From Nostoc sp. LEGE 12450 (GTDB lineage: Bacteria; Cyanobacteriota; Cyanobacteriia; Cyanobacteriales; Nostocaceae), in NCBI RefSeq assembly GCF_015206895.1, contig NZ_JADEXU010000009.1, positions 1 to 64,000 of the forward strand: a DNA stretch of 64,000 nt, read 5' to 3'. Numbering within the stretch: the first letter of the stretch is position 1; each line of letters opens with the position of its first letter. Below, piece after piece: positions 1-64,000 of the stretch. Under the pieces are notes generated by a model. It was not told where the DNA came from, searched no databases, and worked only from the letters and a program-made list of their open reading frames with translations. The translations under genes were made by a program, and so were the position numbers.

Positions 1-112
1 TTCGTAGAATTCTGGTAACATTATCATTAAATAGAGCTTGTTGCGAATGAAGGCTCTTTTTCTTTTACCACAAATTGCCACACTCTTTGCAATATAAGCA
101 TTCTAGACCATT

Positions 113-472
113 TTGTCTCCCCTCAAGGACCGAACCTTATCAAAAGCTGAAGGGCAAGTATGGGATATAGAAGACAGCATTCCCCTACTTAAAGACATGG
201 AAATCATACCATCAAAACAGTATGAAGACTTAGCTGATTCAGATATCATTATTGTGACTGCTGGGGTGCAGCCGAAACTTGGACATGGACAGACGCGATT
301 AGATACATTGAGCGACAATGCAGAGATTATACGTTTGACAATCAAAGAATTGGATCGAGTTGCACCGAACTCAATCGTAATTATCATTAGCAATCCAGTG
401 AATGTACTTACGCAGATTGCGTAGGCGTAGCCCGTCGTAGACATCGCTACTTCCACCAGAGCGCAATATTTG
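113..472 (+). pseudogene. lactate/malate dehydrogenase fragment
   Basis: The reading frame from 113 encodes about 103 residues that read like the NAD-binding half of the LDH/MDH family: a KAEGQVWDIEDS stretch, then DIIIVTAGVQPK, RLDTLSDNAEII and SNPVNVLT, which is the family order. The N-terminal glycine-rich dinucleotide loop and the whole catalytic half are missing. The frame hits TAG at 422, which belongs to a 24-nt dispersed repeat. After the repeat the same frame resumes with ATSTRAQYL, matching the family's next segment, and then ends at TGA 479. This is a truncated, repeat-interrupted pseudogene. The TTG at 113 is only the first start-like codon and not a real start. Confidence 0.75.
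422..445 (+). repeat. 24-nt dispersed repeat splitting the dehydrogenase remnant
   Basis: The element begins TAGGCGTAGCCCGTCG and is exactly 24 nt long. Removing it rejoins the dehydrogenase reading frame in phase. A near-identical copy lies at 49177-49200 inside PKS1. It fits the very small mobile repeats (SDR type) described from Nostoc genomes. Confidence 0.7.
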
Positions 473-481
473 CACCCATGA

Positions 482-977
482 ATAGCAGGTAGAGAGATGC
501 AAGCGATGAAAAAAGTCAGGCATATTGGGGTGGGGAAGATTGCTTCAAGGTGAGGAGTTGGTTCGTAATAGAGACAACAAACCCAATTTTTAGGCTGTTT
601 TGATCGATTTCGAGTGCAAACTCATCAAAACAGTCTTGATAGACAAATTAGGTCAGTGCAGGAGTGATCCCGCATTTATGCAACGCCCCAAAGCGCAGTA
701 TGGTTGCAAGTCTCTCCTTGAACCTACTGTTAGTATCGTAATCTTCAGTTTCCGGCTTGGTACTATAGGTAGACTTTGGCTCAAATGCTTTTTCCTGCTG
801 AAAACTCCAGTATCCAAAAATTGTACTAATTTCCTGTGCCTCTGTGCGATAAGTCAATCAGTTGAGATACCCCTCTCCCTGTTTCTTTACTTCCACAGAG
901 GAACTTTTTTAACTGAACCGTATTGGTCTGGGTAAAAAAGCTGAGGAAGCGATTTCTATTTCTATTAAGAAATAGTT
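482..977. other. gap without a convincing gene
   Basis: Open frames here show no recognisable family, and their composition looks like drifted non-coding DNA. A perfect 8-bp hairpin (CTATTTCT/AGAAATAG, 956-975) sits just after the stop of the minus-strand WD40 gene and could end its transcript, but no T-run follows it. Confidence 0.4.
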
Positions 978-3900
978 CTAATAGTTTTGAGAGTGATGGC
1001 AGAGTGAACGTTCGCCTTTCTCAATTGCTGTGTTAGTTTTCAGATAATCCTGCACCAACTTGCAACCATAAGTCAGTGCATCTAACTTGAGAATTTGCGG
1101 CAAGTTCCAAAGAATGAGCGTGTTGTCATCACTACCGGAAGCAAGGATTTTTCCATCACGGCTGATTGCAATTTGCCTAATCGCTGCGGTATGACCTCTG
1201 AGGGTAGTTAGTTCTGTACCATCAAGTTTCCAAAGCTTGACGGTTCCATCTCCACTTCCAGAAGCAAGTATTTTACCGTCGGGACTAAAAGCTATCCCCC
1301 AAATTGCAGCTGTGTGACCAATGAATGTTTGCAGCAACTTGCCTTCAAGTGTCCACAGCTTAATGGTATTGTCGCCACTTCCAGAAGCAACCATCTTACC
1401 GTCAGGACTAAAAGCGACTGTCCATACTGCCGCCGAATGTCCGACAAATGTGCTGAGTAACTTACCTTTTTGCGTCCATAGTTTAACAGTACCATCCTCA
1501 CTAGCAGAAGCAATCAGTTGACTGTCAGGGCTAAATGCAACTTCCCATATTTCGGCTTGATGCCCTTTGAGAATCTGTAGCGTCGGTTGACCTACGCGCC
1601 ATATCCGAATAGTATTGTCAGCATTAGGTATGGCGATCGCTCGACCATCGGGACTTAATAACGCTCCGGTGATTTTGCCATCAGGGTTTTTGTAACTAGC
1701 GATTAACGTACCATCTCGCCGCTTGAGTTGTACTGTATTATCTTCACTAGGAAGAGCAATTAACTTATTATCCTCACTGAAAGAAACCTGGGAGACTGAG
1801 CCCTTTTGGGTCAAAGTTTTCTGTAATTTGCCTTGACTACTCCAAAATTTCACAGTATTTTCGTGGCTGGCTGTGGCGATGGTAGAACTGTCGGAGGCGA
1901 TCGCTATCGACCAAATCCCGCCTTTATGAGCTATGGCACTCTTTTGGAATGGATTTTCACTCTGCCAAAGTCTCACAAGGTTTTCTGCACCTGCCGAAGC
2001 TATAAAGCTACCGTCAGGACTGAAAGTAACTCCCCAAACAGATGCACTATGTCCTCTGAGCGTTCTCTGTTCTATGCCATCAATGTCCCAAAGTTTTATA
2101 GTTTTGTCGAGACTAGCGGAGGCAATAGTCTGACCATTGGGACTAAACGCGACTCTTGAAACTCCCGCACTATGACCAATGAGAGTTTTATAAAGACGAT
2201 AACTACCATCTGTGCTGTTTCGCTGCCAAAGTTTGACAGTTGTATCTTCACTCGCTGAGGCAATAGTCTTGCCGTCAGGGCTAAAAGCTACGCTCAGAAC
2301 CCAAGATGTATGACCTTGGAGAGGTTGTAGAGTTTTGGCCTTCTGCCAGCCTGATGTGTCTCGTCTCCAGAGTTTTACTGTCCCGTCAAAATTTCCAGCA
2401 GCAATGGTCTGGCCGTCAGGACTAAAAGCAACTTCCCGAAATCCCTTTGTGTAATTTTGAAATGTTCTTAGCAATTTACCATCTCGCTGCCAGACTTTTA
2501 CCGTTGTATCCCAACTTGCAGAGACAATAGTTTGACCATCCCGACTAAATGCGATTCCCCAAACTGAAGCTGTATGAGCTGGGAATGTTTTATAAATGCG
2601 CCACGATGCGTTTTTAGGAGCATGCTGCCAAAGTATAATAGAACCATCCTCACTCCCTGATGCAAGTAACTGACCGTCAGGACTAAATTTAACTGATTTA
2701 ACTGCTCCCTGATGACCTTTGAGAGTAGCAATTTCTCGGCCATCACGTCGCCACAGTTTGATTGTTTTATCCATACTGGCTGAAGCAACCAGAGAACTGT
2801 CAGGGCTAATATCTACAGCCATTACAGCTGCGGTATGCCCCGAAAAACGGTTGTACTCATCTGCACCATAAACTGCTTGTTGCAGTGCATTTTCCACTTG
2901 AGGTACAAAATTAGTATTTGATTTACCTAATTTTTGCAGTCTTTTTTTTGCTTTGATTGCTTCTACAAGTGCATCCAATCTGCGATTTGAGGCAAACAAT
3001 CCCACAGAAGAAGATACAAGCGCTCGAATTTCACTGTTTTTGGCAATAGTTTCACTTTTGCGAGTCTGATGATACAAAATGAAAGTTCCTATTGCCAAAT
3101 TACTAGAAACGAGCAACCCAATAGTTACTGCAAGTAGTAGATATCTCTGCAATGAAGCTGTTTTTTTCTCTTGTGCTAGTCTTGCTTCTATCTCTAAAGC
3201 CGTTTTTTTCTCTTGTATGAGTCTTGCTTCTATTTCTTGAAGCCGTGCTGCCTCTAATGCCATTTGTACTTCTTTGCGATCGCATTCCACACTCGCGGCT
3301 AAAAATTGATAATCTAAATCACTCAGACTCTTGCCCTGTGACCAATTTTGAGTATCTTTTAAAGCTTGTCCTCGCAACAGACGCGATTCATCTTTGTAAC
3401 CCGATGCCACCCAAGCGTTGAATGTTTGCGAGTAGGGACGGAGATTATCTAGTTGTCTTAACACCCATTGGGCATTAAAAACATTCCGATAGATAGGATT
3501 TTTAATTTTGAGATAGCCGTTGTGTCTCTCTACTAAACCGGACAACAACAGTTGTGTCTGTTCTCGACTATCATCACTTGGAACAGAATGAACAGGCAAA
3601 GAGGAAAACTCTTCTCCCCCGCTCTCCTGCTCAAAAGCCTCTTCTGCTTGCAACACCTGTTGATAAATACCCAACAACCGCCCTGCCTGTTGTTCGTCGA
3701 ATAAGAGGCGATCGCGAATAGTACGCAAATGTTCGGGTTCGTCTTGTGACTGCCAATTTTGAATAATTTGCTTAAGCACTAATTGCTCTACCCACAATGC
3801 TTCTGTACCTGGAGGTAGGGTAATCATTCCTGTAGTAGTTTCAAAGGCAACTTCAGTAATTAACTCACAGAGTTTTTGTGTCAGAAAGGGTTGTCCGCCT

Positions 3901-4634
3901 GTCCAATAAATAACCTCTTGCAGTATTGCTTGTGGTTGACTGAATACTTCTTCTAATCCTAGAAGCAAGGGCGTGGCTTCATGCAGTTCAAAGCCCTGTA
4001 ACTCAATTGCTTTACCAAGGTTAAAGGGCGTGCGGCGTTTATCTGCAATCAAATCAGAAGGACTAGCTACACCAAATAGTGCAAATCCCAAGCGTTCAAA
4101 GTTTGAGTTATGCGGCCGTAGGTTATAGCACTGACGAATCCAAGCAAAAAAATCATTAATTGCAAAATTTAAACTCAGCAAGCTATCAATCTCATCAATA
4201 AAAATGAAAATGCGTTTGGCTTTGCCGTCTAGGAAAGAATCACTTTTGAGATTTGGTAGTAAGATATCTTCAACAAATAGCTGTAGTTTTTGCACCGAGG
4301 AAATACCTGCTTGCATTTCCCACCAACGCTGAAAGTCAATTTTTGACCCTAATTTTAAGCTATAGAATAAGCTGATAATAATGCCTTTATACCATTGATC
4401 TGGTGTAGTATCTTCAATACCCAAGCGAGTCATATCTAAGTAAACACAGCTATGCCCTTCTTCCTTAAGCCGATAGCTTGTGCGCTGTAGTAACGATGAC
4501 TTACCCATCTGACGAGAGTTGAAGACATAACAGAAATTGCCAGCTTTCAAGCTGACATAGAGTTGTTCATCTGCCAGACGGGTAACGTATGTGGGGTCGT
4601 TACTACGAAGACTCCCCCCTACTTGATATCTCAT
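978..4634 (-). CDS. AAA-like ATPase with transmembrane segment and 14 WD40 repeats
   Basis: This 1218-residue protein starts with MRYQVGGSL, the usual start of cyanobacterial AAA_35-type proteins. The ATPase domain spans about residues 1-400, with Walker A QMGKSSLL near 44 and Walker B IFIFIDEIDSLL near 145. An acidic, Glu/Lys-rich coiled stretch follows (about 455-495), then one hydrophobic segment (about 500-525). From about 600 to the end I count 14 WD40 repeats of the form GH-(x)n-FSPDG-(x)n-SxDxTxKLW, enough for two seven-bladed propellers. Repeats 9 and 10 are degenerate. Proteins of this build are thought to be membrane-tethered signalling ATPases with a sensor or scaffold propeller, but the target is unknown. 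It is a paralogue of the gene at 7079-8239. Confidence 0.85.
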   Translation of the reverse strand: MRYQVGGSLRSNDPTYVTRLADEQLYVSLKAGNFCYVFNSRQMGKSSLLQRTSYRLKEEGHSCVYLDMTRLGIEDTTPDQWYKGIIISLFYSLKLGSKIDFQRWWEMQAGISSVQKLQLFVEDILLPNLKSDSFLDGKAKRIFIFIDEIDSLLSLNFAINDFFAWIRQCYNLRPHNSNFERLGFALFGVASPSDLIADKRRTPFNLGKAIELQGFELHEATPLLLGLEEVFSQPQAILQEVIYWTGGQPFLTQKLCELITEVAFETTTGMITLPPGTEALWVEQLVLKQIIQNWQSQDEPEHLRTIRDRLLFDEQQAGRLLGIYQQVLQAEEAFEQESGGEEFSSLPVHSVPSDDSREQTQLLLSGLVERHNGYLKIKNPIYRNVFNAQWVLRQLDNLRPYSQTFNAWVASGYKDESRLLRGQALKDTQNWSQGKSLSDLDYQFLAASVECDRKEVQMALEAARLQEIEARLIQEKKTALEIEARLAQEKKTASLQRYLLLAVTIGLLVSSNLAIGTFILYHQTRKSETIAKNSEIRALVSSSVGLFASNRRLDALVEAIKAKKRLQKLGKSNTNFVPQVENALQQAVYGADEYNRFSGHTAAVMAVDISPDSSLVASASMDKTIKLWRRDGREIATLKGHQGAVKSVKFSPDGQLLASGSEDGSIILWQHAPKNASWRIYKTFPAHTASVWGIAFSRDGQTIVSASWDTTVKVWQRDGKLLRTFQNYTKGFREVAFSPDGQTIAAGNFDGTVKLWRRDTSGWQKAKTLQPLQGHTSWVLSVAFSPDGKTIASASEDTTVKLWQRNSTDGSYRLYKTLIGHSAGVSRVAFSPNGQTIASASLDKTIKLWDIDGIEQRTLRGHSASVWGVTFSPDGSFIASAGAENLVRLWQSENPFQKSAIAHKGGIWSIAIASDSSTIATASHENTVKFWSSQGKLQKTLTQKGSVSQVSFSEDNKLIALPSEDNTVQLKRRDGTLIASYKNPDGKITGALLSPDGRAIAIPNADNTIRIWRVGQPTLQILKGHQAEIWEVAFSPDSQLIASASEDGTVKLWTQKGKLLSTFVGHSAAVWTVAFSPDGKMVASGSGDNTIKLWTLEGKLLQTFIGHTAAIWGIAFSPDGKILASGSGDGTVKLWKLDGTELTTLRGHTAAIRQIAISRDGKILASGSDDNTLILWNLPQILKLDALTYGCKLVQDYLKTNTAIEKGERSLCHHSQNY

Positions 4635-5084
4635 ATCTAAGTGTCATTATCAAATAAAAATATTAACAGAATAACTAGTAATTTGTAGATAAATTATTGA
4701 AAGTAAATATTATAAATATTACAGAATATATTAGTCCGTTTTGATTTTTGAGGTTTGTGTAGGCAGGGAGTATGGAAGAAGCCTTTTCGGGGTGTACTGA
4801 TTTTTTTCAAAAATCAAATACGATTCCTATAGCTTTGTGTAGTAATTCAGTTTATTCTATGGAACTAGTCAAATCCTTCTACCTTCTGCCCGCCGCCTTG
4901 TTTCTGGAAAGAGGGATAATAACTGGCTTGTAGAAAAAATACTTAAAAATAGCTAGTATCAATTCTTGAAAAACCGCAAAATTCAATTTCTTCTTGGCTA
5001 AAAGTATCCTTCAATATCTTGCGGAGGATACGCTGAATATGAAGATGTTTTCCAGGCTTGAGTGAGTACCTTATAGTTACTCTA
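4635..5084. other. gap between two AAA-like genes
   Basis: No gene is seen. The part near 4635-4730 is AT-rich and lies upstream of the WD40 gene, so it probably holds its promoter, but no box can be assigned with confidence. An open frame at 4943-5161 overlaps the end of the next gene out of frame and has no family features. Confidence 0.4.
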
Positions 5085-6500
5085 TCAAACAATTGTCGAT
5101 AGCCGTTTTGCAAAATAAGTCTGGTAGAGTCCGTAACGCGGTAAGACGCGATCGCCCTCAAAGCGAATTAATCCCAAACCTTCAAGCTTGTAAGTGTCCA
5201 TAGGATTAAGAGAAATACCTTGCTTTGCTGCCAGAATTTCAGCATAAGTCTTTGCCAGTCTAGGATTTTCTTGCAGTTTGATCAACTGTCGCCATAAATG
5301 ATCGCGGTAGATGCCACCATTAGCGATCGCATCCTCTATTATTTCTTGCAAGGTCATTTCTTGAGACCTAAGATAGTACAAACTAATCTGAATTAGTGCT
5401 GGATGTCCTCCCACTAGTGACATTAGTTGGGCAAAATCTTTAGCTTTAAACTGGTCTAAACTATACCGCCTAGCTAAATCTTCTACTTGTGGTTGAGTAA
5501 AATCGTTCAGATGAATAGGTAGACCAATATTAAAAGGAGAGAGGTTAATATCCATAGAGATATAGTCTTCGGTTGAGTAAACCATTACTAACCTCAGCTT
5601 TTGCCAGTTGGGATTATGTCGTGCTTCCTCACACCATGACCGCAACAAAGCAAAAAAATCTTGGCAAATGTGAGGATATTCAAAAAAACGGTCAACTTCA
5701 TTCAACACTAAAACCACTGGGCTTTGACATTGCTCGAGCAAATAGTTTTCTAAATAGAAGCCGCTACTCAAGTTGTAGCCAATTTGTTCATTCCACTTCT
5801 CCTTGAGGTTGGGGTCAATACCTAATTCAGTCGCAATTTTCCAGCAAAGACGACGCAACAGTTTATTTAAATCAGTTAGACACTCACTATCAAATTGGTA
5901 GCAATTCAGATTCACAGTCTGATATCCAAGTTTCTGTGCAAAGGCGCAAAGCCGCAATACAAGAGAACTTTTACCCATCTGTTTGGGAGACCTAATCCGA
6001 ATCACGCAGCCACTAGTAGTTACTTCTCGATAAACTTTTCTCTCTAGTGGAGGACGTTCAATATAAAAGTGAGAATTTAAAGGTACAGGACCATCTGGGT
6101 ATGACCAAAGATTTTCTATCTGTTCAGTTTGTGTGTGATGTTTTTCAACAGATGAGGTTAATTCGGAACATTGAGATAAATCTTCTTCTATATTTGTAAT
6201 AGACAATAACTCAGATGTTTCAGTCTCATTTGCTTTATTGACTATGGTGTAGTCTTCGCTATGTAATTCTAGATTAAAAGCGCTAAAGCAGAGTTTTATA
6301 GTTTTTTGATCTACACTTTCACTTAAAGACCATAATTTACTCAAAGTTCTACTAGAAACATGAATGCGCGAGCTTATCTCTTCTAAACTCAAGTGTTCGC
6401 CTTTATTCTCTACTATCTCCACAGAAAGAATTGCTGATTGCAACCGTTTAATTCCTGTGGAAGTTAGTACAACTCCCCGCTTGCGTTTAGTTTTATACAT
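5085..6500 (-). CDS. AAA-like ATPase with N-terminal HTH-like region
   Basis: This 471-residue protein opens with a basic segment (MYKTKRKRG) and a helix-turn-helix-like region at about residues 10-70 (SLEEISSRIHVSSRTLSKLW), followed by a low-complexity acidic linker. From about residue 140 it is an AAA_35-type ATPase: SHFYIERPPLE, then Walker A KQMGKSSLV near 175, then Walker B-like VVLVLNEVDRFF near 267. The C-terminus is complete for the family and carries no effector domain. Such proteins are common in Nostocales near other ATPase or WD40 genes. A regulatory or conflict role is possible but nothing here proves it. Three 9-bp direct repeats lie about 195-225 bp upstream of the start. Confidence 0.75.
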   Translation of the reverse strand: MYKTKRKRGVVLTSTGIKRLQSAILSVEIVENKGEHLSLEEISSRIHVSSRTLSKLWSLSESVDQKTIKLCFSAFNLELHSEDYTIVNKANETETSELLSITNIEEDLSQCSELTSSVEKHHTQTEQIENLWSYPDGPVPLNSHFYIERPPLERKVYREVTTSGCVIRIRSPKQMGKSSLVLRLCAFAQKLGYQTVNLNCYQFDSECLTDLNKLLRRLCWKIATELGIDPNLKEKWNEQIGYNLSSGFYLENYLLEQCQSPVVLVLNEVDRFFEYPHICQDFFALLRSWCEEARHNPNWQKLRLVMVYSTEDYISMDINLSPFNIGLPIHLNDFTQPQVEDLARRYSLDQFKAKDFAQLMSLVGGHPALIQISLYYLRSQEMTLQEIIEDAIANGGIYRDHLWRQLIKLQENPRLAKTYAEILAAKQGISLNPMDTYKLEGLGLIRFEGDRVLPRYGLYQTYFAKRLSTIV

Positions 6501-6695
6501 TGCTGCTCCAGATATTTATTATAAATGAGTGTCACAAGCAATAACTTTTTCTATCTGCCTACTGAAACTGGAATTTAACGTAGCAATTTTTGATACACTC
6601 CTATTTCATTTTTTTTAAAATCTATTGGAACTCTAATAAACCAAGTTACATTATACTAGCTTGATAGTAAACGCTGACATCAATTATATATTTAT

Positions 6696-6722
6696 CCTAC
6701 TTTTCCCACTTTTCCTACTTTT
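6696..6722. promoter_or_regulatory. three 9-bp direct repeats upstream of AAA gene
   Basis: Three contiguous copies of CCYACTTTT start at 6696, 6705 and 6714, with a partial fourth at 6723. On the coding strand of the gene starting at 6500 they read AAAAGTRGG. The exact 9-bp phase suggests protein-binding iterons or simple tandem expansion. The rest of the 6501-7078 gap is AT-rich with no gene seen. Confidence 0.4.
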
Positions 6723-7078
6723 CCACTCAGTGTTTTGATAGTTGTCTTGCAAAACTCTCCGAAGAAATTAAGTCCTTGTATTTACCTGAATTTGTACAAA
6801 TCTGTTTAAATCATGTAATATTTATAACTTGTATAAGTTATGACTTTTGTTGGTGTGTTGCAAAAATATTATCCCTTTAGTAGAACTCTAAGTACCAAGT
6901 ATTAATAGTTGTGAAACTGTCTGTAATCACGACTTGGTTGAAAAATCGGCAGAAATTATGCATAAGAAAAGTCCAAAGATATACGAGTGATTCGTGTCTA
7001 ATTTAATAGAATTTTATACTTATTTATCAGATAAGGAATGCAGAAATTGCCTAACAGATGTATTTTGATTACTAGCTT

Positions 7079-8239
7079 CTACCAATAAAAGGGAAGATTT
7101 TCTAACTGTCTTGATACCCATTGAGGAGTGAAAACACTCCGGTAAATCGGATTTTTAACTCTTAGATAACCGTTATAATTTTCCACCAAACCAGATAGCA
7201 ACAGTTGTGTCTGTTCTTCACTATTATCGGCTGATATAAAATTATCTATCGGGTTCCTATTCCTTAGTTCCTCTACTTGTAACACCTGTTGATAAATGTT
7301 TAATAACTTTCCTGCTTTATGTTCGTCAAAAAGTAAGCGATCTCTTATGGTACGGAGATGTTCCGGTTCATCTTGGAATTCCCAATGTTGAATTATGCGC
7401 GATCGCACCAATTGTTCTACCCAATATCCTTCAGCACCGTTCGGTATGGCAATCGGTACCTTATAACTTTCTAAAGCAACTTGCACAATTAACTGACAAA
7501 GCTTTTGCGTGAGAAACGGCTGTCCTCTTGTCCAATGAATAATATGCAGCAATATTGCCTGTGGTTGGCTGACTACTTCTTCTAGACCCTCAAGTAGGGG
7601 TATAGCTTCATGTAATTGAAAGTCAGATAACTTAATTGCTTGACCAATGTTAAAGGGAGTTCGATGTCGATCGGCAATTAGATTAGATGGACTAGCTACA
7701 CCAAACAAAGCAAAACCCAAGCGTTGAAAACTTGGGTTGTGTGCTTGCTGCTCATAACAGTAACGAATCCAGATAAAAAAATCGTTTATCGGGAAATTCA
7801 AACTCAGCAGACTATTAATATTATCGATAAAGATGAAAATGTGATTATTTTGAACTTCTCTCAGCAACACCTGTTCAACAAATCGATACAGTCGTTGTAT
7901 AGGATCAAGCTCTGATTGTTGCTCCCACCAACTTTCAAAATTAACCCATTTTGTCAGATTTAACTTGTGAAACAGGCTGAAAATAATGCCTTTATACCAT
8001 TGTATAGGTGGAATTTGATTAGTAGCTAATAGACCTAAGCTCAGATAAACACATATATGATTTTCTTTTTCTAAACGATGAATAGTCCGGTGTAGTAGAG
8101 ATGATTTACCTGTTTGGTGGGAGTTGAAGACGTAACAAAAATTTCCTGTTTTTAATCCAGTATAAAGTTGTTCGTCTGCTTGACGGACAATATATGTAGA
8201 GTCATCATACTTCAGGCTACCACCGACCTGATATCTCAT
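7079..8239 (-). CDS. AAA-like ATPase lacking an effector domain
   Basis: I chose the start at 8239 (MRYQVGGSL), which matches the start of the paralogue at 978-4634. A longer frame to 8308 adds 23 residues with no homology. The 386-residue product aligns along its whole length with the ATPase part of that paralogue, for example FALFGVASPSNLIADRHRTP and DEPEHLRTIRDRLLFDE. It has Walker A QTGKSSLL, but Walker B reads IFIFIDNINSLL, so the catalytic Glu of the paralogue (DE) is Asn. It stops at the point where the paralogue continues into coiled coil, membrane segment and WD40 repeats. It may be a natural stand-alone domain, a regulatory subunit, or a truncated and possibly inactive copy. Confidence 0.7.
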   Translation of the reverse strand: MRYQVGGSLKYDDSTYIVRQADEQLYTGLKTGNFCYVFNSHQTGKSSLLHRTIHRLEKENHICVYLSLGLLATNQIPPIQWYKGIIFSLFHKLNLTKWVNFESWWEQQSELDPIQRLYRFVEQVLLREVQNNHIFIFIDNINSLLSLNFPINDFFIWIRYCYEQQAHNPSFQRLGFALFGVASPSNLIADRHRTPFNIGQAIKLSDFQLHEAIPLLEGLEEVVSQPQAILLHIIHWTRGQPFLTQKLCQLIVQVALESYKVPIAIPNGAEGYWVEQLVRSRIIQHWEFQDEPEHLRTIRDRLLFDEHKAGKLLNIYQQVLQVEELRNRNPIDNFISADNSEEQTQLLLSGLVENYNGYLRVKNPIYRSVFTPQWVSRQLENLPFYW

Positions 8240-9022
8240 AGTCAAGTCAATTCCCATAAATAGGGATACTTGTACTTTTGTAAGCGATGCTATATTTAAA
8301 CGCAACAATATTCTGAGATAATTTAACCATGATTACCATTATTTTTACTCTGATTTAAATTTTAAATGTCTTATCTTTCCTTAGATTATCTGAAGGCGAT
8401 CGCCCTGTTTTATCACTCTCAGGGAATAGTTTATTCCTCGCTCTTATGCTATATGCCGAGATTTATATTCCACATTAGCCTATGAAAAAAGTAAATTTTT
8501 TGATAACTACAGAGCAATTACTCAAGAGATAGTAAATTTGATCGCTATACCATTTGCAGACTTATCTTCTCTTAGCTAAAAATAAAAATCAAGGAAAGTT
8601 AAGGTATTTAAGTAAATTCTTGAGAGAGTTAAGACAGTTAATAAAAAATAAGTTATGTTTTGAACTAAAAAATGAAAAAAATTCTGAACCTCATATTTTG
8701 CACCTAGAAACATAGATGTAAAAACCATGACTTTACAGTTTAACATTGGGAACTAGTCCAAGTCTCGGTAGCAAACATGGGTTGATAAATTTAAAAAATG
8801 ACGTAACCATCCTAAATTAAGAAAATACGATTGTTACCTCGTAATAAAAGCCTGAACATACTCAATTTTGTAATTGCGATTGAAATTTACTTGTTGACGT
8901 TTTGTTTTAATAACTAATACAGTTTTTAATTCATTAAATGATTTTAAAATTTAATCTCTCAACTACAGGCTCATCGCTACCACTATACAAACAAAGATGA
9001 TGCAATTATTGAAAATATAGTA
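8240..9022. other. gap with motif repeats
   Basis: No gene is seen in this AT-rich 780-bp stretch between the stand-alone ATPase and the transporter. It includes a HIP1-like site near 8396 and the spaced TTAA-type repeats annotated at 8598-8641. Confidence 0.4.
8598..8641. promoter_or_regulatory. 9-bp-spaced TTAA motif cluster
   Basis: TTAA cores sit at 8599, 8608, 8629 and 8638. Read on the minus strand they include TTAACTGTCTTAACTCTC. The same TTAACTGTC unit with 9-bp spacing occurs in the divergent region at 53221-53304 and at 52717-52729. A shared regulator is an inference. Confidence 0.35.
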
Positions 9023-11050
9023 CTAAAGCCTTACCCATTTCAATATCTTTGGGTTTTTGTTATAGCGATAGGTTAAGCCCTCCTTAGTAGTGATAGATTG
9101 GCCTTTGCTTGCCTTACTTCTAATGGTACCAATTGAATAGTTTACTAACATCTGCATTTCCTGATGAGAAAGTCCTTCTATTGGTTCTATTTCTACTGCT
9201 CTTTCGGGTTGGATTTGGGATTCTTCATTAGAAAAATCATCTATTTTGATTTCAGATTTTTGGGTAGAATTGATAGCAATTTCTTTTGCTTTTTGAAGCC
9301 GATAATCCTGCACAGTTAAAAGTTGCCAACTGGAATCTTGTGAAAGCTCTAAAACCCATTGATGATAATCAAACAGGCTTTCCCGATGCCCAACACTGAT
9401 AAAAGTTGTTTGAGTTGATTGTAACTGTTGATATAAACTTCCTTCATTATTCAAATCTAAAGCACTGGTTGCTTCATCTAAGATAGTGAAGCTAGGATGA
9501 GTAACTAACAGCCGTGCGAATGCAAGGCGTTGTTGTTCTCCCAACGATAATATATTTTCCCAAGGAACTTCTGTATCAAAGCCATCGACTCGACTTAGCA
9601 AGTTTTGCAAGTTGACTTGTTGCAAAACTTCTTTGAGTTCTCGATCGGTCATTTGACGATTTGTATTAGGATAGAGTAATTGTTCGCGTAAAGTTCCCAA
9701 AATTATGTAAGGACGTTGGGGCAAAAACAATACTTCTTCTAGGGGAGGTCGCATCAAACGACCAGTCCCCGCATTCCACAAACCAGCGATCGCTCTCAAC
9801 AGAGAACTTTTGCCTCGACCACTAGGCCCAACAATCAATAAACCTTCTCCACGTTGAACAGAAAGTGACAAATTCTCGACGATCACCTGCTCATAGTTTG
9901 GTGTTTGTAAGGTGACATTTTCAAAAGCAAAATAGTTTTCTTCTATTGTTTTAATAGTACTTACATTCTCAGGTTGTTTAGTGACTTCTTCTAATGCATC
10001 TGAAAACTCAGTTAAACGCTCAACGTAACTCGAAAAACTTCCGGAAGTGCCAAATTCAGCTATTAATTCTCCCAGAGCAGTAGCAAACAGATAGCTAGCT
10101 AAAGTAGCTTGTCCAACTTGTCCAAAATCAATTTCATTACTAATATATAACGGTGCTAGTAATAACAACGTAAAAAATTCGATGGCAGACTGATATCCTC
10201 TGTTAAAAATTTCATTATTTCTCTCCCAATTAATTTTGCGTATCGCACTTTTTAGGATATTACTAAATCTTCGTTGAATTATATTTGATTCTTGATTTTC
10301 TCCTCGAAAAAAAGCTATAGATTCGGCATGATTCCGAACATGAGTCAGTGCATAGTTGTAGTCTGCTTTAGATTCAAGTTCCTCTTGATTAATTTTATTT
10401 AATTCTTGATTTAAGTAAACAGCAATCAAATTGCCTAGAATCGTATAAACCAGCAAAGCAATAGCGATTTTTGGAAAAATTGACCAGAGAATTATTAAAA
10501 AAGTTGCCATTTGCAGTACTTTTTCTAGGAAAGTAGCTGAAAACCTGAGGGCATTACTAGGAAGAGGTTCAATTTCTTGAGATAAACGTTGATCTGGGTT
10601 ATCAATATCAGCTTTAAAATTAATTTTATAATAAGCACGATTGCTCAAATATTTATCTAAAATATGATTATTGAGCCATTGGTACCAATCAAGAGCAATT
10701 TTTTTTCTAAGAAATTTAGAAAATCCAACTAAGAGGCTTACGCAGACAAGCCCAACAGCATAAAGCCACACTATGTTAATGAACTTAGAATAATCTTTTT
10801 CTTGAATAATTATATCGATCAAATAACGATTAACGAAACTATTAAAAGCAGTTATACCTACAAGTGCGATTATTAATAATATCAACAGAATAAGCATTCC
10901 CCATGCACGAATCACATCTGAGAATGCTCTTTCCCCTGGCTTTGTTGGATACCAGTAAGGCCCTGCGATCGCTCTGACATTTTTCCAGAATTGGATAAAA
11001 TCTGAAACAGGATTTGTTCCGGGTTGAGGTTGAACAACTTGGGTTGGCAT
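9023..11050 (-). CDS. YddA/SbmA-type ABC transporter of the NRPS cluster
   Basis: This 675-residue half-transporter has an N-terminal ABC_membrane_2-type membrane domain (about residues 40-340, with hydrophobic segments beginning at MLILLILLIIALVG) and a C-terminal ATPase. Walker A is GPSGRGKSSLL, the signature is LSLGEQQRLAFAR, Walker B is FTILDEATSALD and the H-loop is ISVGHR, so all ATPase motifs are intact. After the ATPase comes a roughly 100-residue tail ending in a conserved module (SHQEMQMLVNYSIGTIRSKA ... YRYNKNPKILKWVRL). The copy at 58896-60923 has the same length, the same tail and long identical blocks. It lies downstream of the dioxygenase, on the same strand as the NRPS genes, so it probably exports their peptide. 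Confidence 0.85.
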   Translation of the reverse strand: MPTQVVQPQPGTNPVSDFIQFWKNVRAIAGPYWYPTKPGERAFSDVIRAWGMLILLILLIIALVGITAFNSFVNRYLIDIIIQEKDYSKFINIVWLYAVGLVCVSLLVGFSKFLRKKIALDWYQWLNNHILDKYLSNRAYYKINFKADIDNPDQRLSQEIEPLPSNALRFSATFLEKVLQMATFLIILWSIFPKIAIALLVYTILGNLIAVYLNQELNKINQEELESKADYNYALTHVRNHAESIAFFRGENQESNIIQRRFSNILKSAIRKINWERNNEIFNRGYQSAIEFFTLLLLAPLYISNEIDFGQVGQATLASYLFATALGELIAEFGTSGSFSSYVERLTEFSDALEEVTKQPENVSTIKTIEENYFAFENVTLQTPNYEQVIVENLSLSVQRGEGLLIVGPSGRGKSSLLRAIAGLWNAGTGRLMRPPLEEVLFLPQRPYIILGTLREQLLYPNTNRQMTDRELKEVLQQVNLQNLLSRVDGFDTEVPWENILSLGEQQRLAFARLLVTHPSFTILDEATSALDLNNEGSLYQQLQSTQTTFISVGHRESLFDYHQWVLELSQDSSWQLLTVQDYRLQKAKEIAINSTQKSEIKIDDFSNEESQIQPERAVEIEPIEGLSHQEMQMLVNYSIGTIRSKASKGQSITTKEGLTYRYNKNPKILKWVRL

Positions 11051-11230
11051 ATTTTTAAAATAAACTGAAATCTTTTATAATCAGATTTAATACTTTTTAG
11101 TGCTGAATAACAACTAATAAGTACCGAGTGAGAAATTACATATAGCACTCGATACTCAGAATCATGTTTGCACTTAGATATTTACTTGTGCTGGCTCGAC
11201 TTCATCCATTTTTAGGTTTAGGCGATCGCA

Positions 11231-12094
11231 TTATCTACAGGATGCAGGCTCGATAAGAGCTTTGTTGAATAGAGGCTGTAGTGGTGTGTAGTTGCGGCTC
11301 ACCAAGAATTCTGGTCTGGGTTGCCCCTTGAAGCTTGGTATATTGTTGACGCTATTATAAGTGATAATTAGGAGCCTGCGATCGTAAGGAGAAATGTTGG
11401 GTGCTGATCCGTGTACTAAATTACAGTGAAAGAAAAGGACAGAGCCTAAAGGGCCTTTTGGTGCAACGATACCTTTTTCAGTAGCTAGTTTAGCGATTGT
11501 TTCTTTCCCAAGAGAGTACTTGAGAGCAGCACTGACATTAGATTCCCAGTCATTTTTTTGACCATTAACTTCAGATGACTCTATTTGTCCTAAATGAACA
11601 AGGCTCTTTTTGTGAGAACCTGGAATGAAATACATAGGCCCGTTAAACTCATTACATTCATCCAAGAAAACAGCAACATTCAATGCTTTAGGGGATGGCA
11701 TACCATCTTCTTGATCCCAAAACACAAAGTCTTGATGCCACGGCCATATATCTCCTCCAAAAGCTGCTTTAAAGTTTATTTTAAATTGGTAAACATATAC
11801 ATCGCTATTGAGAATTTCACAGGCAGATGTTAGGAGGCTAGGGTGTCGAGTCAAGGAATCGAAAATTTCCGTGGTGGCGTGGCATCCATGAAGAGCGCGC
11901 ACTGTTTTGTTATCCTTTTCTAAAATCCGTCCTGGTATATCTCTTACTATCAAATCCTCAACAGCAGCGTGCATTGCCTTGACTTCTTTTGTCGAGAAAA
12001 GCTCTGGGATAAACAGTAGCCCATTTTCTTTGTAATATTCTATTTGGTCTTTGGTTAATTTCATGGTTTTATCTATCTGATTGGTATGGAACAT
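11231..12094 (-). CDS. phytanoyl-CoA-type Fe(II)/2-oxoglutarate dioxygenase
   Basis: The protein has 287 residues from the first start, or 277 if translation begins at the MKLTKDQ methionine (12064), where family homology starts. It shows the PhyH-family iron site: HxD in WPWHQDFVFW, and a distal His in NLVHGSAPN followed by an Arg-rich strand (DRRLLIITY) for 2-oxoglutarate. The WPWHQDF...EDGMP stretch resembles ectoine and proline hydroxylases of this superfamily. It follows the last NRPS gene by 128 bp on the same strand, so it is probably a tailoring hydroxylase acting on a residue of the peptide or on a free precursor. The substrate cannot be read from sequence. Neither possible start has a clear Shine-Dalgarno. 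Confidence 0.8.
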   Translation of the reverse strand: MFHTNQIDKTMKLTKDQIEYYKENGLLFIPELFSTKEVKAMHAAVEDLIVRDIPGRILEKDNKTVRALHGCHATTEIFDSLTRHPSLLTSACEILNSDVYVYQFKINFKAAFGGDIWPWHQDFVFWDQEDGMPSPKALNVAVFLDECNEFNGPMYFIPGSHKKSLVHLGQIESSEVNGQKNDWESNVSAALKYSLGKETIAKLATEKGIVAPKGPLGSVLFFHCNLVHGSAPNISPYDRRLLIITYNSVNNIPSFKGQPRPEFLVSRNYTPLQPLFNKALIEPASCR

Positions 12095-12222
12095 AATTAT
12101 TGTTTTGACGCTTCAAATTAACTCAGTAAATCGGCAGGAATATTGCAATGCTTTGTTCAATAGCGATCGCTCTTTTAAATAAAATGCTTTTTATGGGTAG
12201 AATCTGACGATCAAAAGAAGGT

Positions 12223-15200
12223 TCATACCCCGTCACCCTTAGTCTCCTGTGCTTCTTCGATGCAAGCTTTCAACCGTTCGGCTAAGACCTGAACATTTGG
12301 TTGATTCATCATCGTGACATGGTTGCCTGAGACAAAATGGATATCCACTGGCTCGGTAGAAAACTTGCTCCAGCCCCAGGTCAAATCCTGCAAAATCTCA
12401 GAAACTACTTCATTATTAGACTCTTCAACTGCGGGAGTTTCGCTAGCGCGCAAGAGGGTAATTCGGATTGGATAAACCTGTTGTGGTACATAATTAACTA
12501 GAGAGTTAGCTTTGAGCAATTGCACCATATTCTTAAGCTGCGTAATTTCATCATCGGGAGGCAAGATATCAGCATTTTTTAATCGTTCTAGAACGTATTT
12601 CAGTTGATCCTCCCAAACCAAACATTGAAGAATATCGTCAGAAATATCTAGTTCCTTTGCGTAAACAATTTCGATTGCGCCTGCCAATTGAGCTAGCCAT
12701 TTAACATTATCCCAATCAAAACCTTCTGGCTTTTCCTGATAAAAAGGTGCTGTAGTATCAAGAATGGCAATTAAAGCAACCTTATGGCCTTTGTGAAGTA
12801 ACTGCTGCGCCATTTCAAAGGCTAATTTACCGCCAAAAGAATGGCCTGCTAAAAAATACGGCCCCTGCGGTTGAACAACTAAGAGTGCTTGAATGTACTG
12901 GGCGGCTACATCCTCAACTGGAGTAATTGATTCCGATTCTCCAGAAAGAGCATTTGCTTGGAAACTGTAAAATGGTTGGTCTGAACCCAGACAACGCGCT
13001 AAGTCATATAAATAAAAAGGAGTACCAGCAGCTCCTGGAAGGCAAAACAAAGGTGGTTTGGAACCGTTCGGCTGAATTGCTACTAAGGGAGACCAAATTG
13101 AGGAATCCGAATCCGCTTGCACAATAGTTGCCAACTGTTCAATAGTTGGATTTTGGTAAAGGCTGGCTATAGGAATATCTTTACCAAACTGCTGTTTAAT
13201 TTGAGCCATTAAGTAAGGAGTTAAAAGGGAATGACCACCGAGGTCAAAGAAATTATCTTGTACTCCCACCTTGTCAACTTTCAAAATTCTTGACCAGATT
13301 TGCGTTAATTGCAGTTCTACTTGGCTACGTGGTGCAACAAATTTGTCTGTGTCACTGGTGTCAGCAGGTGCTTGCAATGCGCGACGGTCTACCTTACCGT
13401 TGGGCGTTAGCGGCAAGGAATCCAGAATGACTATTGCCGGAACCATGTAAGGCGGTAGTTTTGCTTTCAAGAACTGACGCAGTTGGCTAATTGTCGGTAC
13501 ACACTTTTCATGCGGTACTACATAGGCCACTAAACGTTTATCACCTGGGGTATCTTCCCGGACAATGGCCACAGTTGTTTGAATTTCCGGATGTTGATTG
13601 AGTACAGTTTCAATTTCTCCTGGTTCAACCCGAAATCCCCGAATTTTCACCTGATGGTCAATGCGACCCAGAAATTCAATATTGCCATCCGGTAAATAAC
13701 GCGCCAAATCCCCAGTTTTGTACAAGTAATCTTCAGCTTTAAAAGGATTAGGGATAAATTTTTGCTTTGTTAATTCCGGACGATTATAGTAACCATTAGC
13801 TAACCCAACGCCGCCTATGTATAGTTCACCAGTCACACCGATAGGAACTGGTTGGAAATTACTATCGACAATGTACATCTGCGTATTGTCAATAGGTTTT
13901 CCAATAGGAGGGTAAGCAGGCCAAGTATCTGGTGTACCTGAGAAAGCAAAAGCTGTTACCACATGGGTTTCGGAAGGCCCGTAATGATTATGCAGCGAAC
14001 AATTTTCCAAATTATTAAATAAATTAACAATGGGTCGAGTTACTTGCAGTTGTTCGCCGGTGGTAATAATCTCTGTAATATTTTTGAACAAATGTTTTTG
14101 CTGTCCGTATACCTCTGCCAATTGCTGAAGCACAACAACTGGAAGAATTACCTTCTGTATAGGTTTGCTTGCTAGGAAGTGAATTAAACTGTCCAAATCC
14201 AAACGCACAGTTTCGGAAACTATAAATAGCGTTCCGCCAGAACACCAAGCAGCAAACATTTCGTGAATGCTGGCATCAAAACTTAATGAGGCAAATTGAA
14301 GAACTCCCACTTCTGTTTGTAGAGTAGCTAAATGCCATTGAATCAAATTAGTGATTGCTCGATGGGGCAAAGCTACGCCTTTTGGTTTACCTGTAGAACC
14401 AGAGGTAAATATCACGTAAATTAAGTTACTAGGTTCTACACCAGTGATCAGATTTTCCTGGCTATATTGAGAAATTACTGCCCAGTCAGTATCTAAACAA
14501 ACCCTGCACTGAGCGGAGCCGAAGTGAACTTGCCCTTCATGTTGGGGTAGTTTGCTAATCAGTTGTTGTTGGGTAAGCAGCACCCTTACCTGAGTATCTT
14601 CGAGCATGAAATGCAAACGCTCAATTGGATAGTCTGGGTCAAGTGGAACATAAGCACCACCAGCCTTTAAAATCCCCAACAGTCCCACAACCATTTCTAA
14701 TGAGCGTTCTACACACAATCCGACTAGCACATCTGGTTTCACGCCCAAGGACTTCAAGTAGTGTGCTAATTGATTTGCCCGACAGTTTAATTCGTAGTAA
14801 GTAAGTTGTTGAGTCTCAAACTCTACCGCCACTGCATTTGGGGTACGCTCTACTTGCTCCTCAAACAACTGATGAATAAATTTATCAATTGGGTAATCAG
14901 TTTGGGTATTGTTCCACTCAACTAATAACTGATGCTTTTCTTTTGGTGTGATTAGTGACAATTGGGAAATTTGTTGCTGTGGGTTAGCAATAATTCCCTC
15001 AAGTAATGTTTGGAAATGTTTTAATAAACGAGCGATAGCACCATCATCAAATCGGCTGGTATCATAGTTAATCTTCACCAAGAATTGCTTACCAGGAGCA
15101 GCAATTACAGTTAGCGGATAATTAGTTTGTTCAATGCTGTGAATACTTTCTATAGAGAAACTGTAATTAGGCGATTTTACTGCCTCATCCACAGGATAAT

Positions 15201-18200
15201 TCTCAAAGACAACAATACTCTCAAATAAAGGCGTTCCTCTCTTGACTTCACTCCAGCCTTGAATATCTACCAATGAGTTATATGAGTATTGCTCAGACTC
15301 CACTTGTTGTGTTTGTAAATCTTTCAACAAAGCTAAGACTTGGGTATCATCTGTAACTTGCACTCGTACTGGCAAGGTATTGATAAATATCCCCACCATC
15401 GACTCAATGCCGACAATAGAGGGCGGACGACCAGAAACAGTAGCACCAAAAACTACATCTTTTTCTTGGTTGTAACGACTCAGTAGTAATGCCCAAGTCG
15501 CTTGCACCAAATTATTTATCGTTAGTTGATGCTGCCGTACAAAAGTCTGTAGGGTAGCTGTTGCTTGCTCTGTCAGTTGGATTTGTTGTTCGCTGTAACT
15601 AGAATTTAGCTGCTGTCGTTTTGACGATGGTTTATCAACTATCAAAGAAGTGGGTGAGGTAAAACCTTGGAGTTTTTCTCTCCAGAATTGTTCAGCTTGG
15701 GTTAAGTCTTGTTTCTGTAGCCAAGCAATATAGTTGCGATAGCTTTGGGCTGGTTGAACGACTACAGTTTCACCTTGAGAAATTTCTTGATAAAAATATA
15801 ATAAGTCTTTGAAAATCAAAGGCGTTGACCAGCCATCAAGCAATAAGTGATGAGAACTCCAAACGAATTGATAACTATCTGCACTCAATTGCATCAGGCT
15901 GAGGCTCATCAGTGGTGCTTGAGACAGTTGGAAACCCTGTTGTCGCTGTGAATGCAAGAAAAGCTCTAATTGCTGTTGCTGATCTTGTGCAGATAGTTGT
16001 TGCCAATCATGCGTTTGTAGGTTAAGATCCACCTGCCGATACACGATTTGAAGTGGCTGGGTTAATTGCTCCCAAACAAAAGCAGTCCGCAAGATTGAAT
16101 GCCGTGCTACCACTTTCTGCCAAGCTTGCTCAAAAGCTGCTACGTTCAACTCACCTTTTAAAGTAAAACTTAACTGCTCAAAATATACTCCTGAGTCTGG
16201 AGCATACAAACTTTCAAACAGCATCCCCTGCTGCATGGGAGAAAGTGGATAAATATCTTCAATATTCTTAGAGTTAGTTTTGCCTAAACTTGCCAACAGT
16301 TGGTCTAGTTCTAGCTGGTTTAGCTTCACCAAAGAGAAATCTGAAGGTGTATAACCTCCACTCTCAGGTGATGAACAATGAGCAATCAACTCTTGCAAGA
16401 TTTTAACAAAATCTTGCGCCAGAGTTGCGATCGTGGTTTGCTGGTGGACATTAGTGCTGTAAGTCCAACTGATTTGCAACCGTTCTCCAGCAATAATGCT
16501 GTTGATGTCTAATAAATGAGCGCGGTTGTTGAGCAAACTTTGGCTGTGTCCCGCAGACTCACTAGCCATCTGCATCCAAGAAGATGTATTGAGAAGTTGA
16601 TCGAATTGACCCAAATAATTAAAACTGATTTCTGCTTGCCTAAGTGCTTGGAGTTGAGCAGCAATTTCTGCATCCTGACTCAGATAGCGCAATAAGCCGT
16701 AGCCAATTCCTTTGTTGGGAATAGCACGCAGTTGTTCTTTGACAGATTTTAAGGCATCTGCTGGATTTTCTGTTGCTTGGAGTTCCACAAGTACAGGGAA
16801 AATGGTCGTAAACCAACCAATAGTGCGTGACAAATCCACGCCATCAACAATATCTTCTCGCCCATGACCTTCTAAATTGAACAGCACAGAGCTTGAGTTA
16901 GTCCATTTTGCCAAAACCAGCACCAAGGCAGTCAGTAGCACATCATTAATCTGAGTGTTGTAAGCCTTTGGCACATCTTGCAGTAAGGCACGAGTTTCAA
17001 TCTCATTTAATGACACTGATACTGTACTGGCAGACGCAACGGTGTTTGCCCCTTGTGTATAGTCAACTGGGATGGGAGGAACTGCGGCGCGAGATTCATT
17101 CAGCCAATAAGCCACTTCAGATTTGAGGGCTTGTGATTGTGCATAAGCTGTTAATTTTTCAGACCAATCCTTGAAAGAAGTTGTTTTGGCAGTCAGGGCA
17201 ATGGCTTTACCTTGAGCAAGTTGCTGGTAAGCTGTTTGTAAATCCTCTAATAAAATTCGCCAAGAAACACCATCAACTACTAAGTGATGGATAAATATTA
17301 GTAATCGCGCCCTTTTGTCAATACCCAGATGGAAAAAGGCGACTTGCACTAGATTTTCTGACAGATTCAAACTCGCCTGAAAGGAAGCCGCTTTAGTTTC
17401 AATAGCAGTTTGTTGCTCACTTTCTGGAAGTGCCGATAAGTCTATGTGAGAGAAGGCAACGCTGTTAGTCACAGCAGAGTGAATCTGCTGCCAAGTGGAC
17501 TCAGATTGTGTAAAACGTAGGCGCAGAGCATCGTGATGTACTAGCAATTGCTGCAATACTTGCTTTAATAACTCTGCCTTGAGGTCAGATGGTACTGAGA
17601 GCAGAAATGATTGATTAAAGTGGTGCGGCTCTGGTAAATTTTGCTCGAAGAAATAGTGTTGAATTGGTGTTAGAGGTAATGTCCCTGTCACTAATCCTTG
17701 TTCTATGTGGATAACACTCGCTATGTTTTCCACTGTTGCTAATTCTGCAATTGTTTGATGTGCAAATAATTGCTTGAGAGTCAGTTGCAATCCTGTTTGC
17801 TTGGCTCTGCTGATGATTTGAATACTGAGAATAGAATCCCCGCCAAGTTCAAAGAAGTTATCATGTATGCCCACTTGCTCTAGTCTGAGAACTTCTACCC
17901 AAATCTGCGCTAGCATTTCTTCAATTTGATTGCGTGGGGCTACAAAACTAACTTCCAGTTCGCCACGAGACTCTGGCGCAGGCAAAGCACGGCGGTTTAT
18001 CTTTCCGTTTGGCAAAAGGGGTAGAGACTCAAGCAGCACAAAAGCATGAGGAATCATGTGTTGTGGCAGTTGACTAGAGAGGAAAGAGCGCAATTGGCTA
18101 ATTGTTGGTGTTTGTCCTAGATGTGGTACTGCGTAGGCGACTAGGCGTTTATCACCGGGAATATCTTCACGAACAATTACACAACAAGCTTGTACATCTT

Positions 18201-20874
18201 CATGTTGACTCAACCGTGCTTCGATTTCTCCTAACTCGATACGGAAACCGCGTATTTTTACTTGGTTGTCAATACGTCCCAGGTATTCAATTGTGCCATC
18301 CGGTAAATAACGTGCTAAATCACCAGTTTTATAAAGGCGGGAATGTAGTTCATCGCTAAAAGGGTTAAGGATGAATTTTTCTTTTGTCAACTCTGGACGG
18401 TTGAGGTAGCCTCTTGCTATCCCTGCACCACCAATGTGCAATTCTCCTGGTACACCCACGGGTACTGGTTGCAGATACTCATCTAAGATGTAGATTTGTG
18501 TGTTTGCTATTGGGCGACCGATGGGAACGGCTTGCCGCTCAATTCCTTGCTTGCAAGTCCAGAAGGTTGCATCAATACAAGCTTCTGTCGGCCCGTAGAG
18601 GTTGTGCAAGTTCACATTGAAATTACTCAAGACTTTCTCTTGCAGAGCAACTGGTAAGGCTTCACCTCCGCAGAAGATTTGTTTAAGGGAGTGACAAGTT
18701 TCGAGTCCTCCTTGTTCTATAAGTATTTGTAATAAAGATGGTACAAATTGAACAGTAGTGATCTGCTCTTGAGCAATTAACTTTAACAGGTAAGCAGTAT
18801 CAGCATGACCTCCGGGTTGAGCTAATAGCAACTGTCCACCTACCAACAAAGGAGCGTAGAATTCCCAAACTGAGGCATCAAAGCTAAAGGGAGTTTTTTG
18901 TAGCACTTTGTCTTTTTCAGTCAGGGGGAAGGTTGCTTGCATCCAGAACGTATGGTTGCAAAGGTTGCGGTGAGAAAGCATCACTCCCTTAGGCTGACCT
19001 GTAGAACCAGAGGTATAAATCACATAGGCCAAGTTAGCTGCTTGCACGGTAGTGACTAGATTATCTGGACTTGACTGAGAAATAAACTGCCAGTCAGTAT
19101 CTAAACATATAATCTGCCCTTGATGCTGAGGCAACTTTTCAAGGAGTTGTTGTTGTGTCAGTAGCACTGGAACTTGAGCATCTTCTAGCATAAAGCTCAA
19201 GCGTTCTTGAGGATAATCTGGGTCAAGTGGCAGGTATGCCCCACCCACCTTAAGAATACCTAGTAGTCCCACGACCATTTCTAGCGATCGCTCTACACAA
19301 ATACCTACCAATGTATCTGGTTTTACACCCAAAGACTGCAAGTAATGCGCCAACTGGTTAGCGCGACAGTTCAATTGCTGGTAAGTCAGTTGTTGATTAT
19401 CAAAGATAACTGCTACAGCATCCGGGGTACACTCAACCTGCTCCTCAAACAACTCATGGATACACTTATCAAAAGGATATTCTGCTTGAGTCGAGTTCCA
19501 TTCAACTAATAACTGATGCTGTTCAACTTGTGTAAGCATTGGCAATTGTGAAATCCGCTCTTGTGGATTAGCAACAATCTTTTCCAGTAAGGTCACAAAA
19601 TGCCCAGTCATCCGCTCAATTGTGCTGCTATAAAATAAGTCTGTACTGTACTCCCATACACCCACTAATCCAGCACCAGAGTTGTACATTGATAAGCTCA
19701 AATCAAACTTAGTAGTTTTGCTTTCTGCTGTTAAAAAACTGATAGTTAAACCAGCAAGCTCTAGTTTAGACATGGGCGCATTCTGGAGTGCAAACATTAC
19801 TTGGAACAGTGGTGTATGGCTGAGATTCCGTTCTGGCTGCAATGCTTCAACTACCATTTCAAAAGGCAATTCCTGATGAGTATACGCTCCTAAAGCTATT
19901 TGGCGAACGCGACCAAGTAATTCGTTAAAACTGGGGTCGCCTGCTAAGTTAGTACGCATCACTAAGCTATTGACAAAAAAGCCAATTAACCCTTCTATTT
20001 CGCTGCGATCGCGGTTGGCGACCGATGTCCCTACCAAAATGTCTGATTGCCCTGTGTAGCGGTAAAGTAGGATATCAAAGGCTGTTAATAGAGTCATAAA
20101 GAGAGTACAACCTCCCTCCTGGCTCAGTTTTGTCAGTCTATTAGTCAACTCAACTGAGAGTGTAAATTCTTGAGTTGCACCAGCGAAAGTCTGCACGGCA
20201 GGTCTGGGACGGTCTGTGGGTAGTGACAATAAAGCTGGTGCATCTTTTAATTGTTGTTGCCAATAATTTAGTTGAGTTTGTAGTACATCCCCTTGCAACC
20301 ACTCTCTTTGCCATAAGGCAAAATCTGCGTATTGAATGGGTAGTGGTGCTAAAGGTGACGGCTCACCTTCGGAATAAGCCTTGTACAGTGCTGCTAGTTC
20401 TTGGACAAACACACCCATTGACCAGCCGTCAGAGACAACATGGTGCATACACACTAACAAGACATATTCTGTCTTATTCAACAATACTAATGTTGCTCTA
20501 ATTAGTTCTTGGTTTGCCAAGTCAAAAGGTTGAATAGCTTCTTGTTGTACTAATTGCTGTGTAACAATTTCTTGTTCAGTTGTGGATAAATGCTTCAAGT
20601 TAACAATTGATACAATCCCCTGTTCCTTGCTCCCTGTTCTCTGTTCCCTAATGATTTGTATTGGTTGTCCATTAACAGTGATAAAGTTTGTGCGTAACGC
20701 TTCATGGCGATCGATAATTTCTTGCAAGCTTTGTTTTAAGGCAGCCTGATTGAGATTGCCCACTAGACGCAAAGCTAAGGGGATGTTGTATGAAGCACTG
20801 TTCGGCTCTAACTGGTCTAAAAACCACAAGCGTTGTTGAGCATAAGATAGGGGTAATAATTCTTCAGTAATCAT
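12223..20874 (-). CDS. NRPS3: C-A(Gln)-PCP-E-C-A(?)-PCP-TE, final synthetase
   Basis: This 2883-residue synthetase has two modules. C1 (HHVVSDGWS near 145) is followed by A1 with hand-read code DAWQFGLIDK, which fits Gln. PCP1 (LGGDSI near 1010) is followed by an epimerisation domain (HHLVVDGVSW near 1198, EGHGRED, NYLGQF), so this residue should be D. C2 (SHHLLLDGWS near 1678) looks like a D-L condensation domain. A2 reads DAHIITHVVK, which I cannot assign. It shares HNHYGPSE and HVV with the Pro-type clade. PCP2 (GGHS near 2546) is followed by a thioesterase with GHSFGG near 2676, which would release or cyclise the product. The start overlaps the NRPS2 stop as ATGA. There is no docking domain. 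Two low-complexity or repeat insertions are visible (near 20620-20650 and 14503-14526). Confidence 0.88.
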   Translation of the reverse strand: MITEELLPLSYAQQRLWFLDQLEPNSASYNIPLALRLVGNLNQAALKQSLQEIIDRHEALRTNFITVNGQPIQIIREQRTGSKEQGIVSIVNLKHLSTTEQEIVTQQLVQQEAIQPFDLANQELIRATLVLLNKTEYVLLVCMHHVVSDGWSMGVFVQELAALYKAYSEGEPSPLAPLPIQYADFALWQREWLQGDVLQTQLNYWQQQLKDAPALLSLPTDRPRPAVQTFAGATQEFTLSVELTNRLTKLSQEGGCTLFMTLLTAFDILLYRYTGQSDILVGTSVANRDRSEIEGLIGFFVNSLVMRTNLAGDPSFNELLGRVRQIALGAYTHQELPFEMVVEALQPERNLSHTPLFQVMFALQNAPMSKLELAGLTISFLTAESKTTKFDLSLSMYNSGAGLVGVWEYSTDLFYSSTIERMTGHFVTLLEKIVANPQERISQLPMLTQVEQHQLLVEWNSTQAEYPFDKCIHELFEEQVECTPDAVAVIFDNQQLTYQQLNCRANQLAHYLQSLGVKPDTLVGICVERSLEMVVGLLGILKVGGAYLPLDPDYPQERLSFMLEDAQVPVLLTQQQLLEKLPQHQGQIICLDTDWQFISQSSPDNLVTTVQAANLAYVIYTSGSTGQPKGVMLSHRNLCNHTFWMQATFPLTEKDKVLQKTPFSFDASVWEFYAPLLVGGQLLLAQPGGHADTAYLLKLIAQEQITTVQFVPSLLQILIEQGGLETCHSLKQIFCGGEALPVALQEKVLSNFNVNLHNLYGPTEACIDATFWTCKQGIERQAVPIGRPIANTQIYILDEYLQPVPVGVPGELHIGGAGIARGYLNRPELTKEKFILNPFSDELHSRLYKTGDLARYLPDGTIEYLGRIDNQVKIRGFRIELGEIEARLSQHEDVQACCVIVREDIPGDKRLVAYAVPHLGQTPTISQLRSFLSSQLPQHMIPHAFVLLESLPLLPNGKINRRALPAPESRGELEVSFVAPRNQIEEMLAQIWVEVLRLEQVGIHDNFFELGGDSILSIQIISRAKQTGLQLTLKQLFAHQTIAELATVENIASVIHIEQGLVTGTLPLTPIQHYFFEQNLPEPHHFNQSFLLSVPSDLKAELLKQVLQQLLVHHDALRLRFTQSESTWQQIHSAVTNSVAFSHIDLSALPESEQQTAIETKAASFQASLNLSENLVQVAFFHLGIDKRARLLIFIHHLVVDGVSWRILLEDLQTAYQQLAQGKAIALTAKTTSFKDWSEKLTAYAQSQALKSEVAYWLNESRAAVPPIPVDYTQGANTVASASTVSVSLNEIETRALLQDVPKAYNTQINDVLLTALVLVLAKWTNSSSVLFNLEGHGREDIVDGVDLSRTIGWFTTIFPVLVELQATENPADALKSVKEQLRAIPNKGIGYGLLRYLSQDAEIAAQLQALRQAEISFNYLGQFDQLLNTSSWMQMASESAGHSQSLLNNRAHLLDINSIIAGERLQISWTYSTNVHQQTTIATLAQDFVKILQELIAHCSSPESGGYTPSDFSLVKLNQLELDQLLASLGKTNSKNIEDIYPLSPMQQGMLFESLYAPDSGVYFEQLSFTLKGELNVAAFEQAWQKVVARHSILRTAFVWEQLTQPLQIVYRQVDLNLQTHDWQQLSAQDQQQQLELFLHSQRQQGFQLSQAPLMSLSLMQLSADSYQFVWSSHHLLLDGWSTPLIFKDLLYFYQEISQGETVVVQPAQSYRNYIAWLQKQDLTQAEQFWREKLQGFTSPTSLIVDKPSSKRQQLNSSYSEQQIQLTEQATATLQTFVRQHQLTINNLVQATWALLLSRYNQEKDVVFGATVSGRPPSIVGIESMVGIFINTLPVRVQVTDDTQVLALLKDLQTQQVESEQYSYNSLVDIQGWSEVKRGTPLFESIVVFENYPVDEAVKSPNYSFSIESIHSIEQTNYPLTVIAAPGKQFLVKINYDTSRFDDGAIARLLKHFQTLLEGIIANPQQQISQLSLITPKEKHQLLVEWNNTQTDYPIDKFIHQLFEEQVERTPNAVAVEFETQQLTYYELNCRANQLAHYLKSLGVKPDVLVGLCVERSLEMVVGLLGILKAGGAYVPLDPDYPIERLHFMLEDTQVRVLLTQQQLISKLPQHEGQVHFGSAQCRVCLDTDWAVISQYSQENLITGVEPSNLIYVIFTSGSTGKPKGVALPHRAITNLIQWHLATLQTEVGVLQFASLSFDASIHEMFAAWCSGGTLFIVSETVRLDLDSLIHFLASKPIQKVILPVVVLQQLAEVYGQQKHLFKNITEIITTGEQLQVTRPIVNLFNNLENCSLHNHYGPSETHVVTAFAFSGTPDTWPAYPPIGKPIDNTQMYIVDSNFQPVPIGVTGELYIGGVGLANGYYNRPELTKQKFIPNPFKAEDYLYKTGDLARYLPDGNIEFLGRIDHQVKIRGFRVEPGEIETVLNQHPEIQTTVAIVREDTPGDKRLVAYVVPHEKCVPTISQLRQFLKAKLPPYMVPAIVILDSLPLTPNGKVDRRALQAPADTSDTDKFVAPRSQVELQLTQIWSRILKVDKVGVQDNFFDLGGHSLLTPYLMAQIKQQFGKDIPIASLYQNPTIEQLATIVQADSDSSIWSPLVAIQPNGSKPPLFCLPGAAGTPFYLYDLARCLGSDQPFYSFQANALSGESESITPVEDVAAQYIQALLVVQPQGPYFLAGHSFGGKLAFEMAQQLLHKGHKVALIAILDTTAPFYQEKPEGFDWDNVKWLAQLAGAIEIVYAKELDISDDILQCLVWEDQLKYVLERLKNADILPPDDEITQLKNMVQLLKANSLVNYVPQQVYPIRITLLRASETPAVEESNNEVVSEILQDLTWGWSKFSTEPVDIHFVSGNHVTMMNQPNVQVLAERLKACIEEAQETKGDGV
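14503..14526 (-). repeat. 24-nt repeat in NRPS3 A2 domain
   Basis: It adds eight codons, HFGSAQCR, between EGQV and VCLDTDW. All sister A domains of the cluster run directly from GQ/AH plus a short hydrophobic pair into CLDTDW. The core ACTGAGCGGAGCCGAAGT matches the other insertions of this family. Confidence 0.65.
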
Positions 20875-23800
20875 CTCTTGCTCCTTGGTAGAATGCGTGG
20901 AACAGTTAAGTCTAAGTTTTGTTGCTGTAACTTCCCGATAGATTGCGCTAGTTCAGCTATTGTTGCGCCATTGAACAATTCGCTTAAAGAGAGTTGCACT
21001 TTGAAGCGATCGCGGATGCGTGACACCAGTTGGGTTGCAAGTAGCGAGTGTCCGCCAAGTTCAAAGAAGTTATCATTAATTCCTACTTGCTCTAATCCCA
21101 GCACTTGTGACCACATCTGTGCTAGGGTTTCTTCGACTGGTGTGCGCGGGGCAACATATTTATCTGCAAGGTCGATGTATAAATCAGGTGCGGGCAAGGC
21201 ACGGCGATCTACTTTGCCATTAGGAGTTAGCGGCAATGACTCCAATATGACAAAAGCATTTGGCACCATATAATCTGGGAGTTTTGCTTTAAGGAATTGC
21301 CGCAGGTCGCTGATTGTAGGTGTACAGCCATGATGTGCTACGACGTAAGCGACTAAGCGTTTATCACCAGGGATATCTTCGCGGGCAATCACACAAGATG
21401 CTTGCACATCACGATGTTGGCTTATTGCAGCTTCGATTTCTCCTAACTCAATGCGGAAACCACGTATTTTTACTTGGTTGTCAATGCGACCCAAGTATTC
21501 AATATTTCCATCAGGCAAATAACACGCTAAATCCCCAGTCTTGTATAATTTTGAATTATTAAAGGGATGGGGAATGAATTTTTCTTGTGTCAATTCTGGA
21601 AGGTTGAGGTAGCCTCTTGCTAACCCAATACCTCCAATGTGCAATTCTCCTGGTACACCCACAGGCACTGGTTGCAAATTTTTGTCTAAAATATAGACTT
21701 GTGTATTGGCGATCGCTTTACCAATGGAGATTTTATCGTTGCGATCGGTGCATTTTGCAATCGTGGCACAGACAGTAGCTTCCGTCGGGCCGTAGGCGTT
21801 GAAGAAGTTTCTGCCAACAGACCATTGCCTAATTAATTCAGCAGAACAAGCTTCTCCGGCTATAATCATTGTCTGTAATGCCGGAAGTTCCTCTGCTGGC
21901 ATAACTGCTAACGCCGATGGTGGAAGCGTAATATGGGTAATGCCATGATTGCGTAACTGCTCAATTAATGGTTTCCCTGGCAGTAAAGAGTCTTTTGTTC
22001 CCAAGCACAGCGTTGCACCTGATCCCAGAGCCATTAAGATTTCCGAGATAGAAGCATCAAAACTGAAGGAGGCAAACTGGAGAATGCGACTATCAGGGTC
22101 TACGCTAAAAGTCTGAATTTGAGCTTGAGCTAAGTTGCATAATCCCTTATGCTCAACCATCACACCTTTTGGTCTACCTGTAGATCCTGAGGTATAAATC
22201 ACATTAGCTAGATGGAAAGGTTTAACTGCACTCGCTGGGTTGTCTTGATTATTTTGGGCAATTTGTGACCAAGCTTCATCTAAACAGACAAGCTTTGCTT
22301 GATGTTGAGTCAGCCTTTCAATAAATTGTTGTTGAGTCAGCAGCAACGAAACTTGGGCATCTTTTAACATGAAGCTCAAGCGTTCAGTAGGATATTCTGG
22401 GTCAAGTGGCACATAAGCACCACCTGCCTTGAGAATTCCCAACAATGCCACTACCATTTCTAATGAGCGTTCTACACACAACCCAACCAAGACTTCTGGT
22501 TTGACCCCAAGGATTTGTAGATAATAAGCGAGTTGATTGGCTCTGGCGTTTAACTCGGCGTATGTCAGCCGTTGATCCCCAAATATCACCGCCGTTGCAT
22601 TGGGTGTTTGTTCTACTTGCGCTTCAAACAGTTGGTGAACACATTTATCTGCGGGATACTCTACTTCTGTTTTGTTCCACTCTACTAAAAGTTGATGACG
22701 CTCCTCTGAAGAAACAAAAGATTGCAACTCGTAACGTCCTTGTGGCTCCTTTGCCATTGCCGCCAGAACTCTCAGATAATAATCACTAATCCTGTTAACT
22801 TGTTCGGAGGATAACTCGCAGGAATCGTACTTCAAATTCAGTACTATATCAGAAGAGTTGGGACTGACGCTGAATTGAGCAACAAAAGTCAAGTTTGTTT
22901 GTTCAAAAAACTTTCCACCTAGCAGCTGTAAATTATCGAGTCCCAGTACTTGTTCGTAGACGTGGAAATGGGTAAAATTAAACGCCGTCTCAAATAAAGG
23001 CTCACCACCCAAATTCCTTTGCATTTCCGCCAAAGGATAGCGGCGGTGCGGCAACATTTCTCGTTCTGCTGCAAACACTTTTTGCACCAGGTCTGTCCAA
23101 GTGCCTCCAGCAAATTGCAGGCGGAATGGCAATGTATTGAGGAATAGTCCCAGGACTCGTTCACCATCACTTTGCTCAGGTCGTCCGTTAGCTGCTACAC
23201 CCGTTACTACATCCTCTTCACCAGTGAGGAAATTTAATACTCGCAGATGGGCAGCCAACAACACACTCTTGAGTGTAACTTCTGCGGACTGAGCCAGTTG
23301 TTTTAAGCCTGCAAAAATTTCAGGGGATAAAGTTACCTCTTGCACACCAACTTCTCGAACATTGGTATTTGTTTGCACAAAAGACCAGCGAGGTAATTTG
23401 GTAAAAGTGCTGTCGTTTAACCTTTCACTCCAGTATCGCTCAGTTGACGATGAAGCGATCGCTTGTTGCTCTAAAGCCACAAAATCCCGGAACGCGAGAC
23501 TAAATTGTGGCGATGCATAATCGACTGATTCGCCTAAAAGCGACAAGTAACGCTTAAGCAACTCACTCATCATCGAGGCAACACTCCATCCATCGAGAAT
23601 GGCGTGGTGAAAACTCACAGTCAGATTAAATGCCTCTTGTGTGCGGCGATGAACAAAGAAACGCACTAAGGGAGGATGAGTCCAATCAAAATGCCGTTTC
23701 TTTTCAACTTCAAACCAAGCAGCTAAGGCTTCTTCTTGCTGGGAATGATGCAAATGACACCAATCTTCCACCTGCAAGGGAATCTCAACTTGTCGATAAA

Positions 23801-26800
23801 CCAGTTGCAACGGAATACTGAAACTACTTAGATCAAACGAAGTTCGCAGTACAGCGTGATGATTGACTAAATCTTGAATAGCGACCTGTAAAAGTTGAAC
23901 ATCAAAAGGGGTTTTGAGGTGGAAACTGAAAATATCGTGATAGACTGCACTATCTTGGCTGTACTCACTGTGGTAAATCATTCCCATTTGCAGCATAGCA
24001 AGGGGATAGGCATCCTCTAGACCATCAGGTAACTGCTGTTTGTCTGCTTGAGAGATCAGACTGAATGGTTGAGTTAATTCTAATTCTGTGATGTCATTCT
24101 CTTGTGTTTTCAGTTCTTGGACTAGCTCGTGAATCGTTTGATATTGGAATAACTGTGCAAGAGAGAAACTCAAACCTTGTTCTTTAGCTTGAGACAGCAC
24201 TTGAATACTACGGATAGAATCCCCACCTAAAGCAAAGAAGTTATCATTAATACCTACTTGTTCGACACCGAGAATCTTAGTCCAGATGGCGGCTAATATT
24301 TTCTCTTCTGGAGTGCTAGGTGCGACAAAAACATCTTCTAATTCTGGTCTTGCGGTGTCAGGTACAGGCAAAGCACGACGGTCTACCTTACCATTTGCTG
24401 TCAATGGTAGAACTTCTAACTGCACAAAAGCACTTGGTATCATGTACTCTGGCAGCTTTTGTTTGAGGAAGCGACGTAGTTCTGCGGCTGTGGGAGATTG
24501 TTCTGTTTTCGGCACTATGTAAGCTACTAAACGTTTACTTCGACTCCGCTCAGTACACGTGTTGCCCGGTTCATCCTCCCGAACCAGCACCGCGCTTTCC
24601 CAAATGGCTGAGTGTTGCGCTAGTAGTGCCTCAATTTCTCCCAACTCAATGCGGAAACCGCGAATTTTCACTTGTTGGTCAATTCGCCCTAAATACTCCA
24701 ACTCGCCATTGGGCAAATAACGTGCTAGGTCGCCGGATTTATATAGTCGTGCTTTTGGGTTATTGCTAAAGGGATTAGAGATAAACCTCTGTGCTGTGAG
24801 TTCAGGGCGATTAAGATAGCCACGCGCTACCCCAGCACCGCCAACGTACATCTCGCCAGGAACCCCAATCGGTACTGGCTTTTGATGTTCATCTAGCACA
24901 TACACCTGTAAGTCAGGAATCGGACGACCAATTACACTTGCCGTGCTATTCAAATCGGCTTTGCTCAATGGACGGTAGGTGACGTGTACAGTAGTTTCCG
25001 TAATCCCGTACATATTTACTAACTGTGGCAATTGGTCGCCGTGACGCTCAAACCAAGGCTGTAAACTCTTGAGTTCTAAGGCTTCTCCACCGAAAATTAC
25101 CAAGCGTAAGTTCAAATCCTCAGTAGTTGCTGTTGACTGTTCGGCTTGAATCAACTGACGGAAAGCTGAGGGTGTTTGATTGAGAATTGTGACTTTCTCT
25201 TGACATAACAATTCATAGAAAGACTCAGGCGATCGCGTCACTAAATAAGGCACTACTACCAGTCGTCCACCATAAAGTAAAGCTCCCCAAATTTCCCAAA
25301 CAGAGAAATCGAAAGCGTAAGAGTGGAACATTGTCCAGACATCATCTTGATTGAAGTGATACCAAGAATTTGTCGCTTCAAATAGACGAACTACATTTGA
25401 GTGGTTGACTAAGGTGCCTTTCGGTTGACCTGTAGATCCTGATGTGTAAATGACATAAGCTAAGTTATCAGTTGTTAAGCCACTAACGAGATTATTTTTA
25501 CTTTCGGTGGATATGTCTTCCCAGTCTTTATCTAAGCACAGTACATGTGCCCCATGTTCTGGTAAGCTAGTGAGCAATTTCTCTTGAGTCAACAGGACTG
25601 ATACCTGTGAATCATTTAGCATATATGCCAAACGCTCTTGAGGATAGTCTGGGTCAAGTGGCACATAAGCCCCACCAGCTTTGAGAATACCTAATATTCC
25701 CACGATTGTTTCTAGCGATCGCTCAACACACAACCCAACCAGCACATCCGCTCCCACGCCCAAAGACTTCAGGTAATGCGCTAACTGATTGGCACGGCAG
25801 TTTAATTCAAAGTAAGTCAGTTGTTGATTTTCAAACACCACTGCTACAGCATCTGGTGTACGCTCTACCTGTTCCTCAAACAATTGATGGATACACTTAT
25901 GCTGGAGATAATCCGCTTGAGTATCATTCCACTCAACTAATAACTGCTGTTGCTCAACTTCTGTCAGCAGAGGTAACTGTGAAATCTTCTGCTGTGGGTT
26001 AGCAACAATACCTTCAAGCAACGTCACAAAATGCCCAGTCATCCGCTTGATTGTGCTGGCATCAAACAAATTAGTGCTATATTCCCATACACCCACTAGT
26101 CCAGCACCTGTACTGAGCGTAGTCGAAGTAGCAGTGTTCTGCATTAACAAAGACAAATCAAACTTGGCAGTTGCGCCTGCTGCCGGTAAAGAACTGATAG
26201 TTAAGCCAGTAAGCTCTACTTCAGGTATAGGGGCATTCTGGAGTGCAAACATCACCTGGAACAGTGGAGTATGTCTGAGATCCCGTTGGGGCTGCAATGC
26301 TTCCACTAGCATTTCAAAAGGCAAATTCTGATGAGAGTATGCATCCATTGCCATTTCTCGAACGCGACCAAGTAATTCGCTAAAACTGGGGTTGCCTGCC
26401 AAGTTGGTACGCATCACTAAGGTATTGACAAAAAAGCCAATTAACCCTTCTATTTCACTGCGATCGCGATTTGCGATCGGTGAACCAACCAAAACGTCAT
26501 CAGATCCTGTATAACGATAAAGCAAGGTATCATAAGCTGCTAACAGCGTCATAAACAGAGTACAACCTTGCTCTTGGCTTAGTTTTACCAATCTATTAGT
26601 TAACTCAACTGATAGTACAAACTCTTGATGTGCGCCAGCGAAAGTCTGCACAGCAGGTCTGGGCCGGTCTGTGGGTAACGACAATAAAGCTGGTGCATCT
26701 TTGAGTTGCTGTTGCCAGTAACTCAGATGGCTTTCCAGCACATTTCCTTGTAACCAGTTTCGTTGCCAGATGGCAAAATCTGCATACTGAATCGCTAATG

Positions 26801-29800
26801 GTGTTAAAGGTGATGGTCGATTTTGAGAATAAGCATTATAAAGTGCTGCTAGTTCTTGCACAAACACACCTATTGACCAAGCATCAGAGACTACATGGTG
26901 CATACACATTAACAAGATGTGTTCTGTCTCATTAAGAACTACTAATGTCGCCCTAATTAATGCTTCACTAGCGAGATCAAATGGTTGAATAGCTTGTTTT
27001 TGTGCTAATTGCTGTACGGCTATTTCTTGTTCGGTTGTAGATAAATGCTTGAAATCAACAGCTGAGACTGTCCAATTTGGTTGTGTTTGGATGATTTGAG
27101 TTGGTTGTCCATTAACGACGACGAAATTGGTACGTAAAGCTTCGTGGCGATAAATAATTTCTTGTAAGCTTTGCTCTAAAGCAACTTGATTGATATTTCC
27201 GACTAGACGTAAAGCTATGGGTAAATTGTATAAGGCACTGTTCGGCTCTAATTTGTCTAAAAACCACAAACGCTGTTGAGCAAATGACAGTGGTAAGTCT
27301 GCATTTTTTGGTCTTGGTAAGGGTAAGATAGGCAGTGCAGACATATCTAAGTCCTGTTGCTGCAACTGCTCAATTGCTTGTGCTAATTCTGCTACTGTTG
27401 CTTTGGCAAACAACTCACGCAATGGTAGTTCCACTTTGAAAATGTTGCGGATGCGTGAAACCAGTTGCGTTGCTAGTAGCGAGTGTCCTCCAAGTTCAAA
27501 GAAGTTATCATTAATGCCCACTTGCTCTACTTTCAGCACTTGCGCCCAAATTTGTGCCAGCATTTCTTCAACGGGGGTGCGCGGGGCTATATATTTGGCT
27601 TTGAGTTCGCTGTGTAAATCTGGTGCGGGTAGAACGCGGCGGTCTACCTTGCCGCTAGGAGTTAATGGCAACGACTCCAATATCACAAAAGCATTGGGTA
27701 TCATGTACTCTGGCAGCTTTGCTTTGAGAAATTGCCGCAGTTCATTGATTGAGAGTATACAGTGCTGATGCGGCACTACGTAGGCGACTAAACGCTTACT
27801 TCGACTCCGCTCAGTACAAGTATCAACTGGGGTATCTTCGCGGGCGATGACACAAACTGCTTGTACATCACTATGTTGGCCTAATACTGCTTCAATTTCG
27901 CCCAACTCAATGCGAAAACCACGTATTTTTACTTGGTTATCGATACGACTCAAGTATTCAATGTTGCCATCTGTTAAATAGCGTACTAAATCCCCAGTTT
28001 TATATAATCTACTCTCTCCTATCTCATCGAACGGGTTTAAAATGAACTTCTCTTGTGTCAACTCTGGACGATTGAGGTAGCCCTTAGCTAGGGAAACACC
28101 ACCGATGTACAACTCTCCTGGGACACCAATAGGTACAGGCTGTAAATATTTATCTAAAATATAAGTTTGTGTATTTGCAATTGGCTTTCCAATCGGAGGA
28201 AGTAACGGCCAATTTTCCACTGGCTCAGTCAGTCTAAAAGTAGTAACCACATGACTTTCCGATGGCCCATAATGATTGTGCAATGTAGAATCACTAAGTT
28301 TGTCCAACCATTGAGAAATCGCCGGAGTAATCTGCAATTGTTCCCCAGCAGTAATAATTTCCCTCGGATGACTATTAACTAACTCACTATCAATAGCGAC
28401 TTCAGCTAGTTGCTGTAAAACAACAAAGGGAACAAAAAGCCTCTCAATAGCTTTTTCTTCGAGGAAACCTAACAAAGCTACTGGATCTCGGCGTAGTTCC
28501 TCCGCAATTAAGAACAATGTGCCTCCCGAAAACCAGGTAGTGAATATTTCTTGGAAGGAGACATCAAAGCTAATAGGGGCAAATTGCAGGGTTTTTGCTC
28601 CAGTAGAAATTGTATTATTTTGAAGTTGCCACAGAATCAGATTGCAAAGAGCAAGCTGATTAAGGGCTACACCTTTAGGTTTACCCGTAGAACCAGAGGT
28701 ATAAATTATATAAGCTAAATTATTCGTTTGTACACTAGTAATGGTATTGTGCTGACTTGAGTTAGAAATTGCCTGCAAGTCAGTATCTAAGCAAACAAGA
28801 TGTGCTTGATGCTCAGGCAGTCTCTCAAGGAGTCGCTGCTGGGTCAGTAGCACTGAAACTTGAGCATCTTCAAGCATGAAACTCAGGCGCTCGCTGGGAT
28901 ACTCTGGGTCAAGTGGCAGATAAGCCCCACCTGCCTTGAGAATTCCCAACAATGCCACTACCATTTCTAATGAACGCTCCACACATAAACCGACCAGCAC
29001 ATCGGCTTTCACACCCAAAGACTGCAAGTAATGTGCCAACTGGTTAGTGCGACAGTTCAATTGGTGGTAAGTCAGTTGTTGATTTTCAAACACCACTGCT
29101 ATAGCATCTGGTGTAAGCTCCACCTGCTCCTCAAACAACTCATGAATACACTTATCAAGGGGATAGTCAGTTTGAGTATCGTTCCACTCGACAAGTAACT
29201 TTCGTTGTTCCGGTTTTGTCAGCAGGGGCAATTGCGAAATTTGCTCTTTGGGATTAGCAACAATGCCTTCTAGCAAAGTTACAAAATGACCCGCCATCCG
29301 CTCGATAGTGCCTGGATCAAACAAGTCGGTGTTGTACTCCCACGTACTAACTAGTCCAGTGCTAGTATTTTCCATAAATAAAGTCAAATCAAACTTAGCA
29401 GTTGTCCTTTCTGTCATTAATGGACTGACAGTTAACCCAGTCAGATCCACTTGAGATATGGAAGCATTCTGGAGGAGAAACATCACCTGAAACAACGGTG
29501 TATGGCTGAGATCCCGTTCTGGCTGCAATGCTTTTACCAACTCCTCAAAAGGCAGGTCTGAATGAGCGTAAGCTTGCGACATCAGTTGACGCACTCGACT
29601 TAGCAACTGCTTAAAACTGGGATTACCTGATAAATCGGTACGTAGCACTAAAGTATTGACAAAAAAGCCAATCAAGTCTTCAGTTTCTAAGCGATCGCGG
29701 TTAGCAATGGGCGTACCCACTAAAATGTCATCAGAGTCTGTATAGCGATAAAGTAAGGTAACAAATGCTGTAAACAGCGTCGTGAACAGGGTGGCTTTTT

Positions 29801-30749
29801 CTTGCTTACTAAAATTGGCAAGTGCTTCACTCAGTTCAATTGAAAGTTTTATATGTTGACGCGCTCCTCGGAAAGTTTGAATGGCTGGTCTAGGTCGGTC
29901 TGTGGGTAATTCTAGTAGGCTAGGAGCGTTTTTGAGTAGTTGCTGCCAGTAGTTAAGCTGCGTTTGGAGTACCTCTGTTTGCAACCACTGCCGTTGCCAA
30001 ATAGCAAAGTCGCCATACTGAATTTGTAGCTCAGGTAACTCTGGGGACAAGTTATTGCACAGAGCTGAGTAAATGGTTGCTAACTCCCGCATCAATACGC
30101 CCACTGACCAAGCATCGAAGACAATGTGGTGTAACGTTAGTAACAAGACGTGTTCTAGCTCTGTGAGTTTAAGCACAGAAGCTCGGATTAAACCAGAGTT
30201 AGCGAGGTCAAAGGGTCGAATAGCTTCTGCCGTGGCTAATTGCTGGCAAGCGATTTCTTTTTCACTTTCAGGTAGCTCTGTTAGGTCTACTACTGACAAA
30301 TTTAAGGTTAAGCTTTCAGCAACTACCTGAATTGGTTGCTCGTTAAAGGTTCGGAAGTTGGTACGTAAGGCTTCGTGGCGAGCAATAATTTTGTTGAGGC
30401 TTTGCTCTAGTGCCACGACGTTTAGATTACCACGAAGTCGTAGAGCTGCTTGTTCGTTGTAGAAGGGGTTATTTGGTTCTAACTGGTTCAATAACCAGAT
30501 TTGTTCTTGGCCAAAAGACAGAGGTAAGTTCTGAGTGCGATCGGCTTTGATCGGGGGGAAATTAGTATCAGTGGCGATTTCATTCTTCTGGTGCAGCCAC
30601 AAAATAAGTTCTGCTTTATTCTTAACTAATAAGTCACGAGTTTCTGCTGTTAATACTCCCTTTGGAGCATTAGCACGCAACTGTTCACCTTCAACCCACA
30701 ATTTCACACCTTGCTGAGAAAGTTCAGCTACAAATTGTTTGATATTCAT
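20871..30749 (-). CDS. NRPS2: docking-C-A(Pro)-PCP-C-A(Thr)-PCP-C-A(Tyr)-PCP
   Basis: This 3292-residue synthetase has three modules. Residues 1-60 resemble a TubC-type docking domain. C1 (HHIVFDAWS) accepts the chain from PKS2. A1 reads DVQFIAHVVK, fitting Pro or a 4-substituted Pro. PCP1 has GGHS near 1086. Module 2 is C2 (HHVVSDAWS), A2 with DFWNIGMVHK (Thr) and PCP2 with GGDSI near 2175. C3 (HHAILDGWS near 2383) opens with DAYPLAMLQMGMIYHSE and is clearly of a different class from the other C domains. A3 reads DASTIAAVCK, fitting Tyr. PCP3 ends the protein, which stops in basic residues at a TGA overlapping the NRPS3 ATG. No methylproline genes are present, so plain Pro is favoured. Three 24-nt repeat insertions lie in A1, C2 and A2. 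Confidence 0.88.
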   Translation of the reverse strand: MNIKQFVAELSQQGVKLWVEGEQLRANAPKGVLTAETRDLLVKNKAELILWLHQKNEIATDTNFPPIKADRTQNLPLSFGQEQIWLLNQLEPNNPFYNEQAALRLRGNLNVVALEQSLNKIIARHEALRTNFRTFNEQPIQVVAESLTLNLSVVDLTELPESEKEIACQQLATAEAIRPFDLANSGLIRASVLKLTELEHVLLLTLHHIVFDAWSVGVLMRELATIYSALCNNLSPELPELQIQYGDFAIWQRQWLQTEVLQTQLNYWQQLLKNAPSLLELPTDRPRPAIQTFRGARQHIKLSIELSEALANFSKQEKATLFTTLFTAFVTLLYRYTDSDDILVGTPIANRDRLETEDLIGFFVNTLVLRTDLSGNPSFKQLLSRVRQLMSQAYAHSDLPFEELVKALQPERDLSHTPLFQVMFLLQNASISQVDLTGLTVSPLMTERTTAKFDLTLFMENTSTGLVSTWEYNTDLFDPGTIERMAGHFVTLLEGIVANPKEQISQLPLLTKPEQRKLLVEWNDTQTDYPLDKCIHELFEEQVELTPDAIAVVFENQQLTYHQLNCRTNQLAHYLQSLGVKADVLVGLCVERSLEMVVALLGILKAGGAYLPLDPEYPSERLSFMLEDAQVSVLLTQQRLLERLPEHQAHLVCLDTDLQAISNSSQHNTITSVQTNNLAYIIYTSGSTGKPKGVALNQLALCNLILWQLQNNTISTGAKTLQFAPISFDVSFQEIFTTWFSGGTLFLIAEELRRDPVALLGFLEEKAIERLFVPFVVLQQLAEVAIDSELVNSHPREIITAGEQLQITPAISQWLDKLSDSTLHNHYGPSESHVVTTFRLTEPVENWPLLPPIGKPIANTQTYILDKYLQPVPIGVPGELYIGGVSLAKGYLNRPELTQEKFILNPFDEIGESRLYKTGDLVRYLTDGNIEYLSRIDNQVKIRGFRIELGEIEAVLGQHSDVQAVCVIAREDTPVDTCTERSRSKRLVAYVVPHQHCILSINELRQFLKAKLPEYMIPNAFVILESLPLTPSGKVDRRVLPAPDLHSELKAKYIAPRTPVEEMLAQIWAQVLKVEQVGINDNFFELGGHSLLATQLVSRIRNIFKVELPLRELFAKATVAELAQAIEQLQQQDLDMSALPILPLPRPKNADLPLSFAQQRLWFLDKLEPNSALYNLPIALRLVGNINQVALEQSLQEIIYRHEALRTNFVVVNGQPTQIIQTQPNWTVSAVDFKHLSTTEQEIAVQQLAQKQAIQPFDLASEALIRATLVVLNETEHILLMCMHHVVSDAWSIGVFVQELAALYNAYSQNRPSPLTPLAIQYADFAIWQRNWLQGNVLESHLSYWQQQLKDAPALLSLPTDRPRPAVQTFAGAHQEFVLSVELTNRLVKLSQEQGCTLFMTLLAAYDTLLYRYTGSDDVLVGSPIANRDRSEIEGLIGFFVNTLVMRTNLAGNPSFSELLGRVREMAMDAYSHQNLPFEMLVEALQPQRDLRHTPLFQVMFALQNAPIPEVELTGLTISSLPAAGATAKFDLSLLMQNTATSTTLSTGAGLVGVWEYSTNLFDASTIKRMTGHFVTLLEGIVANPQQKISQLPLLTEVEQQQLLVEWNDTQADYLQHKCIHQLFEEQVERTPDAVAVVFENQQLTYFELNCRANQLAHYLKSLGVGADVLVGLCVERSLETIVGILGILKAGGAYVPLDPDYPQERLAYMLNDSQVSVLLTQEKLLTSLPEHGAHVLCLDKDWEDISTESKNNLVSGLTTDNLAYVIYTSGSTGQPKGTLVNHSNVVRLFEATNSWYHFNQDDVWTMFHSYAFDFSVWEIWGALLYGGRLVVVPYLVTRSPESFYELLCQEKVTILNQTPSAFRQLIQAEQSTATTEDLNLRLVIFGGEALELKSLQPWFERHGDQLPQLVNMYGITETTVHVTYRPLSKADLNSTASVIGRPIPDLQVYVLDEHQKPVPIGVPGEMYVGGAGVARGYLNRPELTAQRFISNPFSNNPKARLYKSGDLARYLPNGELEYLGRIDQQVKIRGFRIELGEIEALLAQHSAIWESAVLVREDEPGNTCTERSRSKRLVAYIVPKTEQSPTAAELRRFLKQKLPEYMIPSAFVQLEVLPLTANGKVDRRALPVPDTARPELEDVFVAPSTPEEKILAAIWTKILGVEQVGINDNFFALGGDSIRSIQVLSQAKEQGLSFSLAQLFQYQTIHELVQELKTQENDITELELTQPFSLISQADKQQLPDGLEDAYPLAMLQMGMIYHSEYSQDSAVYHDIFSFHLKTPFDVQLLQVAIQDLVNHHAVLRTSFDLSSFSIPLQLVYRQVEIPLQVEDWCHLHHSQQEEALAAWFEVEKKRHFDWTHPPLVRFFVHRRTQEAFNLTVSFHHAILDGWSVASMMSELLKRYLSLLGESVDYASPQFSLAFRDFVALEQQAIASSSTERYWSERLNDSTFTKLPRWSFVQTNTNVREVGVQEVTLSPEIFAGLKQLAQSAEVTLKSVLLAAHLRVLNFLTGEEDVVTGVAANGRPEQSDGERVLGLFLNTLPFRLQFAGGTWTDLVQKVFAAEREMLPHRRYPLAEMQRNLGGEPLFETAFNFTHFHVYEQVLGLDNLQLLGGKFFEQTNLTFVAQFSVSPNSSDIVLNLKYDSCELSSEQVNRISDYYLRVLAAMAKEPQGRYELQSFVSSEERHQLLVEWNKTEVEYPADKCVHQLFEAQVEQTPNATAVIFGDQRLTYAELNARANQLAYYLQILGVKPEVLVGLCVERSLEMVVALLGILKAGGAYVPLDPEYPTERLSFMLKDAQVSLLLTQQQFIERLTQHQAKLVCLDEAWSQIAQNNQDNPASAVKPFHLANVIYTSGSTGRPKGVMVEHKGLCNLAQAQIQTFSVDPDSRILQFASFSFDASISEILMALGSGATLCLGTKDSLLPGKPLIEQLRNHGITHITLPPSALAVMPAEELPALQTMIIAGEACSAELIRQWSVGRNFFNAYGPTEATVCATIAKCTDRNDKISIGKAIANTQVYILDKNLQPVPVGVPGELHIGGIGLARGYLNLPELTQEKFIPHPFNNSKLYKTGDLACYLPDGNIEYLGRIDNQVKIRGFRIELGEIEAAISQHRDVQASCVIAREDIPGDKRLVAYVVAHHGCTPTISDLRQFLKAKLPDYMVPNAFVILESLPLTPNGKVDRRALPAPDLYIDLADKYVAPRTPVEETLAQMWSQVLGLEQVGINDNFFELGGHSLLATQLVSRIRDRFKVQLSLSELFNGATIAELAQSIGKLQQQNLDLTVPRILPRSKR
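24537..24560 (-). repeat. 24-nt repeat in NRPS2 A2
   Basis: Adds TCTERSRS between PGN and KRLVAY, near the end of the A domain. The Thr-activating sister A domain in NRPS1 reads straight through (LDDKRLVAY). The core is ACTGAGCGGAGTCGAAGT. Confidence 0.7.
26106..26129 (-). repeat. 24-nt repeat in NRPS2 C2
   Basis: Adds eight codons (TSTTLSTG) between QNTA and AGLVG. The same loop in NRPS1 C2 reads QNTAAGLVG without interruption. It is read in the opposite orientation to the A-domain copies. Confidence 0.7.
27798..27821 (-). repeat. 24-nt repeat in NRPS2 A1
   Basis: Adds TCTERSRS between VD and KRLVAY, at the same site as in NRPS2 A2 and NRPS1 A3. Confidence 0.7.
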
Positions 30750-30776
30750 ATAATTATTACCTTCATACTGTCAACT

Positions 30777-30804
30777 AATTCGTAATTCGTAATTCGTAAT
30801 TCAT
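30777..30804. repeat. AATTCGT heptamer tandem repeat between NRPS2 and PKS2
   Basis: AATTCGT is repeated three times in phase, followed by AATTCAT, in the 78-bp spacer between PKS2 and NRPS2. Short heptamer arrays of this kind are frequent in Nostocales genomes. This is the only sizeable spacer inside the megasynthase operon. Confidence 0.7.
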
Positions 30805-30827
30805 AGTTAATAACTATTTGATATCGA

Positions 30828-33800
30828 TCATATTGCTATTTCTTCTCTATCAATTGCACCTAGGTTTATATCTGGTTCTGGTTGTTTTTCTAGCTTTAGT
30901 GCTATTTCAGCTATTGTGGGAGACTCAAACAAACTTGCTAGAGATAATTTGATATAAAAAATATTTCGTAATCGGGACAAAACCTGAACAGCTACTAAAG
31001 AATCTCCTCCCAATTCAAAAAAGTTATCATTGATTCCCACTTGATTGATTCCCAAGAATTCTTGCCAGATATCAGCAATTTTTTGCTCAATTTCATCGCG
31101 AGGAGCTATATATGAATTTGGCAAATCGGGTCTTGAGTGGAGTGCAGATAATTTTTCTTGCTGAAAATTATCCGGCTTTCTTTGTAATGAAAGCTGTGAT
31201 TTTTGGTCAGTCTCTTTTTGTCCAAACTTTGTGCTAAACGCGACTGGTATAGAAGCTTGAGCCATAATAATCTTATGCTCAAATGCTTCAGTTTCTGGAA
31301 AAGCAGCAACTTGGACAAAATCTTGAGCGCGTAATGCTTCAAACCACTCATTTTTGATAATAAAAGGCTGACCTGGGCTGCGTCTATTATCATCTAAAAG
31401 TTTCAACAGCAGACCCCAAGTGATATCAAAGTCTATTTTCGGCTGAGTAATTTCCCACACTAATAGGAAACCGCCAGGAGCTAATAAAGAGCGTACATGG
31501 TGGAGTGTTTGATCTATGTTCCGAGTTGCGTGCAACACATTAGAGGCGATGATGATATCAAAGCTACACTTTTCAAATCCTTGCTCAGTTGGAGACTTGT
31601 CTATATCTAGTAATCGATATTCAACAAATGGATAGTCCTTAAATTTCTGTTGGGCTTTAGTCAGGAAGCCGCTACCAATATCAGTAAAAGTATAGTTGGT
31701 TTGTTTTGAAGGCAACACAGGTAGTAAAGCTTGCGTAGACATACCAGTACCCGCGCCGATTTCCAGAACTCTCAGGTGAACCGATGATGACAATGACTTG
31801 ACCAGTTGTTCTAGGCTTGAGCGCAAGATAGAGTTGTAGTAATTTAGTAATGCCAATTCTGAATTTGAACCGTTGTTTTCTTCTTGATAAATCAGTTCAT
31901 TGAAAAACTCTAAGGGTTCTTGTTCACCAACAATAACGGCAGCTAAATTTTCACCACAACGCTGCACTAAATCTACTGTTAGAGATTTAGCAGCCATTCT
32001 CACTCTGACTTCTTCTAAAAGTTCATGAATCAAATCTTGCGAACATGGCACTAATCCAGTAAATAACCCCTCCTGTTGCTGTAGTTGTCCTTGCTCCACT
32101 AATATTTGCAACCATCTACACACTAATTGTTGATAACGGGGAGTTATATGGCATTGGGTCAACAAATTCTCCAAAGAATACTTTTCTTCGGAATTCTTAA
32201 AAGCCCCTAATTGCTTGAATGCAGAGTTGATGTAGGCTGTACATAAACGATCCAACCACTGTCTGTTCTCTTGATATGTTAACTCGTTGAGTTCTCCATT
32301 TCTAACACTTGCTTGATTCTGGCCTGCTTCTATGAGCGATGTCCACAATTGTGATGTTGTGGGTAAGGTTTGCAACTGCCCCCAAGCTGTTTTTTGTGGG
32401 GGATCAATCCAATAACGTTGGCGCTCAAAGGGATAAGTCGGTAAGGGAAGACGATAATATTCCTCCTGACTATAGAATCCAAACCAATCTATATTGACTC
32501 CAGCCAGCCAGAGTTGACCTAATGTATTGAATAAAATACGAGTATCGGATTGCTTGTCTTGAGGATGACGTACCGAAGTCAACACCGTTTGTGCGGCTGC
32601 TTTCTCTGGATGCCTTTTAGCTAATGTAGTCAGTGTGTGTCCTGGCCCCACTTCTAGTAAGATTTGCTCAGGTGTTGCCAATAATTTCTCTACACCTTGG
32701 GCAAAAAGCACTGTGGAACGCAGATGTTGAGCGTAATAGTCAGGATTTGTGGCTTGTGTGACTGTAATCCATGTACCAGTCAGGTTGGAAATATAAGGAA
32801 GTTTTGGGGGATTTAAGGTAACTTGTTTTACTCGTTCTGCAAATGCGTTTAAGATTGGTCCCATCATTTGCGAATGAAAAGCATGGGAAGTATGCAGACG
32901 GCGACATTCAATCCCTTGAGTAGCTAGCTGATTTTGTAGTGCCTCTATTGCTGCTATAGAACCGGAAACCACGCACTGCAAGGGTTGATTAATCGCTGCA
33001 ACAGAAAGTTCCGATCCTAATAGGGATTTTACTTTCTCTGCCGGCAGGGGAACAGAAAGCATTGCCCCACTAGGAAGTTGCTGCATCATCTGTCCGCGTG
33101 CTGCTACTAGAGATAAAGCATCTTCTAGGGAAAAAACTCCTGCTAGAGTTGCTGCTACATACTCGCCAATACTATGACCGATCGCAGCTTGTGGCTCCAC
33201 TCCATAAGACTGCCATAATTTAGCTAGGGCGTATTCAATTACAAAAATAGCAGGTTGAGCAACGGCTGTTTGTTGAAGTTGCTGCAATGCCTCATCAATC
33301 TTTTCGTCACTGGGGTAAAGAATATGACGTAAATCTTTCCCTAGTAAGGGTTTAAGAACTTCTGAGCAATAATCAACTTGTTCTTTAAATACTGTCTCAG
33401 TTTCGTAAATTTCCCGCGCCATATTGACATACTGAGAACCTTGACCGGGAAACATAAAGACAACAGGTCGTTCTGTAATCTCTGTATAATTGGTAAAAAC
33501 TTGTTGAGCTGCTAAACTACTGAGATTTTTGACAGCATCTTCTAAGTCTTGACAAATTAACATCCGTCGATGATTAAAACCCCGGCGACCACTATTGAGG
33601 GTATAAGCTACATCGCCTAAGTTGAGTTCTGGATGCTCTTTTAAATGCGTGATTAAATTATTTGTCGCCTTCTCCAGTGCAGTTGCAGTCTTAGCAGAAA
33701 GTACCAAAAGTTGATAATTTCTCCCCTGCTCCCCTGCTCCCTGGTCACTGAGCGTAGCCGAAGTGCTGCTCCCCTGCTCTAACAAAGGAGTTTCTTCCAA

Positions 33801-35114
33801 AATCACATGAGCATTCGTCCCCCCCATACCAAAAGAACTAACTCCAGCACGGCGAGGGGTGTCATTTGTTTTCCATTCAGTCAGGGTTGTATTGACGTAA
33901 AAAGGACTGTTAGCAAAATCAATTTTGGGATTAGGTGTCTCGAAGTGCAAACTAGGAGGCAGCATTTGATGTTCCAGTGCTAATGCAGTCTTAATCAAAC
34001 CTGTGACACCTGCTGCTGTATCCAAATGTCCAAAGTTGGTTTTTACTGAACCAATAGCACAGAAGCCTTTTTTATCAGTACTTTCAGTAAAAGCTTGAGT
34101 TAAAGCTGCGATTTCAATCGGATCTCCTAAAGGTGTAGCGGTGCCATGAGCTTCAATATAAGAAATTGTTTCGGCATCTACACCAGCTATAGCTTGAGCC
34201 TCGCTAATGACTGCTGCTTGACCACTGATACTGGGAGCAGTGTAGCCGACTTTCATTGCACCATCATTATTGATCGCCGAGCCTTTAATAATTGCATGGA
34301 TGTGGTCGCGATCGCTTATTGCATCCTTTAATCTTTTCAATACCACAATCCCAGCACCGCTACCGGCAAGAGTTCCTTGTGCTTGAGCATCAAAAACACG
34401 GCAGTGTCCATCAGGAGAAAGAATCATTTCCTCTTGATACAAGTAACCTCTTTTTTGGGGAATGCTGATAGAAACTCCACCAGCTAAAGCCATATCACAT
34501 TCACCATTTAATAGGCTTTGACAAGCTAAATGAACAGCAACTAAAGAAGTAGAACAGGCAGTTTGTACATTCACGGCTGGCCCTGTCAAGTTGAGTTTAT
34601 AAGCAACTCGTGACGGCAAAAAATCTTTATCGTTGGAAATTCCCAATTGGAGAAGGCTAAATGTCTCTAATAATTGATGATGAGGATAGAGATTATTGAG
34701 CAAATAACTATTTATCCCCACACCACCATAAACCCCTATTAAACCGTTGTAAGTTTGTGGCTCATAACCAGCTTTTTCTACTGCTTCCCAAGCTAATTCT
34801 AAAAATAGGCGTTGTTGTGGATCTATTAACTCAGCTTCTTTCGCACTATAAGTAAAGAAATTTGCATCAAACAATTCAATATCTGATAAAGCAGCACTAG
34901 CTTTCACGTAATTAGAATTACTCAGCAAATCTAGAGAAACACCAGAATTTATCAATTCTTCATCTGTCAGCCAGGAGATAGACTCTACACCATCACGTAG
35001 ATTTTGCCAAAAAGATTCAATATCTTTTGCTCCTGGAAAGCGCCCAGCAGTAGAAATTATTGCTATCTCAGAATTGTTTAAATCATTATTGTTATTAACT
35101 GAATCTAATTTCAT
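30828..35114 (-). CDS. PKS2: KS-AT-MT-ACP module
   Basis: This 1428-residue type I PKS module has a KS with QTACSTS near 185, HGTATPLGDP and KTNFGHLD. Its AT has GHSIGEY near 646, and HAFH suggests malonyl-CoA. The methyltransferase region (about 950-1290) has the SAM loop VLEIGAGTGMS near 1120, and the ACP has ELGGDSLVAVQ near 1370. No KR, DH or ER is seen, so the beta-keto group should persist unless the MT is an O-methyltransferase acting on its enol. C-methylation would instead give an alpha-methyl beta-keto unit. It sits between NRPS1 (ending in Phe) and NRPS2 (starting with Pro), so it extends Phe by two carbons. The start lies 3 nt after the NRPS1 stop and has an AAAGGT-like ribosome site. 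A repeat-rich KS-AT linker (QGAGEQG) is visible. Confidence 0.87.
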   Translation of the reverse strand: MKLDSVNNNNDLNNSEIAIISTAGRFPGAKDIESFWQNLRDGVESISWLTDEELINSGVSLDLLSNSNYVKASAALSDIELFDANFFTYSAKEAELIDPQQRLFLELAWEAVEKAGYEPQTYNGLIGVYGGVGINSYLLNNLYPHHQLLETFSLLQLGISNDKDFLPSRVAYKLNLTGPAVNVQTACSTSLVAVHLACQSLLNGECDMALAGGVSISIPQKRGYLYQEEMILSPDGHCRVFDAQAQGTLAGSGAGIVVLKRLKDAISDRDHIHAIIKGSAINNDGAMKVGYTAPSISGQAAVISEAQAIAGVDAETISYIEAHGTATPLGDPIEIAALTQAFTESTDKKGFCAIGSVKTNFGHLDTAAGVTGLIKTALALEHQMLPPSLHFETPNPKIDFANSPFYVNTTLTEWKTNDTPRRAGVSSFGMGGTNAHVILEETPLLEQGSSTSATLSDQGAGEQGRNYQLLVLSAKTATALEKATNNLITHLKEHPELNLGDVAYTLNSGRRGFNHRRMLICQDLEDAVKNLSSLAAQQVFTNYTEITERPVVFMFPGQGSQYVNMAREIYETETVFKEQVDYCSEVLKPLLGKDLRHILYPSDEKIDEALQQLQQTAVAQPAIFVIEYALAKLWQSYGVEPQAAIGHSIGEYVAATLAGVFSLEDALSLVAARGQMMQQLPSGAMLSVPLPAEKVKSLLGSELSVAAINQPLQCVVSGSIAAIEALQNQLATQGIECRRLHTSHAFHSQMMGPILNAFAERVKQVTLNPPKLPYISNLTGTWITVTQATNPDYYAQHLRSTVLFAQGVEKLLATPEQILLEVGPGHTLTTLAKRHPEKAAAQTVLTSVRHPQDKQSDTRILFNTLGQLWLAGVNIDWFGFYSQEEYYRLPLPTYPFERQRYWIDPPQKTAWGQLQTLPTTSQLWTSLIEAGQNQASVRNGELNELTYQENRQWLDRLCTAYINSAFKQLGAFKNSEEKYSLENLLTQCHITPRYQQLVCRWLQILVEQGQLQQQEGLFTGLVPCSQDLIHELLEEVRVRMAAKSLTVDLVQRCGENLAAVIVGEQEPLEFFNELIYQEENNGSNSELALLNYYNSILRSSLEQLVKSLSSSVHLRVLEIGAGTGMSTQALLPVLPSKQTNYTFTDIGSGFLTKAQQKFKDYPFVEYRLLDIDKSPTEQGFEKCSFDIIIASNVLHATRNIDQTLHHVRSLLAPGGFLLVWEITQPKIDFDITWGLLLKLLDDNRRSPGQPFIIKNEWFEALRAQDFVQVAAFPETEAFEHKIIMAQASIPVAFSTKFGQKETDQKSQLSLQRKPDNFQQEKLSALHSRPDLPNSYIAPRDEIEQKIADIWQEFLGINQVGINDNFFELGGDSLVAVQVLSRLRNIFYIKLSLASLFESPTIAEIALKLEKQPEPDINLGAIDREEIAI
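33742..33765 (-). repeat. dispersed repeat copy in PKS2 KS-AT linker
   Basis: The core ACTGAGCGTAGCCGAAGTG is embedded between two CTCCCCTGCTCC-type tracts and encodes STSATLSD in the linker after the KS. The edges are uncertain because the flanking tracts are themselves repeats. Confidence 0.5.
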
Positions 35115-35117
35115 CTT

Positions 35118-38100
35118 TTACCTTTTTTTCTGAGAACGATGCTGTTGTCTAAGTTGTAATTGTTGGTTTCTTAAAGATTTACTATCATTATGTGGTTGAA
35201 TACGAGAACTTTTTTCTGTAAACGTATCTTTTTGATTTAATTTAGTATTCAAGTATTGGCTTAAAGTATGTATAGTTGAGTAATTAAACATATCAACTAT
35301 TGACAATTGTAAACCAAATCTTTCTTGCAATTGCTGATTAATTTGTACTAGTAGTAACGAATGGCCTCCTAGTTCAAAGAAATTATTGTAAATTCCTACC
35401 TTTTCTAGTTCCAGTGCTTTTTGCCAAATGCCAGCAATGGTTTTTTCTACTTCTGTATTTGGTATTACATAATCTGATAGTTCCTGATGTAAATCTGGGT
35501 CAGGTAGAGCGCGACGGTCTACTTTGCCGTTAGGTGTCAGGGGTAAAGACTCCAGCATCACAAAAGCGGCTGGCACCATATACCCAGGCAGTTTATTGGA
35601 AAGGAACTGTCGTAGTTCGCTGGTTGTGGGTGTTGCTTGTGGATGCGGTACTACGTAGGCGACTAAGCGTTTACTTCGACTCCGCCCTTCGGCTACGCTC
35701 AGGACAGGCTCAGTACAAGTATTACCTGGAATTTCTTTACGGGCTATGACACAACATATCTGCACATCACCATGTTGGCTCAGTATTGCTTCAACCTCGC
35801 CTAACTCAATGCGGAAACCGCGTATTTTTACTTGATTATCAATTCGTCCCAAGTATTCGATGTTGCCGTTTGGTAAGTAACGTGCCAAATCTCCAGTTTT
35901 ATATAATTTACTCTTTCCTATCTCCTCAAACGGATTGGAGATGAATTTCTCTTGTGTCAACTCTGGGCGGTTGAGGTAGCCTCTGGCTAACCCCACACCA
36001 CCGATGTGTAACTCTCCAGGCACACCAATCGGCACTGGTTGTAAATTTTCGTCTAAAATGTAGACTTGTGTATTAGCGATCGCTCTACCAATAGTTATTT
36101 TCTCGTCATCATTGAATTTTGCGTTGCCTGTGGCTAGAGTAGCTATCGTGGCACAGACAGTAGCTTCTGTTGGCCCGTAAGCGTTGAAGAAGTTTCTGCC
36201 AACAGACCATTGCTTGATTAATTCAGCAGAACAGGCTTCTCCGGCTACAATTATTGTTTGCAGTGCCGGAAGTTCCGACTCAGGCATAACTGCTAACGCC
36301 GATGGTGGTAGCGTGATATGCGTAATAGAATAATCACGTAATAGCTTAATTAACGGCTTTCCTGGCAATAGAGAGTCTTTTGTTCCCAGGTAAAGTGTTG
36401 CACCTGACCCCAAAGCCATCACGACTTCCCAGATAGAAGCATCAAAACTGAAAGAGGCAAATTGAAGAATGTGACTATTCCAAGTCAAGCCGAAAGTTTG
36501 AATCTGAGCTTGAGCTAAGTTGCATAATCCTTTATGCTCAACCATCACGCCTTTAGGTCTGCCTGTTGAACCGGAAGTATAAATCACATTAGCTAGATGA
36601 AAAGCTCTAGCTTCACTGACAGGATTACCTTGATTGTTTTGGGTAATTTGTGACCATACCTCATCTAAGCAGACAAGTTTCGCCTCAGAATTAGGCAATC
36701 TATCAACGAGTCGCTGCTGAGTTAACAGTAAGGAAATTTGAGCATCTTCTAGCATGAAGCTCAAACGCTCAGTTGGATAATCGGGGTCAAGCGGTACATA
36801 CGCTCCACCCGCCTTGAGAATCCCTAATAGGGATACCACCATTTCTACCGAACGTTCTATACAAATGCCAACCAACACATCTGGTTTTACACCCAGAGTT
36901 TGCAGGTAATGTGCCAATTGATTCGCACGACAATTTAATTCCCAATAGGTCAAATGCTCCTGCTCAAATACCACCGCTACTGCTTCGGGGGTGCGCTCAA
37001 CAAAGCTCTCAAACAACTGATGGATACACTTATCTTGGGGATAGTCTGCTTGAGTATTGTTCCATTCAACTAATAATTGCTGTTGCTCATATTCTGTAAG
37101 CATTGGCAATTGGGAAATTTGTTGCTGTGGATTAGCCACAATACTTTCAAGCAAGGTTACAAAATGACCAGTCATTTGCTCAATCGTGCTGCCATCAAAC
37201 AAATCAGTGTTATATTCCCACCACCCTACCAGTCCAGTAGTAGTGTTCTCTATTAATAAACCCAAATCAAACTTAGCAGTTGTCCCTTGTACCACTAATG
37301 GACTGACAGTCAACCCAGCAAGCTTTACTTGCTGCATGGGTGCATTCTGGAGGGAAAACGCCACTTGGAACAGTGGTGTGTGGCTAAGATCCCGTTCTGG
37401 CTGCAATGCTTCCACCAGCATTTCAAAAGGCAAGTCCTGATGAGAGTATGCATCCATCGCCATTTCTCGAACGCGACCAAGTAATTCGCTAAAGCTAGGA
37501 TTGCCTGCCAAGTTGGTACGCATCACTAAAGTGTTGACAAAAAAGCCAATTAACCCTTCAATTTCACTGCGATCGCGATTTGCGATCGGTGAACCAACCA
37601 AAATGTCTGCTTGTCCTGTGTAGCGATAAAGTAGAGTATCATAAGCTGCCAACAGCGTCATAAAGAGGGTACAACCTTGCTCTTGGCTTAGTTTTACTAA
37701 TTTATCGGTTAACTCAACTGACAGTGCAAACTTTTGATATGCGCCAGCGAAAGTCTGCACAGCAGGTCTTGGTCGGTCTGTGGAAAGTGATAATAAAGCT
37801 GGTGCATCTTTTAGTTGCTGTTGCCAGTAACTCAGTTGGCTTTGGAGTACATCTCCTTGCAACCAGTTTCTCTGCCAAATTGCAAAATCTGCGTATTGAA
37901 TCGGCAGTGGCGCTAAAGGTGACAAGTGGTCTTGAGAATAAGCATCGTACAGTGCTGCTAGTTCTTGGACAAACACATCCATTGACCAACCATCAGAGAC
38001 AATATGGTGCATACATACACTCAAGACATATTCTGTCTCATTAAGCACTACTAATATTGCTCTGATTAATGGTTCACTTGCCAAGTCAAAAGGTTGAATA

Positions 38101-41100
38101 GCTTGTTGTTGAGCTAATTGCTGTGCGGCTATTTCTTGTTCGGTTGTGGATAAATGCTTCCAGTCAACAACTGAGACTGTCCAATTCGTTTGTGTATAAA
38201 TGATTTGAGAAGGTTTTCCATCAACGGTGATGAAGTTGGTGCGTAACGCTTCGTGGCGATGAATAATTTCTTGTAAGCTTTGTTCTAAGGCAACTTGATT
38301 GAGAGTTCCGACTAGACGTAAAGTTACGGGTATGTTGTAGAAGGCACTGTTCGGCTTTAACTGGTCTAAAAACCATAGCCGTGTTTGAGCATAAGACAGT
38401 GGTAATTGTGCATCCTTTTCCCTTGGTAAGATGGGTGGGGAAGTTAGTTCTAAGTCCTGTTGCTGTAACTGCCCAATCGATTGCGCCAATTCGGCTACTG
38501 TCGCTTTTGCAAACAACTCACGTAATGTTAGTTCTACTTTAAAGCTGGTGCGAATGCGTGAAAGTAGTTGGGTTGCTAACAGCGAATGTCCCCCAAGTTC
38601 AAAGAAGTTATCATGAATGCCCACTTGCTCCAGTTTCAAGACTTGTGCCCAAATTTGTGCCAGCATTTCTTCAATTGGGGTGCGCGGGGCAACAAATTTT
38701 TCTAGCAGTTTGCTGTCTAACTCTGGTTTTGGCAGTGCGCGGCGGTCTACTTTGCCGTTAGATGTCAGGGGTAAGGACTCCAGCAGTACAAAGGCTGATG
38801 GCACCATGTATTCGGGTAGCTTCTTTTGCAGGAAGTAGCGAACTTCACTGAGTAATAAACTCGAACTGCTCCAGATCGGTTTTACAGAATCGCTGACTAA
38901 ACTGCTACCAGACTCCTGTCGTTGGTACTGCTTTATACATGATCGTCTGGCATAGATATTGTAGAGTCCAGTATTTTCTAGTACAGCATCCTGCTCTATA
39001 GTTAGGTCGTATCCATGTTCTCTTAGCAGGTCTGCAATCTCCTCCAACCTACCGTTAATGTTATGAACCTCTACAACTATCTGCTGAATCTTTTGCCAAT
39101 CTTTTTGTTGGATACCAGAAAGCACATCCCGCTCACTTTTCTCCACGTCGATTTTTAGCAAATCGATCTTCTCAACGCCATGCTCATAAATTACATCAGA
39201 AATTGTTCTTAAGTGGCAAGTGAATTGCTGACTCTGCAATTTTTCTGCTAGCAGTTCATCAATTGCCTGACTAGATACTCCTGTATCATTTTCTCCAATA
39301 TTTTGTTGTTTGAACAAAAAGGATTTAAGTACCTCTCGCTCTTGATCGGCATCTGCAAAGCGCCCGGAAATGACGGAAACTTGAGGATAATATGTAAAAA
39401 TGTCACTCCTTGTCTCGCTCGAAAGACCAAGATTAAATAGCTTTACATTTAAGCCATAGCCCTCAGTATTTAGGCGTAACAGATCGAAAACAGGTGGAAT
39501 TGGCTCAAATGCGTAAATATAAACATCTTTACATCTTTGACCTGCGAATAGTGCGAACAGACCAATATTGGCACCCACATCAAAAATACAATCCCCTTCA
39601 TTGATGGTAATACCATGTTTTAGATAAGCTTGTTCCTCCCAAAGTTCTTTGTAGACGAATTCTGTTTCGTTTTTATTCAAATGGGCAATCACCATGCCAT
39701 TGGGCAACTCATAGAGTAACTCTTCATTCAGCAGACCTTTGTTTTTAAAACGAAGTAGTTGCAAAACTGGGAAGGCATACTCTTGGTCGGGGACAATATA
39801 AGCTACCAGACGCTTATTGTTAGGATCGTCTTCACGGGCGATGACTACAGTTTCTCCCACAGCCTGGTGTTGTGTTAGCGCGGCTTCAATTTCTCCCAAC
39901 TCTATGCGGAAGCCCCGCAGCTTAACTTGATTGTCGATACGCCCCAGGTACTCAATATTACCGTCGCTTAAGTAGCGTGCAAGATCGCCAGTTTTGTAAA
40001 GCCGTGAATGCAAATCATCGCTAAATGGGCTAGGGATAAATTTCTCGTTGGTTAAGTCGGGGCGATTGAGGTAGCCTCGTGCTAACCCCACACCACCGAT
40101 GTGCAATTCTCCTGGTACGCCAATGGGCACTGGTTGTAAGTGAGAATCTAAAATATAAATTTGTGTATTGGCGATCGCACGACCAATAGGCACTGTCCTA
40201 AGATTAGTATCTGGTTTGCATTGCCAATAAGTGACATCAATTGCCGCTTCTGTTGGCCCATACAGATTGTGCAATTCACAGTCTAACCGAGCGAAAAAGC
40301 GTTCCTGGAGTTCTAAAGGCAGAGCTTCGCCACTACAGATAACTCGTTTTAAGCTACTACAATTTTTTACACTTTCTTCTTCTACGAAAGCCCGAAGCAT
40401 AGAAGGTACAAAATGCAGTGTAGTCACCTGCTGTTCCTGGATTAGGTTGGCCAAGTAAGCACTATCTTTATGTCCACCTGGTTTAGCCAAAACTGAACGC
40501 GCTCCAGTGATTAATGGCCAGAAGAACTCCCAAACTGAAACGTCGAAGCTAAAAGGAGTTTTCTGTAAAATGCAATCTACTGGTGTTAATTGATAAGCTT
40601 GTTGCATCCACAGTAGGCGATTGTAAATCCCCAAGTGAGTGTTCATTGCTCCTTTGGGCTTTCCAGTCGAACCGGAAGTGTAAATTACATAAGCCAAGTT
40701 ACTGTCTTGCACACCAGTAATTGGATTATCCTGACTTGATACAGAAATAGATTGCCAGTCAGTATCTAAACATACAATTTGCGCTTGATGCTCAGGCAGC
40801 CTTTCAATAAGTTGTTGTTGTGTCAGCAGCACTCTCAATTGAGTATCTTCAAGCATAAAGCTCAAACGCTCTTGGGGATAGTCTGGGTCAAGTGGTACAT
40901 AAGCACCACCCGCTTTAAGAATCCCCAACAGTCCAACAATCATTTCCAATGAGCGTTCTATATAAATGCCCACTAGCACATCTGCTTGTACGCCCAATGA
41001 GCGCAAGTAATGAGCTAACTGATTAGCTTTGGCATTCAATTGGTGGTAAGTCAGTTGTTGATTTTCAAACACCACTGCTACAGCATCCGGTGTACACTGC

Positions 41101-44100
41101 ACCTGTTCCTCAAATAACTGATGGATACACTTATCTAGTGGATAATCAGCTTGAGTAGAGTTCCACTCAACAAGTAACTGCTGCTGCTCAACTGCTGTCA
41201 GCAGTGGGAATTGCGAAATTCGCTCATTGGGGTTAGTAATAATACCTGCGAGCAATGTCATAAAATGACCCGTCATTCGCTCAATGGTACTAGAATCAAA
41301 TAAATCAGTGTTATACTCCCACAGCCCCACCAGTCCAGCAGCAGTGTTCTGCATTGATAAAGTCAAATCAAACCTGGAAGTTGTACCTTCTACTACCAGT
41401 GGACTAACGGTTAACCCAGTCAACTCCAATTGAGACATGGGAGCATTCTGGAGGACAAAGGCCACCTGAAACAGTGGTGTATGGCTTAGATCCCGTTCTG
41501 GCTGTAATGCTTCTACTAACATTTCAAAAGGCAAATCCTGATGAGAGTATGCATCCATTGCCATTTCCCGAACACGACCCAGTAACTCACAGAAACTAGG
41601 ATCGCCTGATAAGTTGGTACGCATGACTAAGGTATTGGCAAAAAAGCCAATTAACCCTTCAATTTCACTGCGATCGCGATTTGCGATCGGTGAACCAACC
41701 AAAATGTCTGCTACACCTGTGTAGCGGTAAAGTAGAGTATCATAAGCTGCCAACAGCGTCATGAACAGGGTAACTCCTTGCTCTTGACTTAACTGTATTA
41801 ACCCACTAGTTAGCTGCTTGGAAAGTGCAAACTGTTGATATGCCCCTGCAAAACTCTGCACAGCAGGTCTTGGTCGGTCTGTGGGAAGCACTAATAAACC
41901 TGGTGCATCTGCCAGTTGTTTTTGCCAGTAACTCAATTGGCTTTGCAGTACATCCCCTTGCAACCACTGTCTTTGCCAAATTGCAAAATCTGCATACTGA
42001 ATCGGTAATGGTGCTAGGGGTGTTCGCGTAGCGTCTCGTAGAGAGGTTTGACCTTGAGAATAAGCATTGTATAGTGCTGCTAACTCCTGAACAAATACAT
42101 CCATTGACCAGCCATCAGAGACAATGTGATGCATACACACTAACAAGACGTGTTCTGTCTTATTAAGCACTACTAATGTCGCTCTAATTAATGCTTCAGT
42201 TGCTAGGTCAAAGGGTTGAATAAGTTGTTGTTGCGCTAATTTCTGTGTGGCAATTTCTTGTTCAGTTGTAGATAAATGCTGATACTCAACAACTGAGAAC
42301 GTCCAATTTGTTTGCGTTTGAATGATTTGAGAAGGTTTTCCATCAACTGTGATGAAGTTGGTGCGTAACGCTTCATGGCGATAAATAATTTCTCGCAAGC
42401 TTTGTTCTAAGGCTGCAACCTTGAGAGTTCCTTGAAGATGCAAAGCTGTAGGTATGTTGTAGATGGCGCTGTTCGGCTCGAACTGGTCTAAAAACCACAA
42501 ACGCTGTTGGCCATAAGACAGTGGTAATTCTGCATTCTTTGCTCTTGGTAAGATGGGTAGAGAGGTTTTTTCTAAGTCTTGTACTGAGCGAAGTCGAAGT
42601 ATTTGTTGCTGCAACTGCCCCATCTCTTGTGCCAATTCGGCTAGTGTTGCTGCGGCAAACAGGCTACGCAATGGTAGTTCTACTTTCAAGCTGGTGCGAA
42701 TGCGTGAAAGCAGTTGCGTTGCTAGTAGCGAATGTCCCCCAAGCTCAAAGAAGTTATCGTAAATGCTTACTTGCTCTACTTTCAGCACTTGTGCCCAAAT
42801 TTGTGCCAGCATTTCTTCGATTGGGGTGCGTGGGGCGACAAATTTTTCTAGCAGTGTGCTGTCTAACTCCGGTTTTGGCAATGCGCGGCGGTCTATTTTG
42901 CCGTTAGATGTCAGGGGTAAGGATTCCAGCATCACAAAAGTGTTTGGCACCATATAGCTGGGGAGTTGGTTGGCTAGGAACTGACGTAGTTCTGCGGCTG
43001 TAGAAGATTGTTTTACCTTCGGTACTACGTAAGCTACTAAACGTTTGTCGTCAAGTTCATCCTCTCGTATCACCACCACGCTTTCCCAAACAGCTGGGTG
43101 TTGCGCTAGTAGTGCCTCAATTTCTCCCAACTCAATGCGGAAGCCGCGAATTTTGACTTGGTTATCGATGCGCCCTAAATACTCTAACTCGCCATTGGGC
43201 AAGTAACGAGCTAAGTCTCCTGTTTTATATAATTTTGAATTGTCAAAAGGACTAGATATAAACCTCTGTGCTGTAAGTTCCGGACGATTGAGATAGCCAC
43301 GCGCCACCCCTGCACCACCAACGTACATTTCACCAGGAACGCCAATCGGCACTGGCTGTTTATATTCATCCAGCACATACACCTGTAAGTCGGGAATCGG
43401 ACGACCAATTACACTGGCTGTGCTATTTAAATCAACTTTGCTCAATGGGCGATAAGTGACGTGTACAGTGGTTTCCGTAATCCCGTACATATTCACTAAT
43501 TGGGGTGACTTGTCGCCATGACGCTCAAACCAAGGCTGTAAACTCTTGAGTTCTAAAGCTTCCCCACCAAAGATAACCAAACGCAAGTTCAAATTGCCAG
43601 TAGTTGCTGTTAACTGTTCGGCTTGAATTAATTGACGGAAAGCTGAAGGTGTTTGATTGAGAATTGTGACTTGTTCTTGAGCTAGTAATTGGTAGAAGGA
43701 TTCGGGCGATCGCGTCACTAAATAAGGCACTACTATCAGTCGTCCACCATAAAGCAAAGCACCCCAAATTTCCCATACGGAAAAGTCGAATGCATAAGAG
43801 TGGAACATTGTCCACACATCATCTTGATTGAAGCTAAACGATGCTGCTGTGGCTGCAAACAAACGAACTACATTTGAGTGATTGACTAAAACGCCCTTGG
43901 GCTTACCTGTGGAACCCGAAGTGTAGATCACATAAGCTAGATTACTTGGTGTCGCGGTGTTTTTCGGATTTGATTCGGTTTTTTGAGCAATTTTTTCCCA
44001 GTCGCTGTCTAAGCAGACGACACGCGCCTGATGTTTGGGAATAGACTCTACTAATTGCTGTTGGGTCAGCAGCACCGAAACTTGAGCATCTTCTAACATG

Positions 44101-45956
44101 AAGCTTAAACGCTCAGTCGGATAATCGGGGTCAAGTGGCACATAAGCTCCACCTGCTTTGAGAATACCCAGTACTCCCACGATTGTTTCTAGCGATCGCT
44201 CCACACACAACCCAACCAGCACATCCGCTCCCACGTCCAAAGACTGCAAGTAATGCGCCAACTGGTTAGCGCGACAGTTCAATTCAAAGTAAGTCAGTTG
44301 TTGATTTTCAAATACAACTGCTACTGCATCTGGGGTTCGCTCAACCTGTTCTTCAAACAATTGATGGATACATTTATCCTGGCGATACTCCACTTGTGTG
44401 TTGTTCCACTCAATCAATAACTGATGTTGCTCAACTTCTGTAAGTATTGGCAATTGCGAAATCTTTTGTTGTGGATTAGCCACAATTGCTTCCAGCAAGG
44501 TCACAAAATGCCCCAGCATCCGCTCGATAGTGCTGACATCAAAAAGGTCAGTGTTGTACTTAAAAATCCCAGATAAAGAAGAACTTGCTTCTGCGATCGT
44601 CAGATTTAGATCAAACTGACCCTCCATCTGAGGCATTTCAAAAGGTTTGAGTTTAATTCCTTCTTTATCTACTTCACCTCCTAACCACAGTTGTTGCGTA
44701 TGCTCAAACTGCCCCAAGTTCTGGAAAAGGAAGTTGAATACAGCCCCAAAGATAGGAGAACGGCTCGGATCGCGCTGTGGCTGCAATCTTTCTACCAGTA
44801 GAGCAAAGGGAAAATCTTGATGTGCTAATGCTTCTGATACTGTTTGGCAAACTTGAGTAAGAAACTCTTGAAAACTGGGATTTCCTGAAAGATTCGCCCG
44901 CATAACCACTGGATCGACAAAATAGCCAACTAGTGGCACAAATTCCGGTTGAGTTCTACCTGATGTGGGCGCACCAACCAGAATATCCTCTTGCCCCGTG
45001 TAACGATACAAGAGAACCTGAAATGCAGCTAGCAGAACTATGTATTGGGTCACGCCTTCTGTTTGAGCTAGCTTTTTCAGTTGTTCTGTGAGCTTTTGGG
45101 ATATTTTGAAATTATGAGAAGCGCCGTTATAGGTTTGTATAGCTGGTCTTGGTCTATCTGTTGGCAAGTTGAGTACAGGCAACTCTCCTGCGAGTTTTTG
45201 CTGCCAGTAGTTCCACAGTTTTTCTCCTTGAGTACTGGTTAATAATTCTCTTTGCCAACGAACGTAATCTATATAGGAATGCTTTAGAGGAGTTAGAGAT
45301 GGCTGAACACCTAGCTCTAGTGCAAGATAGACAGTTATTAACTCTTCTATTAGTAATAGTACAGACCAAGCATCAACAGCAATATGGTGTATGGTCACTA
45401 ACAAGATATGTTCCTGGTGTGAGCAACTGAACAAACGCACCCGCATTATCGAGTCATTTTCGATGTTGAAGGGTTGTTGGTATTCCTGAAAAACTCTTTG
45501 CTCAAGCTCTTGCTCTCTCCAGGTAGAGGCATTTATCTGCTGAAAATCTGTGAACTGAGTTTGATGGATCTGTTGAACAACATTATTATCTTGCTTAAAA
45601 AACTTGCTACGTAATTGCGGATGATGCTCAAGAATAATTTGGAAACTTTTTTGTAAAGTTGTAACATTTATAGGTGAGCAAATACGACACGCAAAAGCTA
45701 CATTATAGGCTGCACTTTTAGGTGCTAATTGCCACAGAAACCACAGGGATTGTTGACCGTAGGAAAGAGGATAAATATTAAAAATATCTGGGCGATCGCG
45801 CAGTAACTGTAAAATTTCAGTTTTGTGCTGTTTGAGTTGAGCAATGATATCAGGAGTTAATAAACTTTCGGAACCATCTATTAGTAATTTTTCTCCATCA
45901 TGCCCCAACTCAATTCCTTTAAAAGAAATGTCTTGTAAAAATTCTAATAAATTCAT
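35118..45956 (-). CDS. NRPS1: docking-C-A(Thr)-PCP-C-A(Ser)/FkbM-PCP-C-A(Phe)-PCP
   Basis: This 3612-residue synthetase has three modules. Residues 1-60 resemble a TubC docking domain. C1 (HHIAVDAWS at 190) should N-acylate with the PKS1 product. A1 reads DFWNIGMVHK, the standard Thr code, and PCP1 lies near 1074. C2 (HHIVSDGWS near 1280) precedes A2, which reads DVWHISLIDK (Ser) and is interrupted after RLVAYIVP by an FkbM-type methyltransferase (about 2055-2362) before PCP2 near 2454. C3 lies near 2652. A3 reads DAWTIAAVCK (Phe) and PCP3 lies near 3530. The last roughly 45 residues are Gln/Arg/Lys-rich, as is common at NRPS-to-PKS junctions, and the next gene is a PKS. The start overlaps the PKS1 stop (ATGA). 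Three dispersed-repeat insertions are in frame. Confidence 0.9.
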   Translation of the reverse strand: MNLLEFLQDISFKGIELGHDGEKLLIDGSESLLTPDIIAQLKQHKTEILQLLRDRPDIFNIYPLSYGQQSLWFLWQLAPKSAAYNVAFACRICSPINVTTLQKSFQIILEHHPQLRSKFFKQDNNVVQQIHQTQFTDFQQINASTWREQELEQRVFQEYQQPFNIENDSIMRVRLFSCSHQEHILLVTIHHIAVDAWSVLLLIEELITVYLALELGVQPSLTPLKHSYIDYVRWQRELLTSTQGEKLWNYWQQKLAGELPVLNLPTDRPRPAIQTYNGASHNFKISQKLTEQLKKLAQTEGVTQYIVLLAAFQVLLYRYTGQEDILVGAPTSGRTQPEFVPLVGYFVDPVVMRANLSGNPSFQEFLTQVCQTVSEALAHQDFPFALLVERLQPQRDPSRSPIFGAVFNFLFQNLGQFEHTQQLWLGGEVDKEGIKLKPFEMPQMEGQFDLNLTIAEASSSLSGIFKYNTDLFDVSTIERMLGHFVTLLEAIVANPQQKISQLPILTEVEQHQLLIEWNNTQVEYRQDKCIHQLFEEQVERTPDAVAVVFENQQLTYFELNCRANQLAHYLQSLDVGADVLVGLCVERSLETIVGVLGILKAGGAYVPLDPDYPTERLSFMLEDAQVSVLLTQQQLVESIPKHQARVVCLDSDWEKIAQKTESNPKNTATPSNLAYVIYTSGSTGKPKGVLVNHSNVVRLFAATAASFSFNQDDVWTMFHSYAFDFSVWEIWGALLYGGRLIVVPYLVTRSPESFYQLLAQEQVTILNQTPSAFRQLIQAEQLTATTGNLNLRLVIFGGEALELKSLQPWFERHGDKSPQLVNMYGITETTVHVTYRPLSKVDLNSTASVIGRPIPDLQVYVLDEYKQPVPIGVPGEMYVGGAGVARGYLNRPELTAQRFISSPFDNSKLYKTGDLARYLPNGELEYLGRIDNQVKIRGFRIELGEIEALLAQHPAVWESVVVIREDELDDKRLVAYVVPKVKQSSTAAELRQFLANQLPSYMVPNTFVMLESLPLTSNGKIDRRALPKPELDSTLLEKFVAPRTPIEEMLAQIWAQVLKVEQVSIYDNFFELGGHSLLATQLLSRIRTSLKVELPLRSLFAAATLAELAQEMGQLQQQILRLRSVQDLEKTSLPILPRAKNAELPLSYGQQRLWFLDQFEPNSAIYNIPTALHLQGTLKVAALEQSLREIIYRHEALRTNFITVDGKPSQIIQTQTNWTFSVVEYQHLSTTEQEIATQKLAQQQLIQPFDLATEALIRATLVVLNKTEHVLLVCMHHIVSDGWSMDVFVQELAALYNAYSQGQTSLRDATRTPLAPLPIQYADFAIWQRQWLQGDVLQSQLSYWQKQLADAPGLLVLPTDRPRPAVQSFAGAYQQFALSKQLTSGLIQLSQEQGVTLFMTLLAAYDTLLYRYTGVADILVGSPIANRDRSEIEGLIGFFANTLVMRTNLSGDPSFCELLGRVREMAMDAYSHQDLPFEMLVEALQPERDLSHTPLFQVAFVLQNAPMSQLELTGLTVSPLVVEGTTSRFDLTLSMQNTAAGLVGLWEYNTDLFDSSTIERMTGHFMTLLAGIITNPNERISQFPLLTAVEQQQLLVEWNSTQADYPLDKCIHQLFEEQVQCTPDAVAVVFENQQLTYHQLNAKANQLAHYLRSLGVQADVLVGIYIERSLEMIVGLLGILKAGGAYVPLDPDYPQERLSFMLEDTQLRVLLTQQQLIERLPEHQAQIVCLDTDWQSISVSSQDNPITGVQDSNLAYVIYTSGSTGKPKGAMNTHLGIYNRLLWMQQAYQLTPVDCILQKTPFSFDVSVWEFFWPLITGARSVLAKPGGHKDSAYLANLIQEQQVTTLHFVPSMLRAFVEEESVKNCSSLKRVICSGEALPLELQERFFARLDCELHNLYGPTEAAIDVTYWQCKPDTNLRTVPIGRAIANTQIYILDSHLQPVPIGVPGELHIGGVGLARGYLNRPDLTNEKFIPSPFSDDLHSRLYKTGDLARYLSDGNIEYLGRIDNQVKLRGFRIELGEIEAALTQHQAVGETVVIAREDDPNNKRLVAYIVPDQEYAFPVLQLLRFKNKGLLNEELLYELPNGMVIAHLNKNETEFVYKELWEEQAYLKHGITINEGDCIFDVGANIGLFALFAGQRCKDVYIYAFEPIPPVFDLLRLNTEGYGLNVKLFNLGLSSETRSDIFTYYPQVSVISGRFADADQEREVLKSFLFKQQNIGENDTGVSSQAIDELLAEKLQSQQFTCHLRTISDVIYEHGVEKIDLLKIDVEKSERDVLSGIQQKDWQKIQQIVVEVHNINGRLEEIADLLREHGYDLTIEQDAVLENTGLYNIYARRSCIKQYQRQESGSSLVSDSVKPIWSSSSLLLSEVRYFLQKKLPEYMVPSAFVLLESLPLTSNGKVDRRALPKPELDSKLLEKFVAPRTPIEEMLAQIWAQVLKLEQVGIHDNFFELGGHSLLATQLLSRIRTSFKVELTLRELFAKATVAELAQSIGQLQQQDLELTSPPILPREKDAQLPLSYAQTRLWFLDQLKPNSAFYNIPVTLRLVGTLNQVALEQSLQEIIHRHEALRTNFITVDGKPSQIIYTQTNWTVSVVDWKHLSTTEQEIAAQQLAQQQAIQPFDLASEPLIRAILVVLNETEYVLSVCMHHIVSDGWSMDVFVQELAALYDAYSQDHLSPLAPLPIQYADFAIWQRNWLQGDVLQSQLSYWQQQLKDAPALLSLSTDRPRPAVQTFAGAYQKFALSVELTDKLVKLSQEQGCTLFMTLLAAYDTLLYRYTGQADILVGSPIANRDRSEIEGLIGFFVNTLVMRTNLAGNPSFSELLGRVREMAMDAYSHQDLPFEMLVEALQPERDLSHTPLFQVAFSLQNAPMQQVKLAGLTVSPLVVQGTTAKFDLGLLIENTTTGLVGWWEYNTDLFDGSTIEQMTGHFVTLLESIVANPQQQISQLPMLTEYEQQQLLVEWNNTQADYPQDKCIHQLFESFVERTPEAVAVVFEQEHLTYWELNCRANQLAHYLQTLGVKPDVLVGICIERSVEMVVSLLGILKAGGAYVPLDPDYPTERLSFMLEDAQISLLLTQQRLVDRLPNSEAKLVCLDEVWSQITQNNQGNPVSEARAFHLANVIYTSGSTGRPKGVMVEHKGLCNLAQAQIQTFGLTWNSHILQFASFSFDASIWEVVMALGSGATLYLGTKDSLLPGKPLIKLLRDYSITHITLPPSALAVMPESELPALQTIIVAGEACSAELIKQWSVGRNFFNAYGPTEATVCATIATLATGNAKFNDDEKITIGRAIANTQVYILDENLQPVPIGVPGELHIGGVGLARGYLNRPELTQEKFISNPFEEIGKSKLYKTGDLARYLPNGNIEYLGRIDNQVKIRGFRIELGEVEAILSQHGDVQICCVIARKEIPGNTCTEPVLSVAEGRSRSKRLVAYVVPHPQATPTTSELRQFLSNKLPGYMVPAAFVMLESLPLTPNGKVDRRALPDPDLHQELSDYVIPNTEVEKTIAGIWQKALELEKVGIYNNFFELGGHSLLLVQINQQLQERFGLQLSIVDMFNYSTIHTLSQYLNTKLNQKDTFTEKSSRIQPHNDSKSLRNQQLQLRQQHRSQKKR
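35673..35720 (-). repeat. nested 24+24-nt repeats in NRPS1 A3
   Basis: The insertion is 48 nt long and encodes TCTE-PVLSVAEG-RSRS between PGN and KRLVAY. The outer halves equal the 24-nt element found at the same site in NRPS2. The inner 24 nt (35685-35708) is a separate copy of the related ACTGAGCGTAGCC-type element inserted at its centre. Confidence 0.7.
38870..39790 (-). other. FkbM-type methyltransferase domain inside Ser A domain
   Basis: This is part of the NRPS1 frame. It contains the SAM motif IFDVGANIGLFALFAG, then YAFEPIPPVFDLL and KIDLLKIDVEKSERDVLSG, the usual order of FkbM-family O-methyltransferases. It lies after the A8 region (GEIEAAL...KRLVAYIVP), and the A-domain tail resumes with VRYFLQKKLPEYMVPSA and NGKVDRR. 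Methyltransferase-interrupted A domains with side-chain O-methylation of Ser are known (kutzneride KtzH), so O-methyl-Ser is the likely outcome. Confidence 0.8.
42021..42044 (-). repeat. 24-nt repeat (second family) in NRPS1 C2
   Basis: Encodes SLRDATRT between GQT and PLAPLP. Other C domains of the cluster lack it (for example DHLSPLAPLP). The core GCGTAGCGTCTCGTAGAGA belongs to the same family as the copy near 61449. Confidence 0.7.
42579..42602 (-). repeat. 24-nt repeat in NRPS1 PCP1-C2 linker
   Basis: Encodes ILRLRSVQ between LQQQ and DLEK. Equivalent linkers elsewhere in the cluster read LQQQDLE or LQQQDLD without it. The core is ACTGAGCGAAGTCGAAGT. Confidence 0.7.
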
Positions 45957-48900
45957 AATTCTATCTTAATCCTATTACTATTTTTGATATTTACTAGTTG
46001 AAATGGCTCATTACTTTCCTCCTGAACTTCTTTGTCTGATTTCTCATCAGAATCTAAGCCAAGTTCTTCCAATAGATAATCAGTTAGCAAATCTACAGTA
46101 GGATACTTAAAAACTAAATTTAGTGGCAAAGAGCATTTTAAACTCTTTTGCAGGTGATTTTTCAAATCTAAAGAAGTTAGTGAATCCATCCCTAACTCGA
46201 AAAAGCCTTTTTGTAGATCAATAGATTCTGATAGATGCCAACCGAGGACTTTAGCCACTACTGAAAAAATATGAGCCTGCAAAAGTTTTCGACGTTTAGT
46301 AATATTTGTTGTCTTGATTTGTTCAACCACCTCAGATTGCATAACCACAGTTTTTACTGAAGTTTGTAAAAAGTTAGTGAACAACGGCGAAACTGAATTA
46401 GATTTTTCTAAAAACTGCACCCAATTTATATGCATAACTGCAACTTGAGTAGAAGATTGACACAGTAATTGCTCTAGAGCAACTAATCCCTCTTCTGGAG
46501 AAAACGTTCTAATACCCCGTGTTTTTGTTTGCTCATCAAGTTGACGCTCTGCGAAGGCTCCTACTTGTGACCAAGCTCCCCAGTTAATGCTCAAACCTGC
46601 TAGTCCTTGAGCCTGGCGATGATGCGCTAAAGCATCAAGAAAAGCATTGGCTGCCGCATGGTTAGATTGACCTGCATTACCAAGTAAAGAAGCTATAGAA
46701 GAAAACATCACAAAAAAGTCTAAAGGCTGGTTCTGAGTTAAAGTATGCAGATGCCAAGCTCCTTCTACTTTTGGAGCCAAAACTTTTGCAAAGCGTTGCC
46801 AGTTTTGTTGTTGTAGAACGCCATCATCCAAAACACCAACAGAATGAATAATTCCGCGCAGTGGTGGTAGAGTTTGCTCAATTTCTGAGAGTACTTTTGT
46901 GATTTGTTCGACATCAGACACATCGGCTTGAATAACATTTACTTGAGCGCCAGCTTGTTTTAATTCTTGAAGTTGCTCATGAACAGCAACATTTGCACTA
47001 CTACGCCCAACTAATACCAAATGCCTTGCTCCCCGTTGAACCATCCAACGAGCTACCAATAAACCTAAACCACCCATACCGCCAGTTATCAGGTAGGTAC
47101 TATCTTCACGGAACCTTAGAGGTTTTGGTGCTGCCGTTTCTAAATAATCTTTAGGCTTCTGATAGCGAACTAACCTAGCGACATAACGCAGTTGGTCTGT
47201 AAAGGCAACCTGGTCTTCTGTAGTCGGCAACCAAATTTCCTCAAATAAGGCTTGCACCACTTTTGCATCTGCCTTTGGAGGTAAATCTACTCGCACACAG
47301 TTGAGTTCTGGATGTTCGGTAGCGATCGCCCTTGCCATTCCCCACAAGCTTGATTGCGCTACTCCTTCTAGGTTGGCGATGGCGTTCCGCCCAGCGTAGC
47401 TGATCGCTACTGCTCCCTGAGTTACTAACCAGAGGCGAGGATGATCGGATAAATTAGTCCCTGTCAATGCCTGGACTAAATGCAAGGTGCTACCGCATCC
47501 TAGTAAAGATGCCGCAGTTAAATCAGTTGCGGTGAGTTCTGCTGCTTTAACTGTATCTAAACTCCAGCAATGAACTACACCATATAAACTCAAGGGTTTG
47601 CTATTGATTGCTTGTAATAGCTTTTGATAATGTTCTGGGTTACTTGGGTTAATTTTGAATTGTTGCTGATCTAATTGTTCATATTCCTCACCAACAAATA
47701 CCAAGGTACAAAGTTGTGAGTTAGTATCTAGCTTGTCAGCTAACTGTTGCGCTATGCCTTGCCGATCTGCGAATAACAACCAATGTTTTTGCTCAACTTG
47801 TACCGACTCATTTGGTGATGGTGGTACTTGTGCCAGCATTACCATTGCTCTTGATAAAATGCTTTGATTCTGTTGAGTAGATGATATATTAGCTGTGCTT
47901 ATAAACCCAGTTTCTTGCAATACTTCTTGCCATTGGGTAGCACTAATTAAGGGATAGTCTGGGCGCAAGTGCAAATCACTAAATCGCCACCATCCTGGAG
48001 TTAACCCAAAGATTAAGTCAAGCCAACGCTGACGCTGAGTTGTTTCTAATAAAATTAATATGCCCTGTGGTGCTAATAATTGTTTGGTGTGTTTGAGGGT
48101 TTGTTGTAAATGTTGGGTAGCGTGCAAGACATTGGCAGCAACAATTACATCATATTGCTGCTTTTCAAATCCTTGGCTTGTGGGGTCTTTTTCAATGTCT
48201 AATACTTGATATTTTACAAATGGGAAATCCTGGAATTTCTCTTGGGCTTTTTGAGTAAAAGAGATCCCAATATCGCTGAAGTGGTATTCGGTTTGCTCAC
48301 AGGACAAATGTGGTAGCAGGTAAGAGGTTGTTCCACCAGTTCCTGCGCCAATTTCCAATATTCTCAATCCCCGTCCAGTTGGTAAATGCTCGACAAGTGA
48401 AATTATGGCTTGTTGAGCTAAGATATTCATCACTTTTGTCAGTGGCGAATTCTCATATAATTGGGCTGTAGTTGAGTCGTTTTCGGGGAAAAGCAATTGC
48501 AATGGATCGCATTTGCCCCGTAGTACTTGGGCTAATGATGGGCCGCAACGTCCTAGAAGAGTTAATTCAGCATTTGCTATTGGATATTGAGTTAACAGGG
48601 CATTTAATTTAGCTTGCGGATCGCTGTCTTCTGGCTCGCGGATAACTTGCCATTCCAAAGCTTTTGCCTCTAACACCCCTACTTCTGCTAACATCTCTAG
48701 TAGTCGCTTGAATAGCCGTTGATGTTGGCTGACTACTCCTAACTGGTTAGCGATCGCACCTGTTGTGAAGCGCTGCCCTAATTGCGGTTTCCATCCCATT
48801 GCTGTCAGGGCTTGCAGCACATAGTTAATACTGAGTGATTCTAACTGGCTGACTGCTGCCTCATAAACTTTTAGCTGTGGTTCAGCCATCAATTGAGAAT

Positions 48901-51900
48901 ATTGTGGCTGAAGTTTACGGCTAATTTCTGCAAGTGCTGGCAGGTAATTTGGAGACAGTTGCTCATTGCTAAAGCGCACTTGAGGTTGCCACTCTACTTC
49001 ATACAGCCAATTTTCTACAGAATTTTCTTTGAAGTCTAACTGGAGACTTTGCAACAAAGTATTAGGAGTCGCTTTTTTAGCCTCAAAACCTTTGATGTCT
49101 GCAATCAACTGCCCGTTAGCGTCAAATAGCCTGATATTTGCTACAAGGTTGTCCGAATCGGAGTTCTCAGATTGTGTAGGCGTAGCCCGTCGGAGACATC
49201 GTACTGCATGACACCATAACTGCTGACTTTGGGGACGTTGGTAAAATTGGAAACTCTCAATTGCGAAGGGTACAAAAGTGTCTTCGCTAGGGAAGAAAAA
49301 GCTGGTCAGTTGCAAGCAGGAATCCAGAAGACCTGGATATAATTGATACTCCTCTAAATCATCTACTAGATCAAGCCATTTGAGCTTGGCTAGGGCTTCT
49401 CCTTCTCCACACCAGACACAATCAAGCCACTGGAAGCTTGCACCAAATTGAATCTGCCGCTTTTGCCAGCTTTGGGAAATTTCCACAGCAGCTATTTGTT
49501 GAGTACAGCGCGTCTGTATCTGTTGGAGAAAGACAGTTTCTGGCGTAATGTTAACGCCTTGTGAGATTTTCCCTGTGGCATGGACTAGCCACTGATTTAC
49601 CTGAGTACTCCCATTCGGAACTGTATCAAAGCTGATGAGTTGGAAAGATGCGCTACTCTCTTCTGGTGACAGCAATAACTGTACGGTACGTGCTTTATCT
49701 TCGGGGATAACCAATGCCTGGGGGAAAACTATATTTTCTAACAGACATGACTCATTGGCGAAAGTCAATCCTGCTGCACCCAATAGCAAGGAGAGATAAC
49801 AGGCTCCAGGCACAACAATTTGGTTATAAACTTGATGATCTACTAAAAACGGTAGGGTTTGGCTACTGAATTCAGACTCAAACAAAATTTCTTTGCTTAA
49901 GGGCAGCTGAAGCTTTTTGTCTAATAGTGGGTGCAGTTTTGTCGAGTTTTGTTGCCGTTGAGGTTTAGCGGGTGTATTCTCAATCCAATAGCGCTGACGT
50001 TGAAACGGATAAGTGGGTAATGTAACTTTCTTACGGAAATAGTCGCGGTCAAACCCTGACCAATCTACTGCCATTCCACCTACATATAACTCACCTAAAC
50101 TTGAAAGCAACTGTTGCCATTCTGGCACTCCCGGACGCAGAGAAGGCAACCACAAACCCACACTCTCAGGCAAACACTCACGACCCATACCCAACAAAAT
50201 TGGCTTAGGCCCAACCTCTAAAAAGACTTCATGCCCAAGTTGATGTAATGTCTGCATACTATCGGCAAACCGCACTGTTTGCCGGATGTGATTCACCCAG
50301 TATTGTGCATTGGTGATATTCTCGTCAGCAAGTTGTCCGGTGATATTAGAGACTAATGGTATCTGGGGTTGGTCGTAGGTTATTTGACTAGCTACTTGTT
50401 CAAACTCCTTCAACATGGGTGTCATGAATGGAGAATGGAAAGCATGGGATACTTGTAACCGCTTCGTTTTTACCCCCTGTGTTGACAGTTGCTGACAAAT
50501 AACAGCAATGTCTTCACTGGCTCCCGAAATCACTACACTTTCGGGCCCGTTGATGGCTGCTAATGCCACTGTGTCATGAAATGGCGCTATAACTTCCCGC
50601 ACTCTTGACTCTGAAGCCATCAGTGAAACCATCTCGCCTCCAGAAGGCAATTGCTGCATCAACTGTCCCCGATAGACAATGAGTTTAAGTGCATCTTCTA
50701 GGCTGAAAACGCCAGCCACACAAGCAGCAACATATTCGCCTACACTATGGCCCATCACCACATTTGGTTCAATGCCCCAAGATTTCCACAGTTGATACAG
50801 GGCATATTCAAAAGCAAATAATGCTGGTTGGGTATAGGCGGTTTGATCCAACAAAGATGATTGCTCAAGAGCCTGGTTAGGATAAAGTACTTCTAACAAA
50901 GAATGCTTCAGATAAGGGCGGAGAATTTCATCGCACTGCTCGATAGTTTGGCGGAAGATGGGTTGGCTATCGTAGAGTTGGCGACCCATATTGATGTACT
51001 GGGAGCCTTGACCAGTGAATAAAAAGGCTATCTTTGCTGGCTTTTTGCCAGGTCGATCGCTAATTAAGCCGGCGGTGTCTTTCCCAGATACGAAAGCAGT
51101 GAGTCGCTCGGCCAACTGCTCTCTAGAGTCGGCCACAATAGCAAGGCGGTAGTCAAAATGAGATCGCCCAGTGTTGGCGGTGTAACAAATATCTGCTAAC
51201 GATATCTTCAAATCAGATATTAAATAGGTTTGATATTTTCTTGCTAGTTCTTCTAGAGCCTTATCAGTTTTGGCCGAAAGTGCCATCAAGTGGCTTGGAC
51301 GCTCAATTTTCGTCACCACTATTTCTTCTGGCACTGACGACTCTTCTAGGATTACATGGGCATTAACACCCCCAAAACCAAAGGAACTTACCCCTGCTCG
51401 TCTAGGAATAATTTTTCCTTCTTTTGTCTTTAAATGTTGCCAGTCTTTTGTTTCTTTTACTATATAAAAGGGACTACCATCTAACTTTATTCGAGGATTT
51501 AATTGCTGAAAATTATTAATTTTTGGCAATTTTTTATATTTCATTGCCAATAATACTTTTATGATCCCAGCAATACCTGCTGCTGATTCTAAATGTCCAA
51601 TATTTGTTTTTACTGAACCTAATCCACAATAGCTTTCTGCGGTTAGTTCAATACCATAGTGCTGATATAGTTGTGTATATGCTCGTTTTAAAGCATTAAT
51701 TTCAATTGGATCACCTAATGGCGTACCTGTTCCATGAGCTTCTATATAAGATACTGTATCAGGTGTAATATTTGCCTTTATACATGCAGACCTTACAACT
51801 TGTGATTGAGAATAAGCATTGGGAGAGGTTAAAGTACGAGCATGACCACCATGATTTATGGCGCTCCCTTTAACTATTCCATAAATATAATTTTTATCCT

Positions 51901-52696
51901 CAATTGCTTTTCTCAAAGGTTTTAATAAAATGACACCTGCACCTTCACCTCGCACATAACCGTCTGCTTGAGCATCAAAGGTTTTGCATTTACCTTCGGG
52001 TGATAACATACCCAACTTACTAAAAGAGATATAACTAGTCGGTGTGCACAATATACTGACACCACCAACTAATGCCATCTCACATTCATTTTGATTGAGT
52101 GAATTCACTGCTTGGTGTATGGCTACAAGTGAGCTAGAACAAGCAGTATCTATAGGAATACTCGGTCCATGAAAGTTGAAAAAGTAGGAAATTCGATTCG
52201 GAATAATAGAAGTATATGTACCTGTAGAATTATATCCTTCAATAAATTCGCCCTTATCTTGTAATTCTTTATAATCGAAATTACAAACACCAATAAAAAC
52301 ACCAATGTTATTTCCTGATAATTCTAATGGTGAATATCCAGCATCTTCTAAGCATGACCAACTCAGTTCTAGCATGATCCTTTGTTGAGGATCTATTCGC
52401 CGAGCTTCTCTCTCTGATATTTGAAAAAATTTAGCATCAAATTTATCTACATCTTCGATAAATCCTCCCCATTTGCTAGTGCTTGTATTGGGAAGTTCCA
52501 TATTTGAAGAATAAAAATTATCAATATTCCATCGTTCTTGAGGTATCTCCGTTACACTATTAACCCCTTTCTCTAAATTTTCCCAAAATTCATTATAATT
52601 ATTTGCTCCTGGAAATCTACACCCTATACCAATAATGGCGATCGCCTCTGACTGAATGTTAATAATTTCTGCTTCATCGTTCATAATTAAACTCAC
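45953..52696 (-). CDS. PKS1: KS-AT-DH-cMT-KR-ACP, first gene of the assembly line
   Basis: This 2247-residue type I PKS has a KS with DTACSSS near 185, HGTGTPLGDP and KTNIGHLE. Its AT has GHSVGEY near 650, and HAFH suggests malonyl-CoA. The DH (about 925-1200) has its catalytic His in DHQVYNQIVVPG, where the usual Gly after HxxxG is Asn, and the second motif LLDSCLQ. The C-methyltransferase has ILEIGAGTGG near 1447. The KR has GGMGGLG near 1870 and an LDD motif, suggesting a D-hydroxyl (B-type). The ACP has ELGMDSL near 2172, and there is no ER. Expected output is an alpha-methyl, beta-hydroxy or alpha,beta-unsaturated acyl group. No loading module, AMP-ligase or GNAT domain precedes the KS, so the starter must come in trans. 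The stop overlaps the NRPS1 start. Repeat-derived insertions lie in the post-DH linker and in the KR region. Confidence 0.9.
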   Translation of the reverse strand: MSLIMNDEAEIINIQSEAIAIIGIGCRFPGANNYNEFWENLEKGVNSVTEIPQERWNIDNFYSSNMELPNTSTSKWGGFIEDVDKFDAKFFQISEREARRIDPQQRIMLELSWSCLEDAGYSPLELSGNNIGVFIGVCNFDYKELQDKGEFIEGYNSTGTYTSIIPNRISYFFNFHGPSIPIDTACSSSLVAIHQAVNSLNQNECEMALVGGVSILCTPTSYISFSKLGMLSPEGKCKTFDAQADGYVRGEGAGVILLKPLRKAIEDKNYIYGIVKGSAINHGGHARTLTSPNAYSQSQVVRSACIKANITPDTVSYIEAHGTGTPLGDPIEINALKRAYTQLYQHYGIELTAESYCGLGSVKTNIGHLESAAGIAGIIKVLLAMKYKKLPKINNFQQLNPRIKLDGSPFYIVKETKDWQHLKTKEGKIIPRRAGVSSFGFGGVNAHVILEESSVPEEIVVTKIERPSHLMALSAKTDKALEELARKYQTYLISDLKISLADICYTANTGRSHFDYRLAIVADSREQLAERLTAFVSGKDTAGLISDRPGKKPAKIAFLFTGQGSQYINMGRQLYDSQPIFRQTIEQCDEILRPYLKHSLLEVLYPNQALEQSSLLDQTAYTQPALFAFEYALYQLWKSWGIEPNVVMGHSVGEYVAACVAGVFSLEDALKLIVYRGQLMQQLPSGGEMVSLMASESRVREVIAPFHDTVALAAINGPESVVISGASEDIAVICQQLSTQGVKTKRLQVSHAFHSPFMTPMLKEFEQVASQITYDQPQIPLVSNITGQLADENITNAQYWVNHIRQTVRFADSMQTLHQLGHEVFLEVGPKPILLGMGRECLPESVGLWLPSLRPGVPEWQQLLSSLGELYVGGMAVDWSGFDRDYFRKKVTLPTYPFQRQRYWIENTPAKPQRQQNSTKLHPLLDKKLQLPLSKEILFESEFSSQTLPFLVDHQVYNQIVVPGACYLSLLLGAAGLTFANESCLLENIVFPQALVIPEDKARTVQLLLSPEESSASFQLISFDTVPNGSTQVNQWLVHATGKISQGVNITPETVFLQQIQTRCTQQIAAVEISQSWQKRQIQFGASFQWLDCVWCGEGEALAKLKWLDLVDDLEEYQLYPGLLDSCLQLTSFFFPSEDTFVPFAIESFQFYQRPQSQQLWCHAVRCLRRATPTQSENSDSDNLVANIRLFDANGQLIADIKGFEAKKATPNTLLQSLQLDFKENSVENWLYEVEWQPQVRFSNEQLSPNYLPALAEISRKLQPQYSQLMAEPQLKVYEAAVSQLESLSINYVLQALTAMGWKPQLGQRFTTGAIANQLGVVSQHQRLFKRLLEMLAEVGVLEAKALEWQVIREPEDSDPQAKLNALLTQYPIANAELTLLGRCGPSLAQVLRGKCDPLQLLFPENDSTTAQLYENSPLTKVMNILAQQAIISLVEHLPTGRGLRILEIGAGTGGTTSYLLPHLSCEQTEYHFSDIGISFTQKAQEKFQDFPFVKYQVLDIEKDPTSQGFEKQQYDVIVAANVLHATQHLQQTLKHTKQLLAPQGILILLETTQRQRWLDLIFGLTPGWWRFSDLHLRPDYPLISATQWQEVLQETGFISTANISSTQQNQSILSRAMVMLAQVPPSPNESVQVEQKHWLLFADRQGIAQQLADKLDTNSQLCTLVFVGEEYEQLDQQQFKINPSNPEHYQKLLQAINSKPLSLYGVVHCWSLDTVKAAELTATDLTAASLLGCGSTLHLVQALTGTNLSDHPRLWLVTQGAVAISYAGRNAIANLEGVAQSSLWGMARAIATEHPELNCVRVDLPPKADAKVVQALFEEIWLPTTEDQVAFTDQLRYVARLVRYQKPKDYLETAAPKPLRFREDSTYLITGGMGGLGLLVARWMVQRGARHLVLVGRSSANVAVHEQLQELKQAGAQVNVIQADVSDVEQITKVLSEIEQTLPPLRGIIHSVGVLDDGVLQQQNWQRFAKVLAPKVEGAWHLHTLTQNQPLDFFVMFSSIASLLGNAGQSNHAAANAFLDALAHHRQAQGLAGLSINWGAWSQVGAFAERQLDEQTKTRGIRTFSPEEGLVALEQLLCQSSTQVAVMHINWVQFLEKSNSVSPLFTNFLQTSVKTVVMQSEVVEQIKTTNITKRRKLLQAHIFSVVAKVLGWHLSESIDLQKGFFELGMDSLTSLDLKNHLQKSLKCSLPLNLVFKYPTVDLLTDYLLEELGLDSDEKSDKEVQEESNEPFQLVNIKNSNRIKIEL
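47375..47407 (-). repeat. dispersed repeat in PKS1 KR region
   Basis: The stretch GGCGTTCCGCCCAGCGTAGC with flanking GCGATGG/TGATCGC encodes about ten extra residues (SYAGRNAIAN) between TQGAVAI and LEGVAQSSLWGM. PKS reductase domains normally have a short, variable loop here. The boundaries are approximate. Confidence 0.45.
49177..49200 (-). repeat. 24-nt repeat (second family) in PKS1 after DH
   Basis: TAGGCGTAGCCCGTCGGAG... differs only slightly from the element at 422-445. Here it is read on the other strand and encodes an open, Arg-rich segment (RCLRRATPT) between WCHA and QSENS. Confidence 0.7.
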
Positions 52697-52868
52697 TAAA
52701 AACTAACTCTAATTCTTTAACTGTCTTAGTTTCTACATCTTCCTAAATATTCTATTTATTTAAATCAATATTACCTTACTGAACCTTTGATAAAAATGAC
52801 TTGACTTATATAACAAGGCTTAAGCTTTTCTATAATGAGTAAATTTTTAATTTATTTGAGAAGCAATC

Positions 52869-53087
52869 TTACAGATTCGGTCTTGCTACATTTGCATAAA
52901 TAGCGTTGATCCTGGCTTTAATTCCATATCCTCTTAGACTATTTCCTACAACCGTTATTAGACCAAACATATTTATACCTCCTACGATACCAAACGGAGT
53001 TCCCAGCGCTGTAAGTGTGGCTGCGATCGCAGTATAACTAACTCCTGATATTACTGATGATTTTACTCTTTTTTGATAGAGACTAAT
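52869..53087 (-). pseudogene. divergent or decayed copy of the glycine-rich small protein
   Basis: An open frame of 72 codons runs on the minus strand with no ATG, GTG or TTG near its upstream end. The first ATG is at 52970, preceded by an AGGAGG-like sequence. Its residues from TAIAATLTALGTPFG through GYGIKARINAIY line up without gaps with residues 30-75 of the protein at 58289-58693. By hand count 18 of 46 positions are identical, including most glycines, the Pro and the closing IY. It ends soon after, lacking the soluble tail of that protein. It is either a truncated paralogue, a gene using a rare ATT start, or a 33-residue peptide from the internal ATG. It lies between the PKS1 start and the graspetide promoter. 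Confidence 0.5.
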
Positions 53088-53190
53088 TTATTGTTGAAAC
53101 AAACTTGTTTTCTTTAAATTAACATACTTATAATTTCAATTTAAGCATAATCTCATTTTTCTAGAGAAAATGCAACAGCATTTAAAATAA

Positions 53191-53306
53191 TTAACTTAAG
53201 AAACTTAAGACAGATGTTTTTCCTTAACTGCCACTTAACTTTCCTAACTTTCTTAAGTTTCTTAACTGTCTTAGAATCATTATTTCTTAACTGTCTTAAC
53301 TGACAT
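53191..53306. promoter_or_regulatory. 9-bp-phased repeats and 15-bp inverted repeat in the divergent region
   Basis: TAA/TAG cores of TTAACTGTC-like units occur at 53225, 53236, 53245, 53254, 53263, 53272, 53288 and 53297, mostly exactly 9 bp apart. A perfect inverted repeat joins TTAAGAAACTTAAGA (53196-53210) and TCTTAAGTTTCTTAA (53251-53265). The array lies 70-185 bp upstream of the graspetide precursor and between the two divergent clusters. Two more units at 52717-52729 sit just upstream of PKS1. Operator iterons for a shared regulator are plausible but unproven. The rest of 52697-53376 holds the small glycine-rich frame and AT-rich DNA. Confidence 0.5.
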
Positions 53307-53364
53307 TGAAAAAATATTTAATTAATGATATATATTTAAGTTGAAAAACAAATTAATTTTTTTC

Positions 53365-53370
53365 AAGGAG
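53365..53370 (+). promoter_or_regulatory. Shine-Dalgarno of graspetide precursor
   Basis: AAGGAG ends 6 nt before the ATG at 53377. It is the clearest ribosome site in the operon and fixes the start of this short gene. Confidence 0.8.
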
Positions 53371-53376
53371 AAATCT

Positions 53377-53511
53377 ATGCCTATAAACACAGTCAAAACA
53401 GTGAATGTTGTAGCGGTACCATTCTTTGCGCGTTTCTTGGAAGAGCAAGCTACTGAAGGGACAGAGGTTCCTTGGACTTACAAGTTTCCTTCAGATTTGG
53501 AAGATAAATAA
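53377..53511 (+). CDS. mdnA: microviridin-type graspetide precursor peptide
   Basis: The gene encodes 44 residues. The leader carries PFFARFLEEQ at 15-24, the conserved ligase-recognition helix of microviridin precursors. The core near the C-terminus reads VPWTYKFPSDLEDK at 31-44 and matches T-x-K-x-P-S-D-x-E-(D/E). By family rules Thr34 should form an ester with Asp40, Ser39 an ester with Glu42, and Lys36 an amide with Asp43. Two features differ from the best-known members: Leu41 replaces the usual Trp of PSDWE, and the amide acceptor is Asp instead of Glu. Microviridins are typically serine-protease inhibitors. The residue before Lys that sets specificity in the family would be Tyr35 here. 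Two matching ATP-grasp genes follow. There is a single core and no double-Gly cleavage site. Confidence 0.92.
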   Translation: MPINTVKTVNVVAVPFFARFLEEQATEGTEVPWTYKFPSDLEDK

Positions 53512-53882
53512 TTTATTTACTCTTCTACATCTGAAAGTATAGCCGTAGCCACATAGGTTAGGACTTAATGGCAAACAAGCGTAAATGCTAAGAATAGCAA
53601 TAGTTTTACCTCCTGCCTCCTGCCCTTTCTTCTCGGAAAGATACCTTGTAATTGGCTGAATCATAATTTAATAAAGTAGCAGTTATCAAATAACTGAAAA
53701 CTACTCTTAGAGAGGCGATGGCGCAGAGCGCCCGCCAGAGGCGATCGCTTTCATATTACCTTATCCATAACATGGAGATGATTGCTTTTTTAGACCCCTA
53801 GATTCTTAAAAAATCCTGGTTTATAGAAAGCAATTTTTCGCTATTTCTTAATAGCTACCTCCTAAAATTATCAAAAAAATAT
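53512..53882. other. gap between precursor and ligases
   Basis: No gene is seen. There is a CCTCCTGCCTCCTGCCC tract near 53609 and a GC-rich repeat cluster around 53710-53752 (GGCGATGGCGCAGAGCGCCC and GCGATCGC), typical of dispersed repeats in this window. A processing site or terminator for a short precursor transcript is possible. Confidence 0.4.
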
Positions 53883-54875
53883 ATGCATCTGTCTCGTGAT
53901 GTTGTTTTATTAATCACCCACAGTGGTGATTTCTTCACTATAGATAGAGTGGCAGAAGCCTTATCAAAAAAAGGGGTGCAACCATTTCGTCTAGATACTG
54001 ATAAATTTCCTCTAGAAGTGCAATTAACAGCACATTTTGATAAGTCTAAAAGCTACCACACTATAGAATGTAACAACCACTCTATCAGCACAGAGCAGGT
54101 GCAAGCTGTGTGGATGCGCCGTATTTGGGAACCAAAACTGAGTCAAGAATTAGCGCCAAAGTTCCGAGAAGCCTGCATTAGAGAATCACAAGCAACTTTA
54201 GATGGTTTTTGGGACAGCCTGAAGGGAGCTACATGGGTAGATAATTTAGAGCGGATAGATTATGCAAGTAACAAGCTGCGTCAACTGCGGATTGCGTCTG
54301 AAGTAGGTTTTGTTATTCCCCAGACTCTTGTCACCAACAAAGCCCAAGCAGCACGAGAGTTTTTCGGGCAAGTCAAGGGCAAAATGGTGAGCAAGCTCTT
54401 AACTCCTCTTTCCCGCAGTATGGAAGCTAACTCCTCGTTTTTTCTGTACACCAGCATCGTCAAGGAAGAAGACTTACAAGATGCCGAGTCACTGCGCTAT
54501 TGCCCAATGGTTTTTCAAGAGCAAATTCCAAAGCAACAGGAATTACGGGTGGTGTATGTGAATGGTAATGTATTTGTGGGGGCGCTAAATGCAGATGTGT
54601 ATGCAGCAGCCAAAGTTGATTGGCGTAAACCTGGTGTTGATACTGGCGCATGGCAACATCACCAGCTTCCTGATGAAGTAGTTAGCCGTATCAAAGCCTT
54701 TATGGGTAAATTTGGGCTGTTGTTTGGAGCGTTAGATTTCATCGTCACACCATCAGGGGAATACGTCTTTTTGGAAATCAACCCTGTGGGAGAGTGGGGA
54801 ATGTTGGAGAAAGATTTAGACTTGCCTATTGGAAGTGCGATCGCAGATGCCCTACTTCAAAGAAAGAATGAATAA
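53883..54875 (+). CDS. mdnB: ATP-grasp ligase, lactam-forming type (MdnB/MvdC)
   Basis: This 330-residue protein opens with VVLLITHSGDFFTIDRVAEAL and has PFRLDTDKFPLEVQ, RRIWEPKLS, MVSKLLTPLS, CPMVFQEQIPKQQELRVVYV and, at the ATP-grasp active end, FGALDFIVTPSGEYVFLEINPVGEWGMLE, with Mg-binding Glu and Asn. These blocks match the microviridin ligase that makes the Lys-to-carboxylate amide, as opposed to the ester ligase encoded by the next gene. It acts in the cytoplasm on the precursor at 53377 after the two ester bonds are made. No strong Shine-Dalgarno precedes the ATG. It starts 371 bp after the precursor and lies directly before the second ligase. Confidence 0.9.
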   Translation: MHLSRDVVLLITHSGDFFTIDRVAEALSKKGVQPFRLDTDKFPLEVQLTAHFDKSKSYHTIECNNHSISTEQVQAVWMRRIWEPKLSQELAPKFREACIRESQATLDGFWDSLKGATWVDNLERIDYASNKLRQLRIASEVGFVIPQTLVTNKAQAAREFFGQVKGKMVSKLLTPLSRSMEANSSFFLYTSIVKEEDLQDAESLRYCPMVFQEQIPKQQELRVVYVNGNVFVGALNADVYAAAKVDWRKPGVDTGAWQHHQLPDEVVSRIKAFMGKFGLLFGALDFIVTPSGEYVFLEINPVGEWGMLEKDLDLPIGSAIADALLQRKNE

Positions 54876-54953
54876 TCAAAAATTTAATATTTGATACTAG
54901 CCTGTGGTAAGCCACCCAAAGGGTGTCTACATACTTCACACCTCATACTTTTT

Positions 54954-55931
54954 ATGACCGTATTAATAGTCACGTTTAGTAAAGACAACGAAAGCATTCC
55001 TCTAGTCATCAAAGAAATTGAGGCTAGAGGAGAAAAAGCATTTCGGTTTGACACAGACAGATATCCCACCGAAGTCAAGCTAGATATTTACTCTGGCGAT
55101 ACTGAACGGGTAATGATTACTGATGGCGAACAAAAGTTAGATTTGAGTGAAGTCTCCTCAGTTTGGTATCGGCGGATGCGCTACGGACAAAAAATCCCCG
55201 ACTCAATGGACAAGCAATACAGAGATGCGTCAATTAACGAATGTCGCGCCACAGTCAGGGGTATGATTGCCAGCCTTCAGGGATTCCACTTCGATAAAAT
55301 GTCCAATGTGGATCGGGCTAATAATAAGCAACTACAATTGCAAATTGCACGAGAAGTTGGTCTTGTAACTCCACGTACTCTGACTTCAAACAATCCAGAA
55401 GCAGTCAAGCAATTTGCTCAAGAGTGTAGCCAAGGTATAGTTACCAAGATGCTTTCTTCCTTTGCTATTTATGACGATCGGGGGCGAGAAAACGTTGTGT
55501 TTACCACTCCAGTTACAAATGACGATCTGGAGAATATGGAAGGGCTACGTTTTTGTCCGATGACGTTTCAAGAAAATGTGCCCAAGGCGCTGGAGTTGCG
55601 GACAACTATTGTCGGACACCGCGTATTTACTGCCGCAGTAGATTCCCAAAGCTTGTCAGGATCTACTTACGACTGGCGCAAAGAGGGGAGAGCTTTAGTT
55701 AAAAATTGGCAACCCTACGACTTGCCAGAAGATATTGAGAAAAAACTGCTCAAACTGATGGCTTATTTTGGCTTAAACTATGGAGCAATTGATATTATTG
55801 TCACCCCCGATGGTCGGTATGTATTCCTCGAAGTTAACCCAGTCGGGGAATTTTTTTGGATGGAGATATATTCACCACACTACCCCATTTCGCAGGCGAT
55901 CGCAGAAGTATTACTGACTAATAAAAATTAG
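54954..55931 (+). CDS. mdnC: ATP-grasp ligase, lactone-forming type (MdnC/MvdD)
   Basis: I place the start at 54954 (MTVLIVTFSKDNESIPLV), which is where the family begins. A longer frame from 54891 adds 21 residues encoded by repeat-like DNA. The 325-residue product has FRFDTDRYPTEVKLD, SSVWYRRMRYG, GMIASLQGFHFDK, VTKMLSSFAIYD, CPMTFQENVPKALELR and GAIDIIVTPDGRYVFLEVNPVGEFFW, the signature blocks of the microviridin ester-forming ligase. It should close the Thr34-Asp40 and Ser39-Glu42 esters of the precursor. The gene is 78 bp after mdnB in the same direction. No Shine-Dalgarno is evident, so its translation may depend on coupling. Confidence 0.9.
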   Translation: MTVLIVTFSKDNESIPLVIKEIEARGEKAFRFDTDRYPTEVKLDIYSGDTERVMITDGEQKLDLSEVSSVWYRRMRYGQKIPDSMDKQYRDASINECRATVRGMIASLQGFHFDKMSNVDRANNKQLQLQIAREVGLVTPRTLTSNNPEAVKQFAQECSQGIVTKMLSSFAIYDDRGRENVVFTTPVTNDDLENMEGLRFCPMTFQENVPKALELRTTIVGHRVFTAAVDSQSLSGSTYDWRKEGRALVKNWQPYDLPEDIEKKLLKLMAYFGLNYGAIDIIVTPDGRYVFLEVNPVGEFFWMEIYSPHYPISQAIAEVLLTNKN

Positions 55932-56063
55932 GTACTTGAGCCTTGTATATATTTATTTTCTTCTATTTTGAAAGGTGTTATTGAGATTTCACTATTAAGT
56001 TTATTAATACTAAATTTTTTATTTAAGATTATAAAATTATTGATATTTGGAGATTAAATCCTT

Positions 56064-58160
56064 GTGATAAACCTAGTAAATACACAAACAGTTTTGACAT
56101 TTGATGGGGTAAAGGATTATATAGATTTTGGTAGAAACGATATTGGCGGCGTTTTCGCTCAAGGAAGTTCAGCTTTTACGGTTTCAGGATGGGTAAATCC
56201 ACATGAACTAACAAATAAAGCCACTAGTTACGGAACGCGCAATGTATTTTTTGCCCGTTCTTCAGAGAGATTCAGCGATAATTTTGAATTCGGCATCAGT
56301 GAAACAGGAAACCTAGATGTCTACATAGATGAAAGTGTTAGCAAAGGTATCAAAACCTTCGGGCAAGGAGAATTAACTATAGAACAATGGCACTTTTTTG
56401 CTATTGTTTTTAATAGTGGCCAACTAGCCGTATACCTTGACGATCGTGAATATAACGATTCTCTTAGAGGTTCATCTTTAAACAAAGCCACAAGTTCTAT
56501 AACTTTGGGAGCAACGTTACACAAACAAGTCTATTTCAAAGGACAATTAGCAAACATTAGCGTTTGGAATTATCCCTGTACACAAGCACAAATCCAGACT
56601 CATCGTTGTGGGCTAATAGTCGGAGATGAAGAAGGATTGGTGGCTTACTGGAAATTAGACGATGGGCAAGGTACAACTGTCAAAAACCAAACTGGAAAGT
56701 CCTATCAAGGAAATTTTCGTGGTAATCCTATTTGGACTTTAGCAGAAATTCCATTCGCAACACAATCATCAAATCCAGTTATATTTGCAGCAGAATTATC
56801 TAATCAAGAAGATATTCAAGAAGAGATCCAGACTGAGACAGCAGTTATTCCTGAAGAAAATGTCTCACCACTAACCACAAGTCTATTAGCAGCAACGGTA
56901 TCGTTAGTAAGCGACGACGAAAACCAACCAAAGCAAATTCAACAGACAGAAACAAAGAGCGAAGAATCCGAGATTATTCCAACTGCGATCGCTCTTGGGC
57001 CACATGATGAGGAAACCAAGACAGACCAAACTGAAGATCCCGTCAATATCCAACAAGTACAAATATTAACTCAGGAGGAATCGCCAGAAACCATGAATAC
57101 AAAAGCCCGTCCCAAATATAAAATACTTTCCATTGATGGAGGCGGTATTCGGGGCATTATTCCTGCATTACTCCTAGCAGAAATTGAAAGGCGGACACAA
57201 AAACCTATATTCAGTTTGTTTGATTTAATTACTGGCACTTCCAGTGGCGGAATTTTAGCACTTGGACTAACTAACCCACGATTAAGTTCCGATGTATCTG
57301 ATAACTTGCCAGTAGCTGAATACACTGCTGAGGATCTCCTACAGTTATTTATTGAGTATGGGGTAGAAATATTTTATGAGCCGTTGTTTGAAAGGCTACT
57401 TGGCCCGTTAGAGGATATATTTCTTCAGCCAAAATATCCTTCAGAAAGCAAAGAAGAAATTTTAAGAAAATATTTTGGTAATGCCCTTATAGAAAATAAT
57501 CTCAAAGAAGTTTTTGTAACGAGTTACGATATCGAGCAACGAATTCCGATATTCTTTACAAACAAACTAGAAAAACAGCAAATAGAATCTAAGAATTTTC
57601 AGAAGTTATGTGGTGGTTTTTCGCTTTTAGATGCAGCATTAGCAACTAGTGCCACTCCGACTTATTTTGCTCCTCATCGGCTTGTAAACCCCCACAATAG
57701 CGGCATCGCCTATACTTTAATCGATGGTGGAGTATTTGCTAATAATCCAGCCCATTTAGCTATTTTAGAAGCACAAATTAGTAGTAAACGAAAAGCCCAA
57801 AAAGTCCTGAATACAGAAGATATTTTAGTAGTTTCTTTAGGTACAGGTTCGCTGACGAGTGTTTACCCTTATAAAGAAGTCAAAAATTGGGGACTCTTAC
57901 AATGGGGAAGACCACTTTTAAATATTGTGTTTGACGGTGGTAGTGAAGTGGTAGCTGGAGAATTAGAACAGTTATTTGAACCTAGTGATAAAGAAGCTAA
58001 AAGTTTTTATTATCGCTTTCAAACATTGTTAGATAGTGAACTAGAAGAAATAGATAATACCAAACTTCAAAATACTCGTCAGCTACAAGCTATAGCCCAT
58101 CGATTAATATCTAACAAAAGTCAACAAATCGATGAACTGTGTAGTCTTTTGTTGGGCTAA
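56064..58160 (+). CDS. LamG-patatin fusion (lectin-like plus lipid acyl hydrolase)
   Basis: This 698-residue protein starts at GTG 56064, with GGAG 11 nt upstream. Residues about 8-225 form a LamG/concanavalin-like fold: TVLTFDGVKDYIDFG, FTVSGWVNP, WHFFAIVFNSGQLAVYLD and GLVAYWKLDDGQG. An acidic, Gln/Glu-rich linker spans about 235-345. Residues about 350-690 are a patatin-like phospholipase with an intact active site: oxyanion loop DGGGIRG, nucleophile elbow GTSSGG and Asp motif DGGVFANNPAH. It should hydrolyse lipid acyl esters. No signal peptide is seen. It follows the lactone ligase by 132 bp in the same direction and precedes a small membrane protein and the exporter. It is not part of the known microviridin enzyme set. 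It may be a resident of the operon with its own role, such as membrane attack, signalling or defence. Confidence 0.85.
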   Translation: MINLVNTQTVLTFDGVKDYIDFGRNDIGGVFAQGSSAFTVSGWVNPHELTNKATSYGTRNVFFARSSERFSDNFEFGISETGNLDVYIDESVSKGIKTFGQGELTIEQWHFFAIVFNSGQLAVYLDDREYNDSLRGSSLNKATSSITLGATLHKQVYFKGQLANISVWNYPCTQAQIQTHRCGLIVGDEEGLVAYWKLDDGQGTTVKNQTGKSYQGNFRGNPIWTLAEIPFATQSSNPVIFAAELSNQEDIQEEIQTETAVIPEENVSPLTTSLLAATVSLVSDDENQPKQIQQTETKSEESEIIPTAIALGPHDEETKTDQTEDPVNIQQVQILTQEESPETMNTKARPKYKILSIDGGGIRGIIPALLLAEIERRTQKPIFSLFDLITGTSSGGILALGLTNPRLSSDVSDNLPVAEYTAEDLLQLFIEYGVEIFYEPLFERLLGPLEDIFLQPKYPSESKEEILRKYFGNALIENNLKEVFVTSYDIEQRIPIFFTNKLEKQQIESKNFQKLCGGFSLLDAALATSATPTYFAPHRLVNPHNSGIAYTLIDGGVFANNPAHLAILEAQISSKRKAQKVLNTEDILVVSLGTGSLTSVYPYKEVKNWGLLQWGRPLLNIVFDGGSEVVAGELEQLFEPSDKEAKSFYYRFQTLLDSELEEIDNTKLQNTRQLQAIAHRLISNKSQQIDELCSLLLG

Positions 58161-58174
58161 ATCAGATTTCTTAC

Positions 58175-58202
58175 ATCTTGCACCAGTTAGTTGGTGAAAG
58201 AT
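58175..58202 (+). terminator. hairpin after the patatin gene
   Basis: An 11-bp stem with one mismatch (ATCTTGCACCA/TGGTGAAAGAT) and a 6-nt loop is followed by ATAAGATTTTTAATTT. A second perfect 8-bp hairpin (AATTTCTT/AAGAAATT) lies at 58214-58234. Together they look like a rho-independent terminator or attenuator. Confidence 0.55.
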
Positions 58203-58288
58203 ATAAGATTTTTAATTTCTTCACGAAAGAAATTAGTAATGACTCTCTTAGTCATGTTTTCACTTTATAAGGATTGTAGGTAAGTACA

Positions 58289-58693
58289 ATGGATGAACTC
58301 GTCAAAAAAATTTCTGGTTTAGGCCTTCCTGGCATACTTTTCGTGATCGCAACGGGTGCATCAGGGGGTAATGTCGCTGCCGTTGTCGCTATGCTTTCAA
58401 CGCTGGGCGGGCCTTTAGGCCTCTTAGGAGGTTTAGGCTTACTTGGGCTGGTAGCCGTTTTAGGGGAATATATAGCGGGATTTGGAATTGAAAACATTCT
58501 TAAGCTCATCTATACAGAACGTAGCAAAACTGAATCTGTCAGATTTCTTCTCAAAGAAATTCAAGAATTGCCCATTTCAGATGAGTTAAAACTCAAACTG
58601 AAACATCATATTAGCCCAGTAGTCGTTACTGAGCCTGACCAAGGCCCTTTTCCGAGAACAGTCGAAATTGTTGATGAGGAACCATTGACCTAG
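58289..58693 (+). CDS. small glycine-rich membrane protein, unknown function
   Basis: This 134-residue protein is not a family I can name. Residues about 10-70 are strongly hydrophobic and glycine-rich (LGLPGILFVIATGASGG, STLGGPLGLLGGLGLLGL), compatible with two membrane helices packed by glycine zippers, as in holin-like or bacteriocin-like proteins. Residues 75-134 are charged and soluble (RSKTESVRFLLKEIQELP), ending in EIVDEEPLT. It lies between the patatin gene and the exporter. A shorter relative of its membrane part is found at 52869-53087 on the other strand. Possible roles are immunity or membrane partner to the patatin, transporter accessory, or pore-former. Confidence 0.7.
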   Translation: MDELVKKISGLGLPGILFVIATGASGGNVAAVVAMLSTLGGPLGLLGGLGLLGLVAVLGEYIAGFGIENILKLIYTERSKTESVRFLLKEIQELPISDELKLKLKHHISPVVVTEPDQGPFPRTVEIVDEEPLT

Positions 58694-58716
58694 TACCGTA
58701 AGGCGGAAGTCAAAAG

Positions 58717-58762
58717 GAGCCAGTGCGCCCTTGCGGCGAGCCACTCTTGTTGCAACTGGCTC
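58717..58762. repeat. dispersed palindromic repeat GAGCCAGT...ACTGGCTC
   Basis: Perfect 8-bp ends (58717-58724 and 58755-58762) enclose a GC-rich middle beginning GCGCCCTTGCGGCGAGCC. The form is that of a repeat common in Nostocales intergenic DNA. It could fold into a stable hairpin after the small protein gene. Confidence 0.55.
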
Positions 58763-58813
58763 TCAAAAGTCGAAAAGCTTAGAAAACAAGCTTTTGAACT
58801 TATCTAAAAGGAA

Positions 58814-58853
58814 AAATGGCCTTTGAGTCTAACTTAATTCTCAAAGGCCATTT
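58814..58853. terminator. perfect 14-bp hairpin before the exporter
   Basis: AAATGGCCTTTGAG (58814-58827) pairs completely with CTCAAAGGCCATTT (58840-58853) across a 12-nt loop, followed by AAAAATT. It lies 42 bp upstream of the exporter ATG, so it either ends the upstream transcript or attenuates the exporter. Confidence 0.65.
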
Positions 58854-58895
58854 AAAAATTACTAGTGTAATTAGTAACGGCTACATTTTTAGAAT

Positions 58896-60923
58896 ATGCA
58901 AACTCCATCTGTGCGTGAGCAAAACACAACAAATCCTTTTTCAGCCTTGATTCAATTTTGGCAGGATGTGAAAGTAGTTGCTCAACCTTATTGGTATCCA
59001 ACAAAACCAGAAGGAAGAGCCTTTTCAGATGTGATTCGCTCATGGGGAATGCTCATTTCCTTAGTATTATTAATAGTCGTAATTGTCGGTGCAAATGCTG
59101 CAAATAGTTACTGGAATCGCTATGTAATTGATATTGTTATTGAACAGAGAGACCTTGATAAATACAATAGTACTTTATGGCTGTCCAGTCTCATTATTGT
59201 TGGGATGGTCTTATTAGTAACTCTTTTGAGATATGTCAGAAAAAAAATAATTCTTGACTGGTACAAATGGCTAAATCTCCATGTTATAGAAAAATATTTA
59301 AGTAATCAAGCTTATTATAAAATCAATTTTAAATCTGATATAGATAATCCAGATCAACGCTTATCCCAAGAAATAGAACCTATTACTAGTATTGGCTTGA
59401 GATTCTCATCTTCTTTACTAGAAAAATCTTTAGAAATGGGAAGTTCTTTGATAATTCTCTGGATAGTTTCTTCACAAATCGCAATTTATTTAGTTATTTA
59501 TACAATTGTAGGTAATTTAATAGCTATTTACTTGAATCAAGGAATAAATAAAGTTAACCAAGAAGAACTTGCATTTAAAGCAGATTTTGCCTATTGCTTA
59601 ACTCATGTTCGTAATCACGCTGAATCAATCGCTTTTTTTCAGGGGGAAAATGAAGAATTAAATATAATTCAGCGTCGATTTAATAATGTTTTAAAAACTG
59701 CTGAACGTCGACTGAATTTGGAGAGGGGACAAGATGCTTTTGGCAGAGCATATCAGTCTGCCATTAGCGTATTTTCGATGTTTATTCTTACACCTTTATT
59801 TCTTCAAGATCAAATTGATTATGGACAAATAAACCAAGCTAGTTTTGCTTGCTTTATGTTTTCTAATGCTTTAGGAGAACTAATATCTGAGTTTGGAATT
59901 TCAGGACGATTTTCTAGCTATGTAAAGCGTTTAGCAGAGTTTTCAGATGCGCTACAGGCTGCTAGTAAACAACCAGAGAACGTAAATACTATTAAAATTA
60001 TAGAAGAAGAACGTTTAGCTTTTGAGAATGTCACTTTACAAACGCCAAATTATGAACAGGTAATCGTCGAAAACTTGTCACTAACTGTTGGGCCAGGAGA
60101 AGGTTTATTGATTGTTGGCCCTAGTGGTAGGGGTAAAAGTTCTTTGTTGAGAGCGATCGCTGGTTTGTGGAATGCAGGAACTGGTCGTCTCGTGCGTCCT
60201 CCTCTAAAAGAAGTATTATTCTTACCCCAACGCCCTTATATCATTTTAGGGACTTTGCGCGAACAGTTGCTCTATCCTCACACAGACAGGAAAATGAGCG
60301 ATCGCGAACTTGAACACATTTTGCAACAAGTTAACCTGCAACACTTACTTACCCGCGTAGATGGCTTTGATACTGAAGTTCCTTGGGAAAATATATTGTC
60401 GTTAGGAGAACAACAACGCCTCGCTTTTGCACGGCTATTAATTACACATCCTAGTTTCACTATCTTAGATGAAGCAACGAGTGCTTTAGATTTAAACAAC
60501 GAAGATAGTTTATATCAACAGTTACAATCAACGAAAACAACTTTTATCAGTGTTGGACATAGAGAAAGTTTATTTAATTATCATCAATGGGTTTTGGAAT
60601 TGTCACAAGATTCCAACTGGCAACTTCTTCGTGTACAAGATTATCGGTTACAAAAAGGAAAACAAATTGGCATAAAGGCTCCTGAAAAGTGCAAAATCAC
60701 AATAGATGTTACACCCATTAACAAATCTAAAAGCCAACCAGAAATATTGACAGATATAGGCACAGGTGTAGGGCTTTCTCATAAAGAAATGCAAGCATTG
60801 ACAGACTCTAGTATTAACACTGTCAGAAGCAAGGCTAGCCTTGGTAAGTCTATTACTACTAAAGATGGTTTCACCTACCGCTATGAGAAAGACCCGGAGG
60901 TGTTGAAATGGATAAGAACTTAG
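58896..60923 (+). CDS. YddA/SbmA-type ABC transporter of the graspetide operon (MdnE-like role)
   Basis: This 675-residue half-transporter has an ABC_membrane_2-type membrane domain (first helix near MLISLVLLIVVIVG, residues about 50-330) and a complete ATPase: Walker A GPSGRGKSSLL, signature LSLGEQQRLAFAR, Walker B FTILDEATSALD and H-loop ISVGHR. The tail ends with SHKEMQALTDSSINTVRSKA and YRYEKDPEVLKWIRT, a module shared with the paralogue at 9023-11050. Microviridin clusters normally include an ABC transporter that exports the peptide and is thought to tether the ligases, so this copy is the natural candidate. No peptidase C39 domain is present, so leader removal must be by another enzyme. 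Confidence 0.85.
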   Translation: MQTPSVREQNTTNPFSALIQFWQDVKVVAQPYWYPTKPEGRAFSDVIRSWGMLISLVLLIVVIVGANAANSYWNRYVIDIVIEQRDLDKYNSTLWLSSLIIVGMVLLVTLLRYVRKKIILDWYKWLNLHVIEKYLSNQAYYKINFKSDIDNPDQRLSQEIEPITSIGLRFSSSLLEKSLEMGSSLIILWIVSSQIAIYLVIYTIVGNLIAIYLNQGINKVNQEELAFKADFAYCLTHVRNHAESIAFFQGENEELNIIQRRFNNVLKTAERRLNLERGQDAFGRAYQSAISVFSMFILTPLFLQDQIDYGQINQASFACFMFSNALGELISEFGISGRFSSYVKRLAEFSDALQAASKQPENVNTIKIIEEERLAFENVTLQTPNYEQVIVENLSLTVGPGEGLLIVGPSGRGKSSLLRAIAGLWNAGTGRLVRPPLKEVLFLPQRPYIILGTLREQLLYPHTDRKMSDRELEHILQQVNLQHLLTRVDGFDTEVPWENILSLGEQQRLAFARLLITHPSFTILDEATSALDLNNEDSLYQQLQSTKTTFISVGHRESLFNYHQWVLELSQDSNWQLLRVQDYRLQKGKQIGIKAPEKCKITIDVTPINKSKSQPEILTDIGTGVGLSHKEMQALTDSSINTVRSKASLGKSITTKDGFTYRYEKDPEVLKWIRT

Positions 60924-60939
60924 CGATTTGAGGATAAAC

Positions 60940-61371
60940 ATGAGTAATAGCAAACTTTCTGATATAGAAATAGAAATTTTACTATTGGGTAAATGGCGTT
61001 TTAATACGTTTTCAGAAAAAATCACTATTGAATTTAAAGATGATATGACTTATGAGCAAACTAGGGTTCAAATATTGCTTTTCTCCAAGCCAAAGGAACT
61101 AATAACAGGTAATAAATTTACTGGGGTATGGTACGTCAGCAAAAAAAAATTGTATTTAAATGTTAAAAATATGCCAAAATCATTTTTTAATTTCCGGATA
61201 CCATTAGCTTTTAAGATTTCTATTGCAGATATCATAGCTACTTTAGGTTCTGTGTTTATGCCAGAAATTTATGAAGTTATTACAATTAATAGTTCGAAAT
61301 TTCTCATAAAGGATAAAGAGCAATCAATTATGGGGACAAAAATAAATAAAAACCCAAGTTTTGGATTATAA
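60940..61371 (+). CDS. small lipocalin-like protein, unknown function
   Basis: I start it at ATG 60940, preceded by GAGG with 6-nt spacing. A TTG at 60928 also opens the frame. The 143-residue product begins MSNSKLSDIEIEILLLGKWRF. The LLGKWRFNTFSEKITIEFKDDMTYEQTRV pattern, with short alternating beta strands and GVWYVSKKKLYLNV, resembles lipocalin-like or calycin-type small domains that open with GxW. No signal peptide is seen. It follows the exporter by 16 bp, so it is probably co-transcribed. It could bind a hydrophobic ligand or the product. The family is uncertain. Confidence 0.65.
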   Translation: MSNSKLSDIEIEILLLGKWRFNTFSEKITIEFKDDMTYEQTRVQILLFSKPKELITGNKFTGVWYVSKKKLYLNVKNMPKSFFNFRIPLAFKISIADIIATLGSVFMPEIYEVITINSSKFLIKDKEQSIMGTKINKNPSFGL

Positions 61372-61378
61372 AACTTGG
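61354..61378 (+). terminator. hairpin overlapping the last stop codon of the operon
   Basis: CCAAGTTTT pairs perfectly with AAAACTTGG across a 7-nt loop containing the stop region at 61369-61371. No long T-run follows. It marks a probable end of the graspetide transcript. Confidence 0.5.
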
Positions 61379-61448
61379 TTGTGTTGCATAAAGTAAAACT
61401 AGAATTTTCTCGTTAAGTCTCTCAATATGGTTGTCAAGCTTTTTTAGG

Positions 61449-61478
61449 TTCGCGTAGCGTGTCGTAGACAGACGCTAC
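61449..61478 (+). repeat. dispersed repeat (second family)
   Basis: TTCGCGTAGCGTGTCGTAGA plus GACGCTAC, closely similar to the element inserted in NRPS1 C2 at 42021-42044. The surrounding 61379-61782 stretch has no gene. A related GGCATGGCTACGCTTACCGCC block lies near 61592-61612. Confidence 0.6.
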
Positions 61479-61782
61479 ATAAATATAGATGTCAATAAGT
61501 AAGTCGTGGAGAAAATTTACAAGTATGTGACAAAGAATTAAGCAGAAGAAGAGGAATTTTGCAACCATATCTCTAAGCGATAAGCCTGACGGCATGGCTA
61601 CGCTTACCGCCGATTGAATGAGCGTGCAATATCAATCGGGTATGCTCTAAGTTTGGGATAAGGTATTGCACTGCCGGAAGTTTTCAGTAATGGAACCGTA
61701 CTCAAGAAGGCTTATGAGTTTTTGCTAATCCAAAAGTGCAATTTTCCAGCGTGATTGAGCCGCACTGTCAAATGACGGCGGT

Positions 61783-61974
61783 TTTATCCCTGATGGAGAC
61801 CAAATTGTTAGTAAAACATATATGACAAGGGTGGAAAATGAAAATACCCGATTACGTCATTATCTTGCACGCCTTCACCGCAAAACCTTGTGCTATTCTA
61901 AGCCTGAAGAAATGCTGAGATACCCAGTTAAATTATTACTTCATTATCTAAAGTATAAAACTGTACCTATATAA
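61783..61974 (+). pseudogene. IS1-type transposase C-terminal remnant
   Basis: The frame reads FIPDGDQIVSKTYMTRVENE, then NTRLRHYLARLHRKTLCYSK and EEMLRYPVKLLLHYLKYKTVPI before TAA, which is the C-terminus of IS1-family InsB transposases. The N-terminal InsA and DDE parts are absent upstream, where the frame is broken. It is a decayed insertion-sequence end without recognisable inverted repeats. Confidence 0.8.
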
Positions 61975-62085
61975 ACCAATTCATCTCTTCATTCAGCAAC
62001 GCCAGTTATTTTAGGTAGCATCGACATCATTATGGGTTCGGTCGATCACTAGCAATGGTTAATTAGATATCTCCGAAAATGAATA

Positions 62086-62112
62086 TAGAGACGCAGCAGT
62101 GCTACGTCTCTA
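62086..62112. repeat. palindromic repeat TAGAGACG...CGTCTCTA
   Basis: A perfect 8-bp stem with three more inner pairs lies between the transposase remnant and the convergent ndhK-like gene. It is followed by CAAGGGTTTC, a form seen often as an intergenic repeat in cyanobacteria. It could act as a bidirectional terminator. Confidence 0.55.
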
Positions 62113-62172
62113 CAAGGGTTTCAGGCAACCAATAATTAATTTCTGGAGATATTAGTAGCGACCTGAAAGGCT

Positions 62173-62859
62173 TCATTCAGCTTCTAATTTTTTTCTCACA
62201 GTCTGAAGAGCAGGAGGTATAGCTGTTCCCATAGCCTCTGCCAACTCCTTAGGAGGCTTTTGCAGAGAAGGCGATCGCATATATTCACCTGTATGAACAC
62301 GAGAAACAGGCTTCATGTGATGCGTAGTACTGTAATAGCGATGGGTTTGAATAATTTTGCCCCGTTCCTGCATTGATTCATTAGATATTTTCTTGCGAAG
62401 TTTGATAATCGCATCCATGATTGCTTCAGGACGAGGTGGACAACCAGGTATATAAACATCTATGGGGAATAATTTATCAGCCCCATGAGCAGTCGGAGAA
62501 TCGGCGCTAAACATACCTCCAGTAATCATGCAGGCTCCCATCGCAATGACATACTTTGGCTCAGGCATTTGCTCATAAAGCCGCATTGTTGGTTGAGACA
62601 TTTTCATGTTGAGAGTACCTACCAAAATGATTAAGTCCGTTTGGCGGGGACTAGCACGAGGAATTAAACCAAATCTATCAAAATCGAATCGTGAGCCAAT
62701 CAACGCCGCAAATTCAATGAAACAACAAGCAGTTCCGTACAACAGTGGATATAAGCTTGAGAGCCTAGCTCAATTATACAGATCGTCTAATGTTGTTAAG
62801 ATGATATTTTCTGATAGTTGATTCGTTATTTCGTATCTACTTGGGCTAATGATTTTTCC
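62173..62859 (-). pseudogene. ndhK: ndhK-like NDH-1 subunit with in-frame TGA
   Basis: An open frame of 189 residues from TTG 62742 encodes most of the NDH-1 subunit NdhK (NuoB), which carries the 4Fe-4S cluster N2. All cysteine motifs are present: [19 protein letters not shown] and PGCPPRPEA. Homology continues upstream in the same frame (ISPSRYEITNQLSENIILTT, then LDDLYN[14 protein letters not shown]), but the Trp expected after YN is TGA at 62770-62772. A further frame problem lies before GKIISP near 62860. The usual ndhC and ndhJ neighbours are absent. It is probably a decayed extra copy. Translation from the TTG would give a protein missing about 50 residues. Some core positions are unusual ([10 protein letters not shown]). 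Confidence 0.75.
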
Positions 62860-63380
62860 TGATCAAAATAGTTATCGCTATGGGAATCATTAGAATTTAT
62901 AATTATGTTTTAACTATATGTAGTGATTGATTAAAACTGTTACTTTGCAATGTTTTATAATGTATATTCTATAAGTTTTGGGCGTTCATATTGTGGGTAA
63001 ATCAGCATCAAAAATTATTCAAAGCATTACTGTAGTTATAAAATTATCTGCTACCAAAAAAGACTTTAATAATATTGGTATTCATCCATCGAGTGCCAAA
63101 TACTTTTTTCTTTATAAGTGTTAATGCTTAATTTTATTAAAGTTTACACTTAAAAATTAAACCTTTTGGCAAGCTGATAGTTTAAATTCCACAACTATAG
63201 TAAGAGAATAATATCCTTAGTCACTTTTAAGATGGAAGTACAATACAGCAATTTGAAAACATTAGATTTACGATCTGTGATCGCCTACGGCTAGGTGTAG
63301 CCCATCGCGCTAACACTGCCGCTCCTTTGACAGGATCTAAAATCATAGTCAAGAACACAAACTTTTGATAACTAATTATT
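62860..63380. other. gap upstream of the esterase gene
   Basis: AT-rich with no gene seen. A repeat-like block (GCCTACGGCTAGGTGTAGCC, near 63284-63310) belongs to the same GTAG-rich dispersed family. The promoter of the following gene probably lies in its 3' half. Confidence 0.4.
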
Positions 63381-64000
63381 ATGTCAGAAGCAACAGCAAC
63401 ACAGCTAACCGATGCATTACATGAAGTAGCGCATCCACTGACAGGTGCCGCCCAAGACTACGACCCACTCATGGATTTAATTGGTAATGCCCGCTTTGTG
63501 CTGATTGGCGAAGCGTCTCACGGCACTCATGAATTTTATGAACAACGGGCTCTTATTACTAAGCGGCTAATTCAAGAAAAAGGCTTTACGGCTATAGCAG
63601 TGGAGGCAGACTGGCCGGATGCCTACCGTGTTAATCGATATGTACGGGGAATTAATGACAACCCTACACCAGCTGAAGCGACCGCAGGCTTCAAGGGTTT
63701 TCCAAGTTGGATGTGGCGCAACACGGATGTGGTGAACTTCATCGGTTGGCTACGTCAGTATAATGATGCACTACCGCAAGATAGAAACAAAGTTGGCTTT
63801 TACGGGCTTGACCTTTACAGTATGTATACCTCAATATCGGAGGTTCTTGCTTACCTGGACAAAGTTGACCCAGAAGCTGCACAACGGGCACGCTACCGAT
63901 ATTCTTGCTTGGAACACTTTGAAGAAGATACCAAAGCTTATGGCTATGCGGCTGCTTTTGGACTAAGCGAGTCTTGTGAGAAAGAAGTTATTAATCAATT
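63381..64000 (+). CDS. erythromycin-esterase-family protein, 5' part
   Basis: The frame opens at ATG 63381 and stays open to the window edge (206 codons). It shows the Ere-type signature LIGEASHGTHEFYEQRALITKRLI with the catalytic His, then GFTAIAVEADWPDAYRVNRYV, PSWMWRNTDVVNFIGWLR and VGFYGLDLYSM. Many bacterial members of this family are not macrolide-resistance enzymes and carry C-terminal fusions, so the substrate is open. It is not obviously linked to the biosynthetic genes, since an IS remnant and a pseudogene separate it from the operon. Confidence 0.85.
   Translation, partial: MSEATATQLTDALHEVAHPLTGAAQDYDPLMDLIGNARFVLIGEASHGTHEFYEQRALITKRLIQEKGFTAIAVEADWPDAYRVNRYVRGINDNPTPAEATAGFKGFPSWMWRNTDVVNFIGWLRQYNDALPQDRNKVGFYGLDLYSMYTSISEVLAYLDKVDPEAAQRARYRYSCLEHFEEDTKAYGYAAAFGLSESCEKEVINQ

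Follow-up and report, generated by a model that had tools for sequence, protein, structure and literature searches.

The 64,000-nucleotide stretch of Nostoc sp. LEGE 12450 DNA analyzed here (hereafter the window) carries a PKS-NRPS operon (52696 to 9023, minus strand) and a microviridin operon (53377 to 60923, plus strand) that are transcribed away from each other, and both clusters seem, from their sequences, to be started from one repeat-marked promoter class. The explanation that we favor, and hold to be reasonably likely as a whole, is that this is a peptide island that has been rearranged, with its two operons adjacent to each other as they are in many Nostocales, that each operon has its own exporter from one of two old sister subfamilies, and that an activator, for which the flanking gene AAA35a is the best candidate, would act on repeats common to both promoters. 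The starts of the first PKS gene (PKS1, 52696) and of mdnA (53377) lie 0.68 kb apart, in agreement with an earlier note on this DNA that had two peptide pathways diverging from a region of about 0.7 kb. That note was largely right on gene content, divergence and exporters, and went astray on the SbmA type of the exporters and most likely on an intact second glycine-rich gene.

The PKS-NRPS operon is ordered PKS, NRPS, PKS, NRPS, NRPS, PhyH, ABC exporter, all on the minus strand. A first PKS module with the architecture KS-AT-DH-cMT-KR-ACP (45953 to 52696) is followed by a three-module NRPS that has a TubC docking domain and, within one of its modules, an inserted FkbM methyltransferase (35118 to 45956), by a PKS module KS-AT-cMT-ACP (30828 to 35114), and by two further NRPSs, one with three adenylation domains (20871 to 30749) and one with two adenylation domains and a C-terminal thioesterase recognized by eye (12223 to 20874). 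A PhyH-type dioxygenase (11231 to 12094; PF05721, E 1.7e-34) and an ABC exporter of the ABCD/YddA type (exporter A, 9023 to 11050) complete the operon. The two PKSs, the first NRPS, the dioxygenase and the exporter were assigned with Pfam, and the last two NRPSs were called only from repeat families (A-domain families in the final one) and the translation.

On the plus strand, mdnA (53377 to 53511) encodes the microviridin precursor (NF033738, 33.3 bits against a cut-off of 26, scanned from 53383), with a PFFARFL leader motif and a core containing TYKFPSDLEDK, of the TxKxPSD type. It is followed by ATP-grasp ligases of the MvdC type (MdnB; 53883 to 54875; TIGR04185, 528 bits against a cut-off of 425) and the MvdD type (MdnC; 54936 to 55931; TIGR04184, 572 bits against 475); a precursor above cut-off with these motifs and both ligase types mark this as a graspetide cluster. 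Downstream lie a LamG-patatin phospholipase (56064 to 58160; PF01734, PF13385), a glycine-rich hydrophobic protein of 134 aa (58289 to 58693) with no Pfam match and a poor AF2 model (pLDDT 57), and exporter B in the MdnE position (58896 to 60923). The GNAT acetyltransferase MdnD, which occurs only in some clusters, had no Pfam match among the operon genes scanned; N. punctiforme microviridins carry an extension in place of acylation, according to excerpts of PMC7660261. A 147-aa protein (60928 to 61371, plus strand) is frequent after exporter B, and a look-alike of it in Calothrix NIES-4105, identified by eye, has a repeat promoter in front.

The adjacency of the two pathways, which the earlier note took not to be chance, is indeed recurrent. 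Of the 62 named microviridin loci whose upstream sequence extends for 8 kb or more, 23 have NRPS/PKS genes just upstream, and oligopeptide islands in which microviridin genes adjoin NRPS genes, as they do in the window, are already described in excerpts of PMC7232259. The islands described there are spumigin-anabaenopeptin-microviridin (Aphanizomenon/Dolichospermum) and anabaenopeptin-microviridin-cyanopeptolin (Planktothrix); their NRPS products are probably other than that of the window's PKS-NRPS genes, and neither exporter phylogeny nor promoters or regulators are treated in those excerpts. In the excerpted account of N. punctiforme (Npun_F2181-F2193, PMC7660261), NRPS/PKS gene numbers likewise adjoin the microviridin genes, the neighborhood contains a lipase, a transmembrane protein and an ABC transporter as in the window, and the precursor peptide is nearly equal to ours (3 of 44 residues differ). 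The NRPS there is nos (nostopeptolide), however, and by gene numbers it stands in tandem with the microviridin genes, whereas the two operons of the window diverge. Nostoc sp. NMS2 (G142, C181) has the microviridin operon and the flanking genes AAA35a and AAA35b (94% and 87%) in the same places and orientations as the window, with the NRPS block reversed. Relative to NMS2, the NRPS block appears to have been flipped in place in the window's lineage, and the two operons would diverge as a result.

Each operon ends with an exporter of 675 aa. Exporters A and B are 69% identical across 674 aa, the last 50 residues included, which confirms the common C-terminal module reported before, and their genes appear as a 77% DNA inverted repeat. 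Both carry ABC_membrane_2 (PF06472) and an ATPase domain (PF00005) in a single chain, and their closest solved structures are ABCD transporters and 6tqe/6tqf. SbmA is a permease without an ATPase domain, and the SbmA_BacA model matched neither exporter in the Pfam scan; the former designation "YddA/SbmA-type" therefore stands for YddA and fails for SbmA.

The high identity, equal length and inverted placement of the exporters had been read as duplication inside this composite locus. In a tree with rows labelled by gene position, however, 34 upstream/NRPS-side exporters are separated by a branch of SH-aLRT 100 from 48 exporters downstream of MvdD, 3 Planktothrix rows and one unlabelled row, and exporter A shares more identity with exporters encoded elsewhere in its own genome, on other contigs (79% and 74%), than with its neighbor B (69%). 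A and B are thus not nearest relatives but, judging by this tree, members of two old sister subfamilies; local duplication is rejected on the position-labelled tree, and we regard it as extremely improbable. Placement of the transporters in distant clades was one of two observations that the earlier note had named as telling against its proposal, and the tree and the own-genome identities give just that. The other, the occurrence of either cluster alone among unrelated neighbors, holds by half: this NRPS is present without MvdD nearby in the related genomes G111, G105, G136 and G035, and some other genomes have microviridin genes without an NRPS upstream. The 3 Planktothrix exporters on the downstream-of-MvdD side of the tree lie upstream in Planktothrix itself.

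A copy of the glycine-rich protein had also been proposed on each side of the promoter region. The second copy is a match of 58 codons with 34% identity (52878 to 53051, minus strand, E 7.6e-8) in the intergenic region, in the presumed PKS-NRPS leader. Although 72 codons are open there in the window, indels of 1, 4 and 1 bases break the frame of the orthologous stretch in Nostoc NMS4, so that this is most likely a decayed remnant and an intact second gene is unlikely.

Upstream of both operons we found 9-bp direct repeats (CTTAACTGT) whose array end stands in the same register to a −35 TTG: the last unit begins 11 bp upstream of the TTG, and a 17-bp spacer follows. Facing mdnA, the units span 53252 to 53303 (plus strand), and the predicted promoter (53286 to 53339, plus strand) combines repeats with TTGAAA-N17-TATATA (model R2, 54.2 bits, E 8.6e-16). 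On the PKS1 side, where the repeats are degenerate, two units (CTTAAGTTT) occupy 53195 to 53213 (minus strand), and the predicted promoter (53147 to 53194, minus strand) consists of a degenerate proximal unit and TTGCAT-N17-GATTAT (model R3, 27.3 bits, E 2e-7). Neither the window nor its relatives L151 and L155 contributed to the building of models R2 (mdn-only) and R3 (NRPS-only), each of which has its own window promoter as its top window match. At E 1 the PKS1 promoter escaped the mdn-only model, and mdnA was recovered by the NRPS-only model through the repeats only (17.7 bits, E 2.1e-4). Since the models fail to find each other's core, what the two promoters have in common is, on this modeling, the repeats in their register but not the core as a whole. 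Joint regulation, suggested earlier, gains support at the level of sequence.

The same arrangement recurs in other genomes. In 34 of 41 named mdnA loci, two or more units oriented towards mdnA lie within roughly 500 bp; with either strand allowed, the corresponding count is 47 of 4595 control slices from these loci. Opposite-strand units were found in 7 of the 41. All five named loci in which an NRPS start directly faces mdnA (L151, L153, L155, L157 and L168) have units on both strands. The CTTAAG in the window's PKS-NRPS-side units is palindromic, and the flanking bases alone give orientation; CTTAAG units read on both strands in L155, L168, L199 and the window, and clear minus-strand units are present in L151, L153 and L157. 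The register is kept in 31 of 42 mdnA loci and in 15 of 18 NRPS-side starts, the latter hand-picked, most because an array was present.

It might be argued that the operons are ordinary island neighbors, of a kind already published (excerpts of PMC7232259), and that the repeats are inert or slippage-prone intergenic tandem repeats like other cyanobacterial short repeats. Copy number differs between strains, and arrays are no mark of peptide clusters only, since they also precede genes for a Tle1-like phospholipase, an LTD protein, a lectin, PA14, a lipase, RPE65 or a transposase, or have no close gene. The three-unit pattern occurs in 64 of 145 genomes and a reversed control pattern in 71 of 145, so its mere presence is not above control and is weak evidence by itself. 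We nevertheless consider inert repeats quite unlikely, because the register is fixed to the −35 TTG and 17-bp spacer, the units are mostly oriented with the gene, a marker (microviridin, exporter or glycine-rich) is found no more than 5 kb away from 20 of the 64 array sites listed (0.31 expected), and the arrays are linked to one regulator-like gene, a link that is absent for the control pattern. The TAACTGA repeats (MacGregor 2015, PMC4679880) are also short intergenic cyanobacterial direct repeats, some just upstream of genes, and the excerpted text reports no functional pattern among the downstream genes; their unit is 7 bp, in contrast to the 9-bp period and fixed promoter register in the window. 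Unlike the peptide islands, the 9-bp promoter element had no published description in the literature searched, a body that takes in few subscription papers, and among the matches listed for the repeat letters there was no cyanobacterial title.

The regulator-like gene is AAA35a (5085 to 6500, minus strand), which encodes an N-terminal HTH-like domain (about residues 14-84) and a STAND-like AAA_35 NTPase (PF14516, E 1.4e-138). Next to it lies AAA35b, a second AAA_35 protein (7079 to 8308, minus strand, PF14516), whose start is preceded by a weak repeat match (8578 to 8641; model R1, 12.9 bits, E 0.0076). All HTH profile matches of AAA35a are below cut-offs; the domain is conserved and helical in the AF2 model (pLDDT 79.6), and its top Foldseek matches, weak at E 0.02 or worse, are mostly XRE-type HTH. 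Among the 145 genomes, 53 have both array and AAA35a, 11 the array only, 9 AAA35a only and 72 neither (Fisher p 3.5e-19). The association is also seen at the genus level (p 7.5e-8; both present in 27 of 56 genera) and in most of the 11 mixed genera, and it persists with and without the exporter or MvdD, whereas the reversed control pattern has no link to AAA35a (odds ratio 0.48). R1 matches at E 1e-3 or better were found in 20/20 AAA35a-positive and 0/20 negative genomes, and in another genome set promoter-class matches occurred in 11/11 positive and 1/4 negative genomes. Promoters and gene also lie close to each other, with 15 of 43 AAA35a genes within 5 kb of an R1 match (0.37 expected) and 10 of 22 within 5 kb of an array; no small conserved gene was seen between AAA35a and the facing promoter in G033/G078. 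Taken together, AAA35a probably reads the repeat promoters of both operons.

That closeness alone would produce co-occurrence if AAA35a were a passenger on the same islands and another regulator read a real promoter element. Shared ancestry moreover inflates genome counts, and in G006 R1 matches are present (E 8.8e-9) while AAA35a is absent at E 1e-110. A passenger would, however, sit poorly with an association that spans genera and is kept in genomes lacking either the exporter or MvdD, and with the conservation of the HTH-like domain, and we find this reading fairly unlikely. Our own explanation has to accommodate the 11 array genomes without AAA35a, the weak HTH fold match and the 11 of 42 mdnA loci without the full pattern.

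In the explanation that we favor, the activator would bind the repeats beside the −35 box and, on a presumed inducing signal, switch on both operons plus other secreted-product genes. Pho-box and SARP-type activator sites likewise consist of direct repeats that immediately precede a −35 or −10 box; they recur every 11 bp, compared to every 9 bp here. In N. punctiforme, nos and microviridin genes were induced together in one RNA-seq experiment, with nosA/C/D and the microviridin-cluster genes Npun_F2189, F2191 and F2192 up and nosB, the nos exporter, mvdD and F2193 not up; the excerpts of that report (PMC7660261) name no shared promoter element, as opposed to the repeats described here.

These results may point, as a possibility that we put forward tentatively, to an undescribed regulon of the Nostocales in which AAA35a reads 9-bp arrays at the −35 box and co-induces microviridin, PKS/NRPS products and secreted enzymes or inhibitors. 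Known regulators are rare among cyanobacterial peptide clusters, many of which stay silent in laboratory culture; a common promoter mark with one candidate regulator would offer a handle to wake several clusters and to predict which are co-expressed. Such a regulon would also help explain the recurrent pairing of unlike peptide pathways without shared export or local duplication. If it exists, the unrelated natural products of one genome would form a single co-induced chemical arsenal, whose output may be tuned by repeat number.

The contig carrying the window is 90 kb long, in a draft genome of 8.8 Mb. Two operons do diverge from one short region, as the earlier note had described, with starts 0.68 kb apart: the PKS-NRPS operon runs leftward from 52696 (- strand), its terminal genes coding for a PhyH dioxygenase and exporter A (9023-11050), and the microviridin operon (+ strand) runs rightward from its first gene, mdnA (53377-53511). 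Downstream of mdnA come the genes for MvdC, MvdD, a LamG-patatin protein, a glycine-rich protein and, at the end, exporter B (58896-60923). One NRPS (35118-45956) has an FkbM-type methyltransferase inserted within an adenylation module, pointing to possible methylation on the chain.

From the best 80 of 138 named MvdD loci, 62 had at least 8 kb upstream, and 23 of these carried an upstream NRPS/PKS (a match of at least 400 aa to those of the window), co-directional in 13 loci and divergent in 10. Each of these 23 belongs to the 39 loci whose MvdD shares 75% identity or more with that of the window; none of the 23 loci with MvdD below 75% had such a match. Islands pairing microviridin with other NRPSs are already described in the available text of PMC7232259, and in that of PMC7660261 the N. 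punctiforme nos and microviridin genes are numbered side by side (Npun_F2181-F2193). These counts and published islands support the view that the adjacency is not due to chance; the locus represents a known type of island in a novel layout. The divergent form occurs with a matching first PKS (95-96%) in Nostoc XA010 and Nostoc NMS4, and with a different starter in UCD121, Peltigera cyanobiont 210A and CCCryo 231-06. Nostoc NMS2, whose starter is AMP-binding-KR-carrier protein, has the flanks of the window, namely the AAA_35 proteins AAA35a (5085-6500, -; 94%) and AAA35b (7079-8308, -; 87%) and the microviridin operon, with the NRPS block in the opposite orientation; an in-place flip of this block plus a swap of the first module would be the simplest history. 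NRPS clusters of the window's type also occur without MvdD nearby (genomes G111, G105, G136 and G035). A Thiotrichaceae MAG (L204, JADGDF010000019.1) carries an MvdC/MvdD pair of microviridin type (MvdD 75%), which suggests transfer from cyanobacteria or mis-binning.

The paired exporters and glycine-rich copies had been read as duplication within a composite locus. Exporters A and B share 69% identity across 674 of 675 residues; A is nearer to two copies elsewhere in its own genome (79% on contig C95, 74% on C100) than to B, and B is 90% identical to a copy on C224. When 86 exporters were labelled according to the position of their genes, a midpoint-rooted tree divided them at one branch (SH-aLRT 100): 34 upstream or NRPS-side rows lay apart from 48 rows located downstream of MvdD, three Planktothrix rows (upstream in their loci) and the unlabelled C224 row; in a tree with a distant outgroup, labelled by BLAST, the B rows were nested inside A. 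Under either rooting the A/B split is older than this locus and extends across several families, and the two operons carry exporters of different kinds. The local-duplication reading does not stand up to the position-labelled tree and the closer own-genome relatives of A. The genome also holds a second microviridin locus (on C100 and C224), apparently with its own exporter pair, divided between the two contigs; the assembly shows its MvdC and patatin each as two separate open frames. As for the glycine-rich protein, the + strand copy is intact (58289-58693), while the supposed - strand copy (52878-53051) is a partial match (residues 24-81 of the intact protein, 34% identity), its frame open for 72 codons in the window and lost in Nostoc NMS4. 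Some other NRPS clusters, too, have a relative of the intact gene nearby, the G111 copy adjoining a patatin gene, and in three Microcystis loci (L205-L207) a distant relative (45-47%) sits between the microviridin genes and either an NRPS or an exporter.

The intergenic region between the first PKS gene (PKS1, 45953-52696, -) and mdnA contains 9-bp repeats, CTTAANNNN. The fetched loci, 2.63 Mb in total, contain 66 three-unit arrays; this set is biased to peptide clusters, and at least 20 of its named loci duplicate an unnamed one. A strict array pattern has two sites in the own genome, both preceding NRPS genes; the array in the window is not counted, being too degenerate. The strict pattern was found in 64/145 family genomes and a reversed control in 71/145, so that array presence alone is no proof; position, unlike presence, is informative, since 20 of the 64 listed sites (25 genomes) have a microviridin, exporter or glycine-rich marker no more than 5 kb away, against 0.31 expected. 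At least two units oriented toward mdnA were present in 34/41 named mdnA loci, compared with 47/4595 control slices (either strand). Opposite-strand units were seen in 7/41: all five loci in which an NRPS start directly faces mdnA (L151, L153, L155, L157, L168), plus L174 and L199, the strand being ambiguous in L155, L168 and L199 because CTTAAG units read either way. L159, L174 and L198 are also classed as divergent, but an exporter intervenes; L159 and L198 lack opposite-strand units near mdnA.

In 31 of 42 mdnA loci (the 41 named plus the window) and in 15/18 NRPS starts, the latter mostly picked because an array had already been seen, the final repeat unit starts 11 bp ahead of a −35 TTG and a spacer of 17 bp comes next. 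The promoter cores differ, with TATAT at mdnA and mostly GANNAT at NRPS genes. With models built without the window, the predicted mdnA and PKS1 promoters were each the best window match (54.2 and 27.3 bits, respectively); the mdn model did not find the PKS1 promoter in the window, and the NRPS model reaches mdnA through the repeats only. The joint regulation that the earlier note had considered possible gains support. Published N. punctiforme RNA-seq, in the available text of PMC7660261, gives mixed support: nosA/C/D and Npun_F2189, F2191 and F2192 were up together, and nosB, the nos exporter, mvdD and F2193 were not raised. The LamG-patatin gene (56064-58160) corresponds by position to Npun_F2191, a putative lipase. 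PMC7660261 reports a lack of lipid droplets in a strain carrying F2189-F2192 on a plasmid; it proposes microviridin as the cause, and the lipase may be a simpler one.

Other genes also lie behind such sites. Outside the training set of the repeat-promoter model (R1), own-genome matches precede two protein genes: on C107 a Tle1-like phospholipase, and on C270 a protein of 183 aa that begins with a signal-like stretch and has look-alikes in G006 and G142 that likewise carry a match; two more (C150, C375) are at a contig edge or have no close downstream gene. Two-unit sites precede a terpene synthase (geosmin type by eye), an AMP-binding/reductase gene, an I66 peptidase inhibitor and an LTD protein. 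Genes downstream of 20 sites in seven other genomes, selected for lacking a marker, include terpene synthase, AMP-binding, PatG, lectin and lipase genes, together with a transposase, unknowns or no close gene. In Calothrix NIES-4105, eight R1 matches (E ≤1e-3) lie in ~31 kb (1608-1640 kb) beside a microviridin operon, one preceding a fatty acyl-AMP-ligase-like gene (named by eye).

AAA35a combines a conserved HTH-like domain with an AAA_35 NTPase and has 15 own-genome relatives at E 1e-20; another close full-length copy lies 0.7 kb from a repeat site on C270, and a 95% fragment adjoins an NRPS promoter on C95. Among 145 genomes, 53 had both array and AAA35a, 11 the array only, 9 AAA35a only and 72 neither (Fisher p = 3.5e-19; genus level, 7.5e-8). 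The odds ratio for the array was 38.5 with AAA35a, against 12.7 with the exporter and 4.8 with MvdD; the AAA35a association persisted within strata, and the reversed control gave 0.48. R1 promoters (E ≤1e-3) were found in 20/20 AAA35a-positive genomes (14/14 after dropping six that fed R1) and 0/20 negative ones, and in a separate set in 11/11 positive and 1/4 negative genomes, the exception being G006 (8.8e-9). Moreover, an R1 match occurs no more than 5 kb from 15/43 AAA35a genes (0.37 expected). All these counts are inflated by shared ancestry. In G111 (L259, ~636.7-637.3 kb) a repeat promoter faces AAA35a, and a short downstream frame resembles an actin start by eye. A weak match in the window (8578-8641, -; R1 E 0.0076) upstream of AAA35b hints at possible autoregulation of the AAA35b-AAA35a pair. 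AAA35a is likely the regulator of this promoter class, and the class together with its candidate regulator is the part of the locus worth pursuing.
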